Assembly: GCA_022820675.1 (NCBI GenBank)
Contig: JAJEFC010000015.1
Location: 1-64,000, forward strand
DNA length: 64,000 nucleotides
Direction: 5' to 3'
Source of the DNA: Vicinamibacteria bacterium
Lineage (GTDB): Bacteria; Acidobacteriota; Vicinamibacteria; Vicinamibacterales; UBA8438
Part shown: positions 1 to 64,000 of the stretch, piece after piece
How the letters are laid out: every line of letters begins with the position of its first letter
How positions within the stretch are numbered: position 1 is the first letter of the stretch
Program-made: the position numbers and the translations under genes
The notes under the pieces: model-generated
Databases searched by the model: none
Seen by the model: only the letters and a program-made list of their open reading frames with translations
What the model was told of the DNA's origin: nothing

Positions 1-1237
1 CCCCGGCCTCCGCGCCGCCCCCGGTCGCGGGAGCGCCGCCCGTGGCGCGCGCCATCGTCACGGGCTCCGCCCCGGCCACCTGCACCGCCATGCCCTCGAT
101 GACGGCGTCGAGGGCCGAGATGGACACCCGCTCGCCCGCCGCGAGCCCGCCCTGCACCAGCACGTTCTCGCTCGTCGAGCGCAGGATGTCGACCTGCCGG
201 TACCGCAGCCGGCCGTCGTCGTCGACAACCAGCACCTGGTCGCGCCCGTTCAGCGCCGCCCACGGCAGCACCACCACGTCGTCGGCGCGCCGTCCGGTTA
301 TCTCCGCCTCCACGAACATGCCTACCGCCAGGGGAGGCCGGGTCGGGTCGGGGCCCGGCGCGTACGGATCGTCGACCTCGGCCACCACGTGGACCATCCG
401 GCTCACGGGGTCGATCTCGCCTTCCGTGCGCACGATCCGGCCCTGCCAGGAGTAGCGCCGCCCCGCGAAGTCGGCCGACAGGGTGACGGCGGGGCCGGCC
501 TGCTGCTGCGCGCCCCGGTAGGACATCGGCACGTCGACGTAGGCCAGCTCCTCGTCGGGCAGCGGCAGCCGGACCTCGGCCGAGTCGACCGCGTAGATCC
601 GCCCCACCGCGGTCCCGCGGCTCACGAACTGCCCGACGTCGACGTCCTTCGTCTGGACCCGCCCCGCGTAGGGCGCACGCACCTCGGCGCGCTCGAGGTC
701 CCGCCTCGCGCGGTCGATGGCCGCCTCGGCCGAGGCCACCGCGGCCCGGGCGTCCTCGACCTGCGGCAGGCGCAGGGTGAGGGGGTTGGCGTCCCCCTGG
801 CCGATCTCCTCCCACTCGCGCCGGGCCACCTCCGCCTCCGCCTCCTCCTGGGCGAGGCGGAGCTGCGCCTGGGCGAGCTGCGACCGGGCCGCGATGAGCG
901 CCTGCTGGTAGTCGTAGGGATCGATCCGGAGCAGGACGTCGCCCTCCTCGAAGAACCCGCCCACCGCGAAGGCCGGCGACACCTCGATCACGGTCCCCGC
1001 GATCTCCGGCACGAGCTGGCTGGCGGTGCGCGGCTGCACCGTGCCCTGGCTCGACACGGTGAGGTCGACGCTCTCGAACGCGACCGTCTGCACCCGCACC
1101 GCGGGCGGCGTCACCACCGGGGTCAGGGTCTCCACCGGCGGGCGGTTCGCCCACATGACGAAGGCCGCCGCGAGGGCGACGCCGAGGACCAGGAACGGGA
1201 GCAGGGCCTTGAGCAGCCGAGTGAGCATGGGTGACAT
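1..1237 (-). CDS. RND efflux periplasmic adaptor (HlyD/AcrA family), 3' end cut by window edge
   Basis: Membrane-fusion subunit of a tripartite RND exporter, bridging the inner-membrane pump and the outer-membrane channel. It starts at the ATG at 1237, with GGAGGA about seven bases upstream. Residues 9-29 form one hydrophobic anchor. Two lipoyl-like halves follow (around QLVPEIAGTVIEV and RAPYAGRVQTKDV), separated by an Ala/Glu/Arg-rich helical hairpin, then the beta-barrel region. About 412 codons are visible with no stop, so only the C-terminal tail is missing. The gene lies 33 bp downstream of the outer-membrane factor on the same strand, so the pump gene is expected to the left of the window. 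The family assignment is secure; the substrate cannot be read. Confidence 0.9.
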   Translation of the reverse strand, partial: MSPMLTRLLKALLPFLVLGVALAAAFVMWANRPPVETLTPVVTPPAVRVQTVAFESVDLTVSSQGTVQPRTASQLVPEIAGTVIEVSPAFAVGGFFEEGDVLLRIDPYDYQQALIAARSQLAQAQLRLAQEEAEAEVARREWEEIGQGDANPLTLRLPQVEDARAAVASAEAAIDRARRDLERAEVRAPYAGRVQTKDVDVGQFVSRGTAVGRIYAVDSAEVRLPLPDEELAYVDVPMSYRGAQQQAGPAVTLSADFAGRRYSWQGRIVRTEGEIDPVSRMVHVVAEVDDPYAPGPDPTRPPLAVGMFVEAEITGRRADDVVVLPWAALNGRDQVLVVDDDGRLRYRQVDILRSTSENVLVQGGLAAGERVSISALDAVIEGMAVQVAGAEPVTMARATGGAPATGGGAEAG

Positions 1238-1270
1238 CGATGTTCCTCCGGACGACGTCCGCGTCGCCCG

Positions 1271-2725
1271 TCAGTCGGCGGCGCCGGGCATGGGCGGCGC
1301 CTCGTCGAACCCGCCGCCGAGCGCGAGATACAGGTCCACCCGGTTCTCGAGCCGTTGCCGGCGGGCCGCGATGAGGTCCCCTTCCGCCTGCAGCGCGAGC
1401 CGCTGCGATTCGAGCACCGTGATGTAGTCGTCGAGCCCCGTCCGGTAGCGGTCGTCGGCGATGATCTCCGCCGCGCGCGACTGCTCGGCCGAGATCGCGA
1501 GGTAGCGTTCGCGTGCGAGGAGGTACTCCTCGGCCGCGAGCGCCGTCTCCACCTCCGAGAACGCCTGGAGGGCGGTGTTGGCGTAGATGGCCAGCTCTTC
1601 CGCCGCGCGGGCCTCGGCGCGGTCGACGGCGGCGCGCAGGCGCCCCCCCTGCAGCAACGGCTGGATCACGTTGCCGAGCAGGGTCCACACGCCGAAGTCC
1701 CGCTTGACGAGGTCCTGCAGGGCGCCGGTGGCGGTGCCGGTGTTCGCGGTCAGGCTGATGCGCGGGTAGAGGTCGCGTTGCGCCACCCGCAGGCGCTGCC
1801 GGGCCGCGGCGATGCGACGCTCGGCCGCCACGAGGTCGGGGCGGCGCCGCACCAGCTCGGCTGGGAGCCCGCCGGGAATCGTCGCCGGCGTGTCGGGCAG
1901 GTCGGACGGCATCGCGATCGACCCCGTCGCGTAGAGGCCCATGAGGACCTCGAGCTGCCGGATGGCGGCGTCGAACTGCTGCCCCCGCTGCTCGCGGAGC
2001 GCTTCCGCGTTGGCGAGGTTGGAGAGGGCCAGGCGCACGTCGAGGGCCGGCCTCAGGCCCTCCTCGAACCGCTCGCGGACCTGCTCGGCCGAGGCCCGGA
2101 AGCTGGCCACCGTGGCCTCGGCGAGCCGGAGCTGCTGCTGGGCCTCGGCAATCGCGAACCACGCCTTCGTCGTCTGGCCGGCGAGGGAGAGCTGGGCGGC
2201 GCGCAGGTCGGCGGCCCGCGACTGCAGGTCGGCGAGCGCGGCCCGAGCGCCGGCGCGCAGCCGCCCCCACAGGTCGGCCTCCCAGGTCAGGTCCAGCGAG
2301 ACCCCGTAGTTCGTGAAGACGGTGCTGAGCACGCGGTCCTCGGCCCCGGGAATGGGGAACCCGATGAAGTTCTGCTTGCGCTGCGATCCGTTCAGGCCCA
2401 CCTGGAGCTGGGGCTGGAGGTCGGCCCCCGCGACCCGCGAGTCGGCCAGGGCCTGCTCGAGCCGGGACGCCGCCGCCTGCAGGTCGTAGTTCTGCCGGAG
2501 CGCCGACTCCACGACGACGTCGAGGGCGGGGTCGCCGAAGTCGGTCCACCACGTCAGGGCGGGGCCGCCGCCGGTGTCGGCGCGGGCGGTCCACGTCGGC
2601 GGGACGTCGCCACCGAGCGCGGGATGGTCCTCGAGCGGGGCGGTGGCGCACCCGGTCGCGAACAGGAGCAGGCCGAGCGCGCCGCCCGCCCCGTGGAGGA
2701 ACCGTGTCCTGGTCTCTGCCGCCAT
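1271..2725 (-). CDS. Outer-membrane efflux lipoprotein, NodT/TolC-like
   Basis: Outer-membrane channel of the same RND exporter. The ATG at 2725 gives 484 residues, the usual size for NodT-type factors. A lipoprotein signal ends in the lipobox LFATGC with Cys26 as the likely lipidated residue, followed by the two repeated helical halves of outer-membrane efflux proteins (DLQAAASRLEQALADSRVAG near the start, then LEVLMGLY and RRPDLVAAERRIAAARQRL). The frame stays open upstream of 2725 but that stretch is Arg-rich and unlike a protein, so the lipobox decides the start. It is the first gene of the operon that continues into the adaptor. Confidence 0.9.
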   Translation of the reverse strand: MAAETRTRFLHGAGGALGLLLFATGCATAPLEDHPALGGDVPPTWTARADTGGGPALTWWTDFGDPALDVVVESALRQNYDLQAAASRLEQALADSRVAGADLQPQLQVGLNGSQRKQNFIGFPIPGAEDRVLSTVFTNYGVSLDLTWEADLWGRLRAGARAALADLQSRAADLRAAQLSLAGQTTKAWFAIAEAQQQLRLAEATVASFRASAEQVRERFEEGLRPALDVRLALSNLANAEALREQRGQQFDAAIRQLEVLMGLYATGSIAMPSDLPDTPATIPGGLPAELVRRRPDLVAAERRIAAARQRLRVAQRDLYPRISLTANTGTATGALQDLVKRDFGVWTLLGNVIQPLLQGGRLRAAVDRAEARAAEELAIYANTALQAFSEVETALAAEEYLLARERYLAISAEQSRAAEIIADDRYRTGLDDYITVLESQRLALQAEGDLIAARRQRLENRVDLYLALGGGFDEAPPMPGAAD

Positions 2726-2878
2726 GGTGTATCGCGGGACGTGGCGCCGCCGGAAGGCCGCCGAATGCCCCTCATCAGAGATCATACCGCGTCGGCGCCC
2801 GGGAAGTTCCGCGGCGTCGCGAGGCCGTGCGCCGGTGCGGCGGGGCCGGAACCGCCGGTCTTCCGGGCGAAGAATCAG

Positions 2879-2907
2879 TTGAATCCTGATTGCGACCCCG
2901 GTATTCT
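2879..2907 (+). promoter_or_regulatory. Candidate sigma-70-type promoter for the cytochrome b gene
   Basis: TTGAAT at 2879-2884 and TATTCT at 2902-2907 are separated by exactly 17 bp in the 384-bp divergent gap between the efflux operon and the cytochrome b gene. The start codon at 3110 would leave a leader of about 200 nt. This is pattern matching only; nothing else recognisable is in the gap. Confidence 0.3.
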
Positions 2908-3109
2908 TCAAGCCCGTAGCTGTTCGGCGAGCGGCTGGGCGGTGCGTGTCGCCCCGCCGCCCGCGGCCATCGCCCGTCCGGTGCACCGCATCGGGGAGGC
3001 GGGCCGCGGGGAGGGGGGCCTGCGGATCACGCACCGGCACATGGACCCGCTGTGCATCGGTGGCGGCGCGCCGCCGTCCATGAACGGGTCGCATCACGAG
3101 GGCGCAATC

Positions 3110-4015
3110 ATGGATCTGTTTCAGTACGGGACCGACCCCTGGGGACAAGAGATCATCATCCGGCTCGCGTGGGGCTTGCTGACCCTGTCGTTCTGGGCCG
3201 GTATCGGCTTCGTCGTGTTTCATGCCGTCTACGCGGTGGTGTGGAAGCCGCGGGTCGAGCCTGAGGAAGCGTCGGCCGCGGCCGACGCCGCCATTCCCGA
3301 GAAGATCGTGCGCCACACCGGCGCCGCCCGGATGTTCCACTGGGTGATGGCGGCGGCGATGATCGCGCTCCTCATCACCGGCTTCTTCCCCATCGTGGGG
3401 CTCGAGTTCAGTTGGCTGACCATCCACTGGGTGTCGGGCCTGATCCTGATCCTGTGCATCGTCTACCACATCGTGCACGCCTCCTTCTTCCTCGACTTCT
3501 GGTCGATCTGGATTCTTCCCCGCGACCTGAAGGAGGCGGTCCAGCGCACCCAGCGCCAGCTCGGGGCCACCGTCGCCATCGACAAGCACGGCAAGTACCC
3601 GCTCGACCACAAGCTCTACCACCTCGCCGTCACGATCTTCGGCCTCGTGGTCTCCGTCACCGGGCTGGTGATGATGTTCAAGATCGACAACCCGATCGTG
3701 CCGATGAACGAGATGCTCTTCTCGGGCGCGGCCATGGGGAACGACCAGGCCTGGGGCATCGTTTATGCCACGCACGGCTTCTCGGCGGTGTTGTTCGTGA
3801 TGCTCACCATCACCCACATCTACTTCGCCATCCGGCCCGAGAAGCTGTGGATCACCAAGTCGATGGTCTTCGGGACGGTGAGCCGCGAGGACTACCTCGC
3901 GCATCACAGCCCGCAGCGGTGGGACGTCACCCCGCCCAAGCCGAAGGCCAAGCCCCCGGCGCCGGCTCCCGCGGCGGCCGCGCCTCCGCCGGCCCAGAGT
4001 CAACCCGCGTCGTAG
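3110..4015 (+). CDS. Cytochrome b/b6-domain membrane protein (formate dehydrogenase gamma/b561-like)
   Basis: Integral membrane diheme-type cytochrome b, 301 residues, expected to pass electrons between a periplasmic dehydrogenase and the quinone pool. There are five hydrophobic helices: one near residues 16-45, a pair after FHWVMA, and two more after the loop near residue 160. Candidate heme histidines lie in FHWV, HWVSG, YHIVHA, THGFS and THIYF, the pattern of formate dehydrogenase gamma subunits. The tail after residue 270 is a Pro/Ala-rich extension. The ATG at 3110 is preceded by GAGGG; an upstream in-frame ATG at 3080 has no ribosome site. No dehydrogenase subunit is adjacent, so the redox partner is unknown. 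Confidence 0.85.
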   Translation: MDLFQYGTDPWGQEIIIRLAWGLLTLSFWAGIGFVVFHAVYAVVWKPRVEPEEASAAADAAIPEKIVRHTGAARMFHWVMAAAMIALLITGFFPIVGLEFSWLTIHWVSGLILILCIVYHIVHASFFLDFWSIWILPRDLKEAVQRTQRQLGATVAIDKHGKYPLDHKLYHLAVTIFGLVVSVTGLVMMFKIDNPIVPMNEMLFSGAAMGNDQAWGIVYATHGFSAVLFVMLTITHIYFAIRPEKLWITKSMVFGTVSREDYLAHHSPQRWDVTPPKPKAKPPAPAPAAAAPPPAQSQPAS

Positions 4016-4106
4016 GAGCCTGCGCCGTGGGACGGCGCGAACGCCCGTAGGACTGGATGCGGGCATCGGCGCCGCACGGCGCCGATGCCCGGGCGAGGAG
4101 CGGCAG

Positions 4107-4574
4107 GTGGCCGACACGACCACGGAGGGTCTGAGGAAGCGCATCGACGCGCTCGAGGGGGGCTACGAGTACTTCCTCAGCTACGCCTCGAAGGGCTACA
4201 AGGGTGAGTCGGGCGTCGGCGACGGCGAGCTGCGGCGCCTGCTCGACGGAATGGACCGGGCCCTCGACGGGCTCGGCCCGTTTCTCGCGACGACGGTGCG
4301 CGAGCGGGGCCTCGAGCCGGCGTCCGCGTACGACGGGTTCATCGAGGTGCTCGCCGGTGACGCCGATCGGGCTCGGAAGGTGCTGGGGCTCGTCCGGGCC
4401 CAGCCCGGCATCAGCAGCCAGGTCATCGACAACCTGAACGGGTCGATCCACCTGCGGGCCTTGCTCACCGACCTCTTCCTCATCGACGAGATCCTGCGCC
4501 CGCGCGCTTCCGAGGCGATACCGGCGGCGGCCCTCGCCGACGACAAGCCGCCGCCGGAGCCCGCGTCGACCTGA
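4107..4574 (+). CDS. Hypothetical helical cytoplasmic protein
   Basis: 155 residues from a GTG start, preceded by GAGGAG at 4095-4100. The protein is acidic and predicted mostly helical, without signal peptide or membrane segment, and ends in a Pro-rich tail (PPPEPAST). I do not recognise the family. It follows the cytochrome b gene by about 90 bp on the same strand, so co-transcription and an accessory role for that redox protein are possible but unproven. Confidence 0.65.
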   Translation: MADTTTEGLRKRIDALEGGYEYFLSYASKGYKGESGVGDGELRRLLDGMDRALDGLGPFLATTVRERGLEPASAYDGFIEVLAGDADRARKVLGLVRAQPGISSQVIDNLNGSIHLRALLTDLFLIDEILRPRASEAIPAAALADDKPPPEPAST

Positions 4575-4610
4575 TTCGTTCGTTCCGGTTTCGGTCTGCA
4601 GCCGGCGCTG

Positions 4611-4825
4611 CCCTCGCCGTCTCGCAGCCCGAGCCCGCGCCGCGGCAGGTCAGGGCTCCCCGATGCCCGGCGGGAGGGCGACCGGGGGGGCGGATGCGCC
4701 GATTTGTCGGGGGGCCGCTCCCTCGCCGTCTCGCAGCCCGAGCCCGCGCCGCGGCAGGTCAGGGCTCCCCGATGCCCGGCGGGGGGGCGACCGGGGGGGC
4801 GATGCGCTGATTTGTCGGGAGGCCG
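4611..4825. repeat. 109-bp tandem duplication in an intergenic region
   Basis: Two adjacent copies of a 109-bp unit (4611-4719 and 4720-about 4825) differ by a few bases. The unit begins CCCTCGCCGTCTCGCAGCCC and ends near GATTTGTCGGG. It fills most of the 375-bp gap before the gene at 4950. No convincing protein is encoded, and G-runs flank both copies. Confidence 0.8.
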
Positions 4826-4949
4826 TGCCGCGGGTCCTCGAGGCGGCGCGGCGCGGTCGGGCCGCGGCGGTGGGTTGGTTGGGGCGCCCAGCGGAGCCGT
4901 AGGCGGCGGAGGGGCCGCACAACGACGAACGGCGGGCAAGGGGCGAAGG

Positions 4950-5426
4950 ATGACGATTCGGACGGCACTGACGGCAGGGCTGCTCGTTGCGGCAACGACG
5001 TTCCCGCTCGCGGCCGCGGGCGAGCAGGCGAGGACACGGAGACCGGAGCCGCAGGTCGAGTTCGTCCAGACCGTCGGCTGCGTCGAGCGCCGGACCCGCG
5101 AGGAGTCGACGTGGTGGCTGACCCGTGCCGCCGAGCCGACGGTGACGCGGGCCGGCGTCTTCAACGAGGTCCAGGTGGGCGAGGCCCGCGAGACCGCGCT
5201 CGGAGATGGCGAGTTCCGCCTCATCGGCTTCGCCGACTTCCTGACCCCCGAGGGTCTGCTCAACTTCGGCGACCGCGCCCTCTTCACCGATCCCGATCAG
5301 ATCAACGCCAGCGGTGAGCTGCGGCCGGGGCGTACGGTGCTCGTCAAGGGGCTCCTCATCGAGGCGGACGGCGAATCGCGCATCAACCTCACGTCCGTGG
5401 TCGGCCTCACGGACAGTTGCGGTTGA
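4950..5426 (+). CDS. Exported hypothetical protein
   Basis: 158 residues starting at the ATG at 4950. A typical signal peptide (TALTAGLLVAATTFPLAAAG) is followed by a compact beta-rich mature part with two cysteines (TVGCVERR and the C-terminal DSCG), suggesting a disulfide. The second half, from RPGRTVLVKGLLIEADGESR to INLTSV, looks like a small OB-fold or beta-sandwich. I do not recognise the family. It stands alone, 375 bp after the previous gene. Confidence 0.7.
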   Translation: MTIRTALTAGLLVAATTFPLAAAGEQARTRRPEPQVEFVQTVGCVERRTREESTWWLTRAAEPTVTRAGVFNEVQVGEARETALGDGEFRLIGFADFLTPEGLLNFGDRALFTDPDQINASGELRPGRTVLVKGLLIEADGESRINLTSVVGLTDSCG

Positions 5427-5572
5427 CCAGGTCCCGGGGGCTCGGCGCGCGTCCGCGTGTACGCGATGCCGCGGTGGCCGGTGTGCGCCGGTCGTTCCGG
5501 ATAACCCCGCAGCCCGTTCCCTGGCGGGAGTCGAGAGCCACGGGGCCTCAGCCGCTGCAACGTCACTGGCTG

Positions 5573-5720
5573 ACGTCGGTCCCCGCGCGGCGGTTGATGG
5601 CCGCCCACATCTTCACCAGGGGCTTGATGGGCGTCAGGCCTCACGGCGACTTCGCGCAGCCGGCAGGCCACCGGGTTCATCGCTCCCATGATGCGCGTCG
5701 TCCGGCGCCACTGCGGGCCG
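5573..5720 (-). pseudogene. Relic copy of the 3' end of an FAD-dependent monooxygenase gene
   Basis: This stretch closely matches the last part of the monooxygenase pseudogene at 8806-9435 (same order from CTGACGTCGGTCCCCGCGCG to GATGCGCGTCGTCCGG), with several substitutions and short insertions that break the frame. The remainder of the 5427-5753 gap holds no other recognisable gene. Confidence 0.6.
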
Positions 5721-5753
5721 TAGCAGGTCGCTCGTGGGCCGGGCTCTGGACGG

Positions 5754-6632
5754 CTACGACGTGACGGTGACGTTCACATAGCCATTCGTCCAGCAGCACT
5801 GGTTGCCGGCGGAGCTGTCGACCCGGCCGAAGCTGTCGGCGCGCACACGGATCACGTACTCGCCCGGCTGCTGGAAGGTCGCAGTCGTGGTCACCATCCC
5901 CTCTGTCTCGGCGATCGGCTCCGTGTGCGGGCTGAAGACCACCGCGCCCGGACCGGCATGCTTGAACCAGGTCACGTTCAGCGCCGCGGTGTCGCCCCGC
6001 CGTCTGACCGGGAGCGGTTCTTCGTCCCGCACGCTGTCATCATGGATCCAGACCGTCAGCGAAAGCGGCGTGTCCACCGACGCGCGCATCGGCTCCGCGT
6101 CGATCCCGGTGGGACCCCGGCCGGCAGGGCCGTCGGGGCTGAAGCGGACCAGTGGGGGCTGCGACCCCATGGCCATCGGCCATCGGAGCTGGTAGGCACC
6201 GGTCTTGGCGCTTCCAGGCACGGAGAAGGTCCGTTCCTGGTTGACCAGGGTCCAGACGACGTCGCCGCTGAAGCTGGCCGGCACGGTCACGGTGAACACC
6301 CCCCGCTCCCGGTCTCGCCGGCGCGTGCGCGTGGCGCCCTCACGCACGACAGGCGGGAACGACGTGGGTTGCCGGCCGTCGAACTCCGCCGGTTCGATGA
6401 AGTTGTCAGGACCCAGGGGAATCTCCACGACCTCGGTCAGGTTGAGGTTGGAATAGCCGAACGACAGGGTGACGGTTCCATCCGGATTCCGGTACCAGCC
6501 GTCGAAGAACGGGGCCACCCGAAGTCCGTTCGGCGGCAGCGGGGTAAGTGGTCGTTGTCGCTGGGCCCCCAGCGATGTGGAGCCGATGAGCATTGCGGCT
6601 GCGAGGCCGCCTGCGAGCCATCGTCCGAGCAC
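5754..6632 (-). CDS. Exported hypothetical beta-sandwich protein
   Basis: About 292 residues with an N-terminal signal (GRWLAGGLAAAMLIGSTSLGAQ) and a mature part rich in beta strands (GWYRNPDGTVTLSFGYSNLN; a late Ig-like part with FQQPGEYVIRVRA). I do not recognise a catalytic family. Start choice: the ATG at 6647 overlaps the sequence GGAGGG, which would be an ideal ribosome site for the GTG at 6632 (seven-base spacing), so I prefer the GTG. It lies downstream of the cytochrome c/monooxygenase gene on the same strand, with a strong hairpin between them. Confidence 0.7.
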   Translation of the reverse strand: MLGRWLAGGLAAAMLIGSTSLGAQRQRPLTPLPPNGLRVAPFFDGWYRNPDGTVTLSFGYSNLNLTEVVEIPLGPDNFIEPAEFDGRQPTSFPPVVREGATRTRRRDRERGVFTVTVPASFSGDVVWTLVNQERTFSVPGSAKTGAYQLRWPMAMGSQPPLVRFSPDGPAGRGPTGIDAEPMRASVDTPLSLTVWIHDDSVRDEEPLPVRRRGDTAALNVTWFKHAGPGAVVFSPHTEPIAETEGMVTTTATFQQPGEYVIRVRADSFGRVDSSAGNQCCWTNGYVNVTVTS

Positions 6633-6663
6633 TGGCGTTCCCTCCATCAACGCGTTGCCGCCG

Positions 6664-6703
6664 AAAAGCGAGAGAGCCTCTCGATACCGAGAGGCTCTCT
6701 CGC
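6664..6703 (-). terminator. Intrinsic terminator, perfect 16-bp stem
   Basis: A perfect inverted repeat (6668-6683 and 6688-6703, four-base loop) is followed on the minus strand by TTTT. It lies 31 bp after the stop of the cytochrome c/monooxygenase gene and before the start of the next gene, so it should end or reduce transcription between them. Confidence 0.75.
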
Positions 6704-6733
6704 CACAGACCAATTCCGCACGTCTCCGTGCTG

Positions 6734-8092
6734 CTACTCCTCGTTGTCCGTCTGCTGGCGACTCTCCCGCTCGGCCACCAGACGCTCGTAGCCCTCGTCG
6801 TCGAGATGCGTCACGGCGATCCATGCATGCGACATCTCGTCCGCCGTACGGCTGCCCGGTCCCACCCACTGATTCGGGTCGGGGTTCTGCGGGTTCCCGG
6901 CCGTATTGTCGTAGTAGCCGGTGATCACCAGGACGGACCCCGCCGGGACGAGGGGTGCGGCGTCTTCTGCGTAGATGTGACTGGTGTGCCAGTCGTTGGT
7001 CCAGTTGGACACCGAGCTCACCATCTCCAGCTCGCCCGTCTTCGGATGGAAGAGCTCAAGAGTCTTGCCCACCAGACGGAAGTGACCGTGCGGTTGGAAG
7101 CTGTCGATCCGCACCGGGGTCTCGAAGGAATGGAACCCCTGCGTCATCGCCGTGCCATGCGGTGGGAGCTCGAGCTCGCTGCCCTTCATCAGCAGGGAAT
7201 ACAGCTTGAGATCCTGTTGGTATTGCACCTGCTCCTGATGGCCCTCCGGGTAGAGCCACACGCCCATCTCGACCACGTCGTTCTCGATGACCTCGCCGGT
7301 CGGATAGTAGTGGACGTCCCAACTGACCATCGAGTCGGCCGGGAGGAGACGACAGGCGTCCTCCGGAACGATCTCGCCGACCTTCCCGAGCGCGTACTCG
7401 GAGAGCCGCTCGACCTGGACCCACTCCCCGCTCTCCTCGTCGAAACCGAGCACCTGGCTGTTGGCGTGGTGCGCGGCGGCGCGCCCCTCGGGCGACGGCT
7501 TGACGGAGACCGCCTTGAGGCACCGGTCCTCGGTCAGGCCGGTCGGCACGATCGGCCGCCACCAGACGTCCGACCCATCGGCCGCCAGCGTGTACGGCTT
7601 CGTCCGGATCACCAGGTCCGGCGGGCCGAACTCATCCGCATAGGCCCACTCGCTGAGATCCGGAAACGACAGCGGCGGCGGAAGATCGGCCGGGTCGCCA
7701 GGGGGTGCCCCGTCGTCCACCCAGCGGGCTATCGTCTCGATTTCGGACAGGCTCAGCCGGAGGTCGTCCTTCAGCTCCTGAATCCCGATGTCGCGGTCGT
7801 ATCGATAGGGCGGCATCTCGCCCGTTACCACGCGCTGCTTGATCGACCGAGCCCAGGGGCGCACTTCCTGGTAGGTCGTGAGCGACATCGGGCCGATCGA
7901 GCCGGGCCGGTGGCACTGCTGGCAGTTGCTCTGGAAAATCGGGGCGATGTCCCGAGCGAAGGTCACCGCGGGCGCGTCGCCGGGCGATTGGGCCGCCGCG
8001 GGCGCGCCCCAGGTCACACTGAGGACAGCGACCCCAAGACTCCAGGCAACCACCCGGCCGCCCGACGAAGCGTGGAGGGGAATGTTCAGCAT
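6734..8092 (-). CDS. Exported c-type cytochrome fused to a copper type II monooxygenase-like domain
   Basis: 452 residues. The start at 8092 (MLNIPLHAS) is chosen because GAGAGGTG precedes it; the ATG at 8131 lacks a site. A signal peptide ends near PAAAQ. Residues about 45-120 hold one heme-binding motif CQQCH, with a distal Met in the GPMSL or GEMPP area. The C-terminal two-thirds contain WDVHYYPTG and PHGHFRLVGK, His pairs that resemble the copper sites of ascorbate-dependent peptidyl/dopamine monooxygenases. I infer a periplasmic oxidoreductase in which the heme domain supplies electrons to the copper domain; the substrate is unknown. The heme motif is certain, the copper-domain call moderate. 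Confidence 0.75.
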   Translation of the reverse strand: MLNIPLHASSGGRVVAWSLGVAVLSVTWGAPAAAQSPGDAPAVTFARDIAPIFQSNCQQCHRPGSIGPMSLTTYQEVRPWARSIKQRVVTGEMPPYRYDRDIGIQELKDDLRLSLSEIETIARWVDDGAPPGDPADLPPPLSFPDLSEWAYADEFGPPDLVIRTKPYTLAADGSDVWWRPIVPTGLTEDRCLKAVSVKPSPEGRAAAHHANSQVLGFDEESGEWVQVERLSEYALGKVGEIVPEDACRLLPADSMVSWDVHYYPTGEVIENDVVEMGVWLYPEGHQEQVQYQQDLKLYSLLMKGSELELPPHGTAMTQGFHSFETPVRIDSFQPHGHFRLVGKTLELFHPKTGELEMVSSVSNWTNDWHTSHIYAEDAAPLVPAGSVLVITGYYDNTAGNPQNPDPNQWVGPGSRTADEMSHAWIAVTHLDDEGYERLVAERESRQQTDNEE

Positions 8093-8397
8093 AACGACAC
8101 CTCTCAGGACACCCTGGTTCCGAACGCACATCCTACTACAGAATGTCCGTCCCGGGCGAGTTCTCGATTCGTGGCCGCTGGGCCGGCAACCCCGTCGGTC
8201 AGCTCAAGCCAATGGCAGGTTTAGCTGCTTGGCGCTCACAAGCTACTGACTACACAGGGTTTACGGCAAACAGGCTGTCCGTGCTTCCCTCGTTGTTCCC
8301 CTCATTGCACGCGGGACCCTGCGGGACCCTTGCGGTCGTCCGCGGGACGCCACTGCTCGCTGCGTCCGACCCGAATGGGGTGTGCTGACCAACGCGT
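8093..8397. other. Intergenic, nothing recognised
   Basis: About 300 bp between the cytochrome/monooxygenase gene and a small minus-strand ORF. I see no convincing coding frame or RNA; it should include the promoter of the minus-strand gene starting at 8092. Confidence 0.4.
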
Positions 8398-8667
8398 TCA
8401 GCACGGATTCTGGAGCATCTCCGTGGCGAGAGCGTCGGCGAGTTGCTGGCGTTCCCTGCGGAGCAAGCGAATCTCCGCTTCGAGGGCCGAGACCTGGCCC
8501 AAGACCTCCGACGCCGTACGGGGAGTCGCCGTCGCGAGCATGAACGGGTTCGTGTCGTTGCCAGCGACCTCGCTGACCTCGGCTGGCGTGAGCTTCCGGA
8601 TGATGTCGCGGAGGCGCTCGTCGCCGGTCCGGTCAGGAAGCGTTTCGCGGAGCCCTTCGCCTGCCAT
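8398..8667 (-). CDS. Small hypothetical protein with C-terminal coiled coil
   Basis: 89 residues from the ATG at 8667. The last 35 residues (SEVLGQVSALEAEIRLLRRE and beyond) have a regular hydrophobic heptad pattern and probably form a coiled coil. The first half resembles a short helical segment (DERLRDIIRKLTPAEVSEVA). There is no signal peptide and the family is unknown. It sits between two damaged or unrelated genes, so it may itself be a fragment. Confidence 0.4.
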   Translation of the reverse strand: MAGEGLRETLPDRTGDERLRDIIRKLTPAEVSEVAGNDTNPFMLATATPRTASEVLGQVSALEAEIRLLRRERQQLADALATEMLQNPC

Positions 8668-8805
8668 GCTGCGATGACGATCTGGTCACGAGCTGCGGGA
8701 TCCTGGACCCGATCGACCCGCCGCCTCGATGACTGGATGAAGAGGGATCACCATCCGCCGATTGCCGGAGTGCTGACCGGACCCTTGGGCGGGGCGACTC
8801 TGACA

Positions 8806-9435
8806 CTACCGGCTGACGTCGGTCCCCGCGCGGCGATTGATGGCCGCCCACATCTTGACCAGCGGCGTGATCGGCGCCAGCCGCACGGCGACTTCGCGCC
8901 GGCAGGCCACCGGGTTCGTCGTTCCCATGATGCGCGCCGTCCGGCGCCCCTGGGCCACCAGGACCGCGGTCTTCTCGCGCCGGTCGCGCTCGTACGCCCG
9001 CAACGCGTCGCCGACGTTCCCGTTCTCGCCGAGCGCCTTCCCGAGCGCCACCGCGTCGACCATCGCCTGCGCCGCCCCCTGGCCGGTGTGCGGCAGCACC
9101 GGGTGGGCCGCGTCCCCGAGCAGCGTGACGGCGCCCTTGCCCCAGAACGGCAGCGGGTCGCGATCGACGAGCTCGTCGACGCGCATGTCGGTGGTCCCCG
9201 AGGTCACGGCGCGGAACGTCTCATCGAACCGCGGCGACACGTGCCTCAGAATCGCCGCCGGATCGTCCCGCATGCCGACCGGCACCAACTCCTGCGCCAG
9301 CCCGAGCCCCCAATAGATGCCGGTGTCGCTCGCCCGGACCAGGAACGATTCCACCCCTCGCCCCATGTTGCGGAGAGCGATGGCAGCCGACAGGCCGCCG
9401 ATGCCGGCGCCGACGATGAGCGCCGTGCGCGTCAT
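8806..9435 (-). pseudogene. Internally deleted FAD-dependent monooxygenase
   Basis: Flavoprotein hydroxylase family (UbiH/salicylate-hydroxylase-like). The ATG at 9435 opens with the dinucleotide-binding motif GAGIGGLSAAIALR, and the second FAD motif GDAAHPVLPHTGQGAAQAM is present. Only 209 residues remain, against about 380-400 in the family. The sequence jumps from residue about 26 (NMGRGVESFLVR) straight into the substrate domain, so roughly half the protein, including the middle of the FAD domain, is gone although the frame is kept. It is unlikely to be active. A copy of its 3' end lies at 5573-5720. Confidence 0.75.
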
Positions 9436-9696
9436 CTCCCGGGTCCTTCGCGCGGTGACCCGGGTGCTGTTCCCCAACCGACATGCCGCCGGTTGCGGCG
9501 GCGGTGGTCAACGCGTCCGCAGGGACGCCGAGCAATCGCGTGGTCGCGGCCGTGGTGGTCACGGTCGTCGGCGGGCGACGCCGAGCATCGCGTGGTAGCA
9601 TGCTGTGATGTCCGATGCTGCCGGCCTTGCGCAGCATCCTGGCATCCCGCGAACCGGCAGTCGCGCCGGCACCAAGGGGAGGCTTGAGCGCCTGTC

Positions 9697-11034
9697 GTGA
9701 GTATCCCCGTGATTGCGCCGGCTACGCAAACCGGCCCCCTGAGCGCCCCGGAACGGAATCGTCTCAGGCCCGAAGACCGCGCCGGTCACGGCTGGTACCG
9801 CTTCGTCCTCTCCTTCCCGTCGCACCTCGTACGAGACTACCTCCGCGCGTTCAGGGTGGACTCGCAGCAGAGGGTGCTCGACCCGTTCTGCGGCACCGGA
9901 ACGACACTGGTCGAGTGCAAGAAGCTCGGCATCCCGAGCGTCGGGATCGAGCGCAACCCCATGGCCGGCTTCGCGAGCCGTACCAAGCTGGACTGGAGCG
10001 TCGATCCCGGCAGGCTCGTTTCCCACGCCAAGGAAATCGCCGGACTGGCGCTCGACCGGCTCCGCCGCGAGGGAATCGACGACTTCGGGCCGGCACCCCT
10101 GTTTCGGGCGGAACCCCCGCCAATCGCGGGCCTGCGCACGTTGCCGCCCGAGCGCCTGAGCCTGCTTCTGAAGAACTCGATCAGCCCGCTGCCGCTTCAC
10201 AAGACGCTGCTGCTGCTGGACGCTCTGGAGGAGCATCGCGACGACACGTTCCACGCTCTCGAGCGGCTCGCGCTCGCGTCCGCATTGGTCTCGGACATCG
10301 GCAACCTGCATTTCGGCCCGGAGGTCGGTGTCGGCCGCATTCGGGAGGACGCGGCGGTCGTCGGTCCGTGGCTGGATCGCGTCAGGGCGATGGCGGATGA
10401 CCTTGCCTCCTTGCGGAAACGGGCCGCCACCGAGGCCGCCGTCCACCTTGCGGACGCGCGCCGGCTCGAGGACTTCCTGGAGCCCTCGTCCGTCGATGCC
10501 GTCATCACGTCGCCGCCGTACCCCAACGAGAAGGACTACACGCGAACGACGCGGCTCGAGAGCGTGCTGCTCGGCTTCGTCCGGGACAAGCAGGATCTGC
10601 GCGGCTTGAAGCAGGGACTCGTTCGATCGAATACCCGAAGCGTGTACAAGGCCGACGCCGACGACGCCCTCGTCGCCGATCACGCGGGCATTCAGCGCAT
10701 CGCCCGGCTCATCGAAGAGCGACGCATCGAGCTGGGCAAGACCTCGGGTTTCGAGCGCCAGTATGCGCGAGTCACGAAGCTGTACTTCGGCGGCATGGTC
10801 CGGCATCTCGCCGGCCTCCGGAGCCGGCTGCGTCCCGGTGCGAGACTCGCCTACGTTGTCGGAGACCAGGCATCGTACCTGCGGGTCATGATCCGGACCG
10901 GCGAGATTCTCGGCGAGCTGGCCCGGTCACTCGGCTACGAGCTGACGGCCATCGACTTGTTCAGGACGCGGATCGCGACGGCCAGCCGGCAACAGCTTCG
11001 CGAAGAGGTCGTCCGACTCCGCTGGCCCGGTTGA
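9697..11034 (+). CDS. DNA methyltransferase of the N4-cytosine/N6-adenine class
   Basis: 445 residues from a GTG start. The S-adenosylmethionine motif I (LDPFCGTGTTLVECKKLG, residues about 61-78) comes before the catalytic motif IV (TSPPYPNEKDYTR, about residue 270), an order seen in gamma-type amino-methyltransferases. TSPPY points to exocyclic amino methylation. The long segment between the motifs may hold the target-recognition region. Its stop codon overlaps a possible TTG start of the next gene (TTGA), and an endonuclease-like gene follows, so this is the modification half of a type II restriction-modification pair. It appears intact, unlike its two neighbours. Confidence 0.85.
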   Translation: MSIPVIAPATQTGPLSAPERNRLRPEDRAGHGWYRFVLSFPSHLVRDYLRAFRVDSQQRVLDPFCGTGTTLVECKKLGIPSVGIERNPMAGFASRTKLDWSVDPGRLVSHAKEIAGLALDRLRREGIDDFGPAPLFRAEPPPIAGLRTLPPERLSLLLKNSISPLPLHKTLLLLDALEEHRDDTFHALERLALASALVSDIGNLHFGPEVGVGRIREDAAVVGPWLDRVRAMADDLASLRKRAATEAAVHLADARRLEDFLEPSSVDAVITSPPYPNEKDYTRTTRLESVLLGFVRDKQDLRGLKQGLVRSNTRSVYKADADDALVADHAGIQRIARLIEERRIELGKTSGFERQYARVTKLYFGGMVRHLAGLRSRLRPGARLAYVVGDQASYLRVMIRTGEILGELARSLGYELTAIDLFRTRIATASRQQLREEVVRLRWPG

Positions 11035-11054
11035 CCCCGACACGGCCGTTCCTC

Positions 11055-11845
11055 ATGTCCAAGCCGAACGTGTACGCCGCGATCATCGAGGAGATCTTCG
11101 AATCGAAGTTCAAGAAGGGGATGACCCGAGTCGATTTCGAGAGATCCGACATCACGGCAGCCGCCGATCGGCGAGGCGTTCCGCGCCCGAGCAACGTCGG
11201 TGACGTCGTCTACAGCGCACGGTATCGGGGGAGCATTCCGGAGTCCGTGCAGTCCACGGCCACCCGCGGCCGTGAGTGGATCATTCGCGGTACGGGACCG
11301 GGGCGGTACAGCTTCGTCCTGACCCGGCCGATTCGTCTGGCCCCAACGAGCAAATGGGAGCCACCAAGGTTCCCGACGCCACCCCGGGCGTCGTCGCGAT
11401 GCATGCGCTCAACGACGAGCAAGCCCTGCTGGCCGTAGTGCGGTACAATCGCCTCATCGACATCTTCACGGGGATCACGTGCTACTCGTTGCAGAATCAT
11501 CTCCGGACGGCCGTGCGTGGCATCGGGCAGGTCGAGACGGACGAACTGTACGTGGGAGTCGACACGAAGGGTTGCCAGTACGTCGTCCCGGTGCAGGCCA
11601 AAGGCGGGAGAGACGAGCTGAACATCGTGCAGATCGAGCAGGACATGGCGCTGTGCGAATCCAGGTTCCCCGATCTCGTCTGCCGCCCCGTCGCGGCGCA
11701 GTTCATGCAGGACGACGTGATTGCGCTTTTCGCGTTCGAGAAGATCGATGGCGATGTAAAGGTCCTCATGGAACGCCACTACAGATTGGTGGAACCCAGC
11801 GAACTCACGGCTGAAGACTTGGCCACGTACAAGAAACGTACATGA
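11055..11845 (+). pseudogene. Type II restriction endonuclease-like gene with one frameshift
   Basis: The first frame (from ATG 11055: MSKPNVYAAIIEEIFESKF) runs to RPIRLAP. The protein then clearly continues in another frame (NEQMGATKVPDATPGVVAMH) from about 11345 to the stop at 11845. Inserting one base in the CCCC run near 11342 joins the two halves into about 263 residues. The second half carries a PD-(D/E)xK-like core with a Gln variant: GVDTKGCQYVVPVQAKGG. It directly follows the methyltransferase and would be its cognate nuclease. The break is in a homopolymer, so a sequencing or assembly error is possible. Confidence 0.7.
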
Positions 11846-11898
11846 ACCGACCGCCTTGGTGTCGGTCTCCGCTGCTGGCTGCCAGCCGTCGGCACCTG

Positions 11899-13252
11899 TC
11901 AATCACTGAGGCCAAGGGCGTCCAAGGTGGCTTCAGGATCCACCCGGACTCCTCTGGGTCGACTACGCCCGAGGACAAGCGATCGGCGGTCGCCAAGAGA
12001 CTCGGTGAGGAAAGCTCTGAGCTGTGAGGATGATGTCCCACGCGTCCCGATCCAACCGTCGCGTACAAGGTCTGCAAAGAGCGTGTTCGTCAGGTGCCTG
12101 GCCACGTTTTTGGGAGAAATTATCCGACCGTCCCGAGGACCGCTGAACGTCGAGTCTGCCAGTGCTGCCTCGACAAAAAGCCGTGGCAAATACATTCCAG
12201 GTAACAACTCGCTCGATAGTGGCTCGACTTGCATTCGCCGACACAGTTTGAAATAGAACCCATCTCCGCATAGCCGGTAACTGCTGTGTCCATGTTTGAT
12301 GTGCCAGTCATCGGGTTCGTCAGTGCGGAACCGGTCCATTTTCTTCAGAGCTTCATCAAATGCTGGATCCACGCGGTAGATCCCATCTTTCGTCCGGAAA
12401 TCACCTTCCAAGAGCTTGTATTGGACGAGTGTCCAGGCATCAAATGCATCGTTGAGATAGATCAGGTCAACGCCGAGCTCCTCTTCAATGCTGTGACGGT
12501 TCACGTTGAAGACCTCAAGCGTACGGTTCCCCATATCGAACACCGCGCCAGCTACGGTGAACTGAACTTGGCGCGCGCCAGTGAATGAAGTGGTGTCCCT
12601 TGCGATCAACTGGTCCTCTATTGTCCGTACTGTTGGCAGTCCATCAAGGAAGGATTTCAACCTGTCGGTAGCACGAGGAGGGTCCCACGCTTCCAGTACG
12701 CGGTTTCGCAGACGTCTTGATCTGTCGAACATGTCCAGGATGAGACCAGATGAGACCCGTGGCATCGCGTTGCTGGTTCACGATCTCGACGCCGGCTCGG
12801 GTCGTTGGCTCTCGGCTCCTATCTCGTAGACTCTCGAGTCGGTCAAGGGCGTCACGGGACGCGGGGTCAAATTCACGGAGGGCGTCCTTCAGAGCCTGCC
12901 AACTGGCCGGTGGTACTCGGCCACCCATGCCTGAGCGGGCGCGGACAATATGTTGTCGAATAGCAGAGTCTATTCGCTTCTCTATTTCGATAAGTGGTAC
13001 CTTCGTACGAGTGATGTTCGTGAACTCGACATGTACTTTGCCGGTAGCAACCCGACGTGTGCTGCGGGCGAGGGACCAATGGGTGATGATGTCCCTTTCG
13101 AATAGGAGCCCACAGACTTCCCGCTCCTTGAGCGGCCAGTCAGCGCTACTCAAGGCGTCGGAGAAGCCGTTCTCTATCCCCCGAACGTTGCGCAGAAGGT
13201 CGGTACGTTGCTCTTCGTCGAACTGGATCAGGAAACCGTGGATGTCGGGCAT
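11899..13252 (-). pseudogene. Nuclease-like defence-associated gene broken by a 10-bp duplication
   Basis: The gene starts at ATG 13252 (MPDIHGFLIQFDEEQRTDLL). The frame is lost at about 12750 and the protein resumes in another frame (ILDMFDRSRRLRNRVLEAW) to the stop at 11899. Removing one copy of the tandem 10-mer at 12739-12758 restores a single frame of 447 residues exactly. The C-terminal half contains GVDLIYLNDAFDAWTLVQYK, resembling the D...(E/Q)xK core of PD-(D/E)xK nucleases. I do not recognise the family. It converges on the restriction-modification pair with only 53 bp between stops and is AT-richer than its neighbours, suggesting it arrived with them. Confidence 0.65.
12739..12758. 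repeat. 10-bp tandem duplication causing a frameshift
   Basis: GATGAGACCA followed directly by GATGAGACCC inside the nuclease-like gene. Deleting one unit joins the two halves of the reading frame, so the duplication is the evident cause of the break. Confidence 0.85.
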
Positions 13253-13347
13253 TGCAGTATAGAGTCGCCGTCAGATCCAGCCGCGCTTCACTCTGCCCAT
13301 TATGAACGGGAGTTGAGCGTCCGTGCTGAGAACGTTGCGCGCGTTGT

Positions 13348-15111
13348 TCAGTCGGCTGGGGGCAAGGCGAACACGAACAAATTGTTCCCCGCGCTCGGCC
13401 GCAGTTCCGGCGTTAGCCCGAGGAACCCCGAGGCGGTGCCGGCGGAGCCGGTTCCGACCGCCACGTACTGGCGCCCGTCCACCGCGTAGCTGATGGGGAA
13501 GCTCGTGACGGCGGAGCCGAGGTTGATCTCCCAGAGGATCTCGCCCGTCTCCTGGTCGAAGGCCCGGAAGCGCCCGTTCACGTCCCCGCCGAACACCAGT
13601 CCGCCGCCGGTCGCGACGAGGGACATGGTGGCGGAGCGCTGCGAGTGGAGCCAGCGGGTCTCTCCCGTCTCGGCCGAGATGGCCTGCACGGTGCCGACCT
13701 GGTCCATGCCCGGCGCGATCTGGTTGCGGACGGCCAGGGCGTAGTGGCTGCCGGCGTCGGTCGACGCGAGCATCCGGGCGCAGACGTTGCGCAACGGCAT
13801 GTACATGGTGTTGGTGAGGGGGCTGTAGGCGCCCGCCTCCCAGTCCTTGCCGCCGAACCAGCTCGGGCACGCCAGCACTTCCTGGCCCTCGGCGGTGAAG
13901 ACGATCTCGCCGTTGGGGGTGACCGCCCCGGTGGCGCCGTCGATGTCGGTGATGACGTTCTGGGGCACGGTCGGCGTGGCCCAGAGGAACTCGCCGGTCT
14001 CGCGGTCGAGGGTGTAGACGACGCCGGTCTTGCCGGGGATGCCGGTCACCACCCGCCGGGTCTCGCCGGCCGTGAGGCCCGGGTTGATCCAGCTCACCGC
14101 CGCGGGGTCGGGGGCCACGGCGGTGTCGACCAGCAGCCGCTCGAAGGGGTGGTCGAGGTCCCAGTGGTCGTTCTGGTGCTGGTAGTACCAGACGATCTCG
14201 CCGGTGTCGGCGTCGAGGGCGAGCGTGGAGTTGTGGTACAGGTGCGTGTTCTCGATGCCGCCCCGCAGGAACTTCGGCGCCGGCGACGTGACGGACGTGC
14301 CGACGAAGACGAGGTTCAGGTCGAGGTCTACGCTGGGGGCCGTCCACGACCCCACGTGCACGCGGTCCTCGTAGGGCACGTCGCCCCACGTCTCGTCGCC
14401 GGGCTCGCCGGGGGCGGGCACGAGGCGCCGCCGCCACAGCTCGTCGCCGGTCTCGGCGTCGTGGGCCGCGATGATGCACGCCTCGGGCCCCGCCCACGGG
14501 CGGCAGCTCCGGCCCGAGAACGCCTTGCCGCCGGCGACGATGGGGCCGGACGAGTGCCGGGCGGGGTTCACGGTGTAGTCGAGGATCTCGGTCTCCCAGA
14601 CCAGCTCGCCGGTGCGGGCGTCGACGGCGTAGATGTAGTCGTCGTTGCTGGTGTCGATGATGCGGGTGCCGTGGATGGCGATGTTGCGGTTCACGCTGAC
14701 GAGGCCCCGGATGTAGTCGTCGATGTCGTCGGGCAGGTCGCGGCGGTACTCCCAGCGCAGGTCGCCGGTGACCGCGTCGATGGCCTGGATGACGTCGTTC
14801 GGGTTGGGCATGTAGAGGACGCCGCCGTAGGCGATGGGCGTGCCCTGCTGGCTGCCGGGGGCGAGGGCGCGGGTCCATACCATGCGCAGGTCGCCGACGT
14901 TCTCGCGGTCGATCTGGTCGAGGGGGCTGTACCCCCAGCCGTCGAGGGTGCGGCGCCACATGAGCCAGTCGCCGTCGGCCGGGTCCGCGAGCATGGCGTC
15001 GGTGACGGGAACGAAGTCGTCGCCGGTCTGGGCGGTGGGGTGCGAGACGAAGGCCGTCGCGATGATGGCCGCCGCCGACAGCCAACGGGCAGTAGTGCGC
15101 AATGGGTGCAT
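13348..15111 (-). CDS. Exported PQQ-dependent dehydrogenase (beta-propeller quinoprotein)
   Basis: 587 residues; the ATG at 15111 is preceded by GGAGT. The N-terminal signal ends near FVSHPTAQ. The mature protein is a chain of propeller blades of the alcohol/glucose dehydrogenase type, with repeated tryptophan-docking-like motifs (DAVTGDLRWEYR, DARTGELVWETE, DAETGDELWRRR, DADTGEIVWYYQ, ETGEILWEI). The opening GWGYSPLDQIDRENVGDLRM is typical of the family. It should oxidise an alcohol or sugar in the periplasm using PQQ. No heme motif and no PQQ synthesis genes are present. A distant relative is at 57973. Confidence 0.88.
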   Translation of the reverse strand: MHPLRTTARWLSAAAIIATAFVSHPTAQTGDDFVPVTDAMLADPADGDWLMWRRTLDGWGYSPLDQIDRENVGDLRMVWTRALAPGSQQGTPIAYGGVLYMPNPNDVIQAIDAVTGDLRWEYRRDLPDDIDDYIRGLVSVNRNIAIHGTRIIDTSNDDYIYAVDARTGELVWETEILDYTVNPARHSSGPIVAGGKAFSGRSCRPWAGPEACIIAAHDAETGDELWRRRLVPAPGEPGDETWGDVPYEDRVHVGSWTAPSVDLDLNLVFVGTSVTSPAPKFLRGGIENTHLYHNSTLALDADTGEIVWYYQHQNDHWDLDHPFERLLVDTAVAPDPAAVSWINPGLTAGETRRVVTGIPGKTGVVYTLDRETGEFLWATPTVPQNVITDIDGATGAVTPNGEIVFTAEGQEVLACPSWFGGKDWEAGAYSPLTNTMYMPLRNVCARMLASTDAGSHYALAVRNQIAPGMDQVGTVQAISAETGETRWLHSQRSATMSLVATGGGLVFGGDVNGRFRAFDQETGEILWEINLGSAVTSFPISYAVDGRQYVAVGTGSAGTASGFLGLTPELRPSAGNNLFVFALPPAD

Positions 15112-15308
15112 GGTTCTGACTCCCGTCCGTGATTCCAGGCCAATCTGCACTGACGGTCCCATTCTACCCGCGCGGCGCTTCGCGACAGGGGCGCCCCTGC
15201 CCGCGGTCGTGCTGCCGGCTGTGCTACGCTGGTGACAGGTGAGGGCGAGGCGGTGGATGAACGGCCTCCCAACAGAGTCGTTCGGCGGCGACGCCGGGAA
15301 AATCGGGC

Positions 15309-15662
15309 ATGAACATGAACATCAGGTGGCCGTCTGCCGACGCCATGTGGATTATCGGCGCGCTGATCGCGGTCACGGTGCTGATCGACGGCCACTTCGA
15401 CGAGGTGGACCGGCGCTTCGACGAGGTGAACACCCGCATCGACGACGTGAACCAGCGCATCGACGACGTGAACGCCTCCCTGAACGCCCGCATCGACGAC
15501 GTGAACGCCACTCTGACCGCCCGCATCGGTGACTTGAACGCCCGCATCGACGACGTGAACGCCCGCATCGACGGCGTGAACGCCCGCATCGACGTCATCG
15601 CCGCCGACCAGCGCGCCCTGCGGCAGGCGGTCCTCGATCACCAGCACGTGCCCGGCGGCTAG
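15309..15662 (+). CDS. Membrane-anchored heptad-repeat coiled-coil protein
   Basis: 117 residues. A hydrophobic segment (MWIIGALIAVTVLI, residues 13-26) is followed by about 75 residues of nearly perfect heptads of the type RIDDVNA/RFDEVNT, which must form a long parallel coiled coil. The short tail (AADQRALRQAVLDHQHVPGG) is not repetitive. The DNA of the repeat is itself tandem (CGCATCGACGACGTGAACGC units), so length variation by slippage is likely. No enzyme domain is present; a structural or tethering role is inferred. It lies divergently from the PQQ dehydrogenase and converges on the ABC exporter. Confidence 0.75.
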   Translation: MNMNIRWPSADAMWIIGALIAVTVLIDGHFDEVDRRFDEVNTRIDDVNQRIDDVNASLNARIDDVNATLTARIGDLNARIDDVNARIDGVNARIDVIAADQRALRQAVLDHQHVPGG

Positions 15663-15689
15663 CGGGCTGGCGGGTCGGCGCGACTACCT

Positions 15690-16736
15690 TCACTGCCACC
15701 GGAAGACGCGGAGCGCGACCACGAACGACACCGCGCCCCAGCCGGCGAGGATGCCGAGCTCGGCCCCGATGCCGGCCAGCCCGTCGCCGTTCAGCATCAC
15801 GCCGCGCAGGGCGTCGATCATCGCGGTGAGCGGCAGCACGCGGATGAAGGGCTGGGCCGCCTCCGGGAAGTTCGTCACCGCGAAGAACACCCCGCTGCAG
15901 ACCCACATCGGGACCATCACCACGTTCATGATGCCGGAGACGCCCTCGATGGTGCGGGCCCGGCACGCCGTCAGGAGCCCGAGGCCCCCGAAGGCGAGGG
16001 CGCCGATGAGGGCCACCGCGACCAGGGTCGCGAAGCTCCCCTCGTTGCCGACGCCGAAGACCCAGGCCGCGAACCCGAGGAGCGCGGTCATCTCGAGGGC
16101 CAGGAACGCGAGCCGCGACATGACCAGCGACGCCAGGAAGTGCGACCGGCGCATGGGGGTGGCGATCATCCGCTTCAGCAGCTTGCGCGACCGCGCCACC
16201 ACGATGCCGAACCCGAGCCCCCACATGCCCGAGCCCATGATGTTCATGCCGAGCAGGCCCGGCACCAGCCAGTCGATGTAGCGGCTGCCGGGGGTCGCCA
16301 CCTCCTCGGTCCGCGCCGCCCCCGCCGGGCCATGGTCGGTCTCCCCGGTCAGCGCCCGGTCGACGAGCAGGCGGGTGAGGCGGCTCTCGGGGCGGACCGG
16401 GTCGTAGCGGTAGGTGGGCGGCGATCCGGGCACCACCACGAGGTGCGCGCGGCCGTCCCGAAGCAGGGCCAGCTCGTCCCCCTCGGGGGCGGCGAACCCC
16501 TCGAGGTCGCCGCCCCGGGCCAGCGCGGCGAGGACCGGCGCCGCGCCCGGCGCGTCCCTGACCGCCACCGGCATCGGCTCCTCCCCGCGGGTCTGGAAAG
16601 CGATGCCGAGGGCGAGGGCCATCAGGATGGGGAAGACGAAGATCCAGAACACCATCTCCGGCTCGCGGATGGTCAGCTTGAACCGCGCGAGGGTGAGCGC
16701 GGCCAGGGGATGCCGCATGAAGCTGCCGTCAGACAT
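15690..16736 (-). CDS. ABC-2 type exporter permease
   Basis: 348 residues with the ABC-2 layout: one N-terminal membrane helix (MVFWIFVFPILMALALGIAF), a periplasmic domain of about 130 residues, then five more helices including LVPGLLGMNIMGSGMWGLGF and MNVVMVPMWVCSGVFF. Its start codon overlaps the stop of the upstream ATPase gene by 8 bp (16729-16736), so the two are translationally coupled and form one transporter. The substrate (drug, lipid or polysaccharide) cannot be read. Confidence 0.88.
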   Translation of the reverse strand: MSDGSFMRHPLAALTLARFKLTIREPEMVFWIFVFPILMALALGIAFQTRGEEPMPVAVRDAPGAAPVLAALARGGDLEGFAAPEGDELALLRDGRAHLVVVPGSPPTYRYDPVRPESRLTRLLVDRALTGETDHGPAGAARTEEVATPGSRYIDWLVPGLLGMNIMGSGMWGLGFGIVVARSRKLLKRMIATPMRRSHFLASLVMSRLAFLALEMTALLGFAAWVFGVGNEGSFATLVAVALIGALAFGGLGLLTACRARTIEGVSGIMNVVMVPMWVCSGVFFAVTNFPEAAQPFIRVLPLTAMIDALRGVMLNGDGLAGIGAELGILAGWGAVSFVVALRVFRWQ

Positions 16737-17691
16737 CGCGCAGGTGCCTTCCCGTCAGCGAGACGAACACGTCCTCCAGGGTCGCGGGGTGGCTCGTGAC
16801 CGAGTCGAGCGTGACGCCGCCCTCCTCGGCGAAGTGCAACAGGGCCGGCAGCGCTTCCTGCAGGTCGTCGGCGCCGAGCTGCCACCGGTCGCCGTCGCGG
16901 CCGGCCCCCCGCACGCCGCGCAGCCCCGCCAGCCGCGTGGCGAGCTCGTCGGCGTCCGGCCCGGCGTCCTGCCCGGGCGTCAGGTCGAACTCGATGACGT
17001 GGGCCGCCCCCAGCGAGGCGATGAGCTGGCGCGGCGTTCCCTCGGCGATGATGCGGCCCCCGTCGACGATGGCCACGCGGTCGCACAGCGTCTGCGCCTC
17101 GTCCATGTAGTGGGTGGTCAGCAGGATGCTGCCGTCCGCCGCCCGGAACCGCTGCAGCACCGACCAGAGCTGCCGCCGCGACTGCGGGTCGAGCCCCGTC
17201 GTCGGCTCGTCGAGGAACAGCAGCTCGGGGTCGCCGACGAGCGCGCACCCCACCGCCAGCCGCTGCCGCTGCCCGCCCGAGAGATGGACGACCCAGGTGC
17301 CCGCCTTCGATTCGAGGCCGACCGTCTCCAGCACGTCGGCGACCGGCCGCCCCTCCCGGTAGAACGAGCCGAACAGCCCGAGGGTCTCGGCCACCGTCAG
17401 CCTCTCGTCGAACTGCGTCTCCTGCAGGTGGATGCCGAGCCGCTGCCGCAGCGCGTCGTCGTCCGCGCCCCAGCGCGACCCCAGCACCTCGACCGCGCCT
17501 GCGTCCGGCGCCAGCAGGCCTTCCAGGATCTCGATGGTGGTGGTCTTGCCGGCCCCGTTGGGCCCGAGCAGGCCGAAGCACTCGCCGCGATGCACCGTGA
17601 GATCGAGCCCGTCGACCGCCGTCAGGTCGCCGTAGCGCTTGACGAGACCCGTGCAGTTGAGCGCCAGACCGTCGGCCGCCGTCGAAGACAT
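16729..17691 (-). CDS. ABC transporter ATP-binding protein
   Basis: 320 residues with all ABC ATPase motifs: Walker A GPNGAGKT, signature LSGGQ, Walker B LLFLDEPTTGLDP, and the switch His in LLTTHYMDEA. The C-terminal 100 residues are the extension usual in ABC-2 exporters of the DrrA/CcmA kind. It is the first gene of a two-gene operon with the permease. A 15-bp gap separates it from the large barrel protein gene upstream on the same strand, so all three may be co-transcribed. Confidence 0.92.
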   Translation of the reverse strand: MSSTAADGLALNCTGLVKRYGDLTAVDGLDLTVHRGECFGLLGPNGAGKTTTIEILEGLLAPDAGAVEVLGSRWGADDDALRQRLGIHLQETQFDERLTVAETLGLFGSFYREGRPVADVLETVGLESKAGTWVVHLSGGQRQRLAVGCALVGDPELLFLDEPTTGLDPQSRRQLWSVLQRFRAADGSILLTTHYMDEAQTLCDRVAIVDGGRIIAEGTPRQLIASLGAAHVIEFDLTPGQDAGPDADELATRLAGLRGVRGAGRDGDRWQLGADDLQEALPALLHFAEEGGVTLDSVTSHPATLEDVFVSLTGRHLRDV

Positions 17692-17706
17692 CTGGCTCGG
17701 GACCGC

Positions 17707-20043
17707 TCAGAACCGGAACAGGCGGTTCACCTTGACGATGAACGCGCGGTTGCCGGGGACGGGGAACGGCGAGAGGCCGGTGTTCCGGTCCTCGTTGTAG
17801 ACGATGAAGAGCTCGCTGCCGGGGCGGTACTCCCACCGGAACCGGATGTTCGCCGACGCCTGATTGAGCCGCGAGTTGTACTGGACGAGCGCGCTCGCGA
17901 ACATGAGCGGGGTCATCGTGTAGGTCGTCCGCATGCCCACGAGGTCGGTCCGGAACTCGCCCTGGGGCAGGTCGATCCAGTTGACCGACAGGGCCGGCTC
18001 GACCGAGAACTGGTTGGTGATGGTGACCCGGCCGCGGCTGACCCCGAGGGTGGTCTTGGTGCCCCCGTAGAACGAGCCGTGCTCGGCCATGACGTTGGCC
18101 GAGAAGCGGCGCTGCTGGCCGAAGTTGTAGCCGAGCTGGAGGTTGGTGAAGTCGTAGCCGGCGACGGGGAGTACGACGTCCGGCGCGATGCGGAACGGCC
18201 GCGGCAGGAACTCGTAGGAGTCGATGGCGCTGACGGTGAGCTGGTCGCTGTTCTCCCACTCGACGGTGAACAGGCCGGTGGCCTCGCGGGTCTCGACCGC
18301 CCCGCCGAGGTTCTCGACGTAGCCGAGCGAGCCGGTGCCGACGAAGCGCCGCACCGCGGCGATGGACGCGGGGCGGGGGCTGAAGCGGAACTCGGCGAAG
18401 CTGCGCCGCATGTCGCGCCGCCGCACGAACCCCACCTCGGGGCGGAAGTCCTCGCCGATCAGCAGGTGCTCGAGCTGCACGCCGTAGCGGTCCCCCGCGT
18501 AGTCGAGGTGCCCCCGGTAGCTGGTGTCGTTGCCGGTCAGGTCCTCCGTGCGGGTTCGGGCCCAGTGGGTGTTGATGGTGAGGTCGTCGTAGAAGCCGAA
18601 GGCGCCGTCGACGCCGTACGCCCGGTTCGCGCCCTCGGCGGCCTGGTGGCGGGAGCGGTCGGTGAACATGGCGCCGACGCTGCTGCGCCGCAGGACGTCG
18701 CGCTTGGCCCGCAGCACCGTGAAGTTCGTGGGCTGGACCTCGGGCGGCTGGTTCTCTTGCGCGCGCGGGTCGAGCAGACCCGCGGCGGGGTCGTCCTCGT
18801 AGGGGAGGGCGCCGGACTGGATGTTGAGGGCGCCGAGGGTCCACGCGCCGGCCCGGCCGGTCAGCCGCCCCCCCGCCCGCAGCGGCACCTCCCTGGCCTC
18901 GTGGAGGCCGATGCGGCGGCTGTAGAACAGGATCGGCGTGTCGCTGACGCCGGCCTGCCGGCCGCTCGTCGACGCCCCCCCGAAGCTGAACGTCCCCTGG
19001 TTCTCGAGGAAGAACTCGCGCTTCTCGGGGAAGAAGAGGTTGAAGCGGGTCAGGTTGATCTGCTGCTCGTCGGCCTCGACCTGCGCGAAGTCGGGGTTGG
19101 CGGTGAGGTCGCCGGTGAGCCCCTGGGTGACCCCGACCTTGACGTCGATGCCCAAGTCGCTGCCGAGGTCGGTGGACGCGGCCGCGATCGATGCGCCGCC
19201 GGCGGTGACGTCGCCGATGACGTACGGCTTCACCTCGACGAGCCGCGAGGCCTCGGGCGCGTCGATGCCGACGAGGGTGGCGGCGAGCGAGGCGCGGAAG
19301 TGCCCGCGCAGGCTCTGGGCGGCCGAGAGGGGGGTCAGGTAGGACGACTCGTTCCGCCAGCGGTTGACGCGCCGCGCCTGGAAGCCCCAGGTCTGCGGGC
19401 CGGCGCCGGGGTAGCGGAGCGACTTGAACGGCAGCGCCGCCTCCATCGTCCAGCCCCCCTCGAAGCGGCCGACCGCGACGTCGTAGACGGGGTTCCAGTC
19501 GATGTTGATCTGCGACTCGTTGACGACCTCGGCGTCGAGCCGGCCCCCCACCGCCGACACCTCGAAGAGCACCCCGTTGCGGCGCGAGTAGAACGTGTCG
19601 AACGACCACGCGAAGTTGTCGTCGCGCACGATGCGGGTGTTGTCGCGCCGCATCTCGCTCGCGATGACGCGGTCCGGCCGCGACTCCCAGCAGCGGGCGA
19701 CCACGTAGACCTGGTCGTCGTCGAACAGCAGCCACACCTCGGTCTTCTCCGAGGCGGGCGCCCCCTCCACGGGGTCGTTCTGGATGAAGTCGGACATCGA
19801 CGGGACGCGGCCGTAGACCGCCTCGTCGAGCTGGCCGTCGATGCGGAGCGGCGAGTCGACGCGGACCGCCCGCACCGTCACGCCGCTGGCGTCGCGGGCG
19901 ATGACGGCGGGGGGAACGGGGGGCGGCGGACCGAAGATCTGCGTCGGCCTCGGGGCGAGGGCCGCCTGGGCGGCGGCGTCGCTCGCCGCGCCCGCCGCCG
20001 CCAGCAGCAGGGCGGGCAGGACCAGGAAAGCTGCAATACTGAT
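17707..20043 (-). CDS. CBM9-like domain plus outer-membrane beta-barrel (DUF5916-type) protein
   Basis: About 778 residues, exported. After a hydrophobic signal (IAAFLVLPALLLAAAGAA) come a carbohydrate-binding family 9-like domain (RIDGQLDEAVYGRVPSMSDF to WTMEAALPFKSLRY) and a long beta-barrel ending in Phe (VNRLFRF), the layout of DUF5916 proteins. The start is uncertain: the frame has no ATG or GTG near the signal peptide. Candidates are ATT/ATC around 20037-20043, TTG at 20115, or a distant ATG at 20223, which would read through a tRNA relic. An insertion at the relic may have removed the original start. It lies 15 bp upstream of the ABC ATPase. Confidence 0.75.
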   Translation of the reverse strand: MSIAAFLVLPALLLAAAGAASDAAAQAALAPRPTQIFGPPPPVPPAVIARDASGVTVRAVRVDSPLRIDGQLDEAVYGRVPSMSDFIQNDPVEGAPASEKTEVWLLFDDDQVYVVARCWESRPDRVIASEMRRDNTRIVRDDNFAWSFDTFYSRRNGVLFEVSAVGGRLDAEVVNESQINIDWNPVYDVAVGRFEGGWTMEAALPFKSLRYPGAGPQTWGFQARRVNRWRNESSYLTPLSAAQSLRGHFRASLAATLVGIDAPEASRLVEVKPYVIGDVTAGGASIAAASTDLGSDLGIDVKVGVTQGLTGDLTANPDFAQVEADEQQINLTRFNLFFPEKREFFLENQGTFSFGGASTSGRQAGVSDTPILFYSRRIGLHEAREVPLRAGGRLTGRAGAWTLGALNIQSGALPYEDDPAAGLLDPRAQENQPPEVQPTNFTVLRAKRDVLRRSSVGAMFTDRSRHQAAEGANRAYGVDGAFGFYDDLTINTHWARTRTEDLTGNDTSYRGHLDYAGDRYGVQLEHLLIGEDFRPEVGFVRRRDMRRSFAEFRFSPRPASIAAVRRFVGTGSLGYVENLGGAVETREATGLFTVEWENSDQLTVSAIDSYEFLPRPFRIAPDVVLPVAGYDFTNLQLGYNFGQQRRFSANVMAEHGSFYGGTKTTLGVSRGRVTITNQFSVEPALSVNWIDLPQGEFRTDLVGMRTTYTMTPLMFASALVQYNSRLNQASANIRFRWEYRPGSELFIVYNEDRNTGLSPFPVPGNRAFIVKVNRLFRF

Positions 20044-20057
20044 GGCTCCACGTCCGT

Positions 20058-20110
20058 GCGCCCTTGGCTCAACTGGATAGAGCGTCCGGCTACGAAGCCG
20101 GTTCGGGATA
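20058..20110 (+). pseudogene. Truncated tRNA-Arg(ACG), 5' half
   Basis: The acceptor 5' strand, D arm and anticodon loop (CTACGAA) match the intact tRNA-Arg at 57466-57542 almost base for base. The variable loop is lost and the T arm and 3' acceptor strand do not follow. It has the same orientation as the intact gene, and is probably a displaced half left by site-specific integration. Confidence 0.75.
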
Positions 20111-20938
20111 CCCAAAAACCTCGATAGACCCCGGTTTCGTTGGAGAAAACGCGACCCCGAACGGGACTCCCATGGACCGAAAAGGACTCTCGGGGACAGA
20201 AACGGCTGGCAGTACTCCCGCATGAGCGACGAGGGTCGGCGACCGGTCGGATGGCCGGCTGACTGAACCGGTTCGTCACCACGGTTTCCGCCCGAAGGCA
20301 CGATTCCCGCCGGTTGTTCGCCACGCATCGGTCCGGGCCTGCTGGTGTTGTGTGGCGCCGACGCGCTTGGGCCAGTCTGGTAGGCCGCCTGCACGCGCAT
20401 CCAGCGATCGGCGGTGTCCCAGCCGATGCTCTCTAGTCCAAAGCCACCTTCGCAAAGACTCCCGCGTTGCCGTTGAGCACGCGGGGCAGGGTTCCGCGCT
20501 CGCAGGTCAGGCGAGCGATCGTCTCGCCTACCCGTCGAGCCGGCCTCTTCCATGTTCTCACGGATGAGCCCGCTCAGGTGCGGGGGATTCTGCAGGAGCC
20601 GAACGCGCTCCTCATCCCGGAGCGGACGAGGTCACCGGTCGCGCCGGATGCCCGGCGGCGAGGGCAGTCGACCTGGGTGGCCGCGATCGGACTCGCCGAC
20701 GCCGCAGGCCGTCGCGGATCCACGCAGCGCGTCACAGGTGACATCCGCGGTCGCACCGGAGGTTGCTCGAGCGGCGGGGCACCCGGGCCGCCGTCCTGGC
20801 CCGCGCGTGCGCGCCGGGGGCCCCCGGCCGCCGCATTCCGAGATTTACGGGCTCGACCGTTCGCGCGGAGTGAACCGATTTCCCATGCGTTCGCGCATTC
20901 CCCGTACACATGCGGCTACCGGATGGGGAGGGAGCACA
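20111..20938. other. Gene-poor junction region
   Basis: About 830 bp without a convincing gene. It contains one copy (20203-20215) of the 13-mer CGGCTGGCAGTAC that is found twice in tandem just before the intact tRNA-Arg at the other end of the proposed island. The rest looks non-coding. Confidence 0.5.
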
Positions 20939-21469
20939 ATGGCGAGTCGGCTGCGAGTCCCGGGGGGCATAGCACCGTGTGGGGCGCTGGTCATCGGCGT
21001 TCTGACCGTCCTGGCCGGGGGCCCCGCCCTCGCGCAGCCCGGCGTCGAGCTTGAGCTCGGCGGGAGCTACCACTACGCCATCGACCTGGGAGGGGACTGG
21101 TTCACGTTCCCCTCGACGCCGGCGGTCGACTTCCGGGCCACCCGGTGGGGAGAGGGGCGGTGGGGCGTCGCGGGGCGCGCGATGCTGGGGTTCGGGGGGG
21201 TGCTGGTGGCCGAGTTCGGCGGCGGCGATCGCCGCCGCCCGAGCTACTTCCAGATCCTGGCCAGGTACAGGGCGGAGAACGGCGTGCACTTCGGCATCGG
21301 GGGCGGGCTGATGGCGTGGGAGCAGGACGGGCGGATTGGGTTCGGCGCGCACCTGCTCGGAGCCGAGGCGTTGGTTTCGAGGAGGCTCACCGACCGGCTC
21401 AGCATCCGGTTCGGCGCCAGCGCGGTGGTGCCCATCTCGGTGAACCCGATCGTCCTGCTGGCGTGGTAG
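20939..21469 (+). CDS. Exported outer-membrane beta-barrel-like hypothetical protein
   Basis: 176 residues from the ATG at 20939, with GGGGAGGGAG upstream. A signal peptide (ALVIGVLTVLAGGPALAQ) is followed by alternating strands rich in Gly and aromatics (GGSYHYAIDLGGDWFTF, GVHFGIGGGLMAW, LSIRFGASAVVPISVN), as in small eight-stranded barrels. The function is unknown. It is the first gene inside the proposed island and reads towards a broken gene at 21569. Confidence 0.65.
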   Translation: MASRLRVPGGIAPCGALVIGVLTVLAGGPALAQPGVELELGGSYHYAIDLGGDWFTFPSTPAVDFRATRWGEGRWGVAGRAMLGFGGVLVAEFGGGDRRRPSYFQILARYRAENGVHFGIGGGLMAWEQDGRIGFGAHLLGAEALVSRRLTDRLSIRFGASAVVPISVNPIVLLAW

Positions 21470-21568
21470 CCGGCATCGGCTGCCGGCGTCGAACGTGCGG
21501 CGCTCTCCGCGACCGCTGGCGGTCTGGGCACCGTCACGCGGGCGGAGGGGGAACAGCGGGTCTTCACG

Positions 21569-21895
21569 ATGCCCGCGAAGCCCCGGTGGCTCCTCGCCAT
21601 CCCCGACGCCATCAGCCAGCTCGAGCAGCTCGACCGGCAGCTCCTCACGCGCCGCGACATCGAGCGGCTCTTCGGCGTCGGCAAGGTGCGCGCCGCCGCC
21701 CTCATGACGACCTTCGGGGCCGAGCTCATCGGCAACCAGAAGACGCTCCCGCGGACGAAGCTCCTGCAGTAGCTCAAGAAGCACCGCGGCCGGGCGGCGT
21801 TCTGCCACGAGGAGGAACGCCGCGAGCGCCTGGCCTCCGAGCTCCGGAAGGCCCGGCTGGCCGGGGTCCGGTTCAAGGTGCCCGCCGACGATGAT
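21569..21895 (+). pseudogene. Helix-turn-helix-like gene with an internal amber codon
   Basis: The ATG at 21569 opens 67 residues (AISQLEQLDRQLLTRRDIER and LFGVGKVRAAALM), which read like a small DNA-binding helix-turn-helix protein. A TAG at 21770-21772 replaces what is probably CAG, because the same frame continues with good helical sequence (LKKHRGRAAF, RERLASELRKARLAGVRFKV) to about 21895. Family not recognised. Confidence 0.5.
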
Positions 21896-22260
21896 CCGCA
21901 CCGCCGACGACCTGACGGAAGAGCTGCTCTCGCTGGTGCGGACGGCCGACGAGTTGAAACCAGGAGGAGCACGCTCGGTTCGAGTCGAGTCGGGAGAGCT
22001 TGCGCGGTTCGCCGTACGCGATGTCCCGGACGGGATTTGCCGGATTGACGCGCCCGCGGCAAGTGACGGTTTCGACCCGGTATTGCACTTGTACCGTCAG
22101 GCCGGCAACCGACTCGTCCAGGTCGCGTCTGACGACGATGGGGGGGAAAGGCAGCTCGACTCGCGCATCGTCGTGCGTCCGGACAGCACCGAGAAGTACC
22201 TGCTTGCCGTGAAGGAGCGGCGGTTCCGGTTCGGTCACTCTGTCCGTCGTTCCAGAGGAT
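21891..22260 (+). pseudogene. Fragment with a bacterial pre-peptidase C-terminal-like (PPC) domain
   Basis: A short helical start (MIRTADDLTEELLSLV), overlapping the end of the previous frame, runs into a beta-rich stretch (DGFDPVLHLYRQAGN, VQVASDDDGGERQLDSR, STEKYLLAVKE) that resembles PPC domains of exported proteases. The match ends near 22230 and no stop closes it sensibly, so this looks like a chimeric remnant. The following 22261-22487 holds nothing recognisable. Confidence 0.4.
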
Positions 22261-22487
22261 GGAGACTGAGGGGTCGTCGTCGATTCGCTGTGGGTCCACT
22301 CCGGTGGCCGGGAGCGTCGCGAGCTCGTTCGCGTCGGACGGAGAATCGGCTGACGGCAGGCCGCGGGCGATGGCGGCGCGGTGTGACGAGATTGCCCGAC
22401 TTCTGGCCGCAGCATCGCCGGCCGAAGCAGGGCCCGGAAAGTCCTCGCCTCCTGAAGCCGGAAGGCCGCCGAGGTTCCCTCGCGCGA

Positions 22488-25400
22488 TCAGAACGTGAGC
22501 CTCGTGCCGACCTGGATCTGCCGGGCCGCGAAGGTCGAGCTGATCAGGCCGAACTCCCGGCTGTTGGGATTGTGATAGCGGCCGATGTCGAAGTTGGCGC
22601 GATTGAAGAGGTTGAAGGCATCCACGCGAATCTGCATCCGCGACCCGGCCGAGAACGGCAGGGCGATGTTCTTGCGCAGCCCGAGGTCCACCGACGCGTA
22701 CCACGGCCCGCTGATGGGCGACAGGGGCAGCGTTCCCGCCTCGAGCATGCCCGGGTTCCGGAAGATGTCGAGATTGCCGCCGCCGTCGTTGATCAGGCTG
22801 TCGTCGAACAGGGTCACGCGCCCGTCGGGATGGCGGTAGACGCCCGTGCGGCTCTGGAGCTCGGCGACCCCGATGCCGTCGAGATGGACGGTGTTGACCC
22901 GCGCCCGCGACCCGCGGTTGATGGTGCCCCGTTGGGAGACGATGTTGATCACCTCGCCGGAACGGATCCTGAGGAACCCGCTCAGCCCCCATCCCCCGAC
23001 GATGGAGCTCAGCAGGCCGCGGTCGTCCAGCCAGCGCCGCCCTTCGCCCACGGGTATCTCCCACACCCAGTTGGCGTTGATGGTGTGGGTGATGTCGGAA
23101 TCGGAGCGCATGACCTCGAGCTCGGGCTGGGCGTTGTCGAACAGGGCGCTGAAATTCGACTGGCTGCCGCCGAAGTTCGTCATCGCCTGCCCCAGGGTGT
23201 AGTTGAGCTGCGCGGTGAACCCCGAGCGCCATGCCCTTCGCAGCTCGAGCTGGAGCGCGTTGTACTCGGAGAAGGCGTGATTGCCGACGACGTCGCCGAC
23301 GAAGGTGTTCGGGTTGGTGTAGAAGTAGCCGATCGGCAGCGTCGCCCCGAACGCCTCCCCGCCCTCGCCGGCGAAGAAGAACCGCCGGTTGGGGGCCAGG
23401 AAGCCGCCGATGTACTGCCCGATCTCGCCGTTCCTGATCCAGTTCTGCACGGCGCCGAAGTCCAGGTAGCCGCCCAGGCCGAGCCGGGGGAAGACCAGCA
23501 GCGGCTCGCCGATTCCGGGGTGCCCGTTGGCGGCGAGGTTCCGCTGGGCACGCCGGAAGTCGTCCACGAAGGCTTCCGGCAGCAGGAGCTGGTTCAGGTC
23601 GATGGCCCGGACGAGGTCGGTGCCGCGGTTGCCGACGTAGCGCACCTCGATCGCGGTGTCGCGCAGGGCCTCGACCTGCCAGCCGACGTTCCACTGCTGC
23701 ACGTACGGGGTCCGCAGGTCGGGATCGAAGGTGAAGAGGGCGGCGGTGGGATCGGCCAGGATGCCGTCCCGGGCCGTCCGCGGTATCTTGAACTCGGGCT
23801 CCGGCACGGGAACGAGCCCGCCGCCGCTGACGGTGCCGCGGAGCCCCGGCAGGAACACGTCCTGGGTCAGGCCGGCGTTGGCGCCGATCGCGTTCAATGC
23901 CGTGGTCATGTTGTTGTCGAGCACGTAGCTCAGGGCGTAGCCGCCGCGCACGACCATCCTGTCCGTCAACCGGTGGGCCACGCCGAGGTTCGGCGCGAAG
24001 TTGTTCCAGTCGCGGTTGAAGAAGGGCCTGCGGTGGGACGACCCGGCGAAGTCCACGACGGCGTCGGGGTCGAGCACCGCGTCGACCCCGCCCACCGGCA
24101 GTAGCGCCAGGCCCTGCGCCTCGTCCGGCACGCCGTGCAGCTCCCACCGGACGCCCATGGTCAGGCTCGTGTCCGGGGCGACCCGCCACGTGTCGCCGGC
24201 GTAGAGGTGGAGAAAGTCCTGGTTCAGCACCCTTCTCTCCGTGGCCCCGTCCACGAACCCCGAGGTCGTCGAGGAGACGTTGAAGATCTGATAGGCCGAG
24301 TCGACGACGCCGCCGAGCGTCGCCAGCAGCCCCGCGGCCGCGCCCAGCTCGTCGGACGAGATCCCGCCGGGGAACAGCGCGGGGACCAGCGGATCGGGGT
24401 TCCCGGTCCCGAAGCCGAGCCCGTAGCTCGGCAGCAGCCCCCCGTCGTTGAACGCATCGACCCGCGTGCGCCGAAAGCCGCCGCCCAGCCTGACCGTGTG
24501 CGCCCCCCTGACCCACGTCAGGCTGTCGCTCGCCTCCAGGTTCAGGACGTCGCGTCCCTGGTCGAGGAAGTTCCGGACGGGATTGGCGAACGCCCCGAAG
24601 CTGAGCTGGTGGCCGCCGGGGAAGGTCTCGTTGTTGACGAACGCCACGCCGTAGGTCTGGGCGCCGAACCGCGCCTCGTTCACGACGCTCGGGCCGAGCG
24701 TGCTGCTCAGGGTGAACGACCCGAGCCTGCGGTCCGAGCTCTGACCCGCGCCGGGCAGGCCGGGGTACACCGAGTCGATGCCGTTGAACACGGAGTTCGG
24801 CAAATCGAAGCGGAACTGGTGGAAGGTCCCGGTCGCCGAATGCCTCGGGTCGATCACGTAGTCTCCCCGGAAGATCAACCAGTCGGAGGTGTTCTCGTTC
24901 GAGGCGTTGAAGCGGTACCCGGCCGTGTTCCGCCCGTCGCCCACGCTGGCGTCGTTGGGCGCCGGGGTCATGTCGACCAGCGACCGGATGACGGGATCGG
25001 GGCCGATGCCCGTCAGCCGGTGCAGGTTCACCGTGGCGACCTGGCCGTTGTCCTGCCTGACGTAGCTGAAGTCGCCCGCGCGCGCCGAGTCCGTCAGGAC
25101 GTGCCGCACGACCGACGAGGTCGCGGGCTCCCGCTCCTCCTCGTAGTTGACGAAGAAGAAGAACTTGTCCCTGACGAGGGGCCCGCCGACGTTGACGCCG
25201 AACTCGTGGACGCGGGTCCGCTCCTTCTCGAGTCCCGCCGCCTTGTTGAAGTAGCTGTTGGCGTTGAGGGCCTCGTTCCGGTGGTAGAAGAACATCTCCG
25301 AGTTGAAGGTGTTGCTGCCGGAACGGGTCACGAACTGGGTCTGCGAGGCCCCGAGGCCGGCGTCAACGTCCGAGTTCGCGGTCGTGATGTTGATCTCGTC

Positions 25401-26090
25401 GATGAAGCTCTCCTTGAGGGGGATGATCCCGAACAGGGAGTCCGTCCGGATGAAGCCGTCCTGGTTGTTGACGCCGTCCAGGGTGAAGTTGTTGTAGGTC
25501 CCCCGCGTGCCGTTGATGGAGGCGGTGCGCGCGCCGCCCGGGCCGGTCACGCCCGCCTGGGTGAGGGCGAGCTGGACGACGGAGCGCCCGTTCAGCGGAA
25601 GCTCGCCGACCTGCTCGCGGCTGAGGTTGGTGTTGATCTCGGCGTTGACCGTGTTCATCAGCGACTGCGCCTCGGCCGCGGAGACGAGCACCGTCTCGGC
25701 CACCCCCCCGACCTCGAGGACGACGTCGATGGACGTGGGCGCGCTCACGACGACCCGGACGCCCTCGATCACGGTGGTGCTGAAGCCCGGCACCGCCGCC
25801 GCGACCCGGTAGGTTCCCGCGGGGACCTGCGGGAACAGGTACAGGCCGCGATCGTTGGTGAAGGCCTCCCGCGCCACGTTCGTGTCGACCTCGGTCATGG
25901 TCACCGCCGCGCCGGGGATGACGCCGCCGGCTTCATCCTGCACGGTTCCCTCGACTCGGGACATGAGGGTCTGTGCGGTGGGCGGCGTGGCGGTGGCCAG
26001 GAGGAGTCCCGTGGCGAACGCAATCGTCTTGGGGCCGGTGGCGCGAAGGCTGGCGTGGCGGAGGATGCTCTGAATCACTGTGTCTCCCAT
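22488..26090 (-). CDS. TonB-dependent receptor, Oar-like, with carboxypeptidase-regulatory-like N-terminal domain
   Basis: 1200 residues. The ATG at 26090 is preceded by GGGAGC. After a signal peptide comes a carboxypeptidase-regulatory-like beta domain (SRVEGTVQDEAGGVIPGAAV to GTYRVAAAVPGFSTT), then a plug (LPLNGRSVVQLALTQAGV, LDGVNNQDGF) and a large barrel ending in an aromatic (RQIQVGTRLTF). This is the Oar-type family abundant in acidobacteria and myxobacteria, used for import of large substrates or protein export. No partner TonB or ExbBD genes are nearby. It appears intact. Confidence 0.92.
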   Translation of the reverse strand: MGDTVIQSILRHASLRATGPKTIAFATGLLLATATPPTAQTLMSRVEGTVQDEAGGVIPGAAVTMTEVDTNVAREAFTNDRGLYLFPQVPAGTYRVAAAVPGFSTTVIEGVRVVVSAPTSIDVVLEVGGVAETVLVSAAEAQSLMNTVNAEINTNLSREQVGELPLNGRSVVQLALTQAGVTGPGGARTASINGTRGTYNNFTLDGVNNQDGFIRTDSLFGIIPLKESFIDEINITTANSDVDAGLGASQTQFVTRSGSNTFNSEMFFYHRNEALNANSYFNKAAGLEKERTRVHEFGVNVGGPLVRDKFFFFVNYEEEREPATSSVVRHVLTDSARAGDFSYVRQDNGQVATVNLHRLTGIGPDPVIRSLVDMTPAPNDASVGDGRNTAGYRFNASNENTSDWLIFRGDYVIDPRHSATGTFHQFRFDLPNSVFNGIDSVYPGLPGAGQSSDRRLGSFTLSSTLGPSVVNEARFGAQTYGVAFVNNETFPGGHQLSFGAFANPVRNFLDQGRDVLNLEASDSLTWVRGAHTVRLGGGFRRTRVDAFNDGGLLPSYGLGFGTGNPDPLVPALFPGGISSDELGAAAGLLATLGGVVDSAYQIFNVSSTTSGFVDGATERRVLNQDFLHLYAGDTWRVAPDTSLTMGVRWELHGVPDEAQGLALLPVGGVDAVLDPDAVVDFAGSSHRRPFFNRDWNNFAPNLGVAHRLTDRMVVRGGYALSYVLDNNMTTALNAIGANAGLTQDVFLPGLRGTVSGGGLVPVPEPEFKIPRTARDGILADPTAALFTFDPDLRTPYVQQWNVGWQVEALRDTAIEVRYVGNRGTDLVRAIDLNQLLLPEAFVDDFRRAQRNLAANGHPGIGEPLLVFPRLGLGGYLDFGAVQNWIRNGEIGQYIGGFLAPNRRFFFAGEGGEAFGATLPIGYFYTNPNTFVGDVVGNHAFSEYNALQLELRRAWRSGFTAQLNYTLGQAMTNFGGSQSNFSALFDNAQPELEVMRSDSDITHTINANWVWEIPVGEGRRWLDDRGLLSSIVGGWGLSGFLRIRSGEVINIVSQRGTINRGSRARVNTVHLDGIGVAELQSRTGVYRHPDGRVTLFDDSLINDGGGNLDIFRNPGMLEAGTLPLSPISGPWYASVDLGLRKNIALPFSAGSRMQIRVDAFNLFNRANFDIGRYHNPNSREFGLISSTFAARQIQVGTRLTF

Positions 26091-26305
26091 GCGAGCTCCC
26101 TGGGCCGCCTTGATGCTCGGCTGAGCCGGCTCACGGAACATCCCCTCCGCGGGTCGTTTGCGGAGGGGGGTAGAGTCGACGCGCCTCATTAACGCGTTCC
26201 GCGGCCAGTACCGCCCGAGCCGACACGACGAGGCGGGGGCAGCGGTTGGCCCCGAGCGTCAGCCCCTCGGCTCTGGCGGATCACGACCGAGAACTCGGGT
26301 ACAGC

Positions 26306-26494
26306 TCAGGCCTGAGCGGACTCCACGCGCACTACGACGACGTCCGTGTCGTGGTACTGATAGTGACGCACCGACGAAGCGTAGTGCTTCAGGAGCCGGA
26401 GCGACACCTCCTGCTCCATCAGCCCGCCCGCCGCGGGCTGGCCCAGCACCGCCATCTGGTCCTCGAGTCGAGCCCGAACGCGCTGCCGAGTCAC
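26306..26494 (-). CDS. Small hypothetical protein coupled to the M28 peptidase gene
   Basis: 62 residues from a GTG at 26494 whose bases overlap the stop of the peptidase gene (GTGA), a usual sign of translational coupling. The sequence (MAVLGQPAAGGLMEQEVSLR, YHDTDVVVVRVESAQA) reads like a small soluble protein without signal peptide; no family is recognised. It may be a chance frame. The 26091-26305 remainder shows nothing. Confidence 0.35.
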   Translation of the reverse strand: MTRQRVRARLEDQMAVLGQPAAGGLMEQEVSLRLLKHYASSVRHYQYHDTDVVVVRVESAQA

Positions 26495-28419
26495 TCCAGC
26501 ATCAGGACCGCTCTGCGAAGCTCAGCCACGTGCACGGCCTTCACCGTGGATACTCCGGCGGTCAGGACGGGCTCCGTGTAGATCGGCCGCAGCCTTCCCG
26601 TCGCGTCGTACACCGCGTCGAGGGCCGCACGCAGCTCGATCACGTGCCGCTGTCTCACGGGAGTGACCCCGGCCCGAAGGACCGGATCGGTCCACTGCAT
26701 GGGCGGCAGGCCCTCCCGCGACCGCAGCGCGGCGATTCGCGCCCGCAACTCCCGGAAGTGGATCGCCTTGAGCGGAGTCGCCCCGGGCCTGATGGGGTAG
26801 TCGGTGAACGTTCGCCCACGGTCTGTCGGATCGAGGATGGTGACCGTGGAGGTGGCCGGCCTGCCGGCGGCGACGTCGGTGGCGAGCTCCGCGCCGAAAC
26901 CGAGGGTGACGGTCTCGCCGTGATCCGCCTCGGCGTCCGGGAGTGACACGACTTCCACCAGCGCGCGGGTCTTGCCGCCCTCGAGGGTGACGCTGGTCGG
27001 TACGCTGTAGTCCACGTCTGTCGCGCCGAGGCCGGGGGTGGCCGTCAGGCCGATCGACACCCGACGGGCGGGCGTGAGCGCCTCGCTCAAGCGCACCGGA
27101 ACGTTCACCGTTCCGCCCTCGGTCACGGTGTAGGCGGCCGATTCGAAGGCGACCGTCACCGATGGAGCGTCGTCCGCCTTCGAAACCTCCATCATGAACT
27201 CGAGCCCGAGCTTGGCGAAAAGCGCCGACTTCCGCCCGGTCGAGTCCATTCGGTCCAGGGTGTCGTAGGCGGTATGCATCGCGGGGTTGCGGTCCTCCAC
27301 GAGGGTCTCGAAGGGATGTACGGCGGGAACGCCCACCTCGGTCCAGGCGGCGTGGTCCGAGCACGCGTAGCCGCAGGCCGTGTCGCCGAAGGTGATTTCG
27401 TGAGGCCCGGGTCCGTTGTACTCGTCGATGAGGTTCTTCACGAAGTTCGTCAAGTCGGTGCTCACGTAGTCGGTGACGAAGTACATGTCGTGGGGCGACC
27501 CCGAGAAGCCCGTCAGGTCCAGTTGCATTGCCGCCACGACGTTCTTCCCGGTGAGCTGGTACTCCCGCGCAATCGCACGGGAGCCGCGCAATCCGACCTC
27601 TTCCGCGGCGTAGGCGATGAGCTGCAGCGTTCGCTGCGGCCGGAAGCCGGAAGCGAGCACGACCCGCAGGACTTCCGACACCACGGCGATGCCCGACGCG
27701 TTGTCGTCCGCGCCGGGGGCCAATCGACCAGACACATTGATCGAGTCGAGGTGGCCCCCGAGCAGCACGATGTCGTCAGGGTGTACCGAACCCTCGATCG
27801 TCGCTATGACCGAGTCCTGCGCCCACGGATGTTCGAAGCGGGTGACCGAGAAGTCGCTTCGTCCGGAACGGTAACCTTCCCACTGCGCCTGCAGCGCAAG
27901 GGCGGCATGCTGCCCCTCCTGGGTGAGGTAGTATCGAGTGTCCATGTCTTGCAGCCATTCGATCGTGTCGACGATTCGCTCGGCGTCGACGAGCTCGAGG
28001 GCCGGTACAACGTGGACCTGCTGGTCGATTGCAGCCGGGGCGACCCCGGAGCGATCCAGGTATGTGCTGGAGTAGAGGGGATTGTCGGCCTCGGCCAGGG
28101 CGGCTGCGAGCGACCCGTGCAGCGTATACCCACCGCAGCGGCCCGCTTCGTCATGAAGCACGTGGTGCAGCGTCTCCTCGAGCTCGGGAAAGTACCGCGC
28201 TACCGCTCGGTCGTCGGAGGGACCGAGGATACGGAAGTCGCGAATCTGCTCCGGCGTCAGCGCGGAGTCGGCGAGCGCCCCCTGGAGGCCGGACGCTGAA
28301 TCGCGGTCGAAGACCATCCATTGGTCCTGGTTCTGTCCGGCCCTTGCTTCAACGATTTGGAGCAACAGGAGCGCGGCGGCGGCAATGGGGTACTGGAGGC
28401 ACAACACTCTTGTTCTCAT
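26491..28419 (-). CDS. Exported M28 zinc aminopeptidase with Calx-beta and ELR-repeat C terminus
   Basis: 642 residues. A signal peptide covers residues about 1-28. The peptidase M28 domain, residues about 190-410, has the expected metal and catalytic residues: His223 (GGHLDS), Asp238 or Asp239 (GADDNASG), Glu273/Glu274 (AAEEVG), Asp301 (QLDLTG) and His382 (HTAYDTLD). It should remove N-terminal residues from peptides outside the cytoplasm. A Calx-beta domain follows (about 417-530), then the 105-residue three-repeat module described elsewhere (26494-26808). The start at 28419 is chosen because the signal peptide begins there; an in-frame ATG lies at 28515. An M4 peptidase gene lies upstream on the same strand, suggesting joint use in protein breakdown. 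Confidence 0.9.
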   Translation of the reverse strand: MRTRVLCLQYPIAAAALLLLQIVEARAGQNQDQWMVFDRDSASGLQGALADSALTPEQIRDFRILGPSDDRAVARYFPELEETLHHVLHDEAGRCGGYTLHGSLAAALAEADNPLYSSTYLDRSGVAPAAIDQQVHVVPALELVDAERIVDTIEWLQDMDTRYYLTQEGQHAALALQAQWEGYRSGRSDFSVTRFEHPWAQDSVIATIEGSVHPDDIVLLGGHLDSINVSGRLAPGADDNASGIAVVSEVLRVVLASGFRPQRTLQLIAYAAEEVGLRGSRAIAREYQLTGKNVVAAMQLDLTGFSGSPHDMYFVTDYVSTDLTNFVKNLIDEYNGPGPHEITFGDTACGYACSDHAAWTEVGVPAVHPFETLVEDRNPAMHTAYDTLDRMDSTGRKSALFAKLGLEFMMEVSKADDAPSVTVAFESAAYTVTEGGTVNVPVRLSEALTPARRVSIGLTATPGLGATDVDYSVPTSVTLEGGKTRALVEVVSLPDAEADHGETVTLGFGAELATDVAAGRPATSTVTILDPTDRGRTFTDYPIRPGATPLKAIHFRELRARIAALRSREGLPPMQWTDPVLRAGVTPVRQRHVIELRAALDAVYDATGRLRPIYTEPVLTAGVSTVKAVHVAELRRAVLMLE

Positions 28420-28546
28420 CGAGTTGGCCTTGAGGAGCTTCGGATTGCCATGTCGCGACAAGCCCATGTCTTCTCTGCGCAGCCGCGGCGGCGAGATCCT
28501 CGGTAGTCGGTCCACCGCAGTGGTGGCGCCAGAGAAGCCGCGTCCC

Positions 28547-30415
28547 TCAATGAGCAGTTCCCGGCGGCAGGCCGACCGCGGCCAGCGCGTCTTCGACCGC
28601 TTGCTGGACGGAGGTGCCTGGCGCGAGGTCCGCCGCCGCCTGGCGGATGACGTCGGCGGCCAGCGGCAGTGACGTGGCCTGGGGCATCAGCTCCGTCAGC
28701 GCGCGGAAGAAGATCCGCTCGACGTGTTCGCGGTTGGCCGCGCCGGCGCCCTCGACGGCGAGCCCGGTGCCGAGGTTCGTCCCCCCTTCGATGGCGAGGT
28801 AGAACGCGTGGCTCAGGATCGTCGAGTTCCAGTGCTGGCCGCCGTAGCAGCACCGGTCCTGCCGCCAGGCAACCAGCTCTCCCTGGAGGAAGATGGCCCC
28901 CGAGAAGTAGAAGTAGCGGTCGTCGGCGGCCGCCGCGAACTCCCAGCGGAAGGGATAGGCCATGGCGTCTTGATTCGTCGACCATGGATCCGACAGCGAC
29001 CGGATCGTGCCTGCCGCGTGCTCGCTGCCGAACTCGTAGGTCCCCGCGGCGCCGGCCGCCTCATGAAAGAAGCCGGCCGAGACGGCGAAGATGTCCGAGT
29101 AGGCTTCATGGACGGCGCCCGCGTGGGAGGACGCCAGCACGAAGCGGCCGTCCGCGCACACGGCAGGGAGCGGTACCCATACCTCGGGTTTCACCTCGAT
29201 CGGGAAACGGGTCTCGGAGCAGGTATGCGTCTCGCCTTCCCACTCGAAGCTCGGGGGCCCGAGACGGCCGACGAGGTTCAGGTAGTCGACGAGGCCGCCC
29301 CCCGTCCGCTGGCTGACGGAGAAGTTGGTCAGGCCGTGCATCAGCTCGTGAGCGACCACGTGCAGTGAGACGAGCGGCTGAGTGGTCTCCGAGTCCGGCA
29401 CCCCGAGCTGGCCGAAGATGTACACGCCGTTCCCCTCCGGCCCGAACGGCGGGAACCAGGCAGAGGCGTTGGGGAAGCCGTTGTTGACGATGGCGACGAT
29501 GCGTCCGTTCTCGCCATCCAGCCCCTGCCACGCGTGCCGCCGTGCGAAGTAGTCGTAGGTCCAGCCCATGTGTGCGTGGCCGTCGACCACCGCGGGGTCG
29601 ACCCAGACGTTGTCGGCGTCGGTCGCGATGTCGTCCGACGTCCAGCGCTGGACGCCGGGCGGCCCCGGCTGGGTCAGCCTGTTGAGGCGCCCCCAGTCGA
29701 ACCCGGCGTCGAGGGTGACGATCTCGCCGGGCCGGAGGCGGTCGCGAGACTCGTAGCGCCCATCGTCGTGCGTCGTGCTGATCTTCTTCGTGTCGCCCAG
29801 GAACCCGGCGCCGGTCCCGACCGCGGACTGCGTGGCGAACGCCGCCTCCCGGTGCACCACGGCGCCGTCCGCGGCGGACACGAAGTAGGTGTAGGCGTCC
29901 TCCAGGGTCAGGCGGTACGTCAGCTCGTACGAGCCGTCGAACAGCGGCAGGATCACCAGTCCGGCCTCGCCGCGGCCCGCCGACGCCGCGCCCGTCCGCC
30001 GCATCACGTCCGCGTAGGCCTCCTCGGGGACCAGCACCGGGGCCGTCTCGACGTCGATGCCGGTGTAGACGGTGCCGAACAGCGAGACGGTCACGCCGCC
30101 CCGGTCGAGCTGCCGCGACACCCCGCCGCCGTGTACGCGGACGCCCTCGAACAGCTGCGCGAGGTACTCGTGGGTGCGGCCCGGCAGGGTGCGGTCGGCC
30201 TGACGGGACACGACGACGAGCTCACCGGTGCGCGCCATCGCGTCGACCGCGGCATCCCACCGCCGCAGCTCGTCGACGTCGGTCGCGTACCCGGCCGCCA
30301 CCGCGAGCACGGTGTTCGGCGGCTGGGACGCTACGGGCTGAGCGGCGGCGGCCAGAAACAAGATCGCCGCCGCCGTGGGACCAGCGATGGAAACGAGTCG
30401 TGTGCGAGCTGTCAT
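28547..30415 (-). CDS. Exported thermolysin-like M4 metalloprotease
   Basis: 622 residues; the ATG at 30415 has GAGGAA upstream. Signal peptide (about 1-30), propeptide (FTP/PepSY-like, to about residue 195), then the catalytic domain with the zinc motif HELMH (His356, Glu357, His360) and third ligand Glu437 in HEAYSDIF. The C-terminal helical half has the active-site His region (SHAFYLAIEGGTN). It should be an extracellular endopeptidase activated by removal of the propeptide. A candidate promoter element (30665-30692) lies about 250 bp upstream. A frameshifted paralogue is at 42040-43935. The M28 aminopeptidase follows on the same strand. Confidence 0.92.
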   Translation of the reverse strand: MTARTRLVSIAGPTAAAILFLAAAAQPVASQPPNTVLAVAAGYATDVDELRRWDAAVDAMARTGELVVVSRQADRTLPGRTHEYLAQLFEGVRVHGGGVSRQLDRGGVTVSLFGTVYTGIDVETAPVLVPEEAYADVMRRTGAASAGRGEAGLVILPLFDGSYELTYRLTLEDAYTYFVSAADGAVVHREAAFATQSAVGTGAGFLGDTKKISTTHDDGRYESRDRLRPGEIVTLDAGFDWGRLNRLTQPGPPGVQRWTSDDIATDADNVWVDPAVVDGHAHMGWTYDYFARRHAWQGLDGENGRIVAIVNNGFPNASAWFPPFGPEGNGVYIFGQLGVPDSETTQPLVSLHVVAHELMHGLTNFSVSQRTGGGLVDYLNLVGRLGPPSFEWEGETHTCSETRFPIEVKPEVWVPLPAVCADGRFVLASSHAGAVHEAYSDIFAVSAGFFHEAAGAAGTYEFGSEHAAGTIRSLSDPWSTNQDAMAYPFRWEFAAAADDRYFYFSGAIFLQGELVAWRQDRCCYGGQHWNSTILSHAFYLAIEGGTNLGTGLAVEGAGAANREHVERIFFRALTELMPQATSLPLAADVIRQAAADLAPGTSVQQAVEDALAAVGLPPGTAH

Positions 30416-30664
30416 TTTGTCGTTCCTCTATTCGCCGCCGGCAGAAACCGCAGGGCGGCAGACCAACGGCACACGAGCCTCGTCGACCGGCGCGTCCGCA
30501 ACGCTGCCGCCGGTCGCGAGGTCGGCCGACGACTGCCTCTTGAGGGCGGCTGTGGCGATCAGAAAGGAGGCCGGTGGTTGACGCCGTATCCTGAAGAACG
30601 ACGCGCCGCTTTCCCCGAGTCTGGCCTCGGGCGCACCGCGATCCTCCGCACCTGACTGTCTAGA

Positions 30665-30692
30665 GACGGATGGGTGGCGGAAACCGAACGGT
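30665..30692 (-). promoter_or_regulatory. Bipartite 28-bp element, copy a
   Basis: Reads ACCGTTCGGT-N10-CATCCGTC on the minus strand, directed at the M4 protease gene 250 bp downstream and just past the 3' end of the kinase gene. One of seven copies with an identical 10-bp spacer. Confidence 0.6.
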
Positions 30693-30706
30693 GGGGAGCA
30701 GAAAAT

Positions 30707-32956
30707 CTACGCGTCGCCCGCAACTGCGCCGCGAAGGGCCTCGGCGAACGCAGGTGCCGTCGGCGGGCGGTCCCGTCGCGGGGCGGACAGCACGGACATC
30801 GCCAAGGCGGCGGCCGCGTGAGTGGCGAGATCCAGCGGCCGGCCGGCGGGGCGGACGCGGCGTCGTCGTATCCGTTGCGTCACCTCGTCGGCGTCGTCGC
30901 CGGCGAAAGGATGCTCACCGGAGACCATCTCGTAGAGCACCACGGCCAGCGACCAGACGTCGTCGGCCTCTTCGGCCGGCCGGCCGGAGAGAATCTCGGG
31001 CGATGCGTAGCGGAGCGTGCCGCCCACGACCCCACCGCCGTTCGCCTCGCGGGCCAGGCCGAAGTCCAGCAGCTTCGGCGAGCCGCCGGCCGTGAAGCCG
31101 ATGTTGCTCGGCTTGATGTCCCCGTGCAGGTACCCGGCATCGTGCAGCGCCGCGAGGGCGCCGGCCAACGCCTCGGCAATCGAGAGCGCCTCGGGGGCCG
31201 GCAACGGACCGCGTCGCAGCCGGTCGGCCAGCGTCCCGCCGGCCAGGTACTCGACGACGAGGAACGGCCGGCCCCGCCAGGACTCGATGCCGTGGATCTG
31301 GGCGACCGCCGGATGCGCGACCTCCGCCATCGCCCACGCTTCCGGCTTGAGTCCCATCAGACCCGGAACGGACAGGCCCGTCAGCGTCTTGACCGCCACG
31401 TTGCGCTCGAGCCGGAGGTCTCGCGCCAGGTACGCCGCCCCCATCCCCCCGGCCCCCAAGAGACGCGTCAACCGGAACTTGCCGGCGAGGGTCTTCGGGA
31501 CCTCCGATTCGACGTACGGGGACCCGCAGCCGCAGGCGGGCGCCTGGGCCGCCTCGACGACGCACCCGCACACGGGGCACTCGTCCGCGGTCGCCTCCTC
31601 CGGCGACGGGTCTTCCGCCGGGCGCATCATGCGCAGCCGTCCCAGGGCCAGCCCCGCGGCCGCGCCGAGCCCCTCGAGGAAGTGCAGGTCGGCGGGCCGC
31701 ACGAGCCGGTCGTCGAACCGGCGGCCGACGACCAGCGCCCCGATCAGCTCGCCCCCCGGACCGGGCACCGGCACGACGGCGTCGGCCGCGGTCTCGACCA
31801 CCCACGCCGCCTCGTCCCGGGGCAGCACCTCGAAGAGCGAGGACGGGTCCGCCGGATGGACGCGCAACGTCCCCCCGGCCGACTCCAGCATGTGGACGAT
31901 GGCCGACGTGCGTCGCAGGCGTGTGCCTGCGGCGTCAGGCGCCCGCAGGGCCGAGAGGTGCGGGCCGGGGTCGATTGCGGCCACGAGCACGGCGGGTGAC
32001 CCGCAGCCGCGCTTGACCGCCCGGGTCACCGCCCGGCTGACCGTCTTGATGCTTCCGGCGTACGCCAGCGCCGCCGCCGCGTTGGCCAGGGCCCGCTTCT
32101 GGTCCGTCGCCTCCGGGTGCGTCCAGGCGTCGAGACGGCGCAGGAGCCGCTCCCGGCCGAGGGCGGCGAGCAGCAGGATGCCGGCCGCGGCGAACAGCGA
32201 CCGTGCCAGCGGGTCCGCGGCCAGCGCGCCCACCGTGCGCTCCGGACGGCTCGCCGCCAGCCAGCCCAGGCCCAGGACCGGTGCGGCCACTGCCGCCTGC
32301 AGCAGGCCGGGCCGCGTCAGCAGCCATCTGTAGCAGGCCCGCACCACCTCCCGGACGTGGGGCACCCGCACCGCGAGCACCGAGTACCACAGCAGGGCCA
32401 TTCCCGGGAAACGCATCACCTCGAGCACGAGCACGGTCGGCGACCACTGGTAGTTGGCTATCCAGAACCCCGGCGTGAGCGCCTGGGCGAGGTCGTACGC
32501 CGTGGCCAGCCCGACGTGCATCAGGAACCCGGCGCTGAACAGCACGACCCGCCGCATCTCCTCGGCCGAGGCCGTGTGCGCGCGCAGCGCGACGACGACC
32601 ACCGCCGCCAGCTCCAGCAGGTCCAGGGCGACGACCGACCCGTCGAAGACGAGAGGGACCAGCGCCTCCAGATGGCCCGCTTGCCCGAGCTGGAGCGTCA
32701 CCGCGCCCGCAGCCCAGAGCGCGAAGCCGGCCGCTACGCAAACCGGGGCCATGCGGCGGGCGAGGTCGTCGAGCCGGGCTCGGCGATGGAGCCGCGGGCA
32801 CTCACGGGCGAACAGCCACAGGAACGCCGGCGCGAACACGAACGAGGGTAGGTACAGGTAGAGGAAGAGCCTGCCCGATGCGGGCGGGTCCAGGAGGAAG
32901 GCCGAGAGCTGCGCGGGCGGCGGCATTTCCAGGAAGAACGCCGGGAGCATGTACAT
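30707..32956 (-). CDS. Transmembrane Ser/Thr protein kinase, C-terminal part after an amber codon
   Basis: 749 residues from the first ATG after the interruption, but the same frame is open from 33121, so this is the main part of one gene whose start lies at 33412. It has about seven membrane helices to residue 270, a GAF-like sensory domain (about 290-440), a zinc-ribbon (CPVCG...CGCG), then the kinase: Gly-loop LGAGGMGAAY, Lys in VAVKTL, catalytic loop LHGDIKPSN (HGD rather than HRD), and LLDFGLA. It should phosphorylate targets in response to a signal seen by the membrane or GAF part. The sigma factor gene lies upstream on the same strand; ECF sigma factors paired with such kinases are known. 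Confidence 0.8.
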   Translation of the reverse strand: MYMLPAFFLEMPPPAQLSAFLLDPPASGRLFLYLYLPSFVFAPAFLWLFARECPRLHRRARLDDLARRMAPVCVAAGFALWAAGAVTLQLGQAGHLEALVPLVFDGSVVALDLLELAAVVVVALRAHTASAEEMRRVVLFSAGFLMHVGLATAYDLAQALTPGFWIANYQWSPTVLVLEVMRFPGMALLWYSVLAVRVPHVREVVRACYRWLLTRPGLLQAAVAAPVLGLGWLAASRPERTVGALAADPLARSLFAAAGILLLAALGRERLLRRLDAWTHPEATDQKRALANAAAALAYAGSIKTVSRAVTRAVKRGCGSPAVLVAAIDPGPHLSALRAPDAAGTRLRRTSAIVHMLESAGGTLRVHPADPSSLFEVLPRDEAAWVVETAADAVVPVPGPGGELIGALVVGRRFDDRLVRPADLHFLEGLGAAAGLALGRLRMMRPAEDPSPEEATADECPVCGCVVEAAQAPACGCGSPYVESEVPKTLAGKFRLTRLLGAGGMGAAYLARDLRLERNVAVKTLTGLSVPGLMGLKPEAWAMAEVAHPAVAQIHGIESWRGRPFLVVEYLAGGTLADRLRRGPLPAPEALSIAEALAGALAALHDAGYLHGDIKPSNIGFTAGGSPKLLDFGLAREANGGGVVGGTLRYASPEILSGRPAEEADDVWSLAVVLYEMVSGEHPFAGDDADEVTQRIRRRRVRPAGRPLDLATHAAAALAMSVLSAPRRDRPPTAPAFAEALRGAVAGDA

Positions 32957-33121
32957 CGGCGGGAGCGTGGCCTTGAGCAGGTAATAGACCCCCAGCAGCC
33001 GGGTCCGCCGGTCGCGGCGCCCGACGGACAGCAGCAGGCAGGCGCTCGCCGAATGGCCGAGGAGCTTGATGGCGAAGTAGATGCCGAGCTCGCCATGCTC
33101 CCGCTGATAGTCTCCCCAGGC

Positions 33122-33412
33122 CTACGGCAGCAGCAGCAGCGTCGCGGCTACCTCCACGACGGCGAGGGCGATGAGGACCTGCGAGGCGCGGCGGCCGAAG
33201 GCGCCGCCGAGAGTGGCGGCGCCGGCCGCCGCCTCACCCGCCGGCTCGCGGCCGGTGACGGCCGGGGCGAGGGCGCGGAGGTTGGCGAGGGCGCGGCGGT
33301 TGGCGGGTGTGGCCAGCTCTTCGCACCGCTCCCACTGAACCTCCTGGTCCCGCGTGAGGGCGTCGGCCACCTCGACGACGACATCGTCACGATCTTCGCT
33401 GTTGGCCGACAT
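33122..33412 (-). CDS. N-terminal piece of the same kinase, ended by TAG
   Basis: 96 residues from the ATG at 33412 (GGAG seven bases upstream; another ATG at 33430). A soluble helical part (WERCEELATPANRRALANLR) leads into a membrane helix (VLIALAVVEVAATLLLLP) and then TAG at 33122-33124. The frame continues without shift into AWGDYQREHGELGIYFAIKL and the kinase. In the duplicate at 52640-52863 the same position is TGG within CCGTGGGCCTGGGGAG, so Trp was probably changed to stop here. Read alone it could be mistaken for an anti-sigma factor. Whether the halves work as two proteins is unknown. Confidence 0.65.
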   Translation of the reverse strand: MSANSEDRDDVVVEVADALTRDQEVQWERCEELATPANRRALANLRALAPAVTGREPAGEAAAGAATLGGAFGRRASQVLIALAVVEVAATLLLLP

Positions 33413-33508
33413 ACCGTTGCTCCGCTTCATCGAGGTTCCCGTCGCATCGAGTTCGACCAAGCCTCCGTCGCGCTCCTCATCCAATGAACGCGTCAGTCAC
33501 GGGATCAA

Positions 33509-33536
33509 GACGGATGAACCGCGAGAACCGAACGGT
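33509..33536 (-). promoter_or_regulatory. Bipartite 28-bp element, copy b
   Basis: ACCGTTCGGT-N10-CATCCGTC on the minus strand, between the sigma factor stop (33650) and the kinase start (33412), about 97 bp before the start codon. It would give the kinase its own promoter inside the cassette. Confidence 0.6.
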
Positions 33537-33649
33537 GGGACGAGCGGGAGAGCGAGAGGCTGCTTCGTGGCGCCCGGGAGTCGCGAGGGCCGGCGCGGCC
33601 GGCCGATCTGCACCGGCAGGTGGGCAGCGCGCCGCCGGCTGGCGGTGGG

Positions 33650-34273
33650 TCATGCCTCCGGCATGACGCTGCTCAACCGCACCAGCGCGCGCCGGAGCGC
33701 CATGCGCGCCGCGTCCGGTGACGACAGTCGCTCGAGCAGGGCCAGTTGCCGGAAGCTGTAGCCGCACTCGACGCGGCCGACGACCAGGCGCCGGTGGCGC
33801 GGCGTCAACTGCTTCAGGCCTTCCAGGTAGCGCTCCCACGACTCGTCGTCGAGAACCTGCCGAAGCTGCGGCGCCGCCTCGTCGGACAGCAGGAGCGGCT
33901 GACTCGGCTCGATCACGCTCTGGCGGAGAATCGCCCGCCGCAGGTGGTCGCCTATCCGGTTCTGGACGGCCCGCCGCAGGTAGATGCGCATCGCCGTGCC
34001 GTGCGCCGACCGGAAGCTCGATACCCGCGCGAGCGTGCGGTGCAGGGCGTCCTGGACCAGATCGCTGGTGTCCACCCCGTCGCGGGCCCAGACCGGCAGC
34101 CGGTCCCGTGCCCAGCGCCGGAGCCACGGCGCATGACGCGTGAGCAGTGCGCCGAGGGCGGATCGACTGCCCCGCCGGACGCGCTCCAGCAGGCGCTGTT
34201 CGGAACCCGAATTGTCCGGACTGGGCTCGCCCGGATCCTGCCGCGACGGTGAGACGCGTGCCGATCGCACCAC
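33650..34273 (-). CDS. ECF-type RNA polymerase sigma factor, copy 1
   Basis: 207 residues. Region 2 is seen in LLTRHAPWLRRWARDRLPVW and GVDTSDLVQDALHRTLARV; region 4 helix-turn-helix in LTPRHRRLVVGRVECGYSFR and QLALLERLSSPDAARMALRR. The start is uncertain: GTG 34273 aligns with a GTG in copy 2, while the frame is open to a TTG at 34309. No anti-sigma gene follows; a transmembrane kinase does, suggesting control by phosphorylation as known for kinase-linked ECF groups. Copy 2 at 52864 is nearly identical through the core. Element c precedes it, element b follows it. Confidence 0.88.
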   Translation of the reverse strand: MVRSARVSPSRQDPGEPSPDNSGSEQRLLERVRRGSRSALGALLTRHAPWLRRWARDRLPVWARDGVDTSDLVQDALHRTLARVSSFRSAHGTAMRIYLRRAVQNRIGDHLRRAILRQSVIEPSQPLLLSDEAAPQLRQVLDDESWERYLEGLKQLTPRHRRLVVGRVECGYSFRQLALLERLSSPDAARMALRRALVRLSSVMPEA

Positions 34274-34357
34274 ACGTCTATCATGCCTGGAAGCGCATCG
34301 TCTCGCCAAGGAGCCGTCGGAGAACCGACGCGCAGCTCAACTTTTTTTCCGGCCAAG

Positions 34358-34385
34358 ACCGTTCGGTTTTCGGTCCTCATCCGTC
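34358..34385 (+). promoter_or_regulatory. Bipartite 28-bp element, copy c
   Basis: ACCGTTCGGT-N10-CATCCGTC on the plus strand, 85 bp upstream of and divergent from sigma copy 1. Read rightward it faces the permease-prefix fragment and, farther on, the barrel gene at 35302. An A-rich tract (TTTTTTT on the plus strand, 34342-34348) lies between it and the sigma gene, as at copies d and g. Confidence 0.55.
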
Positions 34386-34539
34386 TTAACAGTCGTTCGA
34401 TGCAGGCGCTTGCACGGTGGCCTGTACGGCCGGCGGGTGACCGGGTAGCGCCCAGGGTAGCGCCCCCAAGGTCGGCGCCATCCCTCGGTACGCGGTGACG
34501 ATCGGCAGGTGCCGGCCGCGCGGCGGACCCCATCACGAT

Positions 34540-34791
34540 GAGGTCATGTTTTCGCAGCTGAGCTCCTTTGTAATGACGTGCGTTTTTCGTGATCGCTTCG
34601 AGGACTCGCTGGAAGAGGAGGTGCGCTTTCACCTCGACGCTCAGGCGCAGGATCTGGTCCGCGTCGGGGTGCCGCCGGCGGAGGCGGCGCGCCGCGTGCG
34701 GGCGCAGTTTGGCAGCATCGAAGCCATGAAGGACGAATGCCTGCAGGCGCGCGGCCTGCGGAGTCACCGACGGCGGTATCCGACCGGATGA
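34540..34791 (+). pseudogene. Orphan N-terminal prefix of an acidobacterial ADOP/FtsX-like permease
   Basis: About 80 residues (FRDRFEDSLEEEVRFHLDAQ, VPPAEAARRVRAQFGSIEAM, KDECLQARGL) match the cytoplasmic prefix that precedes the first membrane helix in acidobacterial orphan macrolide-exporter-like permeases. The frame ends at 34791 with no membrane part following, so the permease itself is missing. A second such fragment is at 43953-44130. The flanks to 35001 hold nothing else. Confidence 0.6.
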
Positions 34792-35001
34792 CGAGGTGTC
34801 TGTCCGAAGGGGGGCTGCTGGAGCGGCCCGCGGGTGAGCGAGGGCGACGGGGCAGCGCACGCCGAGGAGCTGCCCGGGTGCCGCTCAAGGCCCCGGCAAC
34901 CGGCCCGACCCCCGCAGACCCGGCCGGTGGTTCCAGCGTCCACGTAAACGCGGAATTCCTCAGGTTCGCCGACTTCACGCGCCGCGGTTACGCCAGGATT
35001 C

Positions 35002-35225
35002 TTGATCGAGATGTCTGTTGCGAAACGACGGTGGTTCGCGTCCGTGCACATAGCCGCAGCGCTGGGCGTGAGAGTCTCGGCGCAGAGCGTGCCGAGGACT
35101 CCTTGGGGCGATCCCGACCTGCAAGGAATCTGGGTCGGCTCGACCCTCACGCCGCTCGAACGACCGTCCGATGAATCGCCCGGCGGAGCGGGCGCCGGCG
35201 GGGGGGGACGTCGACTACCGGCCCG
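35002..35225 (+). pseudogene. Truncated copy of the PWGDPDLQGIW exported protein gene
   Basis: Begins like the intact paralogues at 36252 and 54919 (signal-like start, then SVPRTPWGDPDLQGIWVG and STLTPLERPS). A deletion jumps to RPAERAPAGG-like sequence in another frame, and the copy ends near 35225. The next 40 bp (CCCGAAGTGTTCGAGGCGCG...) copy the 3' end of the M4 paralogue at 43910-43950, showing that fragments of two genes were joined here. Confidence 0.65.
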
Positions 35226-35301
35226 ACGCCCGAAGTGTTCGAGGCGCGTTGACGGCCGCGACGCCAGCTTCTGACGGCCTACGCTGGATACAGGGACTCG
35301 C

Positions 35302-36252
35302 ATGGAATCGATACGTTTGCTTCGTTCGTCGTTGCGCAACGGCTTCGCTGGCGCCGTGGGACTCTGCGTCCTGAGCGCCGCCCCCAGCGCCGCCCAGGAA
35401 AACCGGGCTGGATGGTACGTCGGCCTCGAGCTGGGGGTGGCGCTCGCGTCCAGCGTCGACTCGTCAGTCAGCGGCGTCAGCCACCCGACGCGGTGCGACC
35501 GGCTGCTCTATCCGGTCTCCATCAGCCCGCCGGACGACGCGGCGTGTCGCGATACCTCGGCGGCGGTGCTGTTCGCCAACGAGTTCGACCCGGACCTTGG
35601 GCCTGTGAGCGGCTTCACCTTCGGCTACGCGGCCGGCGGGCCGCGGTTCGAGGTGGAGTACCTCAACCGCTACCAGGGCGACGACATTCAACCGCTCGGC
35701 GGCACGGAGAGCGTGGCCCTGGCCGGCAAGAACAGCGAATGGGCCACCACCGCGCCGCTCGAGGAGTGGATCGGCGAGCACCATGCGCAGCAGTTCTTCG
35801 CCAACGCGTACTACGACTTCATGAACGGGTCGTCCTGGACGCCGTACGTCGGTGCCGGAATCGGCTGGGCCCGCACCGAGCTGAGCTACTACATCCAGCT
35901 CACCCGCAAGCCCGATGCCGAGTACCTGGAGATCGAATTCGACCCCGACTGGCCCGACGCCGCTAAGCGCGCCGCCGCCGGCACGGTCAGCATCCTCGAC
36001 GCCCCGGCCGGCCAGACCGTCTTCGGTTTCCAGGTGCTGGCCGGCCTCGACTACGCGCTGACCGAGCGCACGTTTCTCGGCGGGAAAATGCGCTTGACGC
36101 GTTTCGACGACATCGCCGAGGAGGTCACGTGGCTCCAGATCCGCAGCCACAGGCCGGTCCGGGCGGACGGGGTGACCCCGGCTGGGAGCACGCTGGCTTT
36201 CGGCGGCATCGGCTACAAGGCGGTGACCCTCACCCTGAAGTACCGCTTCTGA
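35302..36252 (+). CDS. Outer-membrane beta-barrel protein
   Basis: 316 residues from the ATG at 35302. A signal peptide ends near APSAAQ. Amphipathic strands alternate with acidic loops (AGWYVGLELGVALASS, GPRFEVEYLNRYQGDD, WTPYVGAGIGWARTELSYY, TLAFGGIGYKAVTLTLKYRF), ending in Phe, as in porin-like OMP barrels of 8-12 strands. Two cysteines lie in an N-terminal loop. The stop shares one base with the start of the next gene (TGATG), so the two are translationally coupled. The specific substrate is unknown. Confidence 0.8.
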   Translation: MESIRLLRSSLRNGFAGAVGLCVLSAAPSAAQENRAGWYVGLELGVALASSVDSSVSGVSHPTRCDRLLYPVSISPPDDAACRDTSAAVLFANEFDPDLGPVSGFTFGYAAGGPRFEVEYLNRYQGDDIQPLGGTESVALAGKNSEWATTAPLEEWIGEHHAQQFFANAYYDFMNGSSWTPYVGAGIGWARTELSYYIQLTRKPDAEYLEIEFDPDWPDAAKRAAAGTVSILDAPAGQTVFGFQVLAGLDYALTERTFLGGKMRLTRFDDIAEEVTWLQIRSHRPVRADGVTPAGSTLAFGGIGYKAVTLTLKYRF

Positions 36253-37271
36253 TGGACCGCAAGGCCCGTCGATCGAGCGTGTCCGTGCATGCAGCCGTCG
36301 CCGTGGCCGCTGCGCTGGGCGTGACCGTCTCGGCGCAGAGCGTGCCGAGGACTCCATGGGGCGATCCCGACCTGCAAGGAATCTGGGTCGCCTCGACCCT
36401 CACGCCGCTCGAACGACCGTCCGAGTACCAGGGACGGGAGTTCCTGACGGACGGGGAGATCACGGCGCTCGAGACCGCGGCCCTCGCCGAGGAGGAACGC
36501 CGACTGAATCGGCCGCCGGAGCGGGCGCCGGCGGGGGGGGACGTCGACTACTGGCCCGACGGGAGCCTCGGCGCCGACGCCTTCTGGTTCGACGAAGGCG
36601 CCGCCTGGGTGCCGAGCGGGCGCACGTCGCTGATCGTCGAGCCGGCGGACGGCCGAATACCCTATACGCCCACCGCGCGTGACCGCGAACGGCCGTACGG
36701 CACCGGCCCCTGGGATTCGCACCTCGACCTCGACACGGGCGAGCGGTGCCTCAGTGACGGGCTGTCGCAGGTATGGTTCGGCGATAACCCCAACCACCAG
36801 ATCTTCCAGACGCCGACCGACGTGGTGATTGTGCATGAGATGTACCGGCAGCGCCGGATCATCCCGATCGACGGCCGCCCGCGGACCGGCATCGCGCAGT
36901 TGAACGGCGAGGCTCGCGGCCGGTGGGAAGGGAGCACGCTGGTGGTCGAAAGCCGCCACTTCCCCGATCGGGCGGCAGACCGGTTTCGCCACGTCTGGCG
37001 CGCGCCCACGGCGAGCCTGCACTTGGTCGAGCGGTTCACGCGGGTCGACGCCGCGACGATCGACTACGAGGCCACGATCGCCGACCCGACCCGCTTCGCC
37101 CGGTCGTGGACCGTCCGCTTTCCTTTGTCCGCGGACGCGGCGGCACAGGGGGTGAAGCCGGGCCCTCTCTTCGAGTTCGCCTGCCACGAGGGGAACTACG
37201 CGCTCCCGAACGTGCTGCGGGGTGCTCGCGCACAGGAAGCGAGGGCCGGCAGTTCCGCTGGCCGTGAGTAG
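36252..37271 (+). CDS. Exported protein of unknown function, PWGDPDLQGIW family, copy 1
   Basis: 339 residues. A weak signal peptide (VHAAVAVAAALGVTVSAQ) precedes the family signature VPRTPWGDPDLQGIW and conserved blocks SGRTSLIVEPADGRIPYTP, GLSQVWFGDNPNHQIFQTP and VVIVHEMYRQRRIIPIDGRP. I know the signature as frequent in acidobacterial exported proteins but not its function. No catalytic motif is evident; the aromatic and His-rich middle could bind a small ligand. It overlaps the barrel gene upstream by one base. A full-length paralogue of identical length is at 54919, and a truncated copy at 35002. Confidence 0.8.
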   Translation: MDRKARRSSVSVHAAVAVAAALGVTVSAQSVPRTPWGDPDLQGIWVASTLTPLERPSEYQGREFLTDGEITALETAALAEEERRLNRPPERAPAGGDVDYWPDGSLGADAFWFDEGAAWVPSGRTSLIVEPADGRIPYTPTARDRERPYGTGPWDSHLDLDTGERCLSDGLSQVWFGDNPNHQIFQTPTDVVIVHEMYRQRRIIPIDGRPRTGIAQLNGEARGRWEGSTLVVESRHFPDRAADRFRHVWRAPTASLHLVERFTRVDAATIDYEATIADPTRFARSWTVRFPLSADAAAQGVKPGPLFEFACHEGNYALPNVLRGARAQEARAGSSAGRE

Positions 37272-37305
37272 AGCGCGAACCGCGGAGATCCGGAGGTCGA
37301 CAGGG

Positions 37306-39417
37306 GTGACGCACGCGATAGGGTTCACCGCACAGCGGTTCGCGATGGTAGCTGCTGCGGCGGTCGCCCTCTCGTGTGGCGCCGCCCAGGCGCAACCTCG
37401 CGTGACCTTCTCGCGCGTCACCACGGAGCCCGGCGTTGGTCGGTTCGACTTCGTGCTCGCGGTCGCCGATCTGAACCGCGATGGCCGGGACGACATCGTC
37501 GTCGGAGGGCGCGACGAGCATGCCGTCGGAGCGACACCCGAGGACCGGTTCCGGAAGACGCCGCTCCACGTGTTCGTCAGCACGGGGGACGGCGGCTTCA
37601 AACCCGCCCCGGAGCTGGTCGAGGAGACGATCGAGGCGCGCAACCCGGTCGTGGTCGCGGACGACTTCAACGGCGACGGCCGGGACGACCTCGCGATCTT
37701 CGACGCCGGGGCCTACGTGGACGCGCACAGCCTGGGGTACGGCAGTCCGCCGCAGCTGTTCCTGAGTCATGACGACGGCGTGTTCCGGCCGTCGCTCGCG
37801 CTCGCCGATGCGGTCGAACGAGAGCACGAACGGGATCCGCCCGTCCCGCCTGCCTCCGGCCCCGCCGACCTCCATCTGAAGACGGCGACATCCGGCGACA
37901 TCGACGGCGACGGCGACATCGACCTGTGGGTCGAGAGCGGCGGCGGCGCCAACGTCGACAGCCACCTGATGGTGAACAACGGGGACGGCACCTTCGCGGT
38001 GGACTCCTCCAGCAACCACCAGCGGCTGGAGGCGGACTTCCTGCCGCCGCTCAACGCCTACGGGCGCTTCCACCTGGGGCACTTCGCCGACCTGGACAAC
38101 GACGGCGACCTCGACCTCGTGCTCGGCCAGATCCGGGACCCGGATCGCGTCACCCAGTTCAGCATGGTGCTGGTGAACGACGGCACCGGCCACTACCCGG
38201 TGCGAATCGAGCTGCCGCATCCGGCGTTCAACGACGGCTTGACGCGGGTCTTCGGCGTGGCCGGCTTCGACATCGACGGAGACGGACTCCGGGATCTCCT
38301 GCTCACGCACACGCGCAACAGCCCGGACGGGGGATGGAGCGGGCGCTACGTGCAGGTGCTGGCCAACCGCGGCGGGTCGTCGTTCGCCGACGAGACCGCC
38401 GCCCGGATGGGCGACCAGAGCGCGACGACGCCGGAACGCAGGGCGGACGACGGCGAGAACCTGAACCTGGCCGAGGCGGAGATGCACGACGTCGACCGCG
38501 ACGGTTGCGCGGATCTGGTCATGTCGCGGGGCCGGTCGCCGGTGGCCGTCGAGGCGCCGCTCGTCTACCGCAACGACGGCAGCGGCCGGTTTCGGGCGAT
38601 GCCGCCAGAACCGTTCGCAGGCTCGGACCGCGACTTCGGGTACTTCGCCGTGCCTATGCACGCGGACGACGATCGAGTGATCGACTTCGTGGTCCCGCAA
38701 CACCACAACGGGCCTGACGGCAACTACGGGACGGACGACGACTTCACGACGCTGGTGACGCTGGTGAACACCACGCCCGCCGGCCCCATCCGCTGCGCCG
38801 ACCCGGCGAACCGGCCGCCGACGCCGACAGAGGCCCTGCCGGACCGGGCTCTGGCCCCGAGCCGCACGCTGAACGTGAACGTGTCACGGGGGTTCGTCGA
38901 CCCCGACGGCGACGCGCTGAGCTACACAGCGTCGTCGTCGGCCCCGCAGGTGGTGACGGCGCGTGCCGCGGGGGCCGTGGTGACGTTGACGGCAGGCGGC
39001 GAGGGTGCGGCGACGATCCGGGTGACGGCGACCGACCCGGGCGGTCTGAGTGCGACGCAGTCGTTCACTGTGACGGTGTCGACGACAGTGTCGGAATCCT
39101 TCACCGACGACCCGCTGCAGCCCGGCGTGACGCCGGTCATGGCGGTCCACTTCACGGAGCTGCGGACGCGCATAGACGCCCTGCGAAGAGCGGTGGGGCT
39201 GCGGGCGTTCCCTTGGACGGATTCGGTGTTGCGGGCACGGGTGACGCGGGTCCGGGTCGTGCACCTGCTGGAGCTGCGGGAGGCCCTGGTGGCCGCCTAT
39301 CGGGCGGCCGGGCGGTCGGCGCCGGGCTGGAGCGATCCCGCGTCGTCCGCGGGGCCGGTCCCGATCAGGGCGGTGCACCTGATGGAGCTGCGCCGGGCGG
39401 TGCTGGCGCTCGAGTGA
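37306..39417 (+). CDS. Exported FG-GAP/VCBS repeat protein with cadherin-like domain and C-terminal ELR module
   Basis: 703 residues from a GTG at 37306 with GGAGG upstream. A signal peptide ends near CGAAQAQ. Several FG-GAP/VCBS repeats with calcium-binding-like loops follow (DLNRDGRDDIVV, DFNGDGRDDLAI, DIDGDGDIDLWV, DLDNDGDLDLVL, DIDGDGLRDLLL), forming a beta-propeller of integrin type. A dystroglycan/cadherin-like Ig domain follows (about 515-595; FVDPDGDALSYTASS), then the 105-residue module (39100-39414; FTDDPLQPG... to LALE). A surface or secreted binding protein is inferred. It is 34 bp after the previous gene and may be in the same operon. Confidence 0.85.
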   Translation: MTHAIGFTAQRFAMVAAAAVALSCGAAQAQPRVTFSRVTTEPGVGRFDFVLAVADLNRDGRDDIVVGGRDEHAVGATPEDRFRKTPLHVFVSTGDGGFKPAPELVEETIEARNPVVVADDFNGDGRDDLAIFDAGAYVDAHSLGYGSPPQLFLSHDDGVFRPSLALADAVEREHERDPPVPPASGPADLHLKTATSGDIDGDGDIDLWVESGGGANVDSHLMVNNGDGTFAVDSSSNHQRLEADFLPPLNAYGRFHLGHFADLDNDGDLDLVLGQIRDPDRVTQFSMVLVNDGTGHYPVRIELPHPAFNDGLTRVFGVAGFDIDGDGLRDLLLTHTRNSPDGGWSGRYVQVLANRGGSSFADETAARMGDQSATTPERRADDGENLNLAEAEMHDVDRDGCADLVMSRGRSPVAVEAPLVYRNDGSGRFRAMPPEPFAGSDRDFGYFAVPMHADDDRVIDFVVPQHHNGPDGNYGTDDDFTTLVTLVNTTPAGPIRCADPANRPPTPTEALPDRALAPSRTLNVNVSRGFVDPDGDALSYTASSSAPQVVTARAAGAVVTLTAGGEGAATIRVTATDPGGLSATQSFTVTVSTTVSESFTDDPLQPGVTPVMAVHFTELRTRIDALRRAVGLRAFPWTDSVLRARVTRVRVVHLLELREALVAAYRAAGRSAPGWSDPASSAGPVPIRAVHLMELRRAVLALE

Positions 39418-39531
39418 GGGGCAGGCTCCCCGTTGGTCAGCTTCGGTGGCGGCCCATGTAGGGCCTGGAACCGTGATTGCGGCGGCTCCTCGCGATCACT
39501 TCCCAGACACAACGTCAGAAGAGGAGGAGCC

Positions 39532-41306
39532 ATGCGTGAGGCTGCTGCCGCGCTCGTAGCTGTTGCCATCGCCGCAGGCGACCACGCTGCGGCTCAGATC
39601 CTGAGCCGCACCTCGCCGCCGGCGGCAGCCGCACTTCAGGCGGCGGACTGGACCGACCATCCCATCCGTCCCGGCGTGACGTCGATCAAGGCGGTCCATT
39701 TCGACGAGTTGCGTGCGCGGGTCGCGGGACTTCGAGCCCGCGAGGGACTGGCGCCCGTACGGTGGACGGACCCGGTTCTGACACCTAGGGCAACCATGAT
39801 CACGCGGGCCCACCTCGCGGAGCTGCGCGCCGCGCTCCGTGGCGTGTACGAGGCGAGGGAACAGTTGCAGCCAGCCTACACGGACCGCACGCTGACCGCG
39901 GGCCGCACCCCCATCAGGGCCGCCCACGTCATGGAGTTGCGCGAGGCGGTCGAGATCCTCGAACGCTCCGCCCCGTCGCTTGAGCCGTACTACACGATGC
40001 TCCCGATCGACGTCATCGACCCGAGCTACCGGCCTCAAGGTCACAGCTCCGCGTCCGCGGATCTGGACGGTGACGGTAACGAGGACATCGTCGTCCTCGG
40101 TGCCACCTGGCCGGATCCGGAGCGTGGCGTGACGGCGGCGAGCTACCGCCCGCAACCCGGACGGGTCTTCCTGGGCGACGGCGACGGCGGGTTCCGGCGG
40201 GCCCCGGCCGAGCTGTTCCCGGTCGACACGCTGAACACCGTCCACCCACGGAAGGCGCCCTTCGGCGACCTGAACGGCGACGGGCGGCCGGACATGTTCA
40301 TCGCCGGGCACGGCTGGGACACCGAGCCGTTCCCCGGAGAGCAGAACCGCCTGTACCTGTCGCAGCCCGGGGGCGGTTGGCGCGACGCGACCGGCGAGCT
40401 GCCGCAGCTCTCCGACTTTTCGCACTCGGCCGCGATCGGCGACATCCGCGGCCTGGGGACGCCCGACATCCTCGTCGGCAACATCTGGGGAGCGAACCGG
40501 ATTCTGCCCTACGTGCTTCTGAACGAAGGCGCCGAGACGTTCTCGCTCGACCGGTCGAACCTGCCGGTCGGTCCCGGCGAGACCCTGAACTTCCTCTCCA
40601 GAGGCCTCGCCATCACCGGGACGGTGCTGACGGACCTCGACGGCGACGGGCTGCCGGAGCTGATCGCGCTCGGCGAGGGCCATGAGGGCCATCCCGGCAT
40701 CGAGGCGGTCTCGTCCGTCTTCTGGAACCGCACGGGCGCCTCAGCGAGCAGCACAAGACGTCGCTGCCATCGCCGGAGGTGTTCGCCCACGGACACATCG
40801 ATCTCGACGCCGCCGCGCTCGATGCGGACGGAGACGGCCGGCTCGACCTGGTCGTCGTCGGGACCCAGTTGAACCCCTTCTACGACGGCTGGTTCGTCCA
40901 ACTGCTGATGAACCGGGGCGACGGTACGTTCGCCGACGAGACTGCCCTCCGGTTGCAGCCGCACGAGCAGTCGAGCGGCAACGCGGGCGTGGCGACCGGT
41001 GCGCCGTGGGTGGTGTGGGTGGATATTCTCGACTTCAACGGCGACGGGGCGGCGGACTTCCGGATGACCCCGACGGGAGCCGGAGAGCTGCCGCCGAACC
41101 AGCCGCTGATCTGGCTGAACGACGGCAGCGGGGGGTTCTCGGCGCTCAAGGTGCATGATTTCGTCCGCCCCGGCTACGAGTGGCTGCTGTTTGGTGCGCG
41201 TCTCGTGAGGACACGGAACGGCTACAGCTACATCAACATGCAGTCCTACCCTGGCAGCGGTGGGCTCATCCTGACGGGGCTGCTGGCGACCCGGCCATAC
41301 CGCTAG
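39532..41306 (+). pseudogene. FG-GAP protein with N-terminal ELR module, copy 1, one frameshift
   Basis: The ATG at 39532 follows a strong GAGGAGGAG site. Signal peptide, then the 105-residue module (39649-39963), then FG-GAP repeats (DLDGDGNEDIVV, DLNGDGRPDMFI, DLDGDGLPELIA). At about 40740 one base is missing compared with the intact copy at 49356-51107 (GCCTCAGCGAG here, GCCTTCCGCGAG there). The original frame then continues to 41306 with EVFAHGHIDLDAAALDADGD and the shared C terminus LLATRPYR. It would otherwise be about 590 residues. A sequencing error is possible, but several neighbours are also broken. Confidence 0.8.
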
Positions 41307-41308
41307 CA

Positions 41309-41440
41309 GGCGCTGCTCGGAATCCGGACCGTCAGGGTTGCGTCCCCGATTGTCAGGACCTGGGTCCGCTCGTCCGCCGCGACACCGAGACGCTTGCTGG
41401 CCGCACCACCACGCTCATCATGCCGGAAGCGCGCCGGCCC
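41309..41440 (-). pseudogene. Relic of the 5' end of an ECF sigma factor gene
   Basis: Matches the start region of sigma copy 2 (53400-53529), including ATGATGAGCGTGGTGGTGCG and the stretch encoding RPASVSVSRR, then breaks into stops. With element d it forms the upstream portion of a lost sigma cassette, joined directly to the end of the FG-GAP pseudogene. Confidence 0.65.
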
Positions 41441-41490
41441 GCCAAGGGCCTGCCCGACGACGAGCGCGCAGCTCAGTTTTTTCCTGCCGG

Positions 41491-41518
41491 ACCGTTCGGT
41501 CCTGCGTGCTCATCCGTC
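41491..41518 (+). promoter_or_regulatory. Bipartite 28-bp element, copy d
   Basis: ACCGTTCGGT-N10-CATCCGTC on the plus strand next to the sigma relic, with a T-tract (TTTTTT) just before it as at copies c and g. Read rightward it points to the M4 pseudogene, 520 bp away. Confidence 0.55.
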
Positions 41519-41530
41519 TTCAGTAGTTGT

Positions 41531-42039
41531 ACGAGGGGGGGGAACACTCGGCCGGCCAGCACGTTGCCGGGTGGAGCGGCGGACCGCAACTCTCCCCGGC
41601 GCGGGGCGACGAGGACCTCGAGCGCTCAGGCCGACGGTTGGCGGGTGCGAAAGTGATCCCGTGAGATGGGGTTCCACCGGCGTGAGACTCGCGATTCGAC
41701 GATGCCGATGGCGGCTGTGGTACGGCGCGGCGCGGATGCTGCGCTCGGTGGGCTTGCCTGAGGCGGCGCGCGCGGCGGCCCAACGAGGCCACCGATTGGT
41801 CGAGGCTCTGTCTCGACCGGGGGCGGACCGTGGGCGGCGACGGGCCCGGGTAGAGGCCGCAACCAACGGGCTGCAGGCTGTTGACCGGGACTCCCGGAGC
41901 TGGTCCAGGTGACGGCTGTCGTCCATCCGCTCGGCGAGGCCGGCCATCGCCGGTGGATACACCCCTATGGCGGCCGGCCTGTCGGCGGACTGCTTCGACG
42001 CGCAACCGACACGTGATTTCAGCGGAGATACACGCCAGA
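41531..42039. other. Intergenic, no gene recognised
   Basis: About 500 bp of GC-rich sequence between element d and the M4 pseudogene. I see no frame with protein-like composition and no RNA gene; it would be the leader if element d drives the M4 copy. Confidence 0.4.
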
Positions 42040-43935
42040 ATGAGAGCCACTCCACGACTCGTGATCGCCTCGGCCGCCATCGCGCTCACACTCGTGTCCA
42101 GGGAACCGTACATTGCGTCCCAGGAGCTGAGCGTCGTTTCGCTCGCAGCCGGACACGCCGACCTCGACGCCCTGCGGCGCTGGGACGCAACGGTCGACAG
42201 CATGGCCCGAACCGGCCAACTTGTCGCCATGTCGCGGGCGAGCGACCCTTCCCTGGAGGGACGTACCCACGACTATCTCGCGCAGCACTACGCCGGCATA
42301 CCCGTACACGGCGCCGGCGTCTCTCGCCAGCTGGACCGTAGCGGCGTCACCGTGTCGCTGTTCGGAACTCTGCACCGAGCGATCGACATCGATACGACAC
42401 CGGCTTTTCCGCGGCCGAGGTCGTCGCACTTCTGGAACAGCTGCACGGTGGAGCAGTCCTTGCCGGCGGTCAGCCGCAGCTGATCATCCTGCCGCTGCTC
42501 GACGGCTCCTACGCCCTGACCTACATGGTCCCGATGAACGATCTGCGCTTCTACTTCGCCGACGCCGACGACGGACGGGTCGTGCACATCATGAACGCGG
42601 CCATGCGGCAATCAGCAGTCGGGGTCGGTACTGGCTACGAGGGCGACCGCAAGAAGCTGAGCACAACCCAGACGGGCAGCCGGTTCGAGGCAAGGGACAT
42701 CTTGCGCCCAGGCGAGAGCGTGACCCTGGACGCGGGATCCGACGAGACCCGCTTCAACCGCCTGCTCGCGGAGCATATGCACGAGCGACTGCCTCCAGGC
42801 GAACCGTTCTGGACCTCGGACGACATCGCCGCCGACGCCGACAACGAGTGGGACGACCCGGCGGTGGTCGATATCCACGCGTATACCGGCTGGATGTATG
42901 ACTATCTTTTCGAACGCCACGGCTGGGAAGGCCTCGATGGAGAGAACGGCCGCATCCTGAGTATCGTGAACCCCGGCTACCCCACCGCCGTCTTCGCCCT
43001 GCCGCCGTACGGCCCGGAAGGCACCGGTGCAGCGGCCTACGGTGCGCCGTGGACAGACCTTGACACCGTCGGTCACGAGATGATGCACGGCGTGACGCAC
43101 CATGCTGTGAGCCGACGTACAGGGAACGACACAGGGCTCATCAACGACTTGGCTGGCAGCATCCGCCTTGGGCCCGAAAGCTTCATCGGTCGCGAAGACA
43201 AGGTTCACACATGCGACACCACTCGCGTCCCTGTGCCCATATCCACACCGGAGGGCCCGGAGACCGTGTTGCTCCCGACGTTGTGTTTCGACGGCCGGTT
43301 CGTCATCGGGTCTGCTGAGGGCTTCGCCATCCACGAGGCCTACGCCGACATTTTTGCCCAGGCCGTCGAGTTCTTCCACGAAGATACCGGCGTCACGGCC
43401 GACTATTCCGTGTCCGGCGGCGCCGGGGACCGACCCATTATCCGCTTCCCGCCGGATCCCCGGTCCCAGCCGTTGTCTCCGGGGGTTCCGTACGTTTTCC
43501 CGGACAGCTACCGTGATCGCTATGAGTTCGCGTTCTTGGTCGTTGAGATCGCTGGTGAAGAGCTCGTCACCTTCTCCCCATTCGCGTTCGTGAACGGAGA
43601 GTACATCTTCGAGCTGGGCAGCGGCGGCTACGGAGGCTCCCACTGGAATTCGACGATCCTGAGCCACGCCTTCTACCTTGGCCATCGAAGGCGGGAGGCA
43701 CCGTACGAGCGGCATGACGGTCGACGGCGTGGGCGGAGAACGCCGGGCGGAGATCGAGCGGATCTTCTTCCGGGCGATGACGCACCTGATGCCGGCGGCG
43801 GGCTCGTTCGGGATTGCCGCAGCCGTCATCCGTCAGTCGGCGGCCGACCTCGCGCCGGGCGGCGACGCAGAACGGGCGGTGGACGAGGCGCTGCGAGCGG
43901 TCGGGCTGTCGCCCGAAGTGTTCGAGGCGCGTTGA
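42040..43935 (+). pseudogene. M4 thermolysin-like protease, copy 2, two frameshifts
   Basis: Starts at ATG 42040 (MRATPRLVIASAAIALTLVS signal) and follows the copy at 28547-30415 domain by domain. The frame is lost near 42403 (TTPAF then out of frame; the true frame continues SAAEVVALLEQLHGG) and again near 43680 (HAFYL then IEGGRHRTSGMTVDG in another frame), ending EVFEAR at 43935. The zinc site is preserved in the middle frame as HEMMH and HEAYADIF. Repairing two single bases would give about 630 residues. Each break is one base, so either decay or sequencing error could explain them. Confidence 0.8.
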
Positions 43936-43952
43936 CGGCCGCGACGCCAGTC

Positions 43953-44130
43953 TGCGGAGCCGCGAGCGGTTCGAGAGTGCGCTCGATGAGGAGATGCGGT
44001 TTCATCTGGACGCCCAGACGGAGGACTTGGTCCGCGCCGGGGTCCCGCCGGTGGAGGCGGCGCGCCGTGCGAGGGCGCAATTCGGCAGCATCGAGGCTGT
44101 GAAGGAGGCATGTCGGCAGATGCGCGGCGT
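43953..44130 (+). pseudogene. Second orphan ADOP/FtsX permease prefix fragment
   Basis: RSRERFESALDEEMRFHLDA, VPPVEAARRARAQFGSIEAV and KEACRQMRG match the fragment at 34540-34791. It directly follows the M4 pseudogene and has no membrane domain after it. The permease is lost. Confidence 0.6.
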
Positions 44131-44194
44131 TCGGTTCACCGGCGCCAGAGGTGCGACTTGGCGGCGGAGAAGGACGCCTGCGGGGGCAAGGAAG

Positions 44195-44613
44195 ATGCGG
44201 GAGATGAGAACGGTGAGGGCGTTTGCGGTGGGTCTGGCTGTCGTCGGGCTCGGGGCGCCGGCGGTGGCAACGGAAGCGGTGTTCTGGAAGTCGATTGGAG
44301 GGAGCAGGGACACGGCGGAATACGGTGTGTCTCCGGAGGAGTCTCCGAACGGGCGGTTGCCGGCATCGCGGCCCGCGGTCAGCGGGGCCGGGCTGGCGGT
44401 GGATCGACCACCGCCTCAGGTTGGTGTCCTTCAGGTCGCCGAGCTCCAGGTGTGGGCCGAGCTGGGCGACGCGAAAGCGCAGGCCGAGCTGGGCGACCGG
44501 TACACGACGGCCGCGCCAGCGTCGGGCAGGACTACGCGGAGACCATCCGGTGGTTCCGCCGTGCCGCCGAGCAGGGAAACACGTCCTCCGCAACCGAGGC
44601 GCGGTCGTCCTGA
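44195..44613 (+). pseudogene. Short exported Sel1-repeat protein with a frameshift
   Basis: The ATG at 44195 gives a signal peptide (VRAFAVGLAVVGLGAPAVAT), a low-complexity linker and the start of a Sel1 repeat (WAELGDAKAQAELGDRY). Near 44515 the repeat continues in another frame (VGQDYAETIRWFRRAAEQGN) to the stop at 44613. Sel1 repeats mediate protein contacts; the caspase-Sel1 protein at 46586 uses the same repeat type. Probably a remnant of a longer protein. Confidence 0.55.
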
Positions 44614-44649
44614 CGGGCGGCTCCCGGCTCGCCGGGGTTGAGGAGCGCG

Positions 44650-45138
44650 ATGGGTACGCACATCAGTGGCGTCGAAGAGGGGCCCGCGCAAGGACATCGT
44701 CGGCGTCGAGGAACAGATGCGCACGTACTTCAACGTTGTAACCAAACGCTGAAGCCGGTCGTCGTCGATCAGGTGGAGCTGGACTGGGAAGGCTGGAACG
44801 GTCCGGCCGGCGCCGACCGGAGCGCGGTACGGTGGAAGCTGCTCGTCAGCGGTGAACGCGGTCCGAGCGCGGGGCTCGTCACCGGGCTCGGCGAGGTCGC
44901 CCCGGGCCGGGTGCTGCCGCGGCACCACCATGAGCCCGAGGAGACGTACTACGTGGTCAGCGGCCGAGGCCACGTGGAGATCGACGGCGTCCGCATGGAC
45001 ATCGGTCCGGGAACGGCGGTCTTCGTTCCCCCGAACGCGAAGCACGCCCTGTATTGCACCGGGGCCGAGCCTCTGGTTTTCGTCTTCACGTTCGCGCGCG
45101 ATCGCCTCGCGGACGTGGTCTACTACTTCAACGAGTAA
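44650..45138 (+). CDS. Single-domain cupin protein, copy 1
   Basis: 162 residues if started at the ATG at 44650 (GAGGAG upstream). The cupin core covers the C-terminal 110 residues: GEVAPGRVLPRHHHEPEETY (motif 1, metal-binding His and Glu) and PGTAVFVPPNAKHAL (motif 2). Substrate unknown. The first 33 codons are doubtful: between here and the copy at 54297, the changes at 44703-44752 are mostly synonymous in a different frame that ends in TGA at 44750-44752. The cupin proper may therefore start at the overlapping CTG at 44749 (129 residues). It follows Sel1 and permease-prefix fragments. Confidence 0.75.
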   Translation: MGTHISGVEEGPAQGHRRRRGTDAHVLQRCNQTLKPVVVDQVELDWEGWNGPAGADRSAVRWKLLVSGERGPSAGLVTGLGEVAPGRVLPRHHHEPEETYYVVSGRGHVEIDGVRMDIGPGTAVFVPPNAKHALYCTGAEPLVFVFTFARDRLADVVYYFNE

Positions 45139-45168
45139 CGGCGCGTCGTAAGCAGGACGGGCAGTGGA

Positions 45169-46055
45169 TCAGACGGGCGGCGGTCGGCTGGTGACCCGCC
45201 GCTCCTCCTCCTCCGGGGACCTACGCCGTGGGTCGGCGTCTCGCGAGTCCCAGCGGTGACGCTCCACCACGCGGGCAGGACCGTCCAGGAGACGGCCGCG
45301 GCACCGTGGCCCTGCAGTTTCGCCCGCAGGCCCTCCGGAGCCGGCGGGGCGGCGAGGGCCACCGTGACCTCGAAGGTCTGGACGGCCGCCCGCTGGGGGC
45401 GCGACGTGTCGTCGTTCGCGGTGACGGTGATGGTGGAGCCGCCGCCGGCGGCGGCCCGGACGGTGAAGGTCTTCCGAGCCGGAGCCCACCGGGGAGACAG
45501 TGGCGACGTCGGCCCGTGAGGTCGTGACGGCGTACCTCAGGGCGTCGCCTTCGGGGTCGTTGAAGGCGTCCGCGAGGGACACACGGGCGGTAGCGCCGAC
45601 GTCGAGATCCAGGTTGTCGAAGGCGCGGCCGACCTCCGGGGGCTGGTTGACCGGCCGCGGCAGGACCGTGACGTCGAACGCTTGGCGGGCGGACCCGCCG
45701 GCGGCGCTGGCGACCACGGCCACGGTGGTCATGCCCTCTGCGACACCGACTACGCGGATGGCGTCGGCACTGGCAGGACTCTCGACCGCCGTGGCGACCG
45801 AGGTGTTCTGCGCGGTGATCGCGTACGTCAACGTGCCGCCGAGGGGGTCGACGAAGGCTCCGGCCAGCGGCACGGTGACGGTCTGCCCGACACCCACCTC
45901 GACGGCGAGGAGCTGAACGCCGACGGTCGGCGGGGCCTTCGCCTGCATGTCCACGTTGAACTGAACCGCCACCGGACGGGTGGGGTTGTTCGCCACGTCC
46001 CGCGCGGTCACCGTGATCCGGACGGTAGTACATGGGGTTCGGGTCGTTGGTGACA
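45169..46055 (-). pseudogene. Fragment of an exported protein with cadherin/Ig-like domains
   Basis: At least two bacterial Ig/cadherin-like domains can be read (AGAFVDPLGGTLTYAITAQN, DAFNDPEGDALRYAVTTSRA, FDNLDLDVGATARVSL), but the frame is lost near 45480 and continues brokenly (LAAPPAPEGLRAKLQG). The N terminus is absent: sequence before 46055 reads RITVTARDVANN without signal peptide or start. It resembles the Ig part of the FG-GAP protein at 37306. Confidence 0.6.
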
Positions 46056-46130
46056 CGCGACGGCAAGACCCCGCAACAGCAAGGGTGAACCGACAAGCTG
46101 AGGAAGGAAACCCAAGACGATGAAGAATGG

Positions 46131-46325
46131 CTACGAAGCCGACCGAGGTCTGATGCTGCTGGCGGCCGTGATGGTGGGAAGCTCGGTGGCACTGTCAGAA
46201 GTGGCAAGGTGCCTGTACGCCTTCGCGAGAAACCAAAACCACCAAGTCCGAGCGTACACCCACTCGCGCCAGCCAATAGCGGCTAACGCCGCTAAACCCA
46301 AACCCATGATGATGTAAGCTGGCAT
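46131..46325 (-). CDS. Small membrane protein
   Basis: 64 residues from the ATG at 46325, with GGAGGG seven bases upstream. One or two membrane segments (AYIIMGLGLAALAAIGWREW, TWWFWFLAKAY) and a polar tail. Family not recognised. A 65-residue frame on the opposite strand (46120-46317) also has an upstream GAGGAAGG-type site; I favour the minus strand for its clear membrane segments. Confidence 0.45.
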   Translation of the reverse strand: MPAYIIMGLGLAALAAIGWREWVYARTWWFWFLAKAYRHLATSDSATELPTITAASSIRPRSAS

Positions 46326-46585
46326 CGTACGGCCCTCCGGTCTCCACAATTCGGCTAGAGAGAATGTGAAAAAGCGATGCACGAATTGCATGGCGTAGTG
46401 GATTGACGCAATCCAGTCGTGGGACGACGCTAGTGTATCTGTTGTCCCAATGGCTCGTGACATTTGTCCGGGAAGCTGTTGACGTTAAGCGTGCGCCGAG
46501 CGAATCGAGCAAGCTCGACGGGTTGCATCGGCAGCAACGACGCCGTGCGCGGCCCTGCGCGTCTCCAGATGTCCGGGCCGCCGCT

Positions 46586-48517
46586 TCAGCGAAGTTCGTC
46601 GAGTCTCTCCCGGGCAGCGTCGTGCCCCTGTTCGGCGGCCAAGCCGTACCATTTGGCTGCTTCCACGCGGTCCCGCCGCACGCCGCGGCCCTGTTCGTAT
46701 CTGCGGCCGAGAGCGTACTGGGCTGTGGCGTGTCCCCGTTCGGCGGCGCGGCGGTACCACCGAACGGCTTCCTCTTCGTCTTGCCGCACCCCGCGGCCGT
46801 TCGCGTACATGAAGCCCAGGTTGTACTGGCCGTTGACGTGTCCCTGTTCGGCGGCGCGGCGGTACCAGCGCACAGCCTCGCCATCATCCCGGCGTACACC
46901 GCGGCCGCTCGCGTACATGACGCCGAGGTTGTACTGGCCGCGGGGGTGTCCTTGTTCGGCGGCGCGGCGGTACCACCGGACGGCTTCCTCTTGGTCTTGC
47001 CGGACTCCGCGGCCGATGGCGTACATGAAGCCCAGGTTGGCCTGCCCAAGGGCGTCTCCCTGGTCCGCCGCGCGGCGGTACCAATGGGCGGCTTCCTCAT
47101 CGTCGCGCGGTACGGCGCGGCCGTTCCAGTACATCCAAGCCAGGCTGGTCTGCCCGAAGGCGTTTCCGTGCTCGGCGGCGCGGCGGTACCATCGGGCAGC
47201 GGCCTGCTCGTCACGCAGTACGCCGCGGCCGTTGAGGTACATCCAACCGAGGTTGGCCTGTGCAGGGGCGTAACCCTGCTCAGCGGCCCGGCGGAACCAC
47301 GTCGCAGCCTCGTCGTAGTCTTGCTCCAATCCGCGCCCTTCGCGGTACATGACGCCGAGGTTGCCTTGGCCGCGGGGGTCGCCTTGTTCAGCCGCAAGCC
47401 GGAACCAGGACGCCGCGACGGCATCGTCCTCCCGCACCCCACGGCCGGTCTCGTACAGGTAGCCGATGGCCGCCTGAGCGGGCCCGTAGCCCTGCTCGGC
47501 CGCAAGCCGGAACCACGTCACCGCGACGCCGTAGTCCTGCCCTACCCCGCGCCCGTCCTCGTAGCGCTCGCCGAGCTCGGTCTGGGCCTCGGCGTTACCC
47601 CGCTCCGCCAGCTGCCGGAGCCGGCCGGCATCCAGGTCGCCAACGTCCACATCGGCGGCGGCGGTGGTGGCCGGTGGCAGGGCGTCGACCTCGGCCACGA
47701 CGGCCGGCAATGCCGCCGCGACCGTCAGCGCCTCTGCTGTCGGCGGCACGCTCAGGTAGTGCTCGCCCACCAACGACTGGTACTCGTGCGGGCGCTGCTG
47801 GCCGTTCGTCGACGCCAGCACCTGGGCGCGAACACGGCGGAACAGAAGGCCGATCTCCAGCGGCTGCTCGAGGTGCGCCAGCAGCGCCGCCGTGTATGGG
47901 CTGTTCCGGCCTCGGCCGTCCGCCGCCGTCGTCCCCGCCGCCGCCGCCGCATACGCCACCAGCGTCTCGTCGCCCAGCAGAGACTCGTTCAAGTCCCCGA
48001 AGCTGCCCCCGCTCACGCTCCGGCTGGCCAGGGTCCGCTGCATCGACCGCGCCAGCGGGTTGTTGCGGCAGGCGTCCAGGATCACCAGCCGCAGGGACGC
48101 GCCCAGCGTCGACGCCAGCATGTCGTCGACCGTCACCGTCTCGTAGCGGACGTCCAGGTCCCGCTCGAGACGCGCGTCCACGGGGACCAGGTAGTTGGCG
48201 CCGTCCATCTCGATGCCGTGGCCGGCGTAGAACACCAGCGCGATGTCTGCCCCCAGGCTGCGGCGCGTGAAGGCCCGGAGCGCCTCGGTCAGCTCCACGC
48301 GGTCGGCATCCAGCTCGGTGGTCACGTCGAAGCCGAGCCGCCGCAGGGCCGCGGACATGTCCACGGCGTCGTTCTCCGCGTTCGGGAGCGGGCCGATGTG
48401 AGCGTAGGTGCTGTTGCCGACGACGAGGGCCACCTGGCCGTCGGCGAGCACGACCGCCGGGGCCGTGAGCACGACAACCGCCGCGACGGCCACAACGAAC
48501 GACCTGAGAGCTATCAT
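46586..48517 (-). CDS. Exported caspase-like peptidase (C14) with Sel1 repeats
   Basis: 643 residues. The ATG at 48517 is chosen because GGAG lies nine bases upstream; the ATG at 48526 overlaps that site. Signal peptide (VVAVAAVVVLTAPAVVLA), then a caspase/metacaspase domain, residues about 20-250, with the catalytic His in FYAGHGIEMDG and Cys in LVILDACRNNPL. A short linker leads to nine Sel1 repeats of 36 residues (each with a GRGV-like turn) to the C terminus. Such proteins are thought to act in signalling or controlled proteolysis, with the Sel1 array binding partners. Element e and a decayed sigma/kinase cassette lie just upstream. Confidence 0.9.
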   Translation of the reverse strand: MIALRSFVVAVAAVVVLTAPAVVLADGQVALVVGNSTYAHIGPLPNAENDAVDMSAALRRLGFDVTTELDADRVELTEALRAFTRRSLGADIALVFYAGHGIEMDGANYLVPVDARLERDLDVRYETVTVDDMLASTLGASLRLVILDACRNNPLARSMQRTLASRSVSGGSFGDLNESLLGDETLVAYAAAAAGTTAADGRGRNSPYTAALLAHLEQPLEIGLLFRRVRAQVLASTNGQQRPHEYQSLVGEHYLSVPPTAEALTVAAALPAVVAEVDALPPATTAAADVDVGDLDAGRLRQLAERGNAEAQTELGERYEDGRGVGQDYGVAVTWFRLAAEQGYGPAQAAIGYLYETGRGVREDDAVAASWFRLAAEQGDPRGQGNLGVMYREGRGLEQDYDEAATWFRRAAEQGYAPAQANLGWMYLNGRGVLRDEQAAARWYRRAAEHGNAFGQTSLAWMYWNGRAVPRDDEEAAHWYRRAADQGDALGQANLGFMYAIGRGVRQDQEEAVRWYRRAAEQGHPRGQYNLGVMYASGRGVRRDDGEAVRWYRRAAEQGHVNGQYNLGFMYANGRGVRQDEEEAVRWYRRAAERGHATAQYALGRRYEQGRGVRRDRVEAAKWYGLAAEQGHDAARERLDELR

Positions 48518-48602
48518 GGCGTTCATCTCCGTCTCGGTCCGGGCGTCAGGCCGTGGCCGGCGTTGCCCCCGCGCACCGGACCGTCGCTTTCAACCATCTA
48601 GA

Positions 48603-48630
48603 GACGGATGGACGCTGGAAACCGAACGGT
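48603..48630 (-). promoter_or_regulatory. Bipartite 28-bp element, copy e
   Basis: ACCGTTCGGT-N10-CATCCGTC on the minus strand, 86 bp before the start of the caspase-Sel1 gene and directly after a relic of the kinase 3' end. Same order as kinase end, element a, M4 gene at 30.7 kb. Confidence 0.65.
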
Positions 48631-48644
48631 GTGGACGGAAAAAG

Positions 48645-48960
48645 TTGCACATCTTCCGCGATGGCGGTGCGGAGTGCGGTCGGCGTCCCCGCGCCGACCG
48701 CCGAGGCGGACAGCACAGACGGACACTACAGGCTGCGACGTGGAACTCGGTCGCAGGTCGTCGGGGTCGGGCGCGGCGGCGCCGTATCCCCCGCATTGGC
48801 CCCCGGCGCGGGCATCTGTCAACCCTGCCCCGGCCGGAAGCCGTCGGCCTGGACCAGATCTCTGGTGTCCGGCCCCTCGCGGGCCCAGACCGGCAGTCGG
48901 ACACGCCCCTCGCCCGCGGCTACCGCGTAGGCGACGCCCTCCTCGCGCGGCTTTCGCCAA
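48645..48960 (-). pseudogene. Decayed sigma-kinase cassette
   Basis: Near the element the minus strand reads GIRRRRARP... and CCPPRRSARGRRPHSAP, matching the last 45 residues of the kinase (RIRRRRVRP..., APRRDRPPTAP). Farther upstream (48847-48905) DNA matches the sigma gene segment that encodes VWARDGVDTSDLVQDA. The middle is gone, so only the two ends of a cassette remain, fused. Confidence 0.6.
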
Positions 48961-49355
48961 AACGGCAACTACGGGGCCATCTCAACCGCTTCGAGGTCCA
49001 GATCTCGGATCGCGGCGATGCCGGGGTCGCACGGCTACGGTGGTGAGAGCGCATCTCGCCAGCCCGTTCATGACGTGAAGCGGGGGTATACCTCGCCGGC
49101 GGCGATCACTCGCCGCCAAGGCTCGACGCGGTGGACCTGTGGCGGTATTTGGAGACCGACCCTCGCGGCGCCTGCTGCCGACGACAGAGGCCGGGGTTCA
49201 GGCTACCGCGCGGACGCCGTCAACGACTGCCCGCCCGAGGACCAAGGCCCAAACCGCACGACGGTGCACGGCGTGCTCGTCCGCAAGCCGTGCGGCTGGT
49301 CGAACCGACCCACGAGCCGGGAGTGCTGTCAAGCCGCCCGCTAGCCGCTAGCCCG
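48961..49355. other. Intergenic, no gene recognised
   Basis: About 400 bp without a convincing coding frame between the cassette relic and the FG-GAP gene end. A short frame (49130 onward) reads AVDLWRYLETDPRGA but decays at once; it may be another fragment. Confidence 0.35.
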
Positions 49356-51107
49356 CTAGCGGTATGGTCGGGTCGCCAGGAGCCCCGTCAGGATCAGCCC
49401 GCCACTGCCCGGGTACGACTGCGTGGCGATGTAGCTGTAGCCGTGCCGCGTCCTCACGAGGGGTGCATCGAGGATCAGCCACTCGTAGCCGGGGCGGACG
49501 AAGTCGTGCACCTTGAGCGCCGAGAATCCCCCGCTGCCGTCGTTCAGCCAGACGAGCGGCTGGTTCGGTCGCAGGTCTCCGGCCGTCGGGGTCATCACGA
49601 AGTCCGCCGCCCCGTCGCCGTTGAAGTCGAGGACATCCACCCAGAACGCCCATGGCGCCTGGGTCGCCACCCTCGCGTTGCCGCTCGATTGCTCGTGCGG
49701 CTGCAGCCGGCGGGCAGTCTCGTCGACGAACGTGCCGTCGCCCCGGTTCATCAACAGTTGGACGAACCAGCCGTCGTAGAAGGGGTTCATTTGGGTCCCG
49801 ACGACGACCAGGTCGAGCCGGCCGTCGCCGTCCGCATCGAGCGTGGCGGCATCGAGACCGATGTGCCCGTGGGCGAACACCTCCGGCGACGGCAGGGGCG
49901 TCTTGTGCTGCTCGCGGAAGGCGCCAGCACGGTTCCAGAAGACGAACGAACCCGCGAGCCCGGGATACCCCTCTCCGACCGCGATCAGTTCCGGCAGCCC
50001 GTCGCCGTCGAGGTCCGTCAGCACCGTCCCCGTGATGGCGACGCCCCTGCGATCGTAGTTCAGGGTCTCGTCAGGGCCGACCGGCAGGTTCGACCGGTCG
50101 AGCGAGAACGTCTCGTCGCCGTGGTTCAGAAGCACGTAGGGCAGAACGAGGTGTTCTCCCCAGATGTTGCCGACGAGGATGTCGGGCGTCCCCAGGCCCC
50201 GGATGTCGCCGATCGCCGCCGAGTGCGAGAAGTCGGAGAGCCGCGGCAGCTCGCTTGTCGCGTCGCGCCAGCCGCCCCCGGGGCGCGACAGGTACAGGCG
50301 GTTCTGCTCCCCGGGGAACGGGTCGGTGTCCCAGCCGTGCCCGGCGATGAACATGTCCGGCAGCCCGTCGCCGTTCAGGTCGCCGAAGGGCGCCTTCCTC
50401 GGGCCGACGGTGTTCAGCGTGTCGACCGGGAACAGCTCGGCCGGCGCCCGCCTGAACCCGCCGTCGCCGTCGCCCAGGAAGACCCGTCCGGGTTGCGGGC
50501 GGTAGTTCGTCGCCGTGACGTCGCTCGTTGGATAGGTGTAGCCCAAGAGGACGAGGTCCTCGTTCCCGTCGCCGTCGAGATCCGTCGACGCGGAGTTGTG
50601 ACCATGAGGCCGGTAGCTCGGGTCGATGACCTCGATCGGGAGCATCGTGTAGTACGGCTCCAGCGACGGGGCGGGGTTCTCAAGGACTTCGACCGCCTCG
50701 CGCAGCTCCATGACGTGGGCGGCTCTGACGGGGGTGTGGCCTGTCAGGGTGCGATCCGTGTAGGCCGGCTGCAGCTGCCCCCTCGCGTCGTACACGCCAC
50801 GGAGCGCGGCGCGCAGTTCCGCGAGGTGGGCCCGCGTGATCATGGTTGCCCCGGGTGTCAGAACCGGGTCCGTCCACCGTACGGGCGCCAGTCCCTCACG
50901 GGCTCGAAGTCCCGCGACCCGCGCACGCAGCTCGTCGAAATGGACCGCCTTGATCGACGTCACGCCGGGACGGATGGGATGGTCGGTCCATCCCGCCGCC
51001 TGCAGTGCGACCGCCGGCGGCTGCGAGGCGCGGCTCAGGATCTGAGCCGCAACGTCGTCGGCCGAGACGATGGCAACAGCTACGAACGCGGTAGCAGCCC
51101 CACGCAT
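49356..51107 (-). CDS. Exported FG-GAP repeat protein with N-terminal ELR module, copy 2 (intact)
   Basis: 583 residues; the ATG at 51107 has a perfect AAAGGAGG site. Signal peptide (to about ADDVAAQ), then the three-repeat module at 50679-50990 (third repeat one residue short), then FG-GAP/VCBS propeller repeats with Ca-like loops (DLDGDGNEDLVL, DLNGDGLPDMFI, DLDGDGLPELIA, DADGDGRLDLVV, DFNGDGAADFVM). It is the unbroken paralogue of 39532-41306, in opposite orientation, sharing even the leader sequence (CCCAGACACGACGTCAGAA). A surface binding role is inferred. Element f lies about 180 bp upstream. Confidence 0.88.
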   Translation of the reverse strand: MRGAATAFVAVAIVSADDVAAQILSRASQPPAVALQAAGWTDHPIRPGVTSIKAVHFDELRARVAGLRAREGLAPVRWTDPVLTPGATMITRAHLAELRAALRGVYDARGQLQPAYTDRTLTGHTPVRAAHVMELREAVEVLENPAPSLEPYYTMLPIEVIDPSYRPHGHNSASTDLDGDGNEDLVLLGYTYPTSDVTATNYRPQPGRVFLGDGDGGFRRAPAELFPVDTLNTVGPRKAPFGDLNGDGLPDMFIAGHGWDTDPFPGEQNRLYLSRPGGGWRDATSELPRLSDFSHSAAIGDIRGLGTPDILVGNIWGEHLVLPYVLLNHGDETFSLDRSNLPVGPDETLNYDRRGVAITGTVLTDLDGDGLPELIAVGEGYPGLAGSFVFWNRAGAFREQHKTPLPSPEVFAHGHIGLDAATLDADGDGRLDLVVVGTQMNPFYDGWFVQLLMNRGDGTFVDETARRLQPHEQSSGNARVATQAPWAFWVDVLDFNGDGAADFVMTPTAGDLRPNQPLVWLNDGSGGFSALKVHDFVRPGYEWLILDAPLVRTRHGYSYIATQSYPGSGGLILTGLLATRPYR

Positions 51108-51184
51108 TGGTCCTCCTTTCTGACGTCGTGTCTGGGGAATGATCGCGACTACCCGCCGTCAATCACGGTTCCCAGGCCCTCCAA

Positions 51185-51245
51185 GGGCCGCCACGGAGTT
51201 CGCTCCAGCCCGGCGACGACCGCCCCGCCGCCCGATAGGCGGCCA
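51185..51245 (-). pseudogene. Fragment of an ELR module
   Basis: The minus strand reads VAAYRAAGRSSPGWSE, the same as the end of repeat 2 and start of repeat 3 in the module at 39100-39414, followed by the same intergenic bases (GGGCCTGG-AACCGTGATTG) that precede the FG-GAP gene at 39532. It shows that this locus was copied together with the end of the preceding gene. Confidence 0.6.
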
Positions 51246-51288
51246 CCACGGGTCACCGTGCAAGCGTCTGCACCGAGCAGTTGTTCAA

Positions 51289-51316
51289 GACGGATGAGCA
51301 CCGGAAACCGAACGGT
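51289..51316 (-). promoter_or_regulatory. Bipartite 28-bp element, copy f
   Basis: ACCGTTCGGT-N10-CATCCGTC on the minus strand, directed at the intact FG-GAP gene 182 bp away, and divergent from a plus-strand sigma 5' relic. Confidence 0.6.
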
Positions 51317-51325
51317 CTTGGCAGG

Positions 51326-51480
51326 GAGAGTTGAGTTGCGCGTCCGTTCTCGAAGGGCTCCTTGGCGAGCCGCTGCGCTTCCAGACATGATTGACGTGTC
51401 ATGCGGTCGGCATGCGTCTCACCGTCGCGGCAGGATCCGAGCGGGCCCCGTCCTGACGGCGTCCTCGCCGTTCGGGGTCC
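51326..51480 (+). pseudogene. Relic of the 5' end of an ECF sigma factor gene
   Basis: After element f the plus strand follows the leader and start of sigma copy 1 (GCTCCTTGGCGAG, CTGCGCTTCCAGACATGATT, CGTCTCACCGTCGCGGCAGG) to about 51480, then is lost. Opposite orientation to the sigma genes at 33650 and 52864. Confidence 0.6.
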
Positions 51481-51504
51481 ACTTGCCCTTCGGTTCGGTC
51501 ACCA

Positions 51505-51610
51505 GCGACACATCCGCTCCACCGCTCTGGCGTGTGAACGCGCGCAGCGCCTCGGTCAGCTCCACGCGGTCGGCGTCGAGCTCGGGTGGTCACCTCGAAG
51601 ACGTCGTCAC
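51505..51610 (-). pseudogene. Fragment of a caspase-Sel1 gene
   Basis: Matches the caspase-domain segment at 48240-48340 (GCGCCTCGGTCAGCTCCACG, CGGTCGGC), encoding ELDADRVELTEALRAFTR, with a one-base insertion. Nothing else of the gene remains. Confidence 0.6.
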
Positions 51611-51651
51611 TGGTGTCGAGCGGGGGTGCCGGTCGGGGACGTCTAGCCGGG

Positions 51652-51709
51652 GAACATCGGGTTCACGGCCGGCGGGTCGCCAAAGCTGCTGAACTTCGGC
51701 TTGGCGCAC
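51652..51709 (+). pseudogene. Fragment of the Ser/Thr kinase gene
   Basis: Reads NIGFTAGGSPKLLNFGLA, the activation-loop region of the kinase at 30707 (NIGFTAGGSPKLLDFGLA) with the DFG Asp changed to Asn. Fewer than 60 bp survive, fused to the Ig/ELR remnant that follows. Confidence 0.65.
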
Positions 51710-52110
51710 AGGTGACAGTGACGGCGACCGACGTCAGGGGCTCGAACACGCCGACGGCCCAATCGTTCGCGGTGACGGTGCTGCTGCGGCCGTTTACCGA
51801 CTATCCCATCGTGCCCGGCGAGACGCGGGTCAGGGCGGTCCACTTCACCGAGCTGCGGACGCGCATCGACGCCCTGCGGGCGGAGGCGGGGCTGGGACGG
51901 TTCACGTGGACGGACCCGGTCCTGCGGGTGGGGGTGACGCAAGTCAGGCTCGTGCACCTGATGGAGCTGCGGTCGGCGGTTGCTGCGGCGTACCGAGCGG
52001 CGGGGCGGTCGACACCGCCGTGGACGGATGTGGAGCCGGTGGCGGGAACAACCCCGATCCGGGCGGCGCACCTGATGGAGCTGCGCGCCGCGGTGGTGGC
52101 GTTGGAATAG
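51710..52110 (+). pseudogene. C-terminal remnant: end of an Ig domain plus a complete ELR module
   Basis: The last strands of a cadherin-like domain (TVTATDVRGSNTPTAQSFAV) lead into an intact 105-residue module (51793-52107; FTDYPIVPGETRVRAVHF to VVALE). The N-terminal part of the gene is missing and replaced by a kinase fragment, so no signal peptide or sensible start exists. Confidence 0.65.
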
Positions 52111-52639
52111 GGGGTCTGGGCTCGACGACGGCCGGCCTGCGACGGACCGCAGAAATCGATGCGGCCGCTGCTCCGGAACCAGCACACTCCGCCTGCCAAC
52201 TTTCGACGAGATGCCAGCCGAGGGGCCGCCGGGGCGAGCCGACCGCGCTTGAGGATGCACCACGGTGGAGGACATTGGCGAGATCTTCGTGCGGCTGGTG
52301 AACGTGGACCTGGGGTTCGCCCCCGGGAACGTCGCGACCCTCCAGGCGTTCTACTATGCCGACGACGGCACCGGCGTCGAGGCCACCCCGAACTTCTACA
52401 GCGACACCCTCGTACGGTCCGTGCCCCGAGAGGCAGCCGGCGGGCTGGTTCCGAAGCCCTGGGGGCGTTACGTGAGTCCGCCATCGCCGTAGCCGGCGCG
52501 TGGGCAAGATCCGACTGACTCGTCGTCAGCGAGATCCTCCCGCTGGACCCCCGCTTGTAGCCGTCCGGGGGGGGCGAAAGCACGTTGTAACCCCCGTGCT
52601 GGTAGTGCTGGTACGGCTGTGCACAGCCGTTGATGGTCT
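52111..52639. other. Region of gene fragments, no intact gene
   Basis: A 75-codon plus-strand frame at 52265-52492 (FVRLVNVDLGFAPGNVATLQ, YYADDGTGVEATPNFYSDTL) looks protein-like but has no recognised family and may be a fragment of an exported protein. The rest shows nothing definite. Confidence 0.35.
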
Positions 52640-52863
52640 CCCCAGGCCCACGGCAGCAGCAGCGTCGCGGCGATCCACCACGGCGAGGGCGATGAGGGCC
52701 TGCGAGGCGCGGCGCCCGAAGACGCCGCCGAGAGTGTCGGCGCCGCCGGCCGACGGCGCCTCTCCCGCCGGCTGGCTGCCGGTGACGGCCGGGGCGAGGG
52801 CGCGGAGGTTGGCGAGGGCGCGGAGGTTGGCGGGTGTGGCCAGCTCTTCGCGCCGCTCCCACG
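52640..52863 (-). pseudogene. N-terminal fragment of a second transmembrane kinase gene
   Basis: Directly after the sigma stop, the sequence resumes at TWERREELATPANLRALANL, corresponding to residues about 30-100 of the kinase at 33412. It runs to the first membrane helix (FGRRASQALIALAVV) before a 2-bp deletion and loss of similarity. It preserves TGG where the first copy has TAG. Element b and the kinase start are missing between sigma and this fragment. Confidence 0.7.
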
Positions 52864-53529
52864 TCAGCGGGGTTGTGTATCCGCCATGACGTTGCTCAGC
52901 CGCACCAGCGCGCGCCGGAGCGCCATGCGCGCCGCGTCCGGTGACGACAGTCGCTCGAGCAGGGCCAGCTGCCGGAAGCTGTAGCCGCACTCGATGCGGC
53001 CGACGACCAGCCGCCGGTGGCGCGGCGTCAACTGCTTCAGGCCTTCCAGGTAGCGCTCCCACGTCTCGTCGTCGAGAACCTGCCGAAGCTGCGGCCCCGC
53101 CTCGTCGGACAGCAGGAGCGGCTGGCTCGGCTCGATCACGCTCTGACGGAGAATCGCCCGCCGCAGGTGGTCGCCTATCCGGTTCTGGACGGCCCGCCGC
53201 AGGTAGATGCGCATCGCCGTGCTGTGCGCCGACCGGAAGCTCGACACCCGCGCGAGCGTGCGGTGCAGGGCGTCCTGGACCAGATCGCTGGTGTCCACCC
53301 CGTCGCGGGCCCAGACTGGCAGCCGGCCCCGCGCCCAGCGCCGGAGCCACGACGCGTGACGCGTGAGCAGCGCGCCGAGGGCGGATCGACTGCCCCGCCG
53401 GACGCGAGCCAGCAGGCGCTGCTCGGAATCTGAACCGTCAGGGTTGCGTCCCCGGTTGTCAGGACCGCTGGGTCCGCTCGCCTGCGGCGACACCGAGACG
53501 TTTGCCGGTCGCACCACCACCCCTATCAT
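52864..53529 (-). CDS. ECF-type RNA polymerase sigma factor, copy 2
   Basis: 221 residues from the ATG at 53529; the frame is also open to an ATG inside element g (53625). Regions 2 and 4 are intact and nearly identical to copy 1 (GVDTSDLVQDALHRTLARV; LTPRHRRLVVGRIECGYSFR). The C terminus differs (NVMADTQPR) because the gene is joined to a kinase fragment by deletion. It could still direct transcription but lacks its kinase partner. Its upstream side holds the T-tract and element g, as in copy 1. Confidence 0.85.
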   Translation of the reverse strand: MIGVVVRPANVSVSPQASGPSGPDNRGRNPDGSDSEQRLLARVRRGSRSALGALLTRHASWLRRWARGRLPVWARDGVDTSDLVQDALHRTLARVSSFRSAHSTAMRIYLRRAVQNRIGDHLRRAILRQSVIEPSQPLLLSDEAGPQLRQVLDDETWERYLEGLKQLTPRHRRLVVGRIECGYSFRQLALLERLSSPDAARMALRRALVRLSNVMADTQPR

Positions 53530-53602
53530 GCTGGAAGCGCGGCGGCCCGCCAAGGGTTTGCCTGAAGACGACCGCGCGCAGCTCAACTTTTTTTCCTGCC
53601 GA

Positions 53603-53630
53603 ACCGTTCGGTCTCCGGTGCTCATCCGTC
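53603..53630 (+). promoter_or_regulatory. Bipartite 28-bp element, copy g
   Basis: ACCGTTCGGT-N10-CATCCGTC on the plus strand, divergent from sigma copy 2 and 74 bp upstream of its ATG, with TTTTTTT at 53588-53594. Read rightward it faces the cupin gene at 54297. Confidence 0.55.
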
Positions 53631-53632
53631 TT

Positions 53633-54296
53633 CAGTAGTTGCACGGGCGGGCGCTTGCCCCAGCCGGGCCGGTTGCCGCTGGGGCGGCACCCCGAACGCA
53701 ACTCCTCCCGGAGCTGACGCGGGGCTTTGGCGCTGGAGGCCGGCGGCGGTCGGCGGTGGACTTCCGGGACCTTCCAAAGGCTCTGGTCCGCTCCGGTGGA
53801 TGCGACGTGACGCGTGCGGGTGTGGCTCGGGCAGCGCCCAAGCCACGAAGTTGACGGCAGGTGCGCGGTGTGCGGGGCGCATCGACGGATCCAGATCGAC
53901 CTGGTGAACTGGCCTGGGCTGACGACCTCGGGCATCGACATGCATTTCGCGGCCCGGACCGACGCCGGACCGCGACGGCTTGCGGCCAGCCTGGGACTCG
54001 ACCTACACGGTCGGCTACGACACGAGGGAGCTGTTGCTGGAGGGCACGAGCTTCACCCTCCACCCGGGAAAGAGCGCCGCCGGAGGCTGAGCCGGGGGGG
54101 CCGAATCCGCTGGCGCGGCGGACATGTCCTACGCAACCGAGACACGGTCGTCCGGTCGTCCTGGGTGGGCGACCGTCACTCGCGGCGTCGAGGAACAGCG
54201 CCCCGAGGCTCGCGACCCCGGGTCCCTCGGGGGGCCGTCCGTGAGTCCAACCACGACGTGGCTCGGTGCCCGGCTCGCCGAGGTTGAGGAGCGGGA
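53633..54296. other. Intergenic with degraded coding traces
   Basis: About 660 bp. Short protein-like runs in changing plus-strand frames (QIDLVNWPGLTTSGIDMHF; RDGLRPAWDSTYTVGYDT) suggest a heavily decayed gene near 53870-54090. From about 54124 the sequence resembles the leader of cupin copy 1 (GCAACCGAG, CGGTCGTCC). Confidence 0.4.
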
Positions 54297-54788
54297 ATGA
54301 GTACGCACATCGTCGGCATCGAAGAGGGGCCTGCGCAAGGACATCGTCGTCGGCGTCGCGGAACAGATGCGCACGCACTTCAATGTCGTGACCAAGCGCT
54401 GAAACCGGTCGTCGTCGATCAGGTGGCGTTGGACTGGGAAGACTGGAAGGCTCCGGCCGGCGCCGACCGGAGCGCGGTACGGTGGAAGCTGCTCGTCAGC
54501 GGTGAGCGCTGCCCGAGCGCGGGGCTCGTCACCGGGGTGGGCGAGGTCGCCCCGGGCGGGGTGCTGCCGCGGCACTACCATGAGCCCGAGGAGACGTACT
54601 ACGTGGTCAGCGGCCGGGGCCACGTCGAGATCGACGGCGTTCGCATGGACGTCGGTCCGGGAACGGCGGTCTTCATTCCCCCAAACGCCAGGCACGCCCT
54701 GTATTGCACCGGCGCCGTGCCGCTGGTTTTCGTCTTCACGTTCGCACGCGATCGCCTCGCGGACGTGGCCTACTACTTCAACGAGTAA
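54297..54788 (+). CDS. Single-domain cupin protein, copy 2
   Basis: 163 residues from the ATG at 54297 (GAGGAG upstream), about 90 percent like copy 1 by eye. Cupin motifs LPRHYHEPEETYYVVSG and PGTAVFIPPNARHAL are intact, with one metal-ligand His changed to Tyr in motif 1 (HHH to HYH). The same caution about the first 33 codons applies. It is followed at 130 bp by the exported protein at 54919, whereas copy 1 is followed by an Ig-domain remnant. Confidence 0.75.
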   Translation: MSTHIVGIEEGPAQGHRRRRRGTDAHALQCRDQALKPVVVDQVALDWEDWKAPAGADRSAVRWKLLVSGERCPSAGLVTGVGEVAPGGVLPRHYHEPEETYYVVSGRGHVEIDGVRMDVGPGTAVFIPPNARHALYCTGAVPLVFVFTFARDRLADVAYYFNE

Positions 54789-54918
54789 CGGCGCGTCGTA
54801 GGCGGGACGGGCGTGGGGAACATATCGCCAAGTGCCGCGAGTCCACCACCCATCGTGTTTCGAGGATAGGTGGACGCCTTCCGATTCCACGCGCAGCGGG
54901 CAGGCCAGGATGTCCTGG

Positions 54919-55938
54919 ATGGAGATGAAAGAAGGGTGGTTCGTGTCCATGTATGCAATCGTCGCCGTGGCCGCCGCGCTCGGCGTGACCATCTCGGCGC
55001 AGGACGTGCCGAGGACGCCTTGGGGCGATCCCGACCTGCAGGGAATCTGGGTCAGCTCGACCCTCACGCCGCTCGAACGCCCGTCCGAGTACCGGGGACG
55101 GGAGTTCCTGACGGAAGAGGAGGTCGCGGCGCTCGAGACCGCGGCGCTCGCCGAGGAGGAACGCCGGCTGAATCGGCCGGCGGAGCGGGCGCCCACGGGG
55201 GGAGATGTCGATTACCGGCCCGACGGCAGCCTGGGCGCCGACGCCTTCTGGTTCGACGAGGGCACCGCCTGGGTGCCGAGCGGGCGCACGTCGCTGATCG
55301 TCGAGCCGCCGGACGGGCGAATCCCCTACACGCCGACGGCGCGCGACGGTGAACGGCCGTACGGGACGGGCCCCTGGGACTCGCACATGGACCTCGACAC
55401 GGGCGAGCGGTGCATCAGTGACGGGTTGTCGCAGATCTGGTTCGGCGACAACCCGAACCACCAGATCTTCCAGACGCCGACCGACGTAGTGATCGTGCAC
55501 GAGATGTACCGGCAGCGTCGGATCATCCCCATCGACGGTCGCCCTCGGACCGGCATCGCGCAGTGGAACGGCGAGGCGAGCGGCCGGTGGGAAGGGAACA
55601 CGCTGGTGGTCGAGAGCCGCCACTTTCCCGATCGGCCGGCCGACCGGTTCCGCCACGTCTGGCGCGCGCCTGCCGCGACTCTCCACGTGGTCGAACGGTT
55701 CACGCGGGTCGACGCCCAGAGGATCGACTACGAGGTGACGATCGCCGATCCGACCCGCTTCACCCGGCCGTGGACCGTCCGCTTCCCGCTGTCCGCGGAC
55801 GCGGCGTCGCAGGGGGTGACGTCGGGGCCCCTCTTTGAGTTCGCCTGCCACGAGGGGAACTACGCGCTCCCGAACGTGCTGCGCGGTGCTCGCGCACAGG
55901 ATGCGACGAGGGCGGCTGTTCGTTCCGACAGGCCGTGA
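54919..55938 (+). CDS. Exported protein of unknown function, PWGDPDLQGIW family, copy 2
   Basis: 339 residues from the ATG at 54919 (AGGA eight bases upstream), the same length as copy 1 at 36252 and closely similar throughout. Signal-like start (SMYAIVAVAAALGVTISAQ), signature VPRTPWGDPDLQGIW, and blocks SGRTSLIVEPPDGRIPYTP, GLSQIWFGDNPNHQIFQTP and LFEFACHEGNYALPNVLRGA. The function is unknown; the FACHEGNY motif near the C terminus has a conserved Cys and His. Intact, while the third copy at 35002 is truncated. Confidence 0.8.
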   Translation: MEMKEGWFVSMYAIVAVAAALGVTISAQDVPRTPWGDPDLQGIWVSSTLTPLERPSEYRGREFLTEEEVAALETAALAEEERRLNRPAERAPTGGDVDYRPDGSLGADAFWFDEGTAWVPSGRTSLIVEPPDGRIPYTPTARDGERPYGTGPWDSHMDLDTGERCISDGLSQIWFGDNPNHQIFQTPTDVVIVHEMYRQRRIIPIDGRPRTGIAQWNGEASGRWEGNTLVVESRHFPDRPADRFRHVWRAPAATLHVVERFTRVDAQRIDYEVTIADPTRFTRPWTVRFPLSADAASQGVTSGPLFEFACHEGNYALPNVLRGARAQDATRAAVRSDRP

Positions 55939-56455
55939 GTGGTAGCTCGCTACCTGGGTAACTCGGGAACGATCTTGGGGTCGGATATGCCGTATTCCGT
56001 TGACCAGGGACCCCGTCAGGGTGATCGAAGCACGGTCGCCTCGACGCGGTGAGCGCGAGATGGCCAGCTCGAAGAAGCCGGCAGAAGGGGCTGGTCAGGC
56101 ACATCTGCTCCGGGGTTCGGCAGTCCGGCGTGAGGAGTGCCGGAATGGCGACGAGCGCGGGCGCGGGCGGTGGCGACGTTGAGGCGGTGCAGGCTGTAGA
56201 GGAACTCCATGCCGCAACGGCGCTTCTTCGGGCGGTCGAGGTGGAAGGTCGGGGTGTCGGGGGCCTACTTGTCCCGGAACTTGTCGACCGTGCCAGGCCG
56301 TCCAGGGTGCCGGCCATCTCCTCGCGCGCCCACAGCCCACGCGGTGCCGACGGCGAGGTTCGCGTCGCCGTCAGCGAGCGCCTCGGCCCCACCTCCGCGT
56401 TGGAGGATCATCCGGGCTCCCGTGTGTAGGTCTTTGCCCGGCGGCCCCAGCACCG
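55939..56455. other. Intergenic, no intact gene
   Basis: About 500 bp. A minus-strand trace around 56040-56290 (APDTPTFHLDRPKKRRCGME, FLYSLHRLNVATARARAR) looks protein-like but is cut by stops and has no recognised family. Confidence 0.35.
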
Positions 56456-56857
56456 GGAGGGAGCGATGCCGTCGAGCGGTTGCTGGCCTCGGGTGATGTT
56501 GCGGCCATCAGCCGACTGTCGGAGGTGGAGGTCGCATCGGCGCTCGCTCGCCGGACGCGCATCGGTGATGTCACGCCCGAAGAGCGCGACGTGGCGCTTG
56601 CGACGCTGGAGCGGGATCTGGCCTCGTTCGTGGTCGTGGAGTTGGTGGCGGACGTCGCATCGCGCGCGCGTACGCTGCTCAACGCGTACTCCCTGCGTGC
56701 ATCCGATGCCATCCAGCTCGCGAGCTGCCATCTCTTGCGGGAGAGGTTGGACCACAACGTGCCGTTCGTGGCGTTCGACGAGCGGCTGGTCGTGGTCGCC
56801 CGCGAGTCGGGCGCCACAGTCCTGGGTGCTGCGGGCCACGGCTTGAAACGCCGATAG
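56456..56857 (+). pseudogene. N-terminally truncated PIN-domain (VapC-like) toxin
   Basis: Reads GGSDAVERLLASGDVAAISR, then SEVEVASALARR, LRASDAIQLASCHLL and FVAFDERLVVVARESG, the last three acidic blocks of PIN ribonucleases. The first strand with the essential first Asp is missing, and no start codon precedes the similarity. No antitoxin gene is nearby. It lies immediately before the integrase relic, a usual place for mobile toxin genes. Confidence 0.65.
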
Positions 56858-56879
56858 CTCGTCCCTCGGGCGTCCGGGT

Positions 56880-57345
56880 GGACTCGGGGCGCGCGGGCGG
56901 GGCGCGGGTCTTGTTCCGGGCCGCGGCCGCCGGCGTGGACGTGGTCGGCGCTCCGCGGGACCTGGTGTCGGTCGACCAGATCGTGCAGGGACTGGGGGCG
57001 GAGACGTTGTCCGTCTCGGCGCGCAACCATCGACGGGATGCGCTGACGAACTTGGTGAAGGTTCTCTACAGGCGGCGCGCCGCGGCCGAGCTGGTGGACC
57101 TCGTCCGGTTCAAGCGTCTGGCTCCGCGGCCACGGTGGCTCGACCGCGCTCACATCGCGGACGTGCTGTCGCAGTTGACGCCGGGGTCCAAAACCGTAGT
57201 ACGCTTAAGGCTGATGCACTGGACGGGCATGCGCCCGTCGCGACGGGGCTTCGCCGGACGGGCTCGGATGTGGCCGACATCCAGGATCTGTACGGGCACA
57301 CGGATCCGCAGACGACGATGATCTACGCGCCACCGCAGTTGCCGA
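56880..57345 (+). pseudogene. Decayed tyrosine recombinase (integrase)
   Basis: An N-terminal core-binding-like stretch (SVSARNHRRDALTNLVKVLY, WLDRAHIADVLSQL) leads to the first catalytic Arg box (RLMHWTGMRPS). After an internal deletion with frame changes, the C-terminal box appears (LRRTGSDVADIQDLYGHTDP, QTTMIYAPPQ). The catalytic middle and Tyr context are incomplete. It ends about 120 bp before an intact tRNA-Arg, the classical position of an island integrase. Confidence 0.7.
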
Positions 57346-57402
57346 AGCCATCCGGCGTTTGGAGCGTGCCGATGTGGCGTCAAAACCCGCGAAGGAGGAG
57401 AT

Positions 57403-57428
57403 TCGGCTGGCAGTACCGGCTGGCAGTA
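57403..57428. repeat. Two tandem 13-mers near the tRNA
   Basis: CGGCTGGCAGTAC occurs twice head to tail. A single copy is found at 20203-20215, about 100 bp inside the opposite end of the proposed island. Confidence 0.6.
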
Positions 57429-57465
57429 CCGACCGAACACCCGTAAGTCGTTGATTCTAAAGCAC

Positions 57466-57542
57466 GCGCCCTTAGCTCAGCTGGATAGAGCGTCTGGCTA
57501 CGAACCAGGAGGCCGCAGGTTCGAATCCTGCAGGGCGCGCCA
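57466..57542 (+). tRNA. tRNA-Arg(ACG)
   Basis: 77 nt with encoded CCA. The 7-bp acceptor stem (GCGCCCT / AGGGCGC), D arm (GCTCAGCTGGATAGAGC), anticodon loop CTACGAA and T arm (GGTTCGAATCC) are all present. It is the probable integration site of the island to its left. Confidence 0.95.
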
Positions 57543-57972
57543 CTTCCTCCCTTCACGACGCCGTCCCGATCCCGAGCGCGGCCGGCCGGGGGCCCGCGGC
57601 GGCTCCGTTCATGGCGCCGACGGGCATCGCCGCCGCCTTCCCTGGCGTCGCGCTCATGCCGAGTCCTGTCGTCTGCCTCATCGCGCGTCTTGTTCTCGGC
57701 ATCCGCCGGACCCGCTGGGCCGTCGTCCGCCGATGCAGCGTATCCATCGTATCCTACGCAGCAGCAGGTCCCCCGGGGCCGAGGTCGGGCCAGGCGGTCG
57801 CGGCGACGGTTCGCTGCCGTCGGCGGGGCGGCTGTCCGGCCGGGCCGGGACGTGCGAGCCCGGCGCTCCGGAACGGGAGCCAGGGCTCCGTCCGGCATCG
57901 GCCGGTCGTTTGAACGCAACGCTCCCCGGCGATAGACTGCCTGCGACAGGATACGACGGCTGGAGGAGAACC
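57543..57972. other. Intergenic, nothing recognised
   Basis: 430 bp between the tRNA and the PQQ dehydrogenase gene. I see no coding frame of protein-like composition and no repeat; the promoter of the dehydrogenase should lie here. Confidence 0.4.
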
Positions 57973-59955
57973 GTGTCACTCAGACGGATGCGTTCGACCC
58001 TCGACTCGTTCATGCTCGCGCTGCTCGTGCTCGCACCGCTCGTGCTCGCGGCCCCCGCCCCGGCGCAGCCGGCCGGCGACCTCGAGTGGCCGACCTACGG
58101 CGGCGACCTCGCGAGCACCCGCTACTCGCCGGCCGACCAGATTACGGCCGACAACTTCGCCGATCTCGAGCTCGCGTGGACGCTGAGCACGGACAACTTC
58201 GGCCCCGAGCCCGAGTACAACCTGCAGTCGACCCCCCTCATGGTCGGCGGGGTGCTGTACACGACGGCGGGCACGCGGCGGGCCGTCGTCGCCGCCGACG
58301 CCGCGACGGGCGAGCTGCTGTGGACGCACCGCCTCGACGAGGGCGAGCGCGGCGCGGCGGCCCCTCGGCGGCTGTCCGGCCGCGGCCTGGCGTACCGCGA
58401 CGACGGCGGGGCGGGCGAGATCTTCTACGTCACGCCGGGCTACCAGCTCATCGGCCTCGACGCCGCGACGGGCCGGCGGCTGCCGAGCTTCGGGACGGAC
58501 GGCATCGTCGACCTGAAGCTGACCCTGGACCAGGACATCGACCCGGTGACGGGCGAGGTGGGGCTGCACGCCGCCCCGATCGTCGCCGGCGACACCATCG
58601 TGGTCGGGGCCGCCCACCTGCCGGGCGGCCGGCCGCGGTCGATGCAGAACGTCAAGGGCCACATCCGCGGCTTCGACGCCCGTACCGGCGAGCGCAAGTG
58701 GATCTTCCACACCGTGCCCGGGGCCGACGAGTTCGGCAACGACACCTGGCTCGGCGACTCGTGGCGTTACACGGGCAACACCGGCGTGTGGGGGCAGATG
58801 ACCGTCGACGCCGAGCTCGGCATCGCCTACTTCGCCACCGAGATGCCCACCAACGACTACTACGGCGGGCACCGGCACGGCGACAACCTGTTCTCGGACA
58901 GCCTCGTGGCCGTCGACCTCGAGACCGGCGAGCGCCTCTGGCACTTCCAGTTCATCCACCACGACGTGTGGGACTGGGACCTGCCGTGCGCGCCCATCCT
59001 GGTCGACATCACCGTGGACGGGCGGGAGATCAAGGCCATCGCCCAGCCCAGCAAGCAGACGTGGCTCTACGTCTTCGACCGCGTCACCGGCGAGCCGGTG
59101 TGGCCCATCGAGGAGCGCCCCGTCGAGGCGTCGAACGTGCCGGGCGAGCTGCTGTCGCTCACCCAGCCGTTCCCGACCAGGCCCGCAGCCTACGACCGGC
59201 AGGGGGTGGGCATCGAAGACCTGATCGACTTCACGCCCGAGCTGCGGGCCGAGGCCGAGCGCATCGTCTCGAACTACCGCATGGGCCCCATCTTCACGCC
59301 GCCGACGGTCTCGGTGCCGGAGGGGCCGTGGGGCACCCTGATGCTGCCGTCGCAGGCGGGGGGCACGAACTGGCCGGGGGCCTCGTACGACCCCGAGACC
59401 GGCATCATGTACCTCTACAGCTACACGCAGGTCGTGTCGCTGGGGCTCGTCAACGACCCCGAGCAGTCGGACATGAACTTCATCCGGGGGCGGGCGCCGG
59501 AGATCTCGGCCGCCGAGGCGTCGCTGACCATCGAGGGCATTCCCATCATCAAGCCGCCGTGGGGCCGCATCACCGCCATCGACCTGAACGAGGGCGAGAT
59601 CCTCTGGCAGGTGCCGCACGGCGAGACGCCCGACAACATCCGGAACCACCCCCGGCTGGAGGGGGTCGACATCCCGCGCACCGGGCGCGTCGGCCGCATC
59701 GGGACGCTGAACACGAAGACTCTCGTCATCGCCGGTGAGGGGGGCATCTTCACCACGCCGTCGGGCGAGCCCGGGGCGATGCTGCGCGCCTACGACAAGA
59801 TGACCGGCGAGGAGGTCGGCGAGGTCTACATGCCGGCGCCCCAGTCGGGGTCGCCGATGACCTACGTGCTCGACGGCGTGCAGTACATCGTGGTCGCCAC
59901 CAGCGGCAGCGGCCAGCCCGGGCGGCTGCTGGCGTACCGGCTGCCGCTGGAGTAG
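57973..59955 (+). CDS. Exported PQQ-dependent dehydrogenase (glucose dehydrogenase-like quinoprotein)
   Basis: 660 residues from a GTG at 57973, with GGAGGA five bases upstream. A signal peptide (FMLALLVLAPLVLAAPAPAQ) precedes propeller blades: WPTYGGDLASTRYSPADQIT at the start, AADAATGELLWTHRL, DLETGERLWHFQFIHHDVWD, and the PQQ-pocket-like THREE-blade region GGTNWPGASYDPETGIMYLY. GPWGRITAIDLN and the closing VATSGSGQPG are typical of membrane-type glucose/quinate dehydrogenase relatives. It lacks the N-terminal membrane domain, so it is periplasmic and needs an external electron acceptor. First gene right of the tRNA. Confidence 0.9.
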   Translation: MSLRRMRSTLDSFMLALLVLAPLVLAAPAPAQPAGDLEWPTYGGDLASTRYSPADQITADNFADLELAWTLSTDNFGPEPEYNLQSTPLMVGGVLYTTAGTRRAVVAADAATGELLWTHRLDEGERGAAAPRRLSGRGLAYRDDGGAGEIFYVTPGYQLIGLDAATGRRLPSFGTDGIVDLKLTLDQDIDPVTGEVGLHAAPIVAGDTIVVGAAHLPGGRPRSMQNVKGHIRGFDARTGERKWIFHTVPGADEFGNDTWLGDSWRYTGNTGVWGQMTVDAELGIAYFATEMPTNDYYGGHRHGDNLFSDSLVAVDLETGERLWHFQFIHHDVWDWDLPCAPILVDITVDGREIKAIAQPSKQTWLYVFDRVTGEPVWPIEERPVEASNVPGELLSLTQPFPTRPAAYDRQGVGIEDLIDFTPELRAEAERIVSNYRMGPIFTPPTVSVPEGPWGTLMLPSQAGGTNWPGASYDPETGIMYLYSYTQVVSLGLVNDPEQSDMNFIRGRAPEISAAEASLTIEGIPIIKPPWGRITAIDLNEGEILWQVPHGETPDNIRNHPRLEGVDIPRTGRVGRIGTLNTKTLVIAGEGGIFTTPSGEPGAMLRAYDKMTGEEVGEVYMPAPQSGSPMTYVLDGVQYIVVATSGSGQPGRLLAYRLPLE

Positions 59956-60228
59956 ACCTGCACCAACGAACGGGCAGACTGCTGCGGGGGTTGGTGGCGG
60001 CAAGCGAAGACGTAACGTGACGATCGGCGGACCGGTGTCCACCCCGCGGAAAGTGGGTGCGAACGCCTCGTGTTCAGCGGATCCGCGTGGCGGCAGGCGA
60101 TGGAACAGCGGGGCGGCAGTTCCGGTCGGGCGGCCTGCGCCGTGAGCGTGAGCGGAGTCCGGCGGCGGCAGCAGTACCGCAAGGGCGATTACAGGGGCTT
60201 GGGCGGCACATCACGAAGGAGCGGCGCC

Positions 60229-61419
60229 ATGACTCGCAACGGCACAGCCATCGACCGCCGGCGGTTTCTGCAGACGGGTGCGCTCGGCCTCGGGGCCGGC
60301 GCGCTCGGCCCGGGCCTGGCCGCGAGCCAGGGCGGCGGCATCGGGTCCGGGAGCGCGGTCGAGCCGGGCAGCGGCCGAGTCCGAATGTCCGGCGACGGCC
60401 TGGGGCTGACGCCGGCCGACCACGGTCGGATCCTCAGCCGGCTGGCCGACGAGGGGCGCATCGCCCGCGACAGCTACTCGAACGGCGGCGTCGTCGCCGA
60501 GCTCGAAGAGCGGTTCGCGGCCCTGCTCGGCAAGGAGCGCGCGGTGTTCATGCCCACCGGCACCCTCGCCAACCACCTCGCGGTGCGGGCCCTCGCGGGC
60601 GGCCGGGGCCGGGCCATCCTGCAGGCCGAGAGCCACCTCTACAACGACTCGGGCGACTGCGTGCAGACGCTGAGCGGCATCACCATCATGCCGCTGGCGC
60701 CGGGTCGGGCCACGTTCACCCTCGAGGAGGTCGAGGAGGTCATCGACCGCACCGCGAGCGGCCGGGTGTCGAGGCCGGTGTCGGTGATCTCCGTCGAGAC
60801 GCCGGTGCGGCGGCGCTTCGGCGAGCGGTTCGACCAGGCCGAGCTCGACCGCATCACCGCGTTCGCGCGCGAGCGCGGCATCGGGCTGCACATGGACGGC
60901 GCCCGGCTCTTCCTGCAGAGCGCCTGCACCGGTGTCGACGTGGCCGAGTACGCGCGCCCGTTCGACACGGTCTACGTCTCGCTCTACAAGTACTTCAACT
61001 CGGCGTCCGGCGCGATCCTGGCCGGCCCGCGGGCCCTGCTCGACGACATGTACCACACCCGCCGCATGTTCGGGGCGGGGCTGCCCGGCGCGTGGCCGTT
61101 CGCGGCGGTGGCCCTGCACCACGTGCCGGGCTTCGTCGGCCGGTTTCGACGGGCGGTCGAGACCTCCGAGGCGTTCATCGAGCGCATCACCCGGCACGAG
61201 GCGTTCGCGGTGGAGCGGATGCCGGCCCCGACCAACCTCTTCCGGCTGCGCGTGTCCGCCGCCGACCCGGCCGGGTTCCGCGCGCGGCTGCGCGAGCACG
61301 GCGTCGATCTGGGAGGCGTCCGACCCGACGGCACCATCCTGGTCGGCGTCAACGAGACCTGGAACCGCGCGACCGCCGAGACCCTGGTAGATCACTTCAC
61401 GTCTTCCCTGGACGCGTAG
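60229..61419 (+). CDS. Tat-exported threonine-aldolase-like PLP enzyme
   Basis: 396 residues from the ATG at 60229 (AAGGAG upstream). A twin-arginine signal (DRRRFLQTGALGLGAGALGP) is unusual for this family, which is normally cytoplasmic. The body is a fold-type I beta-eliminating lyase/threonine aldolase: DSYSNGGVVAELEERFAALL, FMPTGTLANHLAVR, HMDGARLFLQSACTG, and the PLP-lysine region VYVSLYKYFNSASGAILAG. It should cleave or deaminate a beta-hydroxy amino acid, but the location outside the cytoplasm makes the role uncertain. It follows the PQQ dehydrogenase by 273 bp. Confidence 0.85.
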   Translation: MTRNGTAIDRRRFLQTGALGLGAGALGPGLAASQGGGIGSGSAVEPGSGRVRMSGDGLGLTPADHGRILSRLADEGRIARDSYSNGGVVAELEERFAALLGKERAVFMPTGTLANHLAVRALAGGRGRAILQAESHLYNDSGDCVQTLSGITIMPLAPGRATFTLEEVEEVIDRTASGRVSRPVSVISVETPVRRRFGERFDQAELDRITAFARERGIGLHMDGARLFLQSACTGVDVAEYARPFDTVYVSLYKYFNSASGAILAGPRALLDDMYHTRRMFGAGLPGAWPFAAVALHHVPGFVGRFRRAVETSEAFIERITRHEAFAVERMPAPTNLFRLRVSAADPAGFRARLREHGVDLGGVRPDGTILVGVNETWNRATAETLVDHFTSSLDA

Positions 61420-61583
61420 CCCCCGTTGGGGCAGCGCGCGGACGGGCGGGGGCGCCGCCGCGGACGATCGCGGGCCGGGGCCCCCGTACCGTTGAGGCGC
61501 GCCCTGAGCCCGCCAGCCGTCGCCCGCGGCTCCGTTGGCGCTCACCCGCACCGTTCCGCGGCGCGGCCCCAGTCCGTTCAGAA

Positions 61584-61620
61584 ACTCTTAAGGGACTCTT
61601 AAGAAAGCACTTCCGTGCTT
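61584..61620 (+). promoter_or_regulatory. Direct repeat and small hairpin upstream of the TonB receptor
   Basis: ACTCTTAAG occurs at 61584-61592 and 61595-61603 (11-bp period, one helical turn), followed by a hairpin AAGCAC-TTCC-GTGCTT at 61605-61620. The stretch is AT-rich against its surroundings and lies about 80 bp before the GTG start, so an operator or promoter is plausible. Confidence 0.4.
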
Positions 61621-61696
61621 CTCGGGCATAGTGCATCCTCGCGCCGCGGCATCCATGCCGAATCGGCATGCGAGCGGGTCGCGCTGGAGGGACGCC

Positions 61697-64000
61697 GTGT
61701 TCGAGAAGGTTGGCGGATGGTGGAGCGTGAGAGTTCGCCGGCGTGCGCGCGCAATCGCGCCGGCATTCGTCGTTGCGTTGCTGTCGGCGGCGTCGCCGGG
61801 GCTCGCGCAGGCGCAGGGCGTCGTCACCGGCGTGGTGACCGACGACACCGGCGGCGTGCTGCCCGGCGCGGCGGTGGCGGTCGAGACCGCGGCCGGGGAC
61901 CTGTTCGCGGTGAGCGACGAGACCGGCCGGTACACCGTCCGGGACGTGCCGTCGGGCCCCGCGACGCTGGTGGTGCGGCTGGTGAACTTCTCGACCGGCC
62001 GCGTCGACTTCACGGCGACGGCGGGCGAGCCGGTCACCGTCGACGTGCAGCTCGCGCTCGCCATTACCGCCGACGTCGTCGTCACCGGCAGCCGCACCTT
62101 CCGGAACATCGCCGACCTCGACGACCCGCGCGAGAACCTCGTGGGGGTCGCGAGCTCGGCGAGCGTCGGCGCCGTCACCGCCGCCCAGCTCGAGGCGCGG
62201 CCCATCATGCGGCCGGGCGAGGTCCTCGAGTCGGTGCCCGGGTTCATCGTCAGCCAGCACAGCGGCGAGGGCAAGGCCAACCAGTACTACCTGCGCGGCT
62301 TCAACCTCGACCACGGCTCCGACTTCGCGACCACCCTCGCCGGCGTGCCCCTGAACGAGTCGTCCGGCGCCCACGCCCACGGCTACACCGACGTCAACCA
62401 GCTCATCCCCGAGCTGGTCAGCGGCGTGCAGTACACCAAGGGCCCGTACTTCGCCGAGCACGGCGACGTCTCGGCCGCCGGCTCCGCGAACATCAGCTAC
62501 GTGAACCGGCTCGACCGGCCGCTGTTCAGCCTCAGCGCCGGCGGGCAGGGGTGGGGGCGGGCCCTCGGCGCGGTGTCGCCGCAGGTGGCCGGCGGCGACC
62601 TCCTGATGGCCCTCGAGCTCGGCAGGAACGACGGCCCGTGGGAGCTCGAGGACAACATGCGGAAGGCGAACGGGGTGATCCGGTACAGCCGGGGCGACCT
62701 GCGGAACGCCTTCTCGCTGACCGCGATGGGCTACGACGGCGACTGGAACGCGACCGACCAGATTCCGCGGCGCGCGGTCGAGCAGGGGCTGATCACGCGG
62801 TTCGGCAACGTCGACCCCACCGACGCCGGCCGCGCCTTCCGCTACTCGCTGGCGTTCGACGGCCTGCGGTCCCGCGCGAACCAGTCGACGCGGGTGACCG
62901 CCTACGCGCTGCGCGGCGGGCTGAACCTGTTCCAGAACTTCACCTACTTCCTGGAGAACCCGGTGGACGGCGACCAGGTCGAGCAGGAAGGGCAGCGCTG
63001 GAGCTCGGGGGCCCGGGTGGTGCACCGGCGCCTGGGCCGGGTCCTGAACCGGCCCGCCGAATCGTCGGTGGGGGCGTCGGTGCGCAACGACGCGGTCAGC
63101 ACCGTCGGCCTCTACAACACCATCGCGAGGCGCCGCACCAACACCATCCGCGACGATGCGGTCGGGCAGACCACGGTCGGCCTGTTCGCCCAGAGCGAGA
63201 TCGAGTGGAACCCCGTGTTCCGGACCACGCTGGGGATGCGCGGCGACCTCTACCGCTACGAGGTCGTCGCGCAGAACCCCCTGAACTCAGGAAGCGGCGA
63301 CACCGCGCTCGTGAGCCCCAAGCTCACCGCGGTGCTCGGGCCGTGGGCCGGCAGCGAGATCTACCTCAACTACGGCCGGGGCTTCCACAGCAACGACCCC
63401 CGGGCCGCGACCGTCCGCGTCGACCCCGCCAGCGGCGACCCCGTCGACCGCGAGGACCCCCTGGTGCCCGCCCGCGGCGGCGAGGTGGGCTTCCGCACCG
63501 TGGCCCTGTCGGGGCTGCAGTCCACGGTCGCCCTGTGGTACCTCTCGTTCGACTCCGAGCTCCTGTTCGTGGGCGACGCGGGCATCACCGAGGCGAGCCG
63601 GCCCAGCCGCCGGTGGGGCGTCGAGTGGACCAACTACGCCCGCTTCACGCCCTGGATGACCGGCGAGGTCGACCTGTCGTTCTCGCGGGCGCGGTTCTCC
63701 GACGTCGATCCGGCCGGCAGCTTCATTCCCGGCGCCCTCGACCGGGTCGTCGGCGGCGCCCTCACCGTCGAGCCCACCCGCCGCGTGTTCGGCAGCGTCC
63801 GGCTGCGCCACTTCGGCCCCCGCCCGCTGATCGAGGACGCCTCGGTCCGCTCCGAGGCCACCACCATCTGGAACGGCGAGGTCGGCTTCCGCGTGAACGA
63901 GCGCATGAACGTCACCCTCGAGGGCTTCAACCTGCTGAACAGCGACGTGTCCGACATCGACTACTTCTACCTGTCGCGGCTGCCTGGCGAGCCGCTCGAG
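61697..64000 (+). CDS. TonB-dependent receptor with carboxypeptidase-regulatory-like domain, cut by window edge
   Basis: 768 codons visible, open to the right edge. The GTG at 61697 has TGGAGGG upstream. Signal peptide (FVVALLSAASPGLAQAQ), a short regulatory-like beta domain (VVTGVVTDDTGGVLPGAAVA), then the plug (RPGEVLESVPGFIVSQHSGE, YYLRGFNLDHGSDFATTLAG) and most of the barrel, up to LEGFNLLNSDVSDIDYFY, which lies close to the usual C terminus. The motif HAHGYTDVNQLIPEL is typical of siderophore or metal-type TonB receptors rather than the Oar type at 22488. The substrate cannot be read. Confidence 0.92.
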   Translation, partial: MFEKVGGWWSVRVRRRARAIAPAFVVALLSAASPGLAQAQGVVTGVVTDDTGGVLPGAAVAVETAAGDLFAVSDETGRYTVRDVPSGPATLVVRLVNFSTGRVDFTATAGEPVTVDVQLALAITADVVVTGSRTFRNIADLDDPRENLVGVASSASVGAVTAAQLEARPIMRPGEVLESVPGFIVSQHSGEGKANQYYLRGFNLDHGSDFATTLAGVPLNESSGAHAHGYTDVNQLIPELVSGVQYTKGPYFAEHGDVSAAGSANISYVNRLDRPLFSLSAGGQGWGRALGAVSPQVAGGDLLMALELGRNDGPWELEDNMRKANGVIRYSRGDLRNAFSLTAMGYDGDWNATDQIPRRAVEQGLITRFGNVDPTDAGRAFRYSLAFDGLRSRANQSTRVTAYALRGGLNLFQNFTYFLENPVDGDQVEQEGQRWSSGARVVHRRLGRVLNRPAESSVGASVRNDAVSTVGLYNTIARRRTNTIRDDAVGQTTVGLFAQSEIEWNPVFRTTLGMRGDLYRYEVVAQNPLNSGSGDTALVSPKLTAVLGPWAGSEIYLNYGRGFHSNDPRAATVRVDPASGDPVDREDPLVPARGGEVGFRTVALSGLQSTVALWYLSFDSELLFVGDAGITEASRPSRRWGVEWTNYARFTPWMTGEVDLSFSRARFSDVDPAGSFIPGALDRVVGGALTVEPTRRVFGSVRLRHFGPRPLIEDASVRSEATTIWNGEVGFRVNERMNVTLEGFNLLNSDVSDIDYFYLSRLPGEPLE

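Follow-up and report, generated by a model that had tools for sequence, protein, structure and literature searches.

At the locus described here a gene that is split into two reading frames lies on the minus strand and faces a type II methyltransferase and restriction enzyme pair on the plus strand. The window, by which we mean the whole stretch of 64,000 nucleotides that was analysed (contig JAJEFC010000015.1 of a Vicinamibacteria bacterium), contains the following features in this region:

8806-9477, minus strand: FAD-dependent monooxygenase, apparently internally deleted and located beyond the methyltransferase as seen from the broken gene (comparison with relatives)
9697..11034, plus strand: intact type II DNA methyltransferase (N6_N4_Mtase, PF01555, E 1.3e-10; PADLOC MTase_II PDLC03224)
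11031..11438, plus strand: restriction enzyme, first part, broken frame (PADLOC REase_II PDLC03404, profile positions 2-100 of 260)
11276..11845, plus strand: restriction enzyme, second part, in another frame (PDLC03404, profile positions 96-259 of 260, E 9e-80)
11899..12765, minus strand: 288-aa frame of the broken gene (P0002), which encodes the C-terminal part and the predicted PD-(D/E)XK nuclease domain in it (model and VIA-align)
12415..12423, minus strand: invariant Q115-Y116-K117 of P0002, the QxK (alignment)
12466..12468, minus strand: invariant D100 of P0002, the D of D...QxK (alignment)
12484..12486, minus strand: invariant E94 of P0002 (alignment)
12595..12618, minus strand: predicted first helix of the nuclease core, with E50 and D51 nearly invariant and D57 invariant (P0002; alignment and model)
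about 12740-12759, minus strand: near-perfect 10-bp tandem duplication that breaks the frame (sequence)
12644..13252, minus strand: 202-aa frame of the broken gene, which encodes the N-terminal part (P0001; blastp to residues 1-181 of the homologue L018, 54%)
12818..13252, minus strand: putative PUA-like domain of the EVE/ASCH/YTH fold, with approximate limits taken from residues 2-148 of the L018 model (VIA-align)

P0001 and P0002 lie in different reading frames, and the genuine similarity of the 202-aa frame to the family stops near its residue 177. P0002 aligns by blastp to residues 163-447 of L018 (54% identity), and both halves match consecutive stretches of one intact protein of ~447 aa with about 52-54% identity, which rules out a chance open reading frame. 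Because both halves align to single intact homologues such as L018, the join of the frames can be regarded as a true one, and the tandem duplication is situated at the spot where both frames should join. A preliminary description made from the letters alone had proposed a 447-residue protein after repair of one 10-bp duplication, and the two frames indeed fit successive parts of homologues of this length. Its remarks on the setting of the gene are borne out as well: the GC content is 0.53-0.59 over 12000-13250 compared to 0.62-0.73 in the surroundings, and a gap of 53 bp separates the end of the gene from that of the restriction enzyme frame (11845), the two being convergent. Absent from that description were the N-terminal PUA-like domain and the breakage of both this gene copy and the adjoining restriction enzyme gene.

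A second acidobacterial member of the family, L036 (the same sequence as L002; Acidobacteria gp7 AA8, about 7500-8800), is also split in two frames, and for this reason a programmed frameshift was considered. We reject it, as 74 of the best 80 of at least 163 relatives are encoded in a single frame, as the break in L036 sits elsewhere in its gene, and as the break in the window is a plain tandem duplication. The gene in the window is probably an inactive, disabled copy of a widespread unnamed defence-nuclease family. An assembly error may also have caused the frame breaks in this gene and in the restriction enzyme.

The restriction enzyme next to the gene is probably dead too. It is present in 8 of the 297 genomes of the phylum, the window's own counted, and in the seven other genomes its relatives have longer open frames (268-780 codons). 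Because the enzyme is split in two frames while the methyltransferase is intact, the latter may now be an orphan. The monooxygenase matches only residues 7-40 (weakly) and 291-366 of a 402-aa relative (relatives 402-410 aa), and it looks internally deleted because only these two pieces match. Given three damaged genes beside one intact methyltransferase, the island seems to be decaying. Further along the window (15309-15662, plus strand) a short protein is encoded which consists largely of a repeated ARIDDVN-like unit and is probably a coiled coil.

It had been suggested in the preliminary description that the gene encodes an undescribed defence protein carried with the type II pair. The tie to the pair did not survive comparison: the family gene was found within the ~1.5-kb flanks of the restriction enzyme relatives in none of the seven other genomes of the phylum, and the recurrent partners of the family do not include the type II pair of the window. 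Because none of these seven relatives adjoins a family gene, the proximity of gene and pair in the window is of the general defence-island sort. The other half of the suggestion stands, as the fold, the invariant residues and the defence neighbours described below point to an undescribed nuclease-like type of defence protein. The interest lies in the family rather than in the locus of the window.

A scan of 84,980 species genomes yielded at least 163 relatives, the best 80 of which were kept. The 74 uninterrupted frames among these 80 encode roughly 430-500 aa, and the six other loci are broken (L036), short (L041, L042, L090) or run off the contig end (L065, L067). Ten of 72,556 plasmid records contain a match; no match was found in a phage collection of 50,697 records, nor in viral contigs, which were searched with single-sequence patterns only. 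Among the best 80 of at least 163 relatives both halves of the window protein are closest (about 50-54%) to a clade mainly of Burkholderiales records, and in the tree the protein falls within this clade (8 rows, support 100) and has a long terminal branch (1.09). The placement and the long branch point to horizontal transfer and to accelerated change in the lineage of the window. A Chloroflexota-labelled member of the same clade, which is almost identical to a Piscinibacter sequence, may be a binning error. More generally, practically identical proteins occur under different taxon labels in L013/L015 (Chloroflexota, Piscinibacter) and L067/L068 (Myxococcales, Accumulibacter), probably as binning errors or after very recent transfer. 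At L043 (about 5600-8771; Gammaproteobacterium AqS3) two family members share a contig, separated by a few hundred bases. A housekeeping gene, the outcome that would have spoken against the preliminary description, is ruled out: three of the 297 genomes of the phylum carry a family gene, the window's own counted, and the neighbours are defence genes.

The C-terminal part was modelled from the window's own P0002 (mean pLDDT 80.7). The best 17 rows obtained with VIA-align are all PD-(D/E)XK nucleases (Z 8.6-7.2), as are most of the lower rows. RecU (1rzn, Z 8.6, rmsd 3.5, 132 aligned) and Hjc (2eo0, Z 8.2, rmsd 3.5, 121 aligned) lead the list, accompanied by D212, I-Ssp6803I and the SPARDA nuclease and then by NhoI, PvuII, SwaI and DpnI. 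Unrelated Rep15 rows reach Z 7.1-6.8 in the same list, showing the height which unexpected rows can attain, and Foldseek returned no E below 0.18 for this model. Models that match nothing typically reach a best Z of 7 to 8, and it is the coherence of the list and the invariant residues alone that raise the fold calls. Because Foldseek and the profile comparisons gave nothing significant, the fold assignments rest on structure, list coherence and residue conservation.

The possible D...QxK core (GVDLIYLN...LVQYK) picked out in the preliminary description proved to be the most conserved stretch of the family, with D, E, G, D, L, Y, Q, Y and K invariant in 70 of 70 full-length members. When redundancy is removed, D216, E253, G257, D259, L260, Y262, Q274, Y275, K276, R325, K334 and G401 (numbers of L018) are invariant in 57/57 members, and the window copy retains all twelve. 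The model shows an alpha-beta core as in the PD-(D/E)XK superfamily, and the conserved acidic residue and the (D/E/Q)xK motif are likewise found (E253, D259, Q274, K276; 57/57). We consider it well supported by the modelling that the C-terminal half has a PD-(D/E)XK nuclease fold of the Hjc/RecU type with a predicted E...D...QxK active site; a structure lacking a nuclease fold would have contradicted the preliminary description.

For the N-terminal half the intact homologue L018 was modelled in full (mean pLDDT 79.7). EVE, ASCH and YTH domains fill nearly all of the first 44 VIA-align rows for its residues 2-148, with 1zce as the best (Z 9.2, rmsd 3.4, 127 aligned), followed by 2eve (Z 8.5, rmsd 2.8, 111 aligned) and the ASCH domain 5guq (Z 8.2, rmsd 3.0, 110 aligned). 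The beta-barrel with a helix after strand 1 that characterizes the PUA-like fold is present, and this agreement is at the level of the fold only. Foldseek on the L018 model gave a best E of 0.053 and thus none below 0.05, and a viral structure library gave no match below E 0.058, its first row being an ASCH-type protein. In its modelled structure the N-terminal half has a PUA-like fold as in the EVE/ASCH/YTH base readers, and a helical connector lies between it and the nuclease domain. Among the 57 non-redundant members no residue of the N-domain is invariant and no aromatic cage or clear conserved aromatic pocket is seen; conservation is highest at G66, T71 and R75 and weaker at F31 and H59.

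The 70 full-length members were compared with Pfam, NCBIfam, PADLOC and PHROGs, and no named family is matched consistently by them in these libraries. Two single-member matches in Pfam, weak and scattered PADLOC matches (JetB 3, HamB 1) and one of 70 members matching in PHROGs were judged to be chance, and NCBIfam gave 0 matches among the 70. Membership in EVE or Mrr by sequence is ruled out: neither the EVE profile PF01878 (0/70 at E 0.01) nor the Mrr_cat profile PF04471 (0/70) matches any member, and the profile-profile comparisons by hhalign with 23 EVE domains and with Mrr are not significant. ASCH examples from which a profile could have been made were present in 3 of 60 genomes, which is too few. 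A sequence-profile search of the PDB returned only Apolipoprotein A-I noise at E 0.09, and no description of the family was found in the literature searched. An unnamed family of defence nucleases is real and is of an already known general kind.

The preliminary description had also raised the question whether homologues sit beside methyltransferases or other defence genes, and this is the case in BREX, type I RM, Gabija and other loci. When representatives were annotated with PADLOC the recurrent neighbours were BrxC, PglXI, BrxHI, SIR2, HerA, GajA, GajB, the restriction, methylase and specificity subunits of type I systems and PDC-S14; DUF6119 was recognized as a neighbour by Pfam and the record annotation. 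Within BREX loci the family gene comes after BrxC, SIR2 and HerA, in that order, and is followed by a gene of ~220 aa or directly by PglXI, with gaps of 0, -4 or -8 bp. The family gene stands directly after HsdS in L016, L017, L075 and L079 and directly before GajA in L025, L034, L040 and L046, and true Gabija genes are present at L083 and L088, two loci examined further. Other defence-like neighbours are PDC-S68 (L052), PDC-S11 (L018), a HEC-03B-like gene (L019) and a type IIG-like enzyme (L028). The type I RM operons of L075, L079 and L074 hold PDC-S14 together with the family gene beside HsdS and thereby two accessory genes per operon. A protein of ~560-600 aa (cluster c42) without a PADLOC match is common to L017 (8873-10552, type I RM) and L027 (about 2130-3940, BREX).

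Counted by cluster, a defence gene lies within about 8 kb in 36 of the 80 loci (the best 80 of at least 163) and in 24 of 61 groups formed at 80% identity. These clusters are BREX (12 loci), Gabija/OLD-type (10), type I (9), DUF6119 (6) and SIR2-HerA (6), so that BREX genes lie near 12 of these best 80 and the family is not confined to BREX loci as a core component would be. In a tblastn search in which one locus was left out at a time, a defence partner was detected in 33 of the same 80 loci compared to 0 of 60 control stretches of 16.8 kb; the partner profiles were drawn from the test loci themselves, and the controls came from six Acidobacteriota genomes and hence from the phylum of the window, not from that of most loci. 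The 47 loci without the tested recurrent partners include some on contigs that end early, and L013, L015, L019, L028 and L052 have other defence-like neighbours. The link of the family to defence is well supported.

The partners are clustered on the tree yet have been repeatedly exchanged. Four partner labels require at least 8 changes on the tree compared to 18.0 in shuffles, the minimum being 3. Near-identical members are found in different contexts, L074/L075/L079 with type I RM and L072/L076/L078/L086 with DUF6119, and of the near-identical pair L025 and L026 only the first is accompanied by Gabija genes.

How do the intact members act? We infer that they cleave DNA, sense modification and take part in phage defence. 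The explanation we prefer, to which we give an even chance, is that the family is an accessory, type IV-like (modification-sensing) nuclease composed of a PUA-like domain, a connector and a PD-(D/E)XK domain, and portable among defence systems. Intact members would be accessory nucleases that move between systems based on modification or on nucleases, such as BREX, type I RM, Gabija and others. The PUA-like domain would dock on a modified or otherwise marked base of the incoming DNA and the PD-(D/E)XK domain would then cut nearby, so that phages whose modified DNA escapes BREX or RM would still be attacked. The whole of this explanation, including that the locus of the window is a recently broken copy of an unnamed, ~450-aa defence-associated endonuclease family, seems to us about evenly balanced. 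More tentative is the broader proposal of one plug-in module reading DNA modification that is swapped among BREX, type I RM, Gabija and others as a second line against phages with modified DNA. Gabija is not known to depend on modification, and therefore modification sensing does not explain the pairing with Gabija.

The Gabija loci among the partners are better accommodated by a different, possible but doubtful, explanation: the protein would still be an accessory nuclease of BREX, RM and Gabija loci, its PUA-like domain would bind ordinary DNA, RNA or a partner protein rather than read modified bases, and inhibition of the main system would call the enzyme into action as a backup or abortive effector. 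An N-domain without a conserved aromatic pocket and without sequence kinship to EVE would also fit, and there are precedents, as standalone PD-(D/E)XK enzymes in BREX loci are generally proposed to be auxiliary or backup effectors in passages of a BREX survey (PMC12839542) and as HhiV4I has a PUA-like domain which is not its modification sensor, according to a passage in PMC11037411. This explanation has to contend with the dominance of base-reader domains in the fold list of the N-domain and with the pattern of conservation, since D, E, D, Q and K of the nuclease are invariant in 57/57 members but the N-domain differs from member to member, which is what one expects of a specificity domain.

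It is improbable that defence islands and plasmids carry the gene as independent cargo that has no functional tie to the genes around it. The frequent change of partners, the loci without a recognized partner and the pair L025/L026 would be expected of cargo; the tight packing of the BREX operons (gaps 0, -4, -8 bp), which is kept across several genera, and one BREX clade of 8 rows on the tree would not. Least probable is a catalytically dead PD-(D/E)XK-like fold that serves as a binding domain. It is brought to mind by the Q in place of the usual acidic residue of (D/E)xK, and is opposed by the invariance of E, D, Q and K in 57/57 members. Moreover, there are Mrr-type nucleases with a Q-x-K active site.

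Although none of the four libraries searched annotates the family, its genes are embedded in operons of several defence systems that have been studied in depth. Should the protein prove to be a modification-sensing nuclease, this would account for the way in which BREX and type I loci deal with phages that escape them through modified DNA, and it would provide a testable part for these systems as well as a new enzyme for the mapping of modified bases.

Several known systems resemble the preferred modification-sensing nuclease. Modification-dependent enzymes are known in which a sensor of the PUA superfamily is fused to a nuclease (passages in PMC7897488 and PMC11037411), and MspJI, PvuRts1I and YTH-McrB are precedents (PMC11037411, same passages). 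With the type IV enzymes MspJI, PvuRts1I, EVE-HNH VcaM4I and YTH-McrB the family shares, judged by fold, a PUA-like domain and an endonuclease in one chain as well as the occurrence in defence loci. In contrast to these enzymes the sensor-like domain of the family is N-terminal, its predicted nuclease is Hjc/RecU-like with QxK, and there is no sequence match to EVE. The core fold, the order of helices and strands and the D...QxK are like those of Hjc/RecU resolvases and Mrr-type nucleases (VIA-align Z up to 8.6), whereas the Mrr_cat profile does not match and the context is one of defence rather than housekeeping. The same general plan is found in YTH/EVE-like domains fused to PD(D/E)XK nucleases, which were found from the Thermococcus YTH domain and are mentioned in one sentence of PMC7641849; these proteins may belong to the present family. 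BREX and the type IV enzyme BrxU on one plasmid confer complementary protection, as stated in a passage of PMC8565348, and provide the precedent for a family member that would back up its partner system against evading phages. Like BrxU/GmrSD (PMC8565348) and the auxiliary PD-(D/E)XK effectors of BREX (PMC12839542) the members in BREX loci are standalone nucleases inside or beside the core genes. The architecture of a PUA-like and a PD-(D/E)XK domain is not named in the consulted part of the text of the BREX survey (PMC12839542), whose supplementary list may hold the BREX-embedded members. Unlike the auxiliary effectors of BREX, the family has members in type I RM and Gabija loci as well.

Follow-up and report, generated by a model that had tools for sequence, protein, structure and literature searches.

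The window, a 64-kb stretch of Vicinamibacteria DNA, contains seven exact copies of a two-box element, ACCGTTCGGT-N10-CATCCGTC (shuffled expectation 0.00). With a probability of about 0.9, as judged from sequence comparison, this element is the promoter of an ECF sigma factor linked to a Ser/Thr kinase. The initial annotation took it for the recognition site of one resident ECF sigma factor. The promoter reading is supported, but several paralogous sigma-kinase pairs, which form a family, take the place of the single sigma factor, and the element of the window is best seen, as a refinement of that reading, as one dialect of the family's promoters. Kinase-linked ECF systems are already known; what is new in this one is a -35 box with no AAC and a -10 code that is specific to each sigma clade. 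The sites and their counterparts in sister sigma-kinase pairs sketch a probable circuit, not described before, that controls genes for exported proteins. No published description of a promoter with this sequence was found in the open-licence papers searched.

The coordinates and strands assigned to the seven copies were reproduced by an exact pattern search, as was the identity of both boxes in all of them with a varying spacer. No extra site was found in the window at up to 3 mismatches (shuffled expectation 0.10). The genome-wide search for the two boxes that the initial annotation had proposed retrieved 12 exact copies from the 6.55-Mb genome (441 contigs), versus none for the reversed control pattern. 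Allowing up to 3 mismatches added five matches (one at 2 mismatches, four at 3); they look like chance occurrences, none of them convincing. The 10-bp spacer, initially described as fixed, is present in all seven copies of the window, but four copies with the same boxes and an 11-bp spacer exist elsewhere in the genome (C30:805, C31:6419, C271:5804, C431:21294). The relaxed patterns CGTTCGGT-N13-15-CGTC and TGTTCGGTT-N13-CG had 20 and 10 genomic matches, respectively, versus none for the controls; only a part of these matches are genuine. They include the second-box variants CAAACGTC, CGGACGTC, GAACGCC and GACGTT, situated before genes. The idea of a universal 18-bp core was dropped, as other subgroups differ; the 10-bp spacer and the exact 18-bp core are a variant of one subgroup only.

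The window contains two ECF sigma factor genes. Gene B (52864..53529, minus strand) is intact and encodes 221 amino acids (Sigma70_r2, E 9e-9; sigma70-ECF superfamily, 45.0 bits at a cut-off of 42.9). Gene A (33650..34273, minus strand) is 89% identical to B; its start was read from the sequence and needs to be GTG, as a 1-base difference follows the ATG that serves as the start of B. Gene A precedes a gene for a membrane Ser/Thr kinase (30707..33411, minus strand; Pkinase, 1.7e-37) with an in-frame TAG at 33122-33124. The TAG falls in the membrane part of the kinase, at a Trp of its relatives, and points to a pseudogene or an assembly error; on contig C141, the main kinase segment (residues 1-748) is matched without interruption. 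Regions 2 and 4 are the only conserved sigma domains, and the profile aligns over both to solved ECF sigma factors. The DTSD motif of region 2.2 is invariant in both family alignments. It takes the place of the DAED-like motifs of ECF sigma factors and stands opposite the D..D region of CnrH in the alignment. The best NCBIfam match of the sigma factor is the Planctomycetes sigma family TIGR02984, at 53 bits versus a cut-off of 183.75 and over region 2 only. Sigma fragments were also detected, namely N-terminal ones at 41301..41421 (minus strand; tblastn and blastn) and a 5'-region relic at 51260..51457 (plus strand; blastn, 84% to the sigma A region), the latter including one of the seven sites. 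These and the kinase, M4 and caspase fragments at 41-53 kb are duplication relics.

All seven sites of the window are intergenic, and the sites lie off transposon ends; matches scattered inside genes or at such ends elsewhere in the genome had been named initially as what would speak against a promoter. The direction of the sites agrees with the downstream genes. The sites occupy fixed places of a sigma-kinase cassette or its relics, in three independent contexts. Four copies are divergent from a sigma gene, 34358..34385 (plus strand, gene A) and 53603..53630 (plus strand, gene B), or from a sigma relic, 41491..41518 (plus strand) and 51289..51316 (minus strand), as had been noted before; the same context occurs at C30, C31 and C431. 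One copy, 33509..33536 (minus strand), lies in the sigma-kinase gap about 97 bp upstream of the kinase gene. This position also holds a site in paralogous cassettes, and a variant at C431. Two copies lie where the kinase gene, or a relic of it, ends. The site at 30665..30692 (minus strand) is 14 bp after the kinase stop and 249 bp upstream of the M4 protease gene; the one at 48603..48630 (minus strand), where the kinase relic was recognized by reading the flanks, is followed by the caspase-Sel1 gene. The kinase-3'-end context as a whole is also represented at C94 and C141, and probably at C30 and C431.

Predicted targets in the window are the kinase gene and three genes for proteins with N-terminal hydrophobic signals, all on the minus strand: the M4 metalloprotease (28547..30415; Peptidase_M4 and M4_C), a protein with a caspase domain and Sel1 repeats (46586..48526; Peptidase_C14 4e-36, Sel1 2e-96) and an FG-GAP repeat protein (49356..51107; FG-GAP_3 6.5e-34). 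The last of these lies 181 bp downstream of the 51289 site. This distance and those for the M4 and kinase genes agree approximately with the initial annotation, whereas the caspase-Sel1 gene is 76 bp downstream of its site instead of 86 bp. The targets of the remaining three sites are distant, broken or doubtful. The 34358 site is followed by a relic ORF and then, about 0.95 kb off, by an OMP gene, a doubtful target; the 41491 site faces an M4 protease gene whose frame is broken, at about 540 bp; for the 53603 site, the nearest co-directional gene is a cupin gene 666 bp away, and the assignment is uncertain. Sites outside the window face DUF481, PG-binding/FGE, LRR-linked and TonB-receptor-like genes. 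Many of the predicted targets have an N-terminal hydrophobic segment. The predicted regulon combines the kinase with proteins that are mostly exported (M4 protease, caspase-Sel1, FG-GAP, LRR, PG-binding/FGE).

In loci L104, L105 and L118, sites with the 11-bp spacer precede genes for a family of small exported proteins (TVIWTGEVRVEKW and similar; no Pfam match), and these are followed by LRR proteins. A repeat-like domain of about 105 amino acids (DHPIRPGVTSIKAVHFDELRARV and similar; no Pfam name seen) recurs in an M28 peptidase, the FG-GAP protein and other exported proteins, at 26494-26808, 38971-39414, 39649-39963, 50679-50990 and 51664-52107. A 339-aa exported protein (PRTPWGDPDLQGIW) is encoded in two copies, 36252-37271 and 54919-55938; the copy scanned (36129-37271) had no Pfam match.

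The proposed promoter has a -35 core GT[TC]CGG in all sites. Canonical ECF promoters contain AAC in the -35 box and CGT in the -10 box, although AAC is no longer considered defining (PMC8103513). The candidate promoters resemble them in the CGT-type -10 box of most sites and in rigid spacing. However, they differ in the -35 core GTTCGGT without the typical AAC and in the CGCC -10 box used by one paralog clade. The stretch of 14 nucleotides that follows the -10 box has an A+T content of about 60% in DNA of 70% G+C, versus about 30% further out; this A+T-rich stretch was found independently in the subgroup sites and in the set of paralogous sites. A T-rich tract upstream of box 1 was considered as a general UP-like part. 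Its A+T content (-25 to -15) is 58% in subgroup A and 34% in the paralog set, and thus the tract is counted as a subgroup-A feature only. A promoter on the reverse strand was rejected, as it has no -10-like box and its direction is wrong for the kinase and caspase genes.

Sigma paralogs, about 50-61% identical, occur throughout the family, most of them with a kinase gene beside them. Twenty paralog loci were selected by sigma similarity irrespective of the motif, sigma and kinase coding matches were masked out, and the rest was searched with GT[TC]CGG[TA]T-gap-CG[TC][CT] at gaps 8 to 21. There are 20 matches at gap 13, corresponding to GTTC-N17-CG, versus 0-4 at any other gap. This sharp peak supports the ECF-like 17-bp geometry of GTTC and CGTC proposed for the window. 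Most of the paralog-locus sites lie in the sigma-kinase gap or directly after the kinase gene; some loci (e.g. L077, L087) have no site under this pattern. In an independent record encoding a 65% identical sigma factor, the predicted element CCGTTCGTTTCCCGCCGTTCATGCGTC is present in the sigma-kinase gap.

The -10 box is CGTC or CGTT in most sites and CGCC in one clade. Within a locus, its final two bases (TC, CC or TT) agree in 11 of the 12 pairs of sites (p 0.00095 by permutation, somewhat optimistic as the loci are related). On the sigma tree, the three -10 classes require two changes, which is the minimum, versus an average of 8.5 in shuffles, a difference to which near-copies contribute. 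The exceptions are L074, with two sites of differing -10 variants in one locus, and the C431 cassette, with two -10/spacer types. The motif, its positions and this covariation with the sigma clade are direct readings of the sequence. Protein clustering at 19 cassette loci found the kinase in 18, the sigma factor in 16 and the next family in 4. No anti-sigma factor or other linked regulator is conserved across these loci; sigma and kinase are the sole conserved neighbours, and thus no such regulator is linked.

Among 193 genomes of the class, 4 contain the exact motif, each of them a member of the family of the window's genome, and 189 do not. Matches with 1-2 mismatches in relatives (G016, G021 and G023 among others) were treated as chance. 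A subgroup-A sigma factor (64-100% identical) is encoded in three of the four motif-bearing genomes; in the fourth, G001, a motif site is present and the subgroup-A sigma was not found in the assembly. The sigma relatives come from records named Acidobacteria, Vicinamibacteria and Vicinamibacteraceae. One further record (L134), filed as Caldilineales (Chloroflexota), has a close relative of the sigma-kinase cassette, which suggests transfer or a misbinned contig.

Could the boxes be identical simply because they were duplicated recently and have not yet diverged? Indeed, the four sigma-divergent sites of the window have flanks 74-88% identical (blastn), and thus they are not four independent observations. 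However, the spacer has changed among the duplicated copies and the boxes never have. Moreover, the boxes are kept across contexts whose flanks are at background identity: in 100 site pairs of the window's genome with both flanks less than 40% identical, the flanks average 29% and 27% identity and the spacer 61%, while box 1 reaches 89% and box 2 83%. Finally, the orthologous caspase gene of a second genome of the genus is preceded by the same site, with both boxes and the bases after them preserved. Since the boxes are kept amid unrelated flanks and in this second genome, they are held by constraint, and recent duplication as the sole cause is very unlikely. The duplicated, decayed modules in which the region is rich, with sites at module edges, might also suggest that the element is an end or target of a mobile element or recombinase and that its copies mark duplication or insertion boundaries. 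It is extremely improbable that this is so: the boxes are not mutual inverted repeats, no recombinase is conserved in linkage and the variants covary with the sigma clade. An IS21-type element (L146 467-3576; G000:C284) lies about 40 bp after a CGTT-type site, but G001 lacks the insertion at the homologous locus (L145), showing that the IS inserted downstream of the site.

A further possibility is an operator of a transcription factor unrelated to sigma. Box 1 is near-palindromic (ACCG-TT-CGGT), and 18 fixed bases exceed the need of most ECF promoters. However, sigma and kinase are conserved beside the sites to the exclusion of any other regulator. The CG[TC][CT] box, the 17-bp spacing, the single direction towards genes, the A+T-rich stretch and the covariation with the sigma clade are all traits of a promoter, and we consider an operator improbable.

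If the element is the promoter of the kinase-linked sigma factor, GTTCGGT would be the -35 box contacted by sigma region 4 and C..CGTC the -10 box contacted by region 2. GTTC and CG are 17 bp apart, and transcripts would begin within the A+T-rich stretch right after the -10 box. The ancestral cassette may have had three promoters, one divergent from sigma, one before the kinase gene and one between the kinase gene and a target gene, which duplication and decay would then have spread through this genome. Sigma binding, the start sites and kinase control are what we infer from this arrangement. A signal at the membrane kinase would activate the sigma factor, probably by phosphorylation, and the active sigma would boost transcription of the kinase gene and of a set of mostly exported proteins. 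As there is a site before the kinase gene and none directed into sigma, the positive feedback would run through the kinase.

This arrangement is similar to ECF43, where a Hanks-type kinase phosphorylates a Thr in region 2.2 and thereby provides the charge for RNA polymerase binding, as in EcfP/PknT of Vibrio parahaemolyticus and EcfK/PknS of Xanthomonas citri (PMC8999054, PMC13147305). In both cases the sigma gene is beside a membrane Ser/Thr kinase gene and no anti-sigma factor is linked. However, region 2.2 of ECF43 is QTTA or STTA, whereas DTSD keeps both acidic residues, and thus the ECF43 mechanism is not directly transferable. Activation of sigma by the kinase, established in ECF43, is here a hypothesis, as is phosphorylation at the T or S of DTSD. 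The targets differ as well, being T6SS or polymyxin resistance genes in ECF43 and mostly exported proteins in our predictions. Other kinase-linked ECF groups, proposed in the current ECF classification (PMC8999054), likewise have a Ser/Thr kinase in place of an anti-sigma factor and, as here, a DAED-like motif with Ser/Thr in or near it.

For this largely uncultured class, the promoter code of a kinase-linked ECF family becomes readable, and therefore regulons become predictable from sequence alone. The paralogous sigma-kinase pairs with distinct -10 boxes, some of them encoded together in one genome, offer natural material for studying how region 2 reads the -10 box. Eukaryote-like repeat proteins are reported to abound in sponge-associated Acidobacteriota (PMC8163846), and the record names of relatives hint at a possible sponge origin of this genome. 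It is conceivable, though rather doubtful, that Vicinamibacteria have parallel insulated sigma-kinase circuits, each with its own -10 code and a positive loop through its kinase gene, in which phosphorylated DTSD switches on the export of eukaryote-like proteins in response to a host or predator. The exported, eukaryote-like nature of the predicted targets, taken with the published observations on sponge-associated Acidobacteriota, would single the circuit out as a candidate for controlling contact with a host or predator.

What the first reader, a model, noticed from the sequence alone, without database searches (positions are those of the whole stretch)
30707..34273. ECF sigma factor plus transmembrane Ser/Thr kinase cassette driving exported effectors
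Sigma gene, element b, multi-helix GAF kinase, element a, then an M4 protease. The same order (kinase end, element, effector) is seen in decayed form before the caspase-Sel1 gene at 48.6 kb. There is no anti-sigma gene. ECF groups controlled by kinase phosphorylation are known; here the cassette seems to have been copied repeatedly, each time next to a different exported protein gene, giving modular 'sensor plus effector' units.
Basis: partly seen in the sequence, partly recalled or inferred. Interest (0 to 1): 0.7.

Follow-up and report, generated by a model that had tools for sequence, protein, structure and literature searches.

The report
Kinase-paired sigma factor with its promoters
An acidobacterium carries many copies of a two-gene switch (a sigma factor plus a membrane protein kinase), and the short repeated DNA elements around it appear to be the switch's own promoters, each placed in front of a different, mostly secreted, protein; the kinase copy in this window is broken by a stop codon.

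Summary
The kinase here carries an in-frame TAG (33122-33124; TGG in a paralogue) and is probably a pseudogene. The main new result is what the elements are. Both are copies of a bipartite motif, ACCGTTCGGTTTCC-N9-nCGTCT, laid out like an ECF promoter. Copies point at the kinase, the M4 protease, caspase-Sel1, an FG-GAP protein and other mostly signal-peptide-bearing genes. All 19 distant sigma-kinase loci tested (43-60% identity) have at least one copy: divergent from sigma, between sigma and kinase, or after the kinase. In a sister species a decayed kinase, the motif and the caspase-Sel1 gene keep the same order. Sigma homologues as distant as 40% across Acidobacteriota usually sit directly before a kinase, and these kinases share a ~50-residue N-terminal domain. 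The sigma keeps the acidic DxxD pair but reads DTSD, with Ser where EcfP/EcfK are phosphorylated. Best filed as a new variant of kinase-linked ECF systems; phosphorylation and promoter use are untested.

The parts
33650..34309 (-). ECF sigma factor (219 aa from TTG 34309; 207 aa from GTG 34273); region 2.2 motif DTSD, Ser codon 34064-34066
   Evidence: Pfam Sigma70_r2 4e-10, NCBIfam sigma70-ECF; alignment A1, DTSD invariant; positions
30707..33412 (-). Membrane Ser/Thr kinase gene (900 codons; N-domain, multi-TM, GAF-like, four-Cys ribbon, kinase), interrupted by TAG 33122-33124; probable pseudogene
   Evidence: frames, paralogue has TGG, genome scan reports 1 TAG, Pkinase 2e-37, A2/A3 alignments, AF2 model of an intact paralogue
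33122..33124 (-). in-frame TAG in the kinase gene
34358..34386 (+). promoter-like motif divergent from sigma (ACCGTTCGGTTTTCGGTCCTCATCCGTCT)
33508..33536 (-). element b = promoter-like motif between sigma and kinase, pointing at the kinase (about 100 nt to ATG 33412)
30664..30692 (-). element a = promoter-like motif after the kinase, pointing at the M4 protease (250 nt to ATG)
28547..30415 (-). exported M4 (thermolysin-like) protease, proposed target of element a
   Evidence: Pfam
26491..28515 (-). exported M28 peptidase just downstream, probably same operon
   Evidence: Pfam M28 5e-37
22488..26189 (-). outer-membrane TonB-type receptor, next in the same orientation
   Evidence: Pfam OMP_b-brl_4, CarboxypepD_reg
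41491..41519 (+). motif copy pointing at a frameshifted M4 protease gene (about 42040-44102 +); beside a truncated sigma 5' end
48602..48630 (-). motif copy pointing at the caspase-Sel1 gene (77 nt)
   Evidence: conserved in sister species L098
46586..48526 (-). exported caspase (C14) plus Sel1-repeat protein
   Evidence: Pfam C14 4e-36, Sel1 2e-96
48845..48909 (-). decayed sigma fragment
   Evidence: repeat family D10, translation
51288..51316 (-). motif copy pointing at an FG-GAP protein (182 nt)
49356..51107 (-). exported FG-GAP-repeat protein
   Evidence: Pfam FG-GAP_3 6e-34
53603..53631 (+). motif copy divergent from the second sigma
52864..53538 (-). second sigma copy (88% identical)
52673..52862 (-). 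remnant of kinase N-terminus after the second sigma

Best explanation
A kinase-linked ECF regulatory module. One drives the partner kinase (feedback), others drive neighbouring genes divergent from sigma or downstream of the kinase, in this genome mostly secreted proteases and outer-membrane proteins. The membrane kinase probably controls the sigma by binding it through its conserved ~50-residue N-terminal domain and phosphorylating it, the best candidate residues being the Thr/Ser of the DTSD motif in region 2.2. Repeated duplication and decay left promoter-plus-effector units that can be served in trans by other sigma copies; the kinase copy in this window is itself broken. Shown here: gene pairing, motif, its position and conservation, the genes it points at, the stop codon. 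Inferred: that this sigma reads the motif, phosphorylation, the docking role of the N-domain, the signal.
For: Pairing: 24/26 sigma loci are followed by the kinase, often with overlapping genes; at ~40% identity most loci are still sigma-kinase. Motif: 15 exact hits in own genome vs 0 control. Independent -10 test: CGTC at the right offset in 25/25 intergenic sites on cassette contigs vs 1/30 for the same -35 13-mer in other genomes (the 25 share ancestry). EM on 19 distant loci: score 211 vs shuffles 64 +/- 9; 204 vs 73-109 for upstream regions of other genes, and the trained model passes 29/56 cassette segments vs 7/88 controls, every locus having at least one. The junction copy occurs mainly where sigma and kinase do not overlap. 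In G006/G007 the sigma lies in an apparent operon headed by the motif. The motif is kept before the caspase-Sel1 gene in a sister species although the kinase is decayed in both. Targets carry signal peptides by a crude rule, 14/17 vs 27/92. DTSD invariant. N-domains of near and far sigma-paired kinases are homologous, hhalign 97%, E 1.5e-11; in 21 genomes every hit lies in this kinase family or a remnant of it.
Against: No expression, binding or phosphorylation data. The link of motif to this sigma rests on synteny and co-occurrence. The acidic DxxD pair is retained, so the EcfP charge-restoring switch is not required. A Thr at the second position is also present in sigma homologues without an adjacent kinase (ETED; L183-L185, L189). 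Two window copies (34358, 53603) and C431:9749 have no clear gene within 600 nt. The EM seed came from the same family and loci share ancestry. The genome is a MAG (441 contigs, 5.3% contamination).
Confidence: 0.75

Rival explanations
1. The elements are promoters or operators read by another regulator, and the sigma-kinase pair merely neighbours them.
For: The core contains a short dyad (ACCG-TT-CGGT) that a repressor or activator could bind; no binding data exist; sigma itself seems to have a different, vegetative-looking upstream sequence (TTGGCG-N-CATGAT) conserved in its copies.
Against: The motif tracks the sigma-kinase family across genera, sits at three fixed places around it, has ECF spacing and a CGTC -10, and is near background in genomes without the close sigma.
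Confidence: 0.12
2. The elements are a dispersed mobile repeat (MITE or REP-like) and the cassette copies are its passengers.
For: Many copies, some with longer flanking homology to sigma upstream DNA, in a repeat-rich region with many gene fragments.
Against: In distant loci only the two short blocks are kept while flanks differ, with the same gap in 23 of 29 sites; orientation toward gene starts is consistent; the copies found lie at kinase or effector loci.
Confidence: 0.05
3. The kinase controls the sigma mainly by sequestration: its N-terminal domain acts as a membrane-tethered anti-sigma and kinase activity releases the sigma.
For: Conserved three-helix N-domain directly before the first membrane helix, shared among sigma-paired kinases of otherwise different architecture; DxxD retained, so unphosphorylated sigma should be able to bind core.
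Against: No sequence match to known anti-sigma domains at E<1; in some far kinases the domain is followed directly by the kinase domain (L191).
Confidence: 0.25

Closest known systems
ECF43: EcfP-PknT (Vibrio parahaemolyticus) and EcfK-PknS (Xanthomonas citri)
   Same: ECF sigma encoded next to a transmembrane Hanks-type kinase, no anti-sigma, Ser/Thr at region 2.2 (PMC8999054, PMC13147305)
   Different: ECF43 replaces DxxD by uncharged residues (STTA, QTTA; QATE in EcfK); here DTSD keeps both acids. Kinase architecture here: N-domain, ~9-10 long helices, GAF-like region and Cys ribbon before the kinase domain.
Other kinase-linked ECF groups (ECF59, 61, 62, 217, 283)
   Same: Described as keeping a DAED-like motif with Ser/Thr nearby and as encoded with an STPK gene (PMC8999054)
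   Different: Model members listed are mainly planctomycetal; group models were not available here, so membership was not tested.
Anti-sigma-regulated ECFs (RpoE type)
   Same: sigma2-sigma4 layout, ECF-type -35/-10 promoter, DxxDxxQ(E/D)
   Different: No anti-sigma gene; a kinase takes its place.

Membership tests
ECF (group 4) sigma factors | region 2 and region 4 only, ~200 aa | tested here: met
   Sigma70_r2 4e-10, TIGR02937 above cutoff; profile matches solved ECF sigmas across both domains
Kinase-linked ECF systems (general) | conserved adjacency to a Ser/Thr kinase gene and absence of an anti-sigma gene | tested here: met
   24/26 close loci, most far loci
Kinase-linked ECF systems (general) | sigma activated by phosphorylation by the partner kinase | not testable with these tools
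   only candidate residues known
ECF43 | acidic DxxD of region 2.2 replaced by uncharged residues with a phosphorylatable Thr (QTTA/STTA) | tested here: not met
   DTSD invariant in A1; definition from PMC8999054 and PMC13147305
ECF59/61/62/217/283 | score against the published group models | not tested
   models not available; classification paper not held
Hanks-type Ser/Thr kinases | Pkinase domain with catalytic Lys, HxD..N and DFG | tested here: met
   Pkinase 2e-37; K, HGD-K-N and DFG conserved in A2; kinase fold of the modelled paralogue. The window's own gene is interrupted upstream of this domain
ECF-type promoters | -35 and -10 blocks about 16-17 nt apart, CGTC-like -10, upstream of genes | tested here: met
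ECF-type promoters | transcription by the cognate sigma | not testable with these tools
   needs in vitro transcription

The most novel reading that the evidence does not exclude
A phylum-wide acidobacterial class of sigma-kinase switches in which a small N-terminal kinase domain docks the sigma factor (anchor and activator in one protein), acting on a sigma that keeps its acidic DxxD pair, so by a mechanism different from EcfP, with a portable promoter that recruits secreted effectors in trans.
Probability: 0.3. Interest if true: 0.68.

Novelty: new variant of a known kind. Interest (0 to 1): 0.52.

Why it matters
It gives a clear, testable target promoter and regulon for a kinase-linked ECF group that keeps its DxxD pair, where the mode of control is an open question. 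It also names a short kinase domain conserved among sigma-paired kinases as a candidate sigma-docking site, and shows how a promoter can spread with copied cassettes to put new secreted proteins under one switch.

Tried and rejected
Element as an intrinsic terminator: the A/T-run lies on the wrong side of the dyad and copies point at gene starts. Direct genome-contig scan with the single sigma found nothing; the alignment scan worked. PADLOC hits of the kinase are generic kinase matches. At ~40% sigma identity a permissive motif regex gave mostly noise, so the motif is claimed only for the closer family. The ECF classification paper is not held; a search for Vicinamibacter plus ECF sigma plus kinase returned no paper. 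The Foldseek search of the kinase model shows only kinase folds among the 50 listed hits, nothing on the sensor part.

Full report
OBSERVATION. The sigma gene (33650-34309, minus) is an ECF sigma factor by Pfam and NCBIfam. The kinase has a strong Pkinase match. The paralogue on contig C141 has TGG at that place, and the genome-wide profile scan also reports one TAG in this copy. The M4 protease, elements a and b, and the decayed copy at 48.6 kb are present. The window holds a second sigma (52864-53538, 88% identical) followed by a kinase remnant.

THE PAIR. The own genome (6.55 Mb, 441 contigs) has eight sigma genes of this family. In the family, 10 of 28 genomes have them. Of 26 sigma loci, 24 have the kinase directly downstream on the same strand and two run into contig ends; in many the two genes overlap. 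No anti-sigma gene appears among the listed neighbours. In a sample of 396 genomes of the phylum, 56 have a match, with a clear drop from >=258 bits to <=205 bits outside the cassette family. Of 20 loci examined from that search, most again have a Ser/Thr kinase directly after sigma; four (L183, L184, L185, L189) do not, and have ETED in region 2.2.

THE ELEMENTS. Read on the strand that points at the next gene, every copy is ACCGTTCGGT(T/C)(T/C)(T/C)(C/G)...CCGTCT or close to it, i.e. two blocks 16 or 17 nt apart, the layout of an ECF promoter. Window copies point at the kinase (100 nt), the M4 protease (250 nt), caspase-Sel1 (77 nt) and FG-GAP (182 nt), at a frameshifted M4 gene, and, less clearly, away from the two sigmas. 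Elsewhere in the genome they point at a DUF481 protein, small exported proteins, a CarboxypepD/TonB-type protein, another M4, and a family of exported FGE-sulfatase plus peptidoglycan-binding proteins (C94, C141, C195, C422). C195 shows no kinase nearby, so it would be served in trans.

TESTS OF THE ELEMENTS. (a) A pattern with both blocks gives 15 hits in the own genome and 0 for the reversed control. (b) Using the -35 block alone, CGTC stands at the right distance in 25/25 intergenic cassette sites and in 1/30 sites of other genomes; the 25 are related by descent, so the contrast is descriptive. (c) On 19 more distant loci an EM with two blocks recovers CnTGTyCGGTTTC-N10-ACGTCT; score 211 against 64 +/- 9 (max 82.5) for 40 shuffles, and 204 against 73-109 for upstream regions of other genes in the same loci. 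The trained model passes 29/56 cassette segments and 7/88 control segments; all 19 loci have at least one site; 23 of 29 have the same gap. The site between sigma and kinase is found mainly where the genes do not overlap; two passing junction hits (L054, L058) fall in overlapping genes and may be spurious. (d) In G006 and G007 the motif heads an apparent operon of two exported proteins (one a reprolysin-like metalloprotease) and sigma, with the kinase following; in G007 a second motif copy lies before the kinase. (e) In sister species G009 a decayed kinase, the motif and the orthologous caspase-Sel1 gene stand in the same order.

TARGETS. By a crude signal-peptide rule 14 of 17 targets are exported against 27 of 92 genes in the same loci (p about 6e-5, with paralogues counted). 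The M4 gene is followed by an M28 peptidase and a TonB-type receptor in one orientation, which suggests extracellular protein breakdown and uptake (inference). In other genera the motif stands before genes that look like ring-hydroxylating dioxygenases (that naming is from reading the translations, not a profile search), so export is not a general rule.

MECHANISM. Reviews state that kinase-regulated ECF groups are mostly inferred from gene neighbourhood, that ECF43 lacks the DAED motif and is phosphorylated there, and that other groups keep a DAED-like motif with Ser/Thr nearby (PMC8999054; PMC8103513; PMC13147305). Here the motif is DTSD in all 16 aligned sequences and TTSD in the two most distant family members. 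The Ser is at the position of the phosphorylated Thr in EcfP (STTA) and EcfK (QATE). The acidic pair is kept, so the unphosphorylated protein may bind core polymerase. The kinase family has conserved catalytic residues and four conserved Cys; a model of an intact paralogue (mean pLDDT 72, pTM 0.43) shows three N-terminal helices, about nine or ten long helices, a GAF-like region and the kinase domain. GAF is matched by profile in a far homologue. The N-terminal ~50 residues are homologous between near and far sigma-paired kinases that differ in the rest of their architecture (hhalign 97.4%, E 1.5e-11). In a search of 21 genomes this domain was found only in this kinase family or its remnants. 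I take it as the likely sigma-docking part; that is inference.

LIMITS. No experimental data. The genome is a fragmented MAG with 5.3% estimated contamination. The stop codon could be a sequencing or population variant. Motif and sigma are linked by synteny and co-occurrence only.

Noticed in passing
window 26494-28515(-), 39100-39399, 39649-39948, 50690-51000, 51793-52092: Exported proteins of different kinds share a domain of repeats like 'GVTPIRAVHxxELRxRIxALRxxxGLxxxxWTDPVL'; no Pfam match falls on it. Similar ends occur in exported LRR-like proteins of C31 and G009 (L026, L055).
   Followed up: partly
window 34588-34761 and 43961-44134: Two fragments resembling the N-terminus of an ADOP-type permease (EEEVRFHLDAQ...), 79% identical, both beside cassette debris; the naming is from memory.
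   Followed up: no
window 35042-35171, 36278-36577, 54942-55241: Duplicated pieces of an exported protein gene (GDPDLQGIWV...), one truncated.
   Followed up: no
window 42040-44102: Second M4 protease gene, split between frames (41881-42483 and 42525-44102); apparently frameshifted.
   Followed up: partly
window 4611-4801: Direct repeat of 82 nt, two copies 109 nt apart and 99% identical.
   Followed up: no
window 15393-15638: Array of short repeats (12/21-nt steps) encoding a RIDDVNA-type coiled-coil-like stretch.
   Followed up: no
L183, L184, L185, L189: Related sigma factors with ETED in region 2.2 and no adjacent kinase, next to a decarboxylase-like gene; a natural comparison group for kinase dependence.
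   Followed up: no
G000 C94, C141, C195, C422, C145; G009 C412: Several paralogous units in one genome with the motif before the same family of exported FGE-sulfatase plus PG-binding proteins (C145 effector not resolved).
   Followed up: partly
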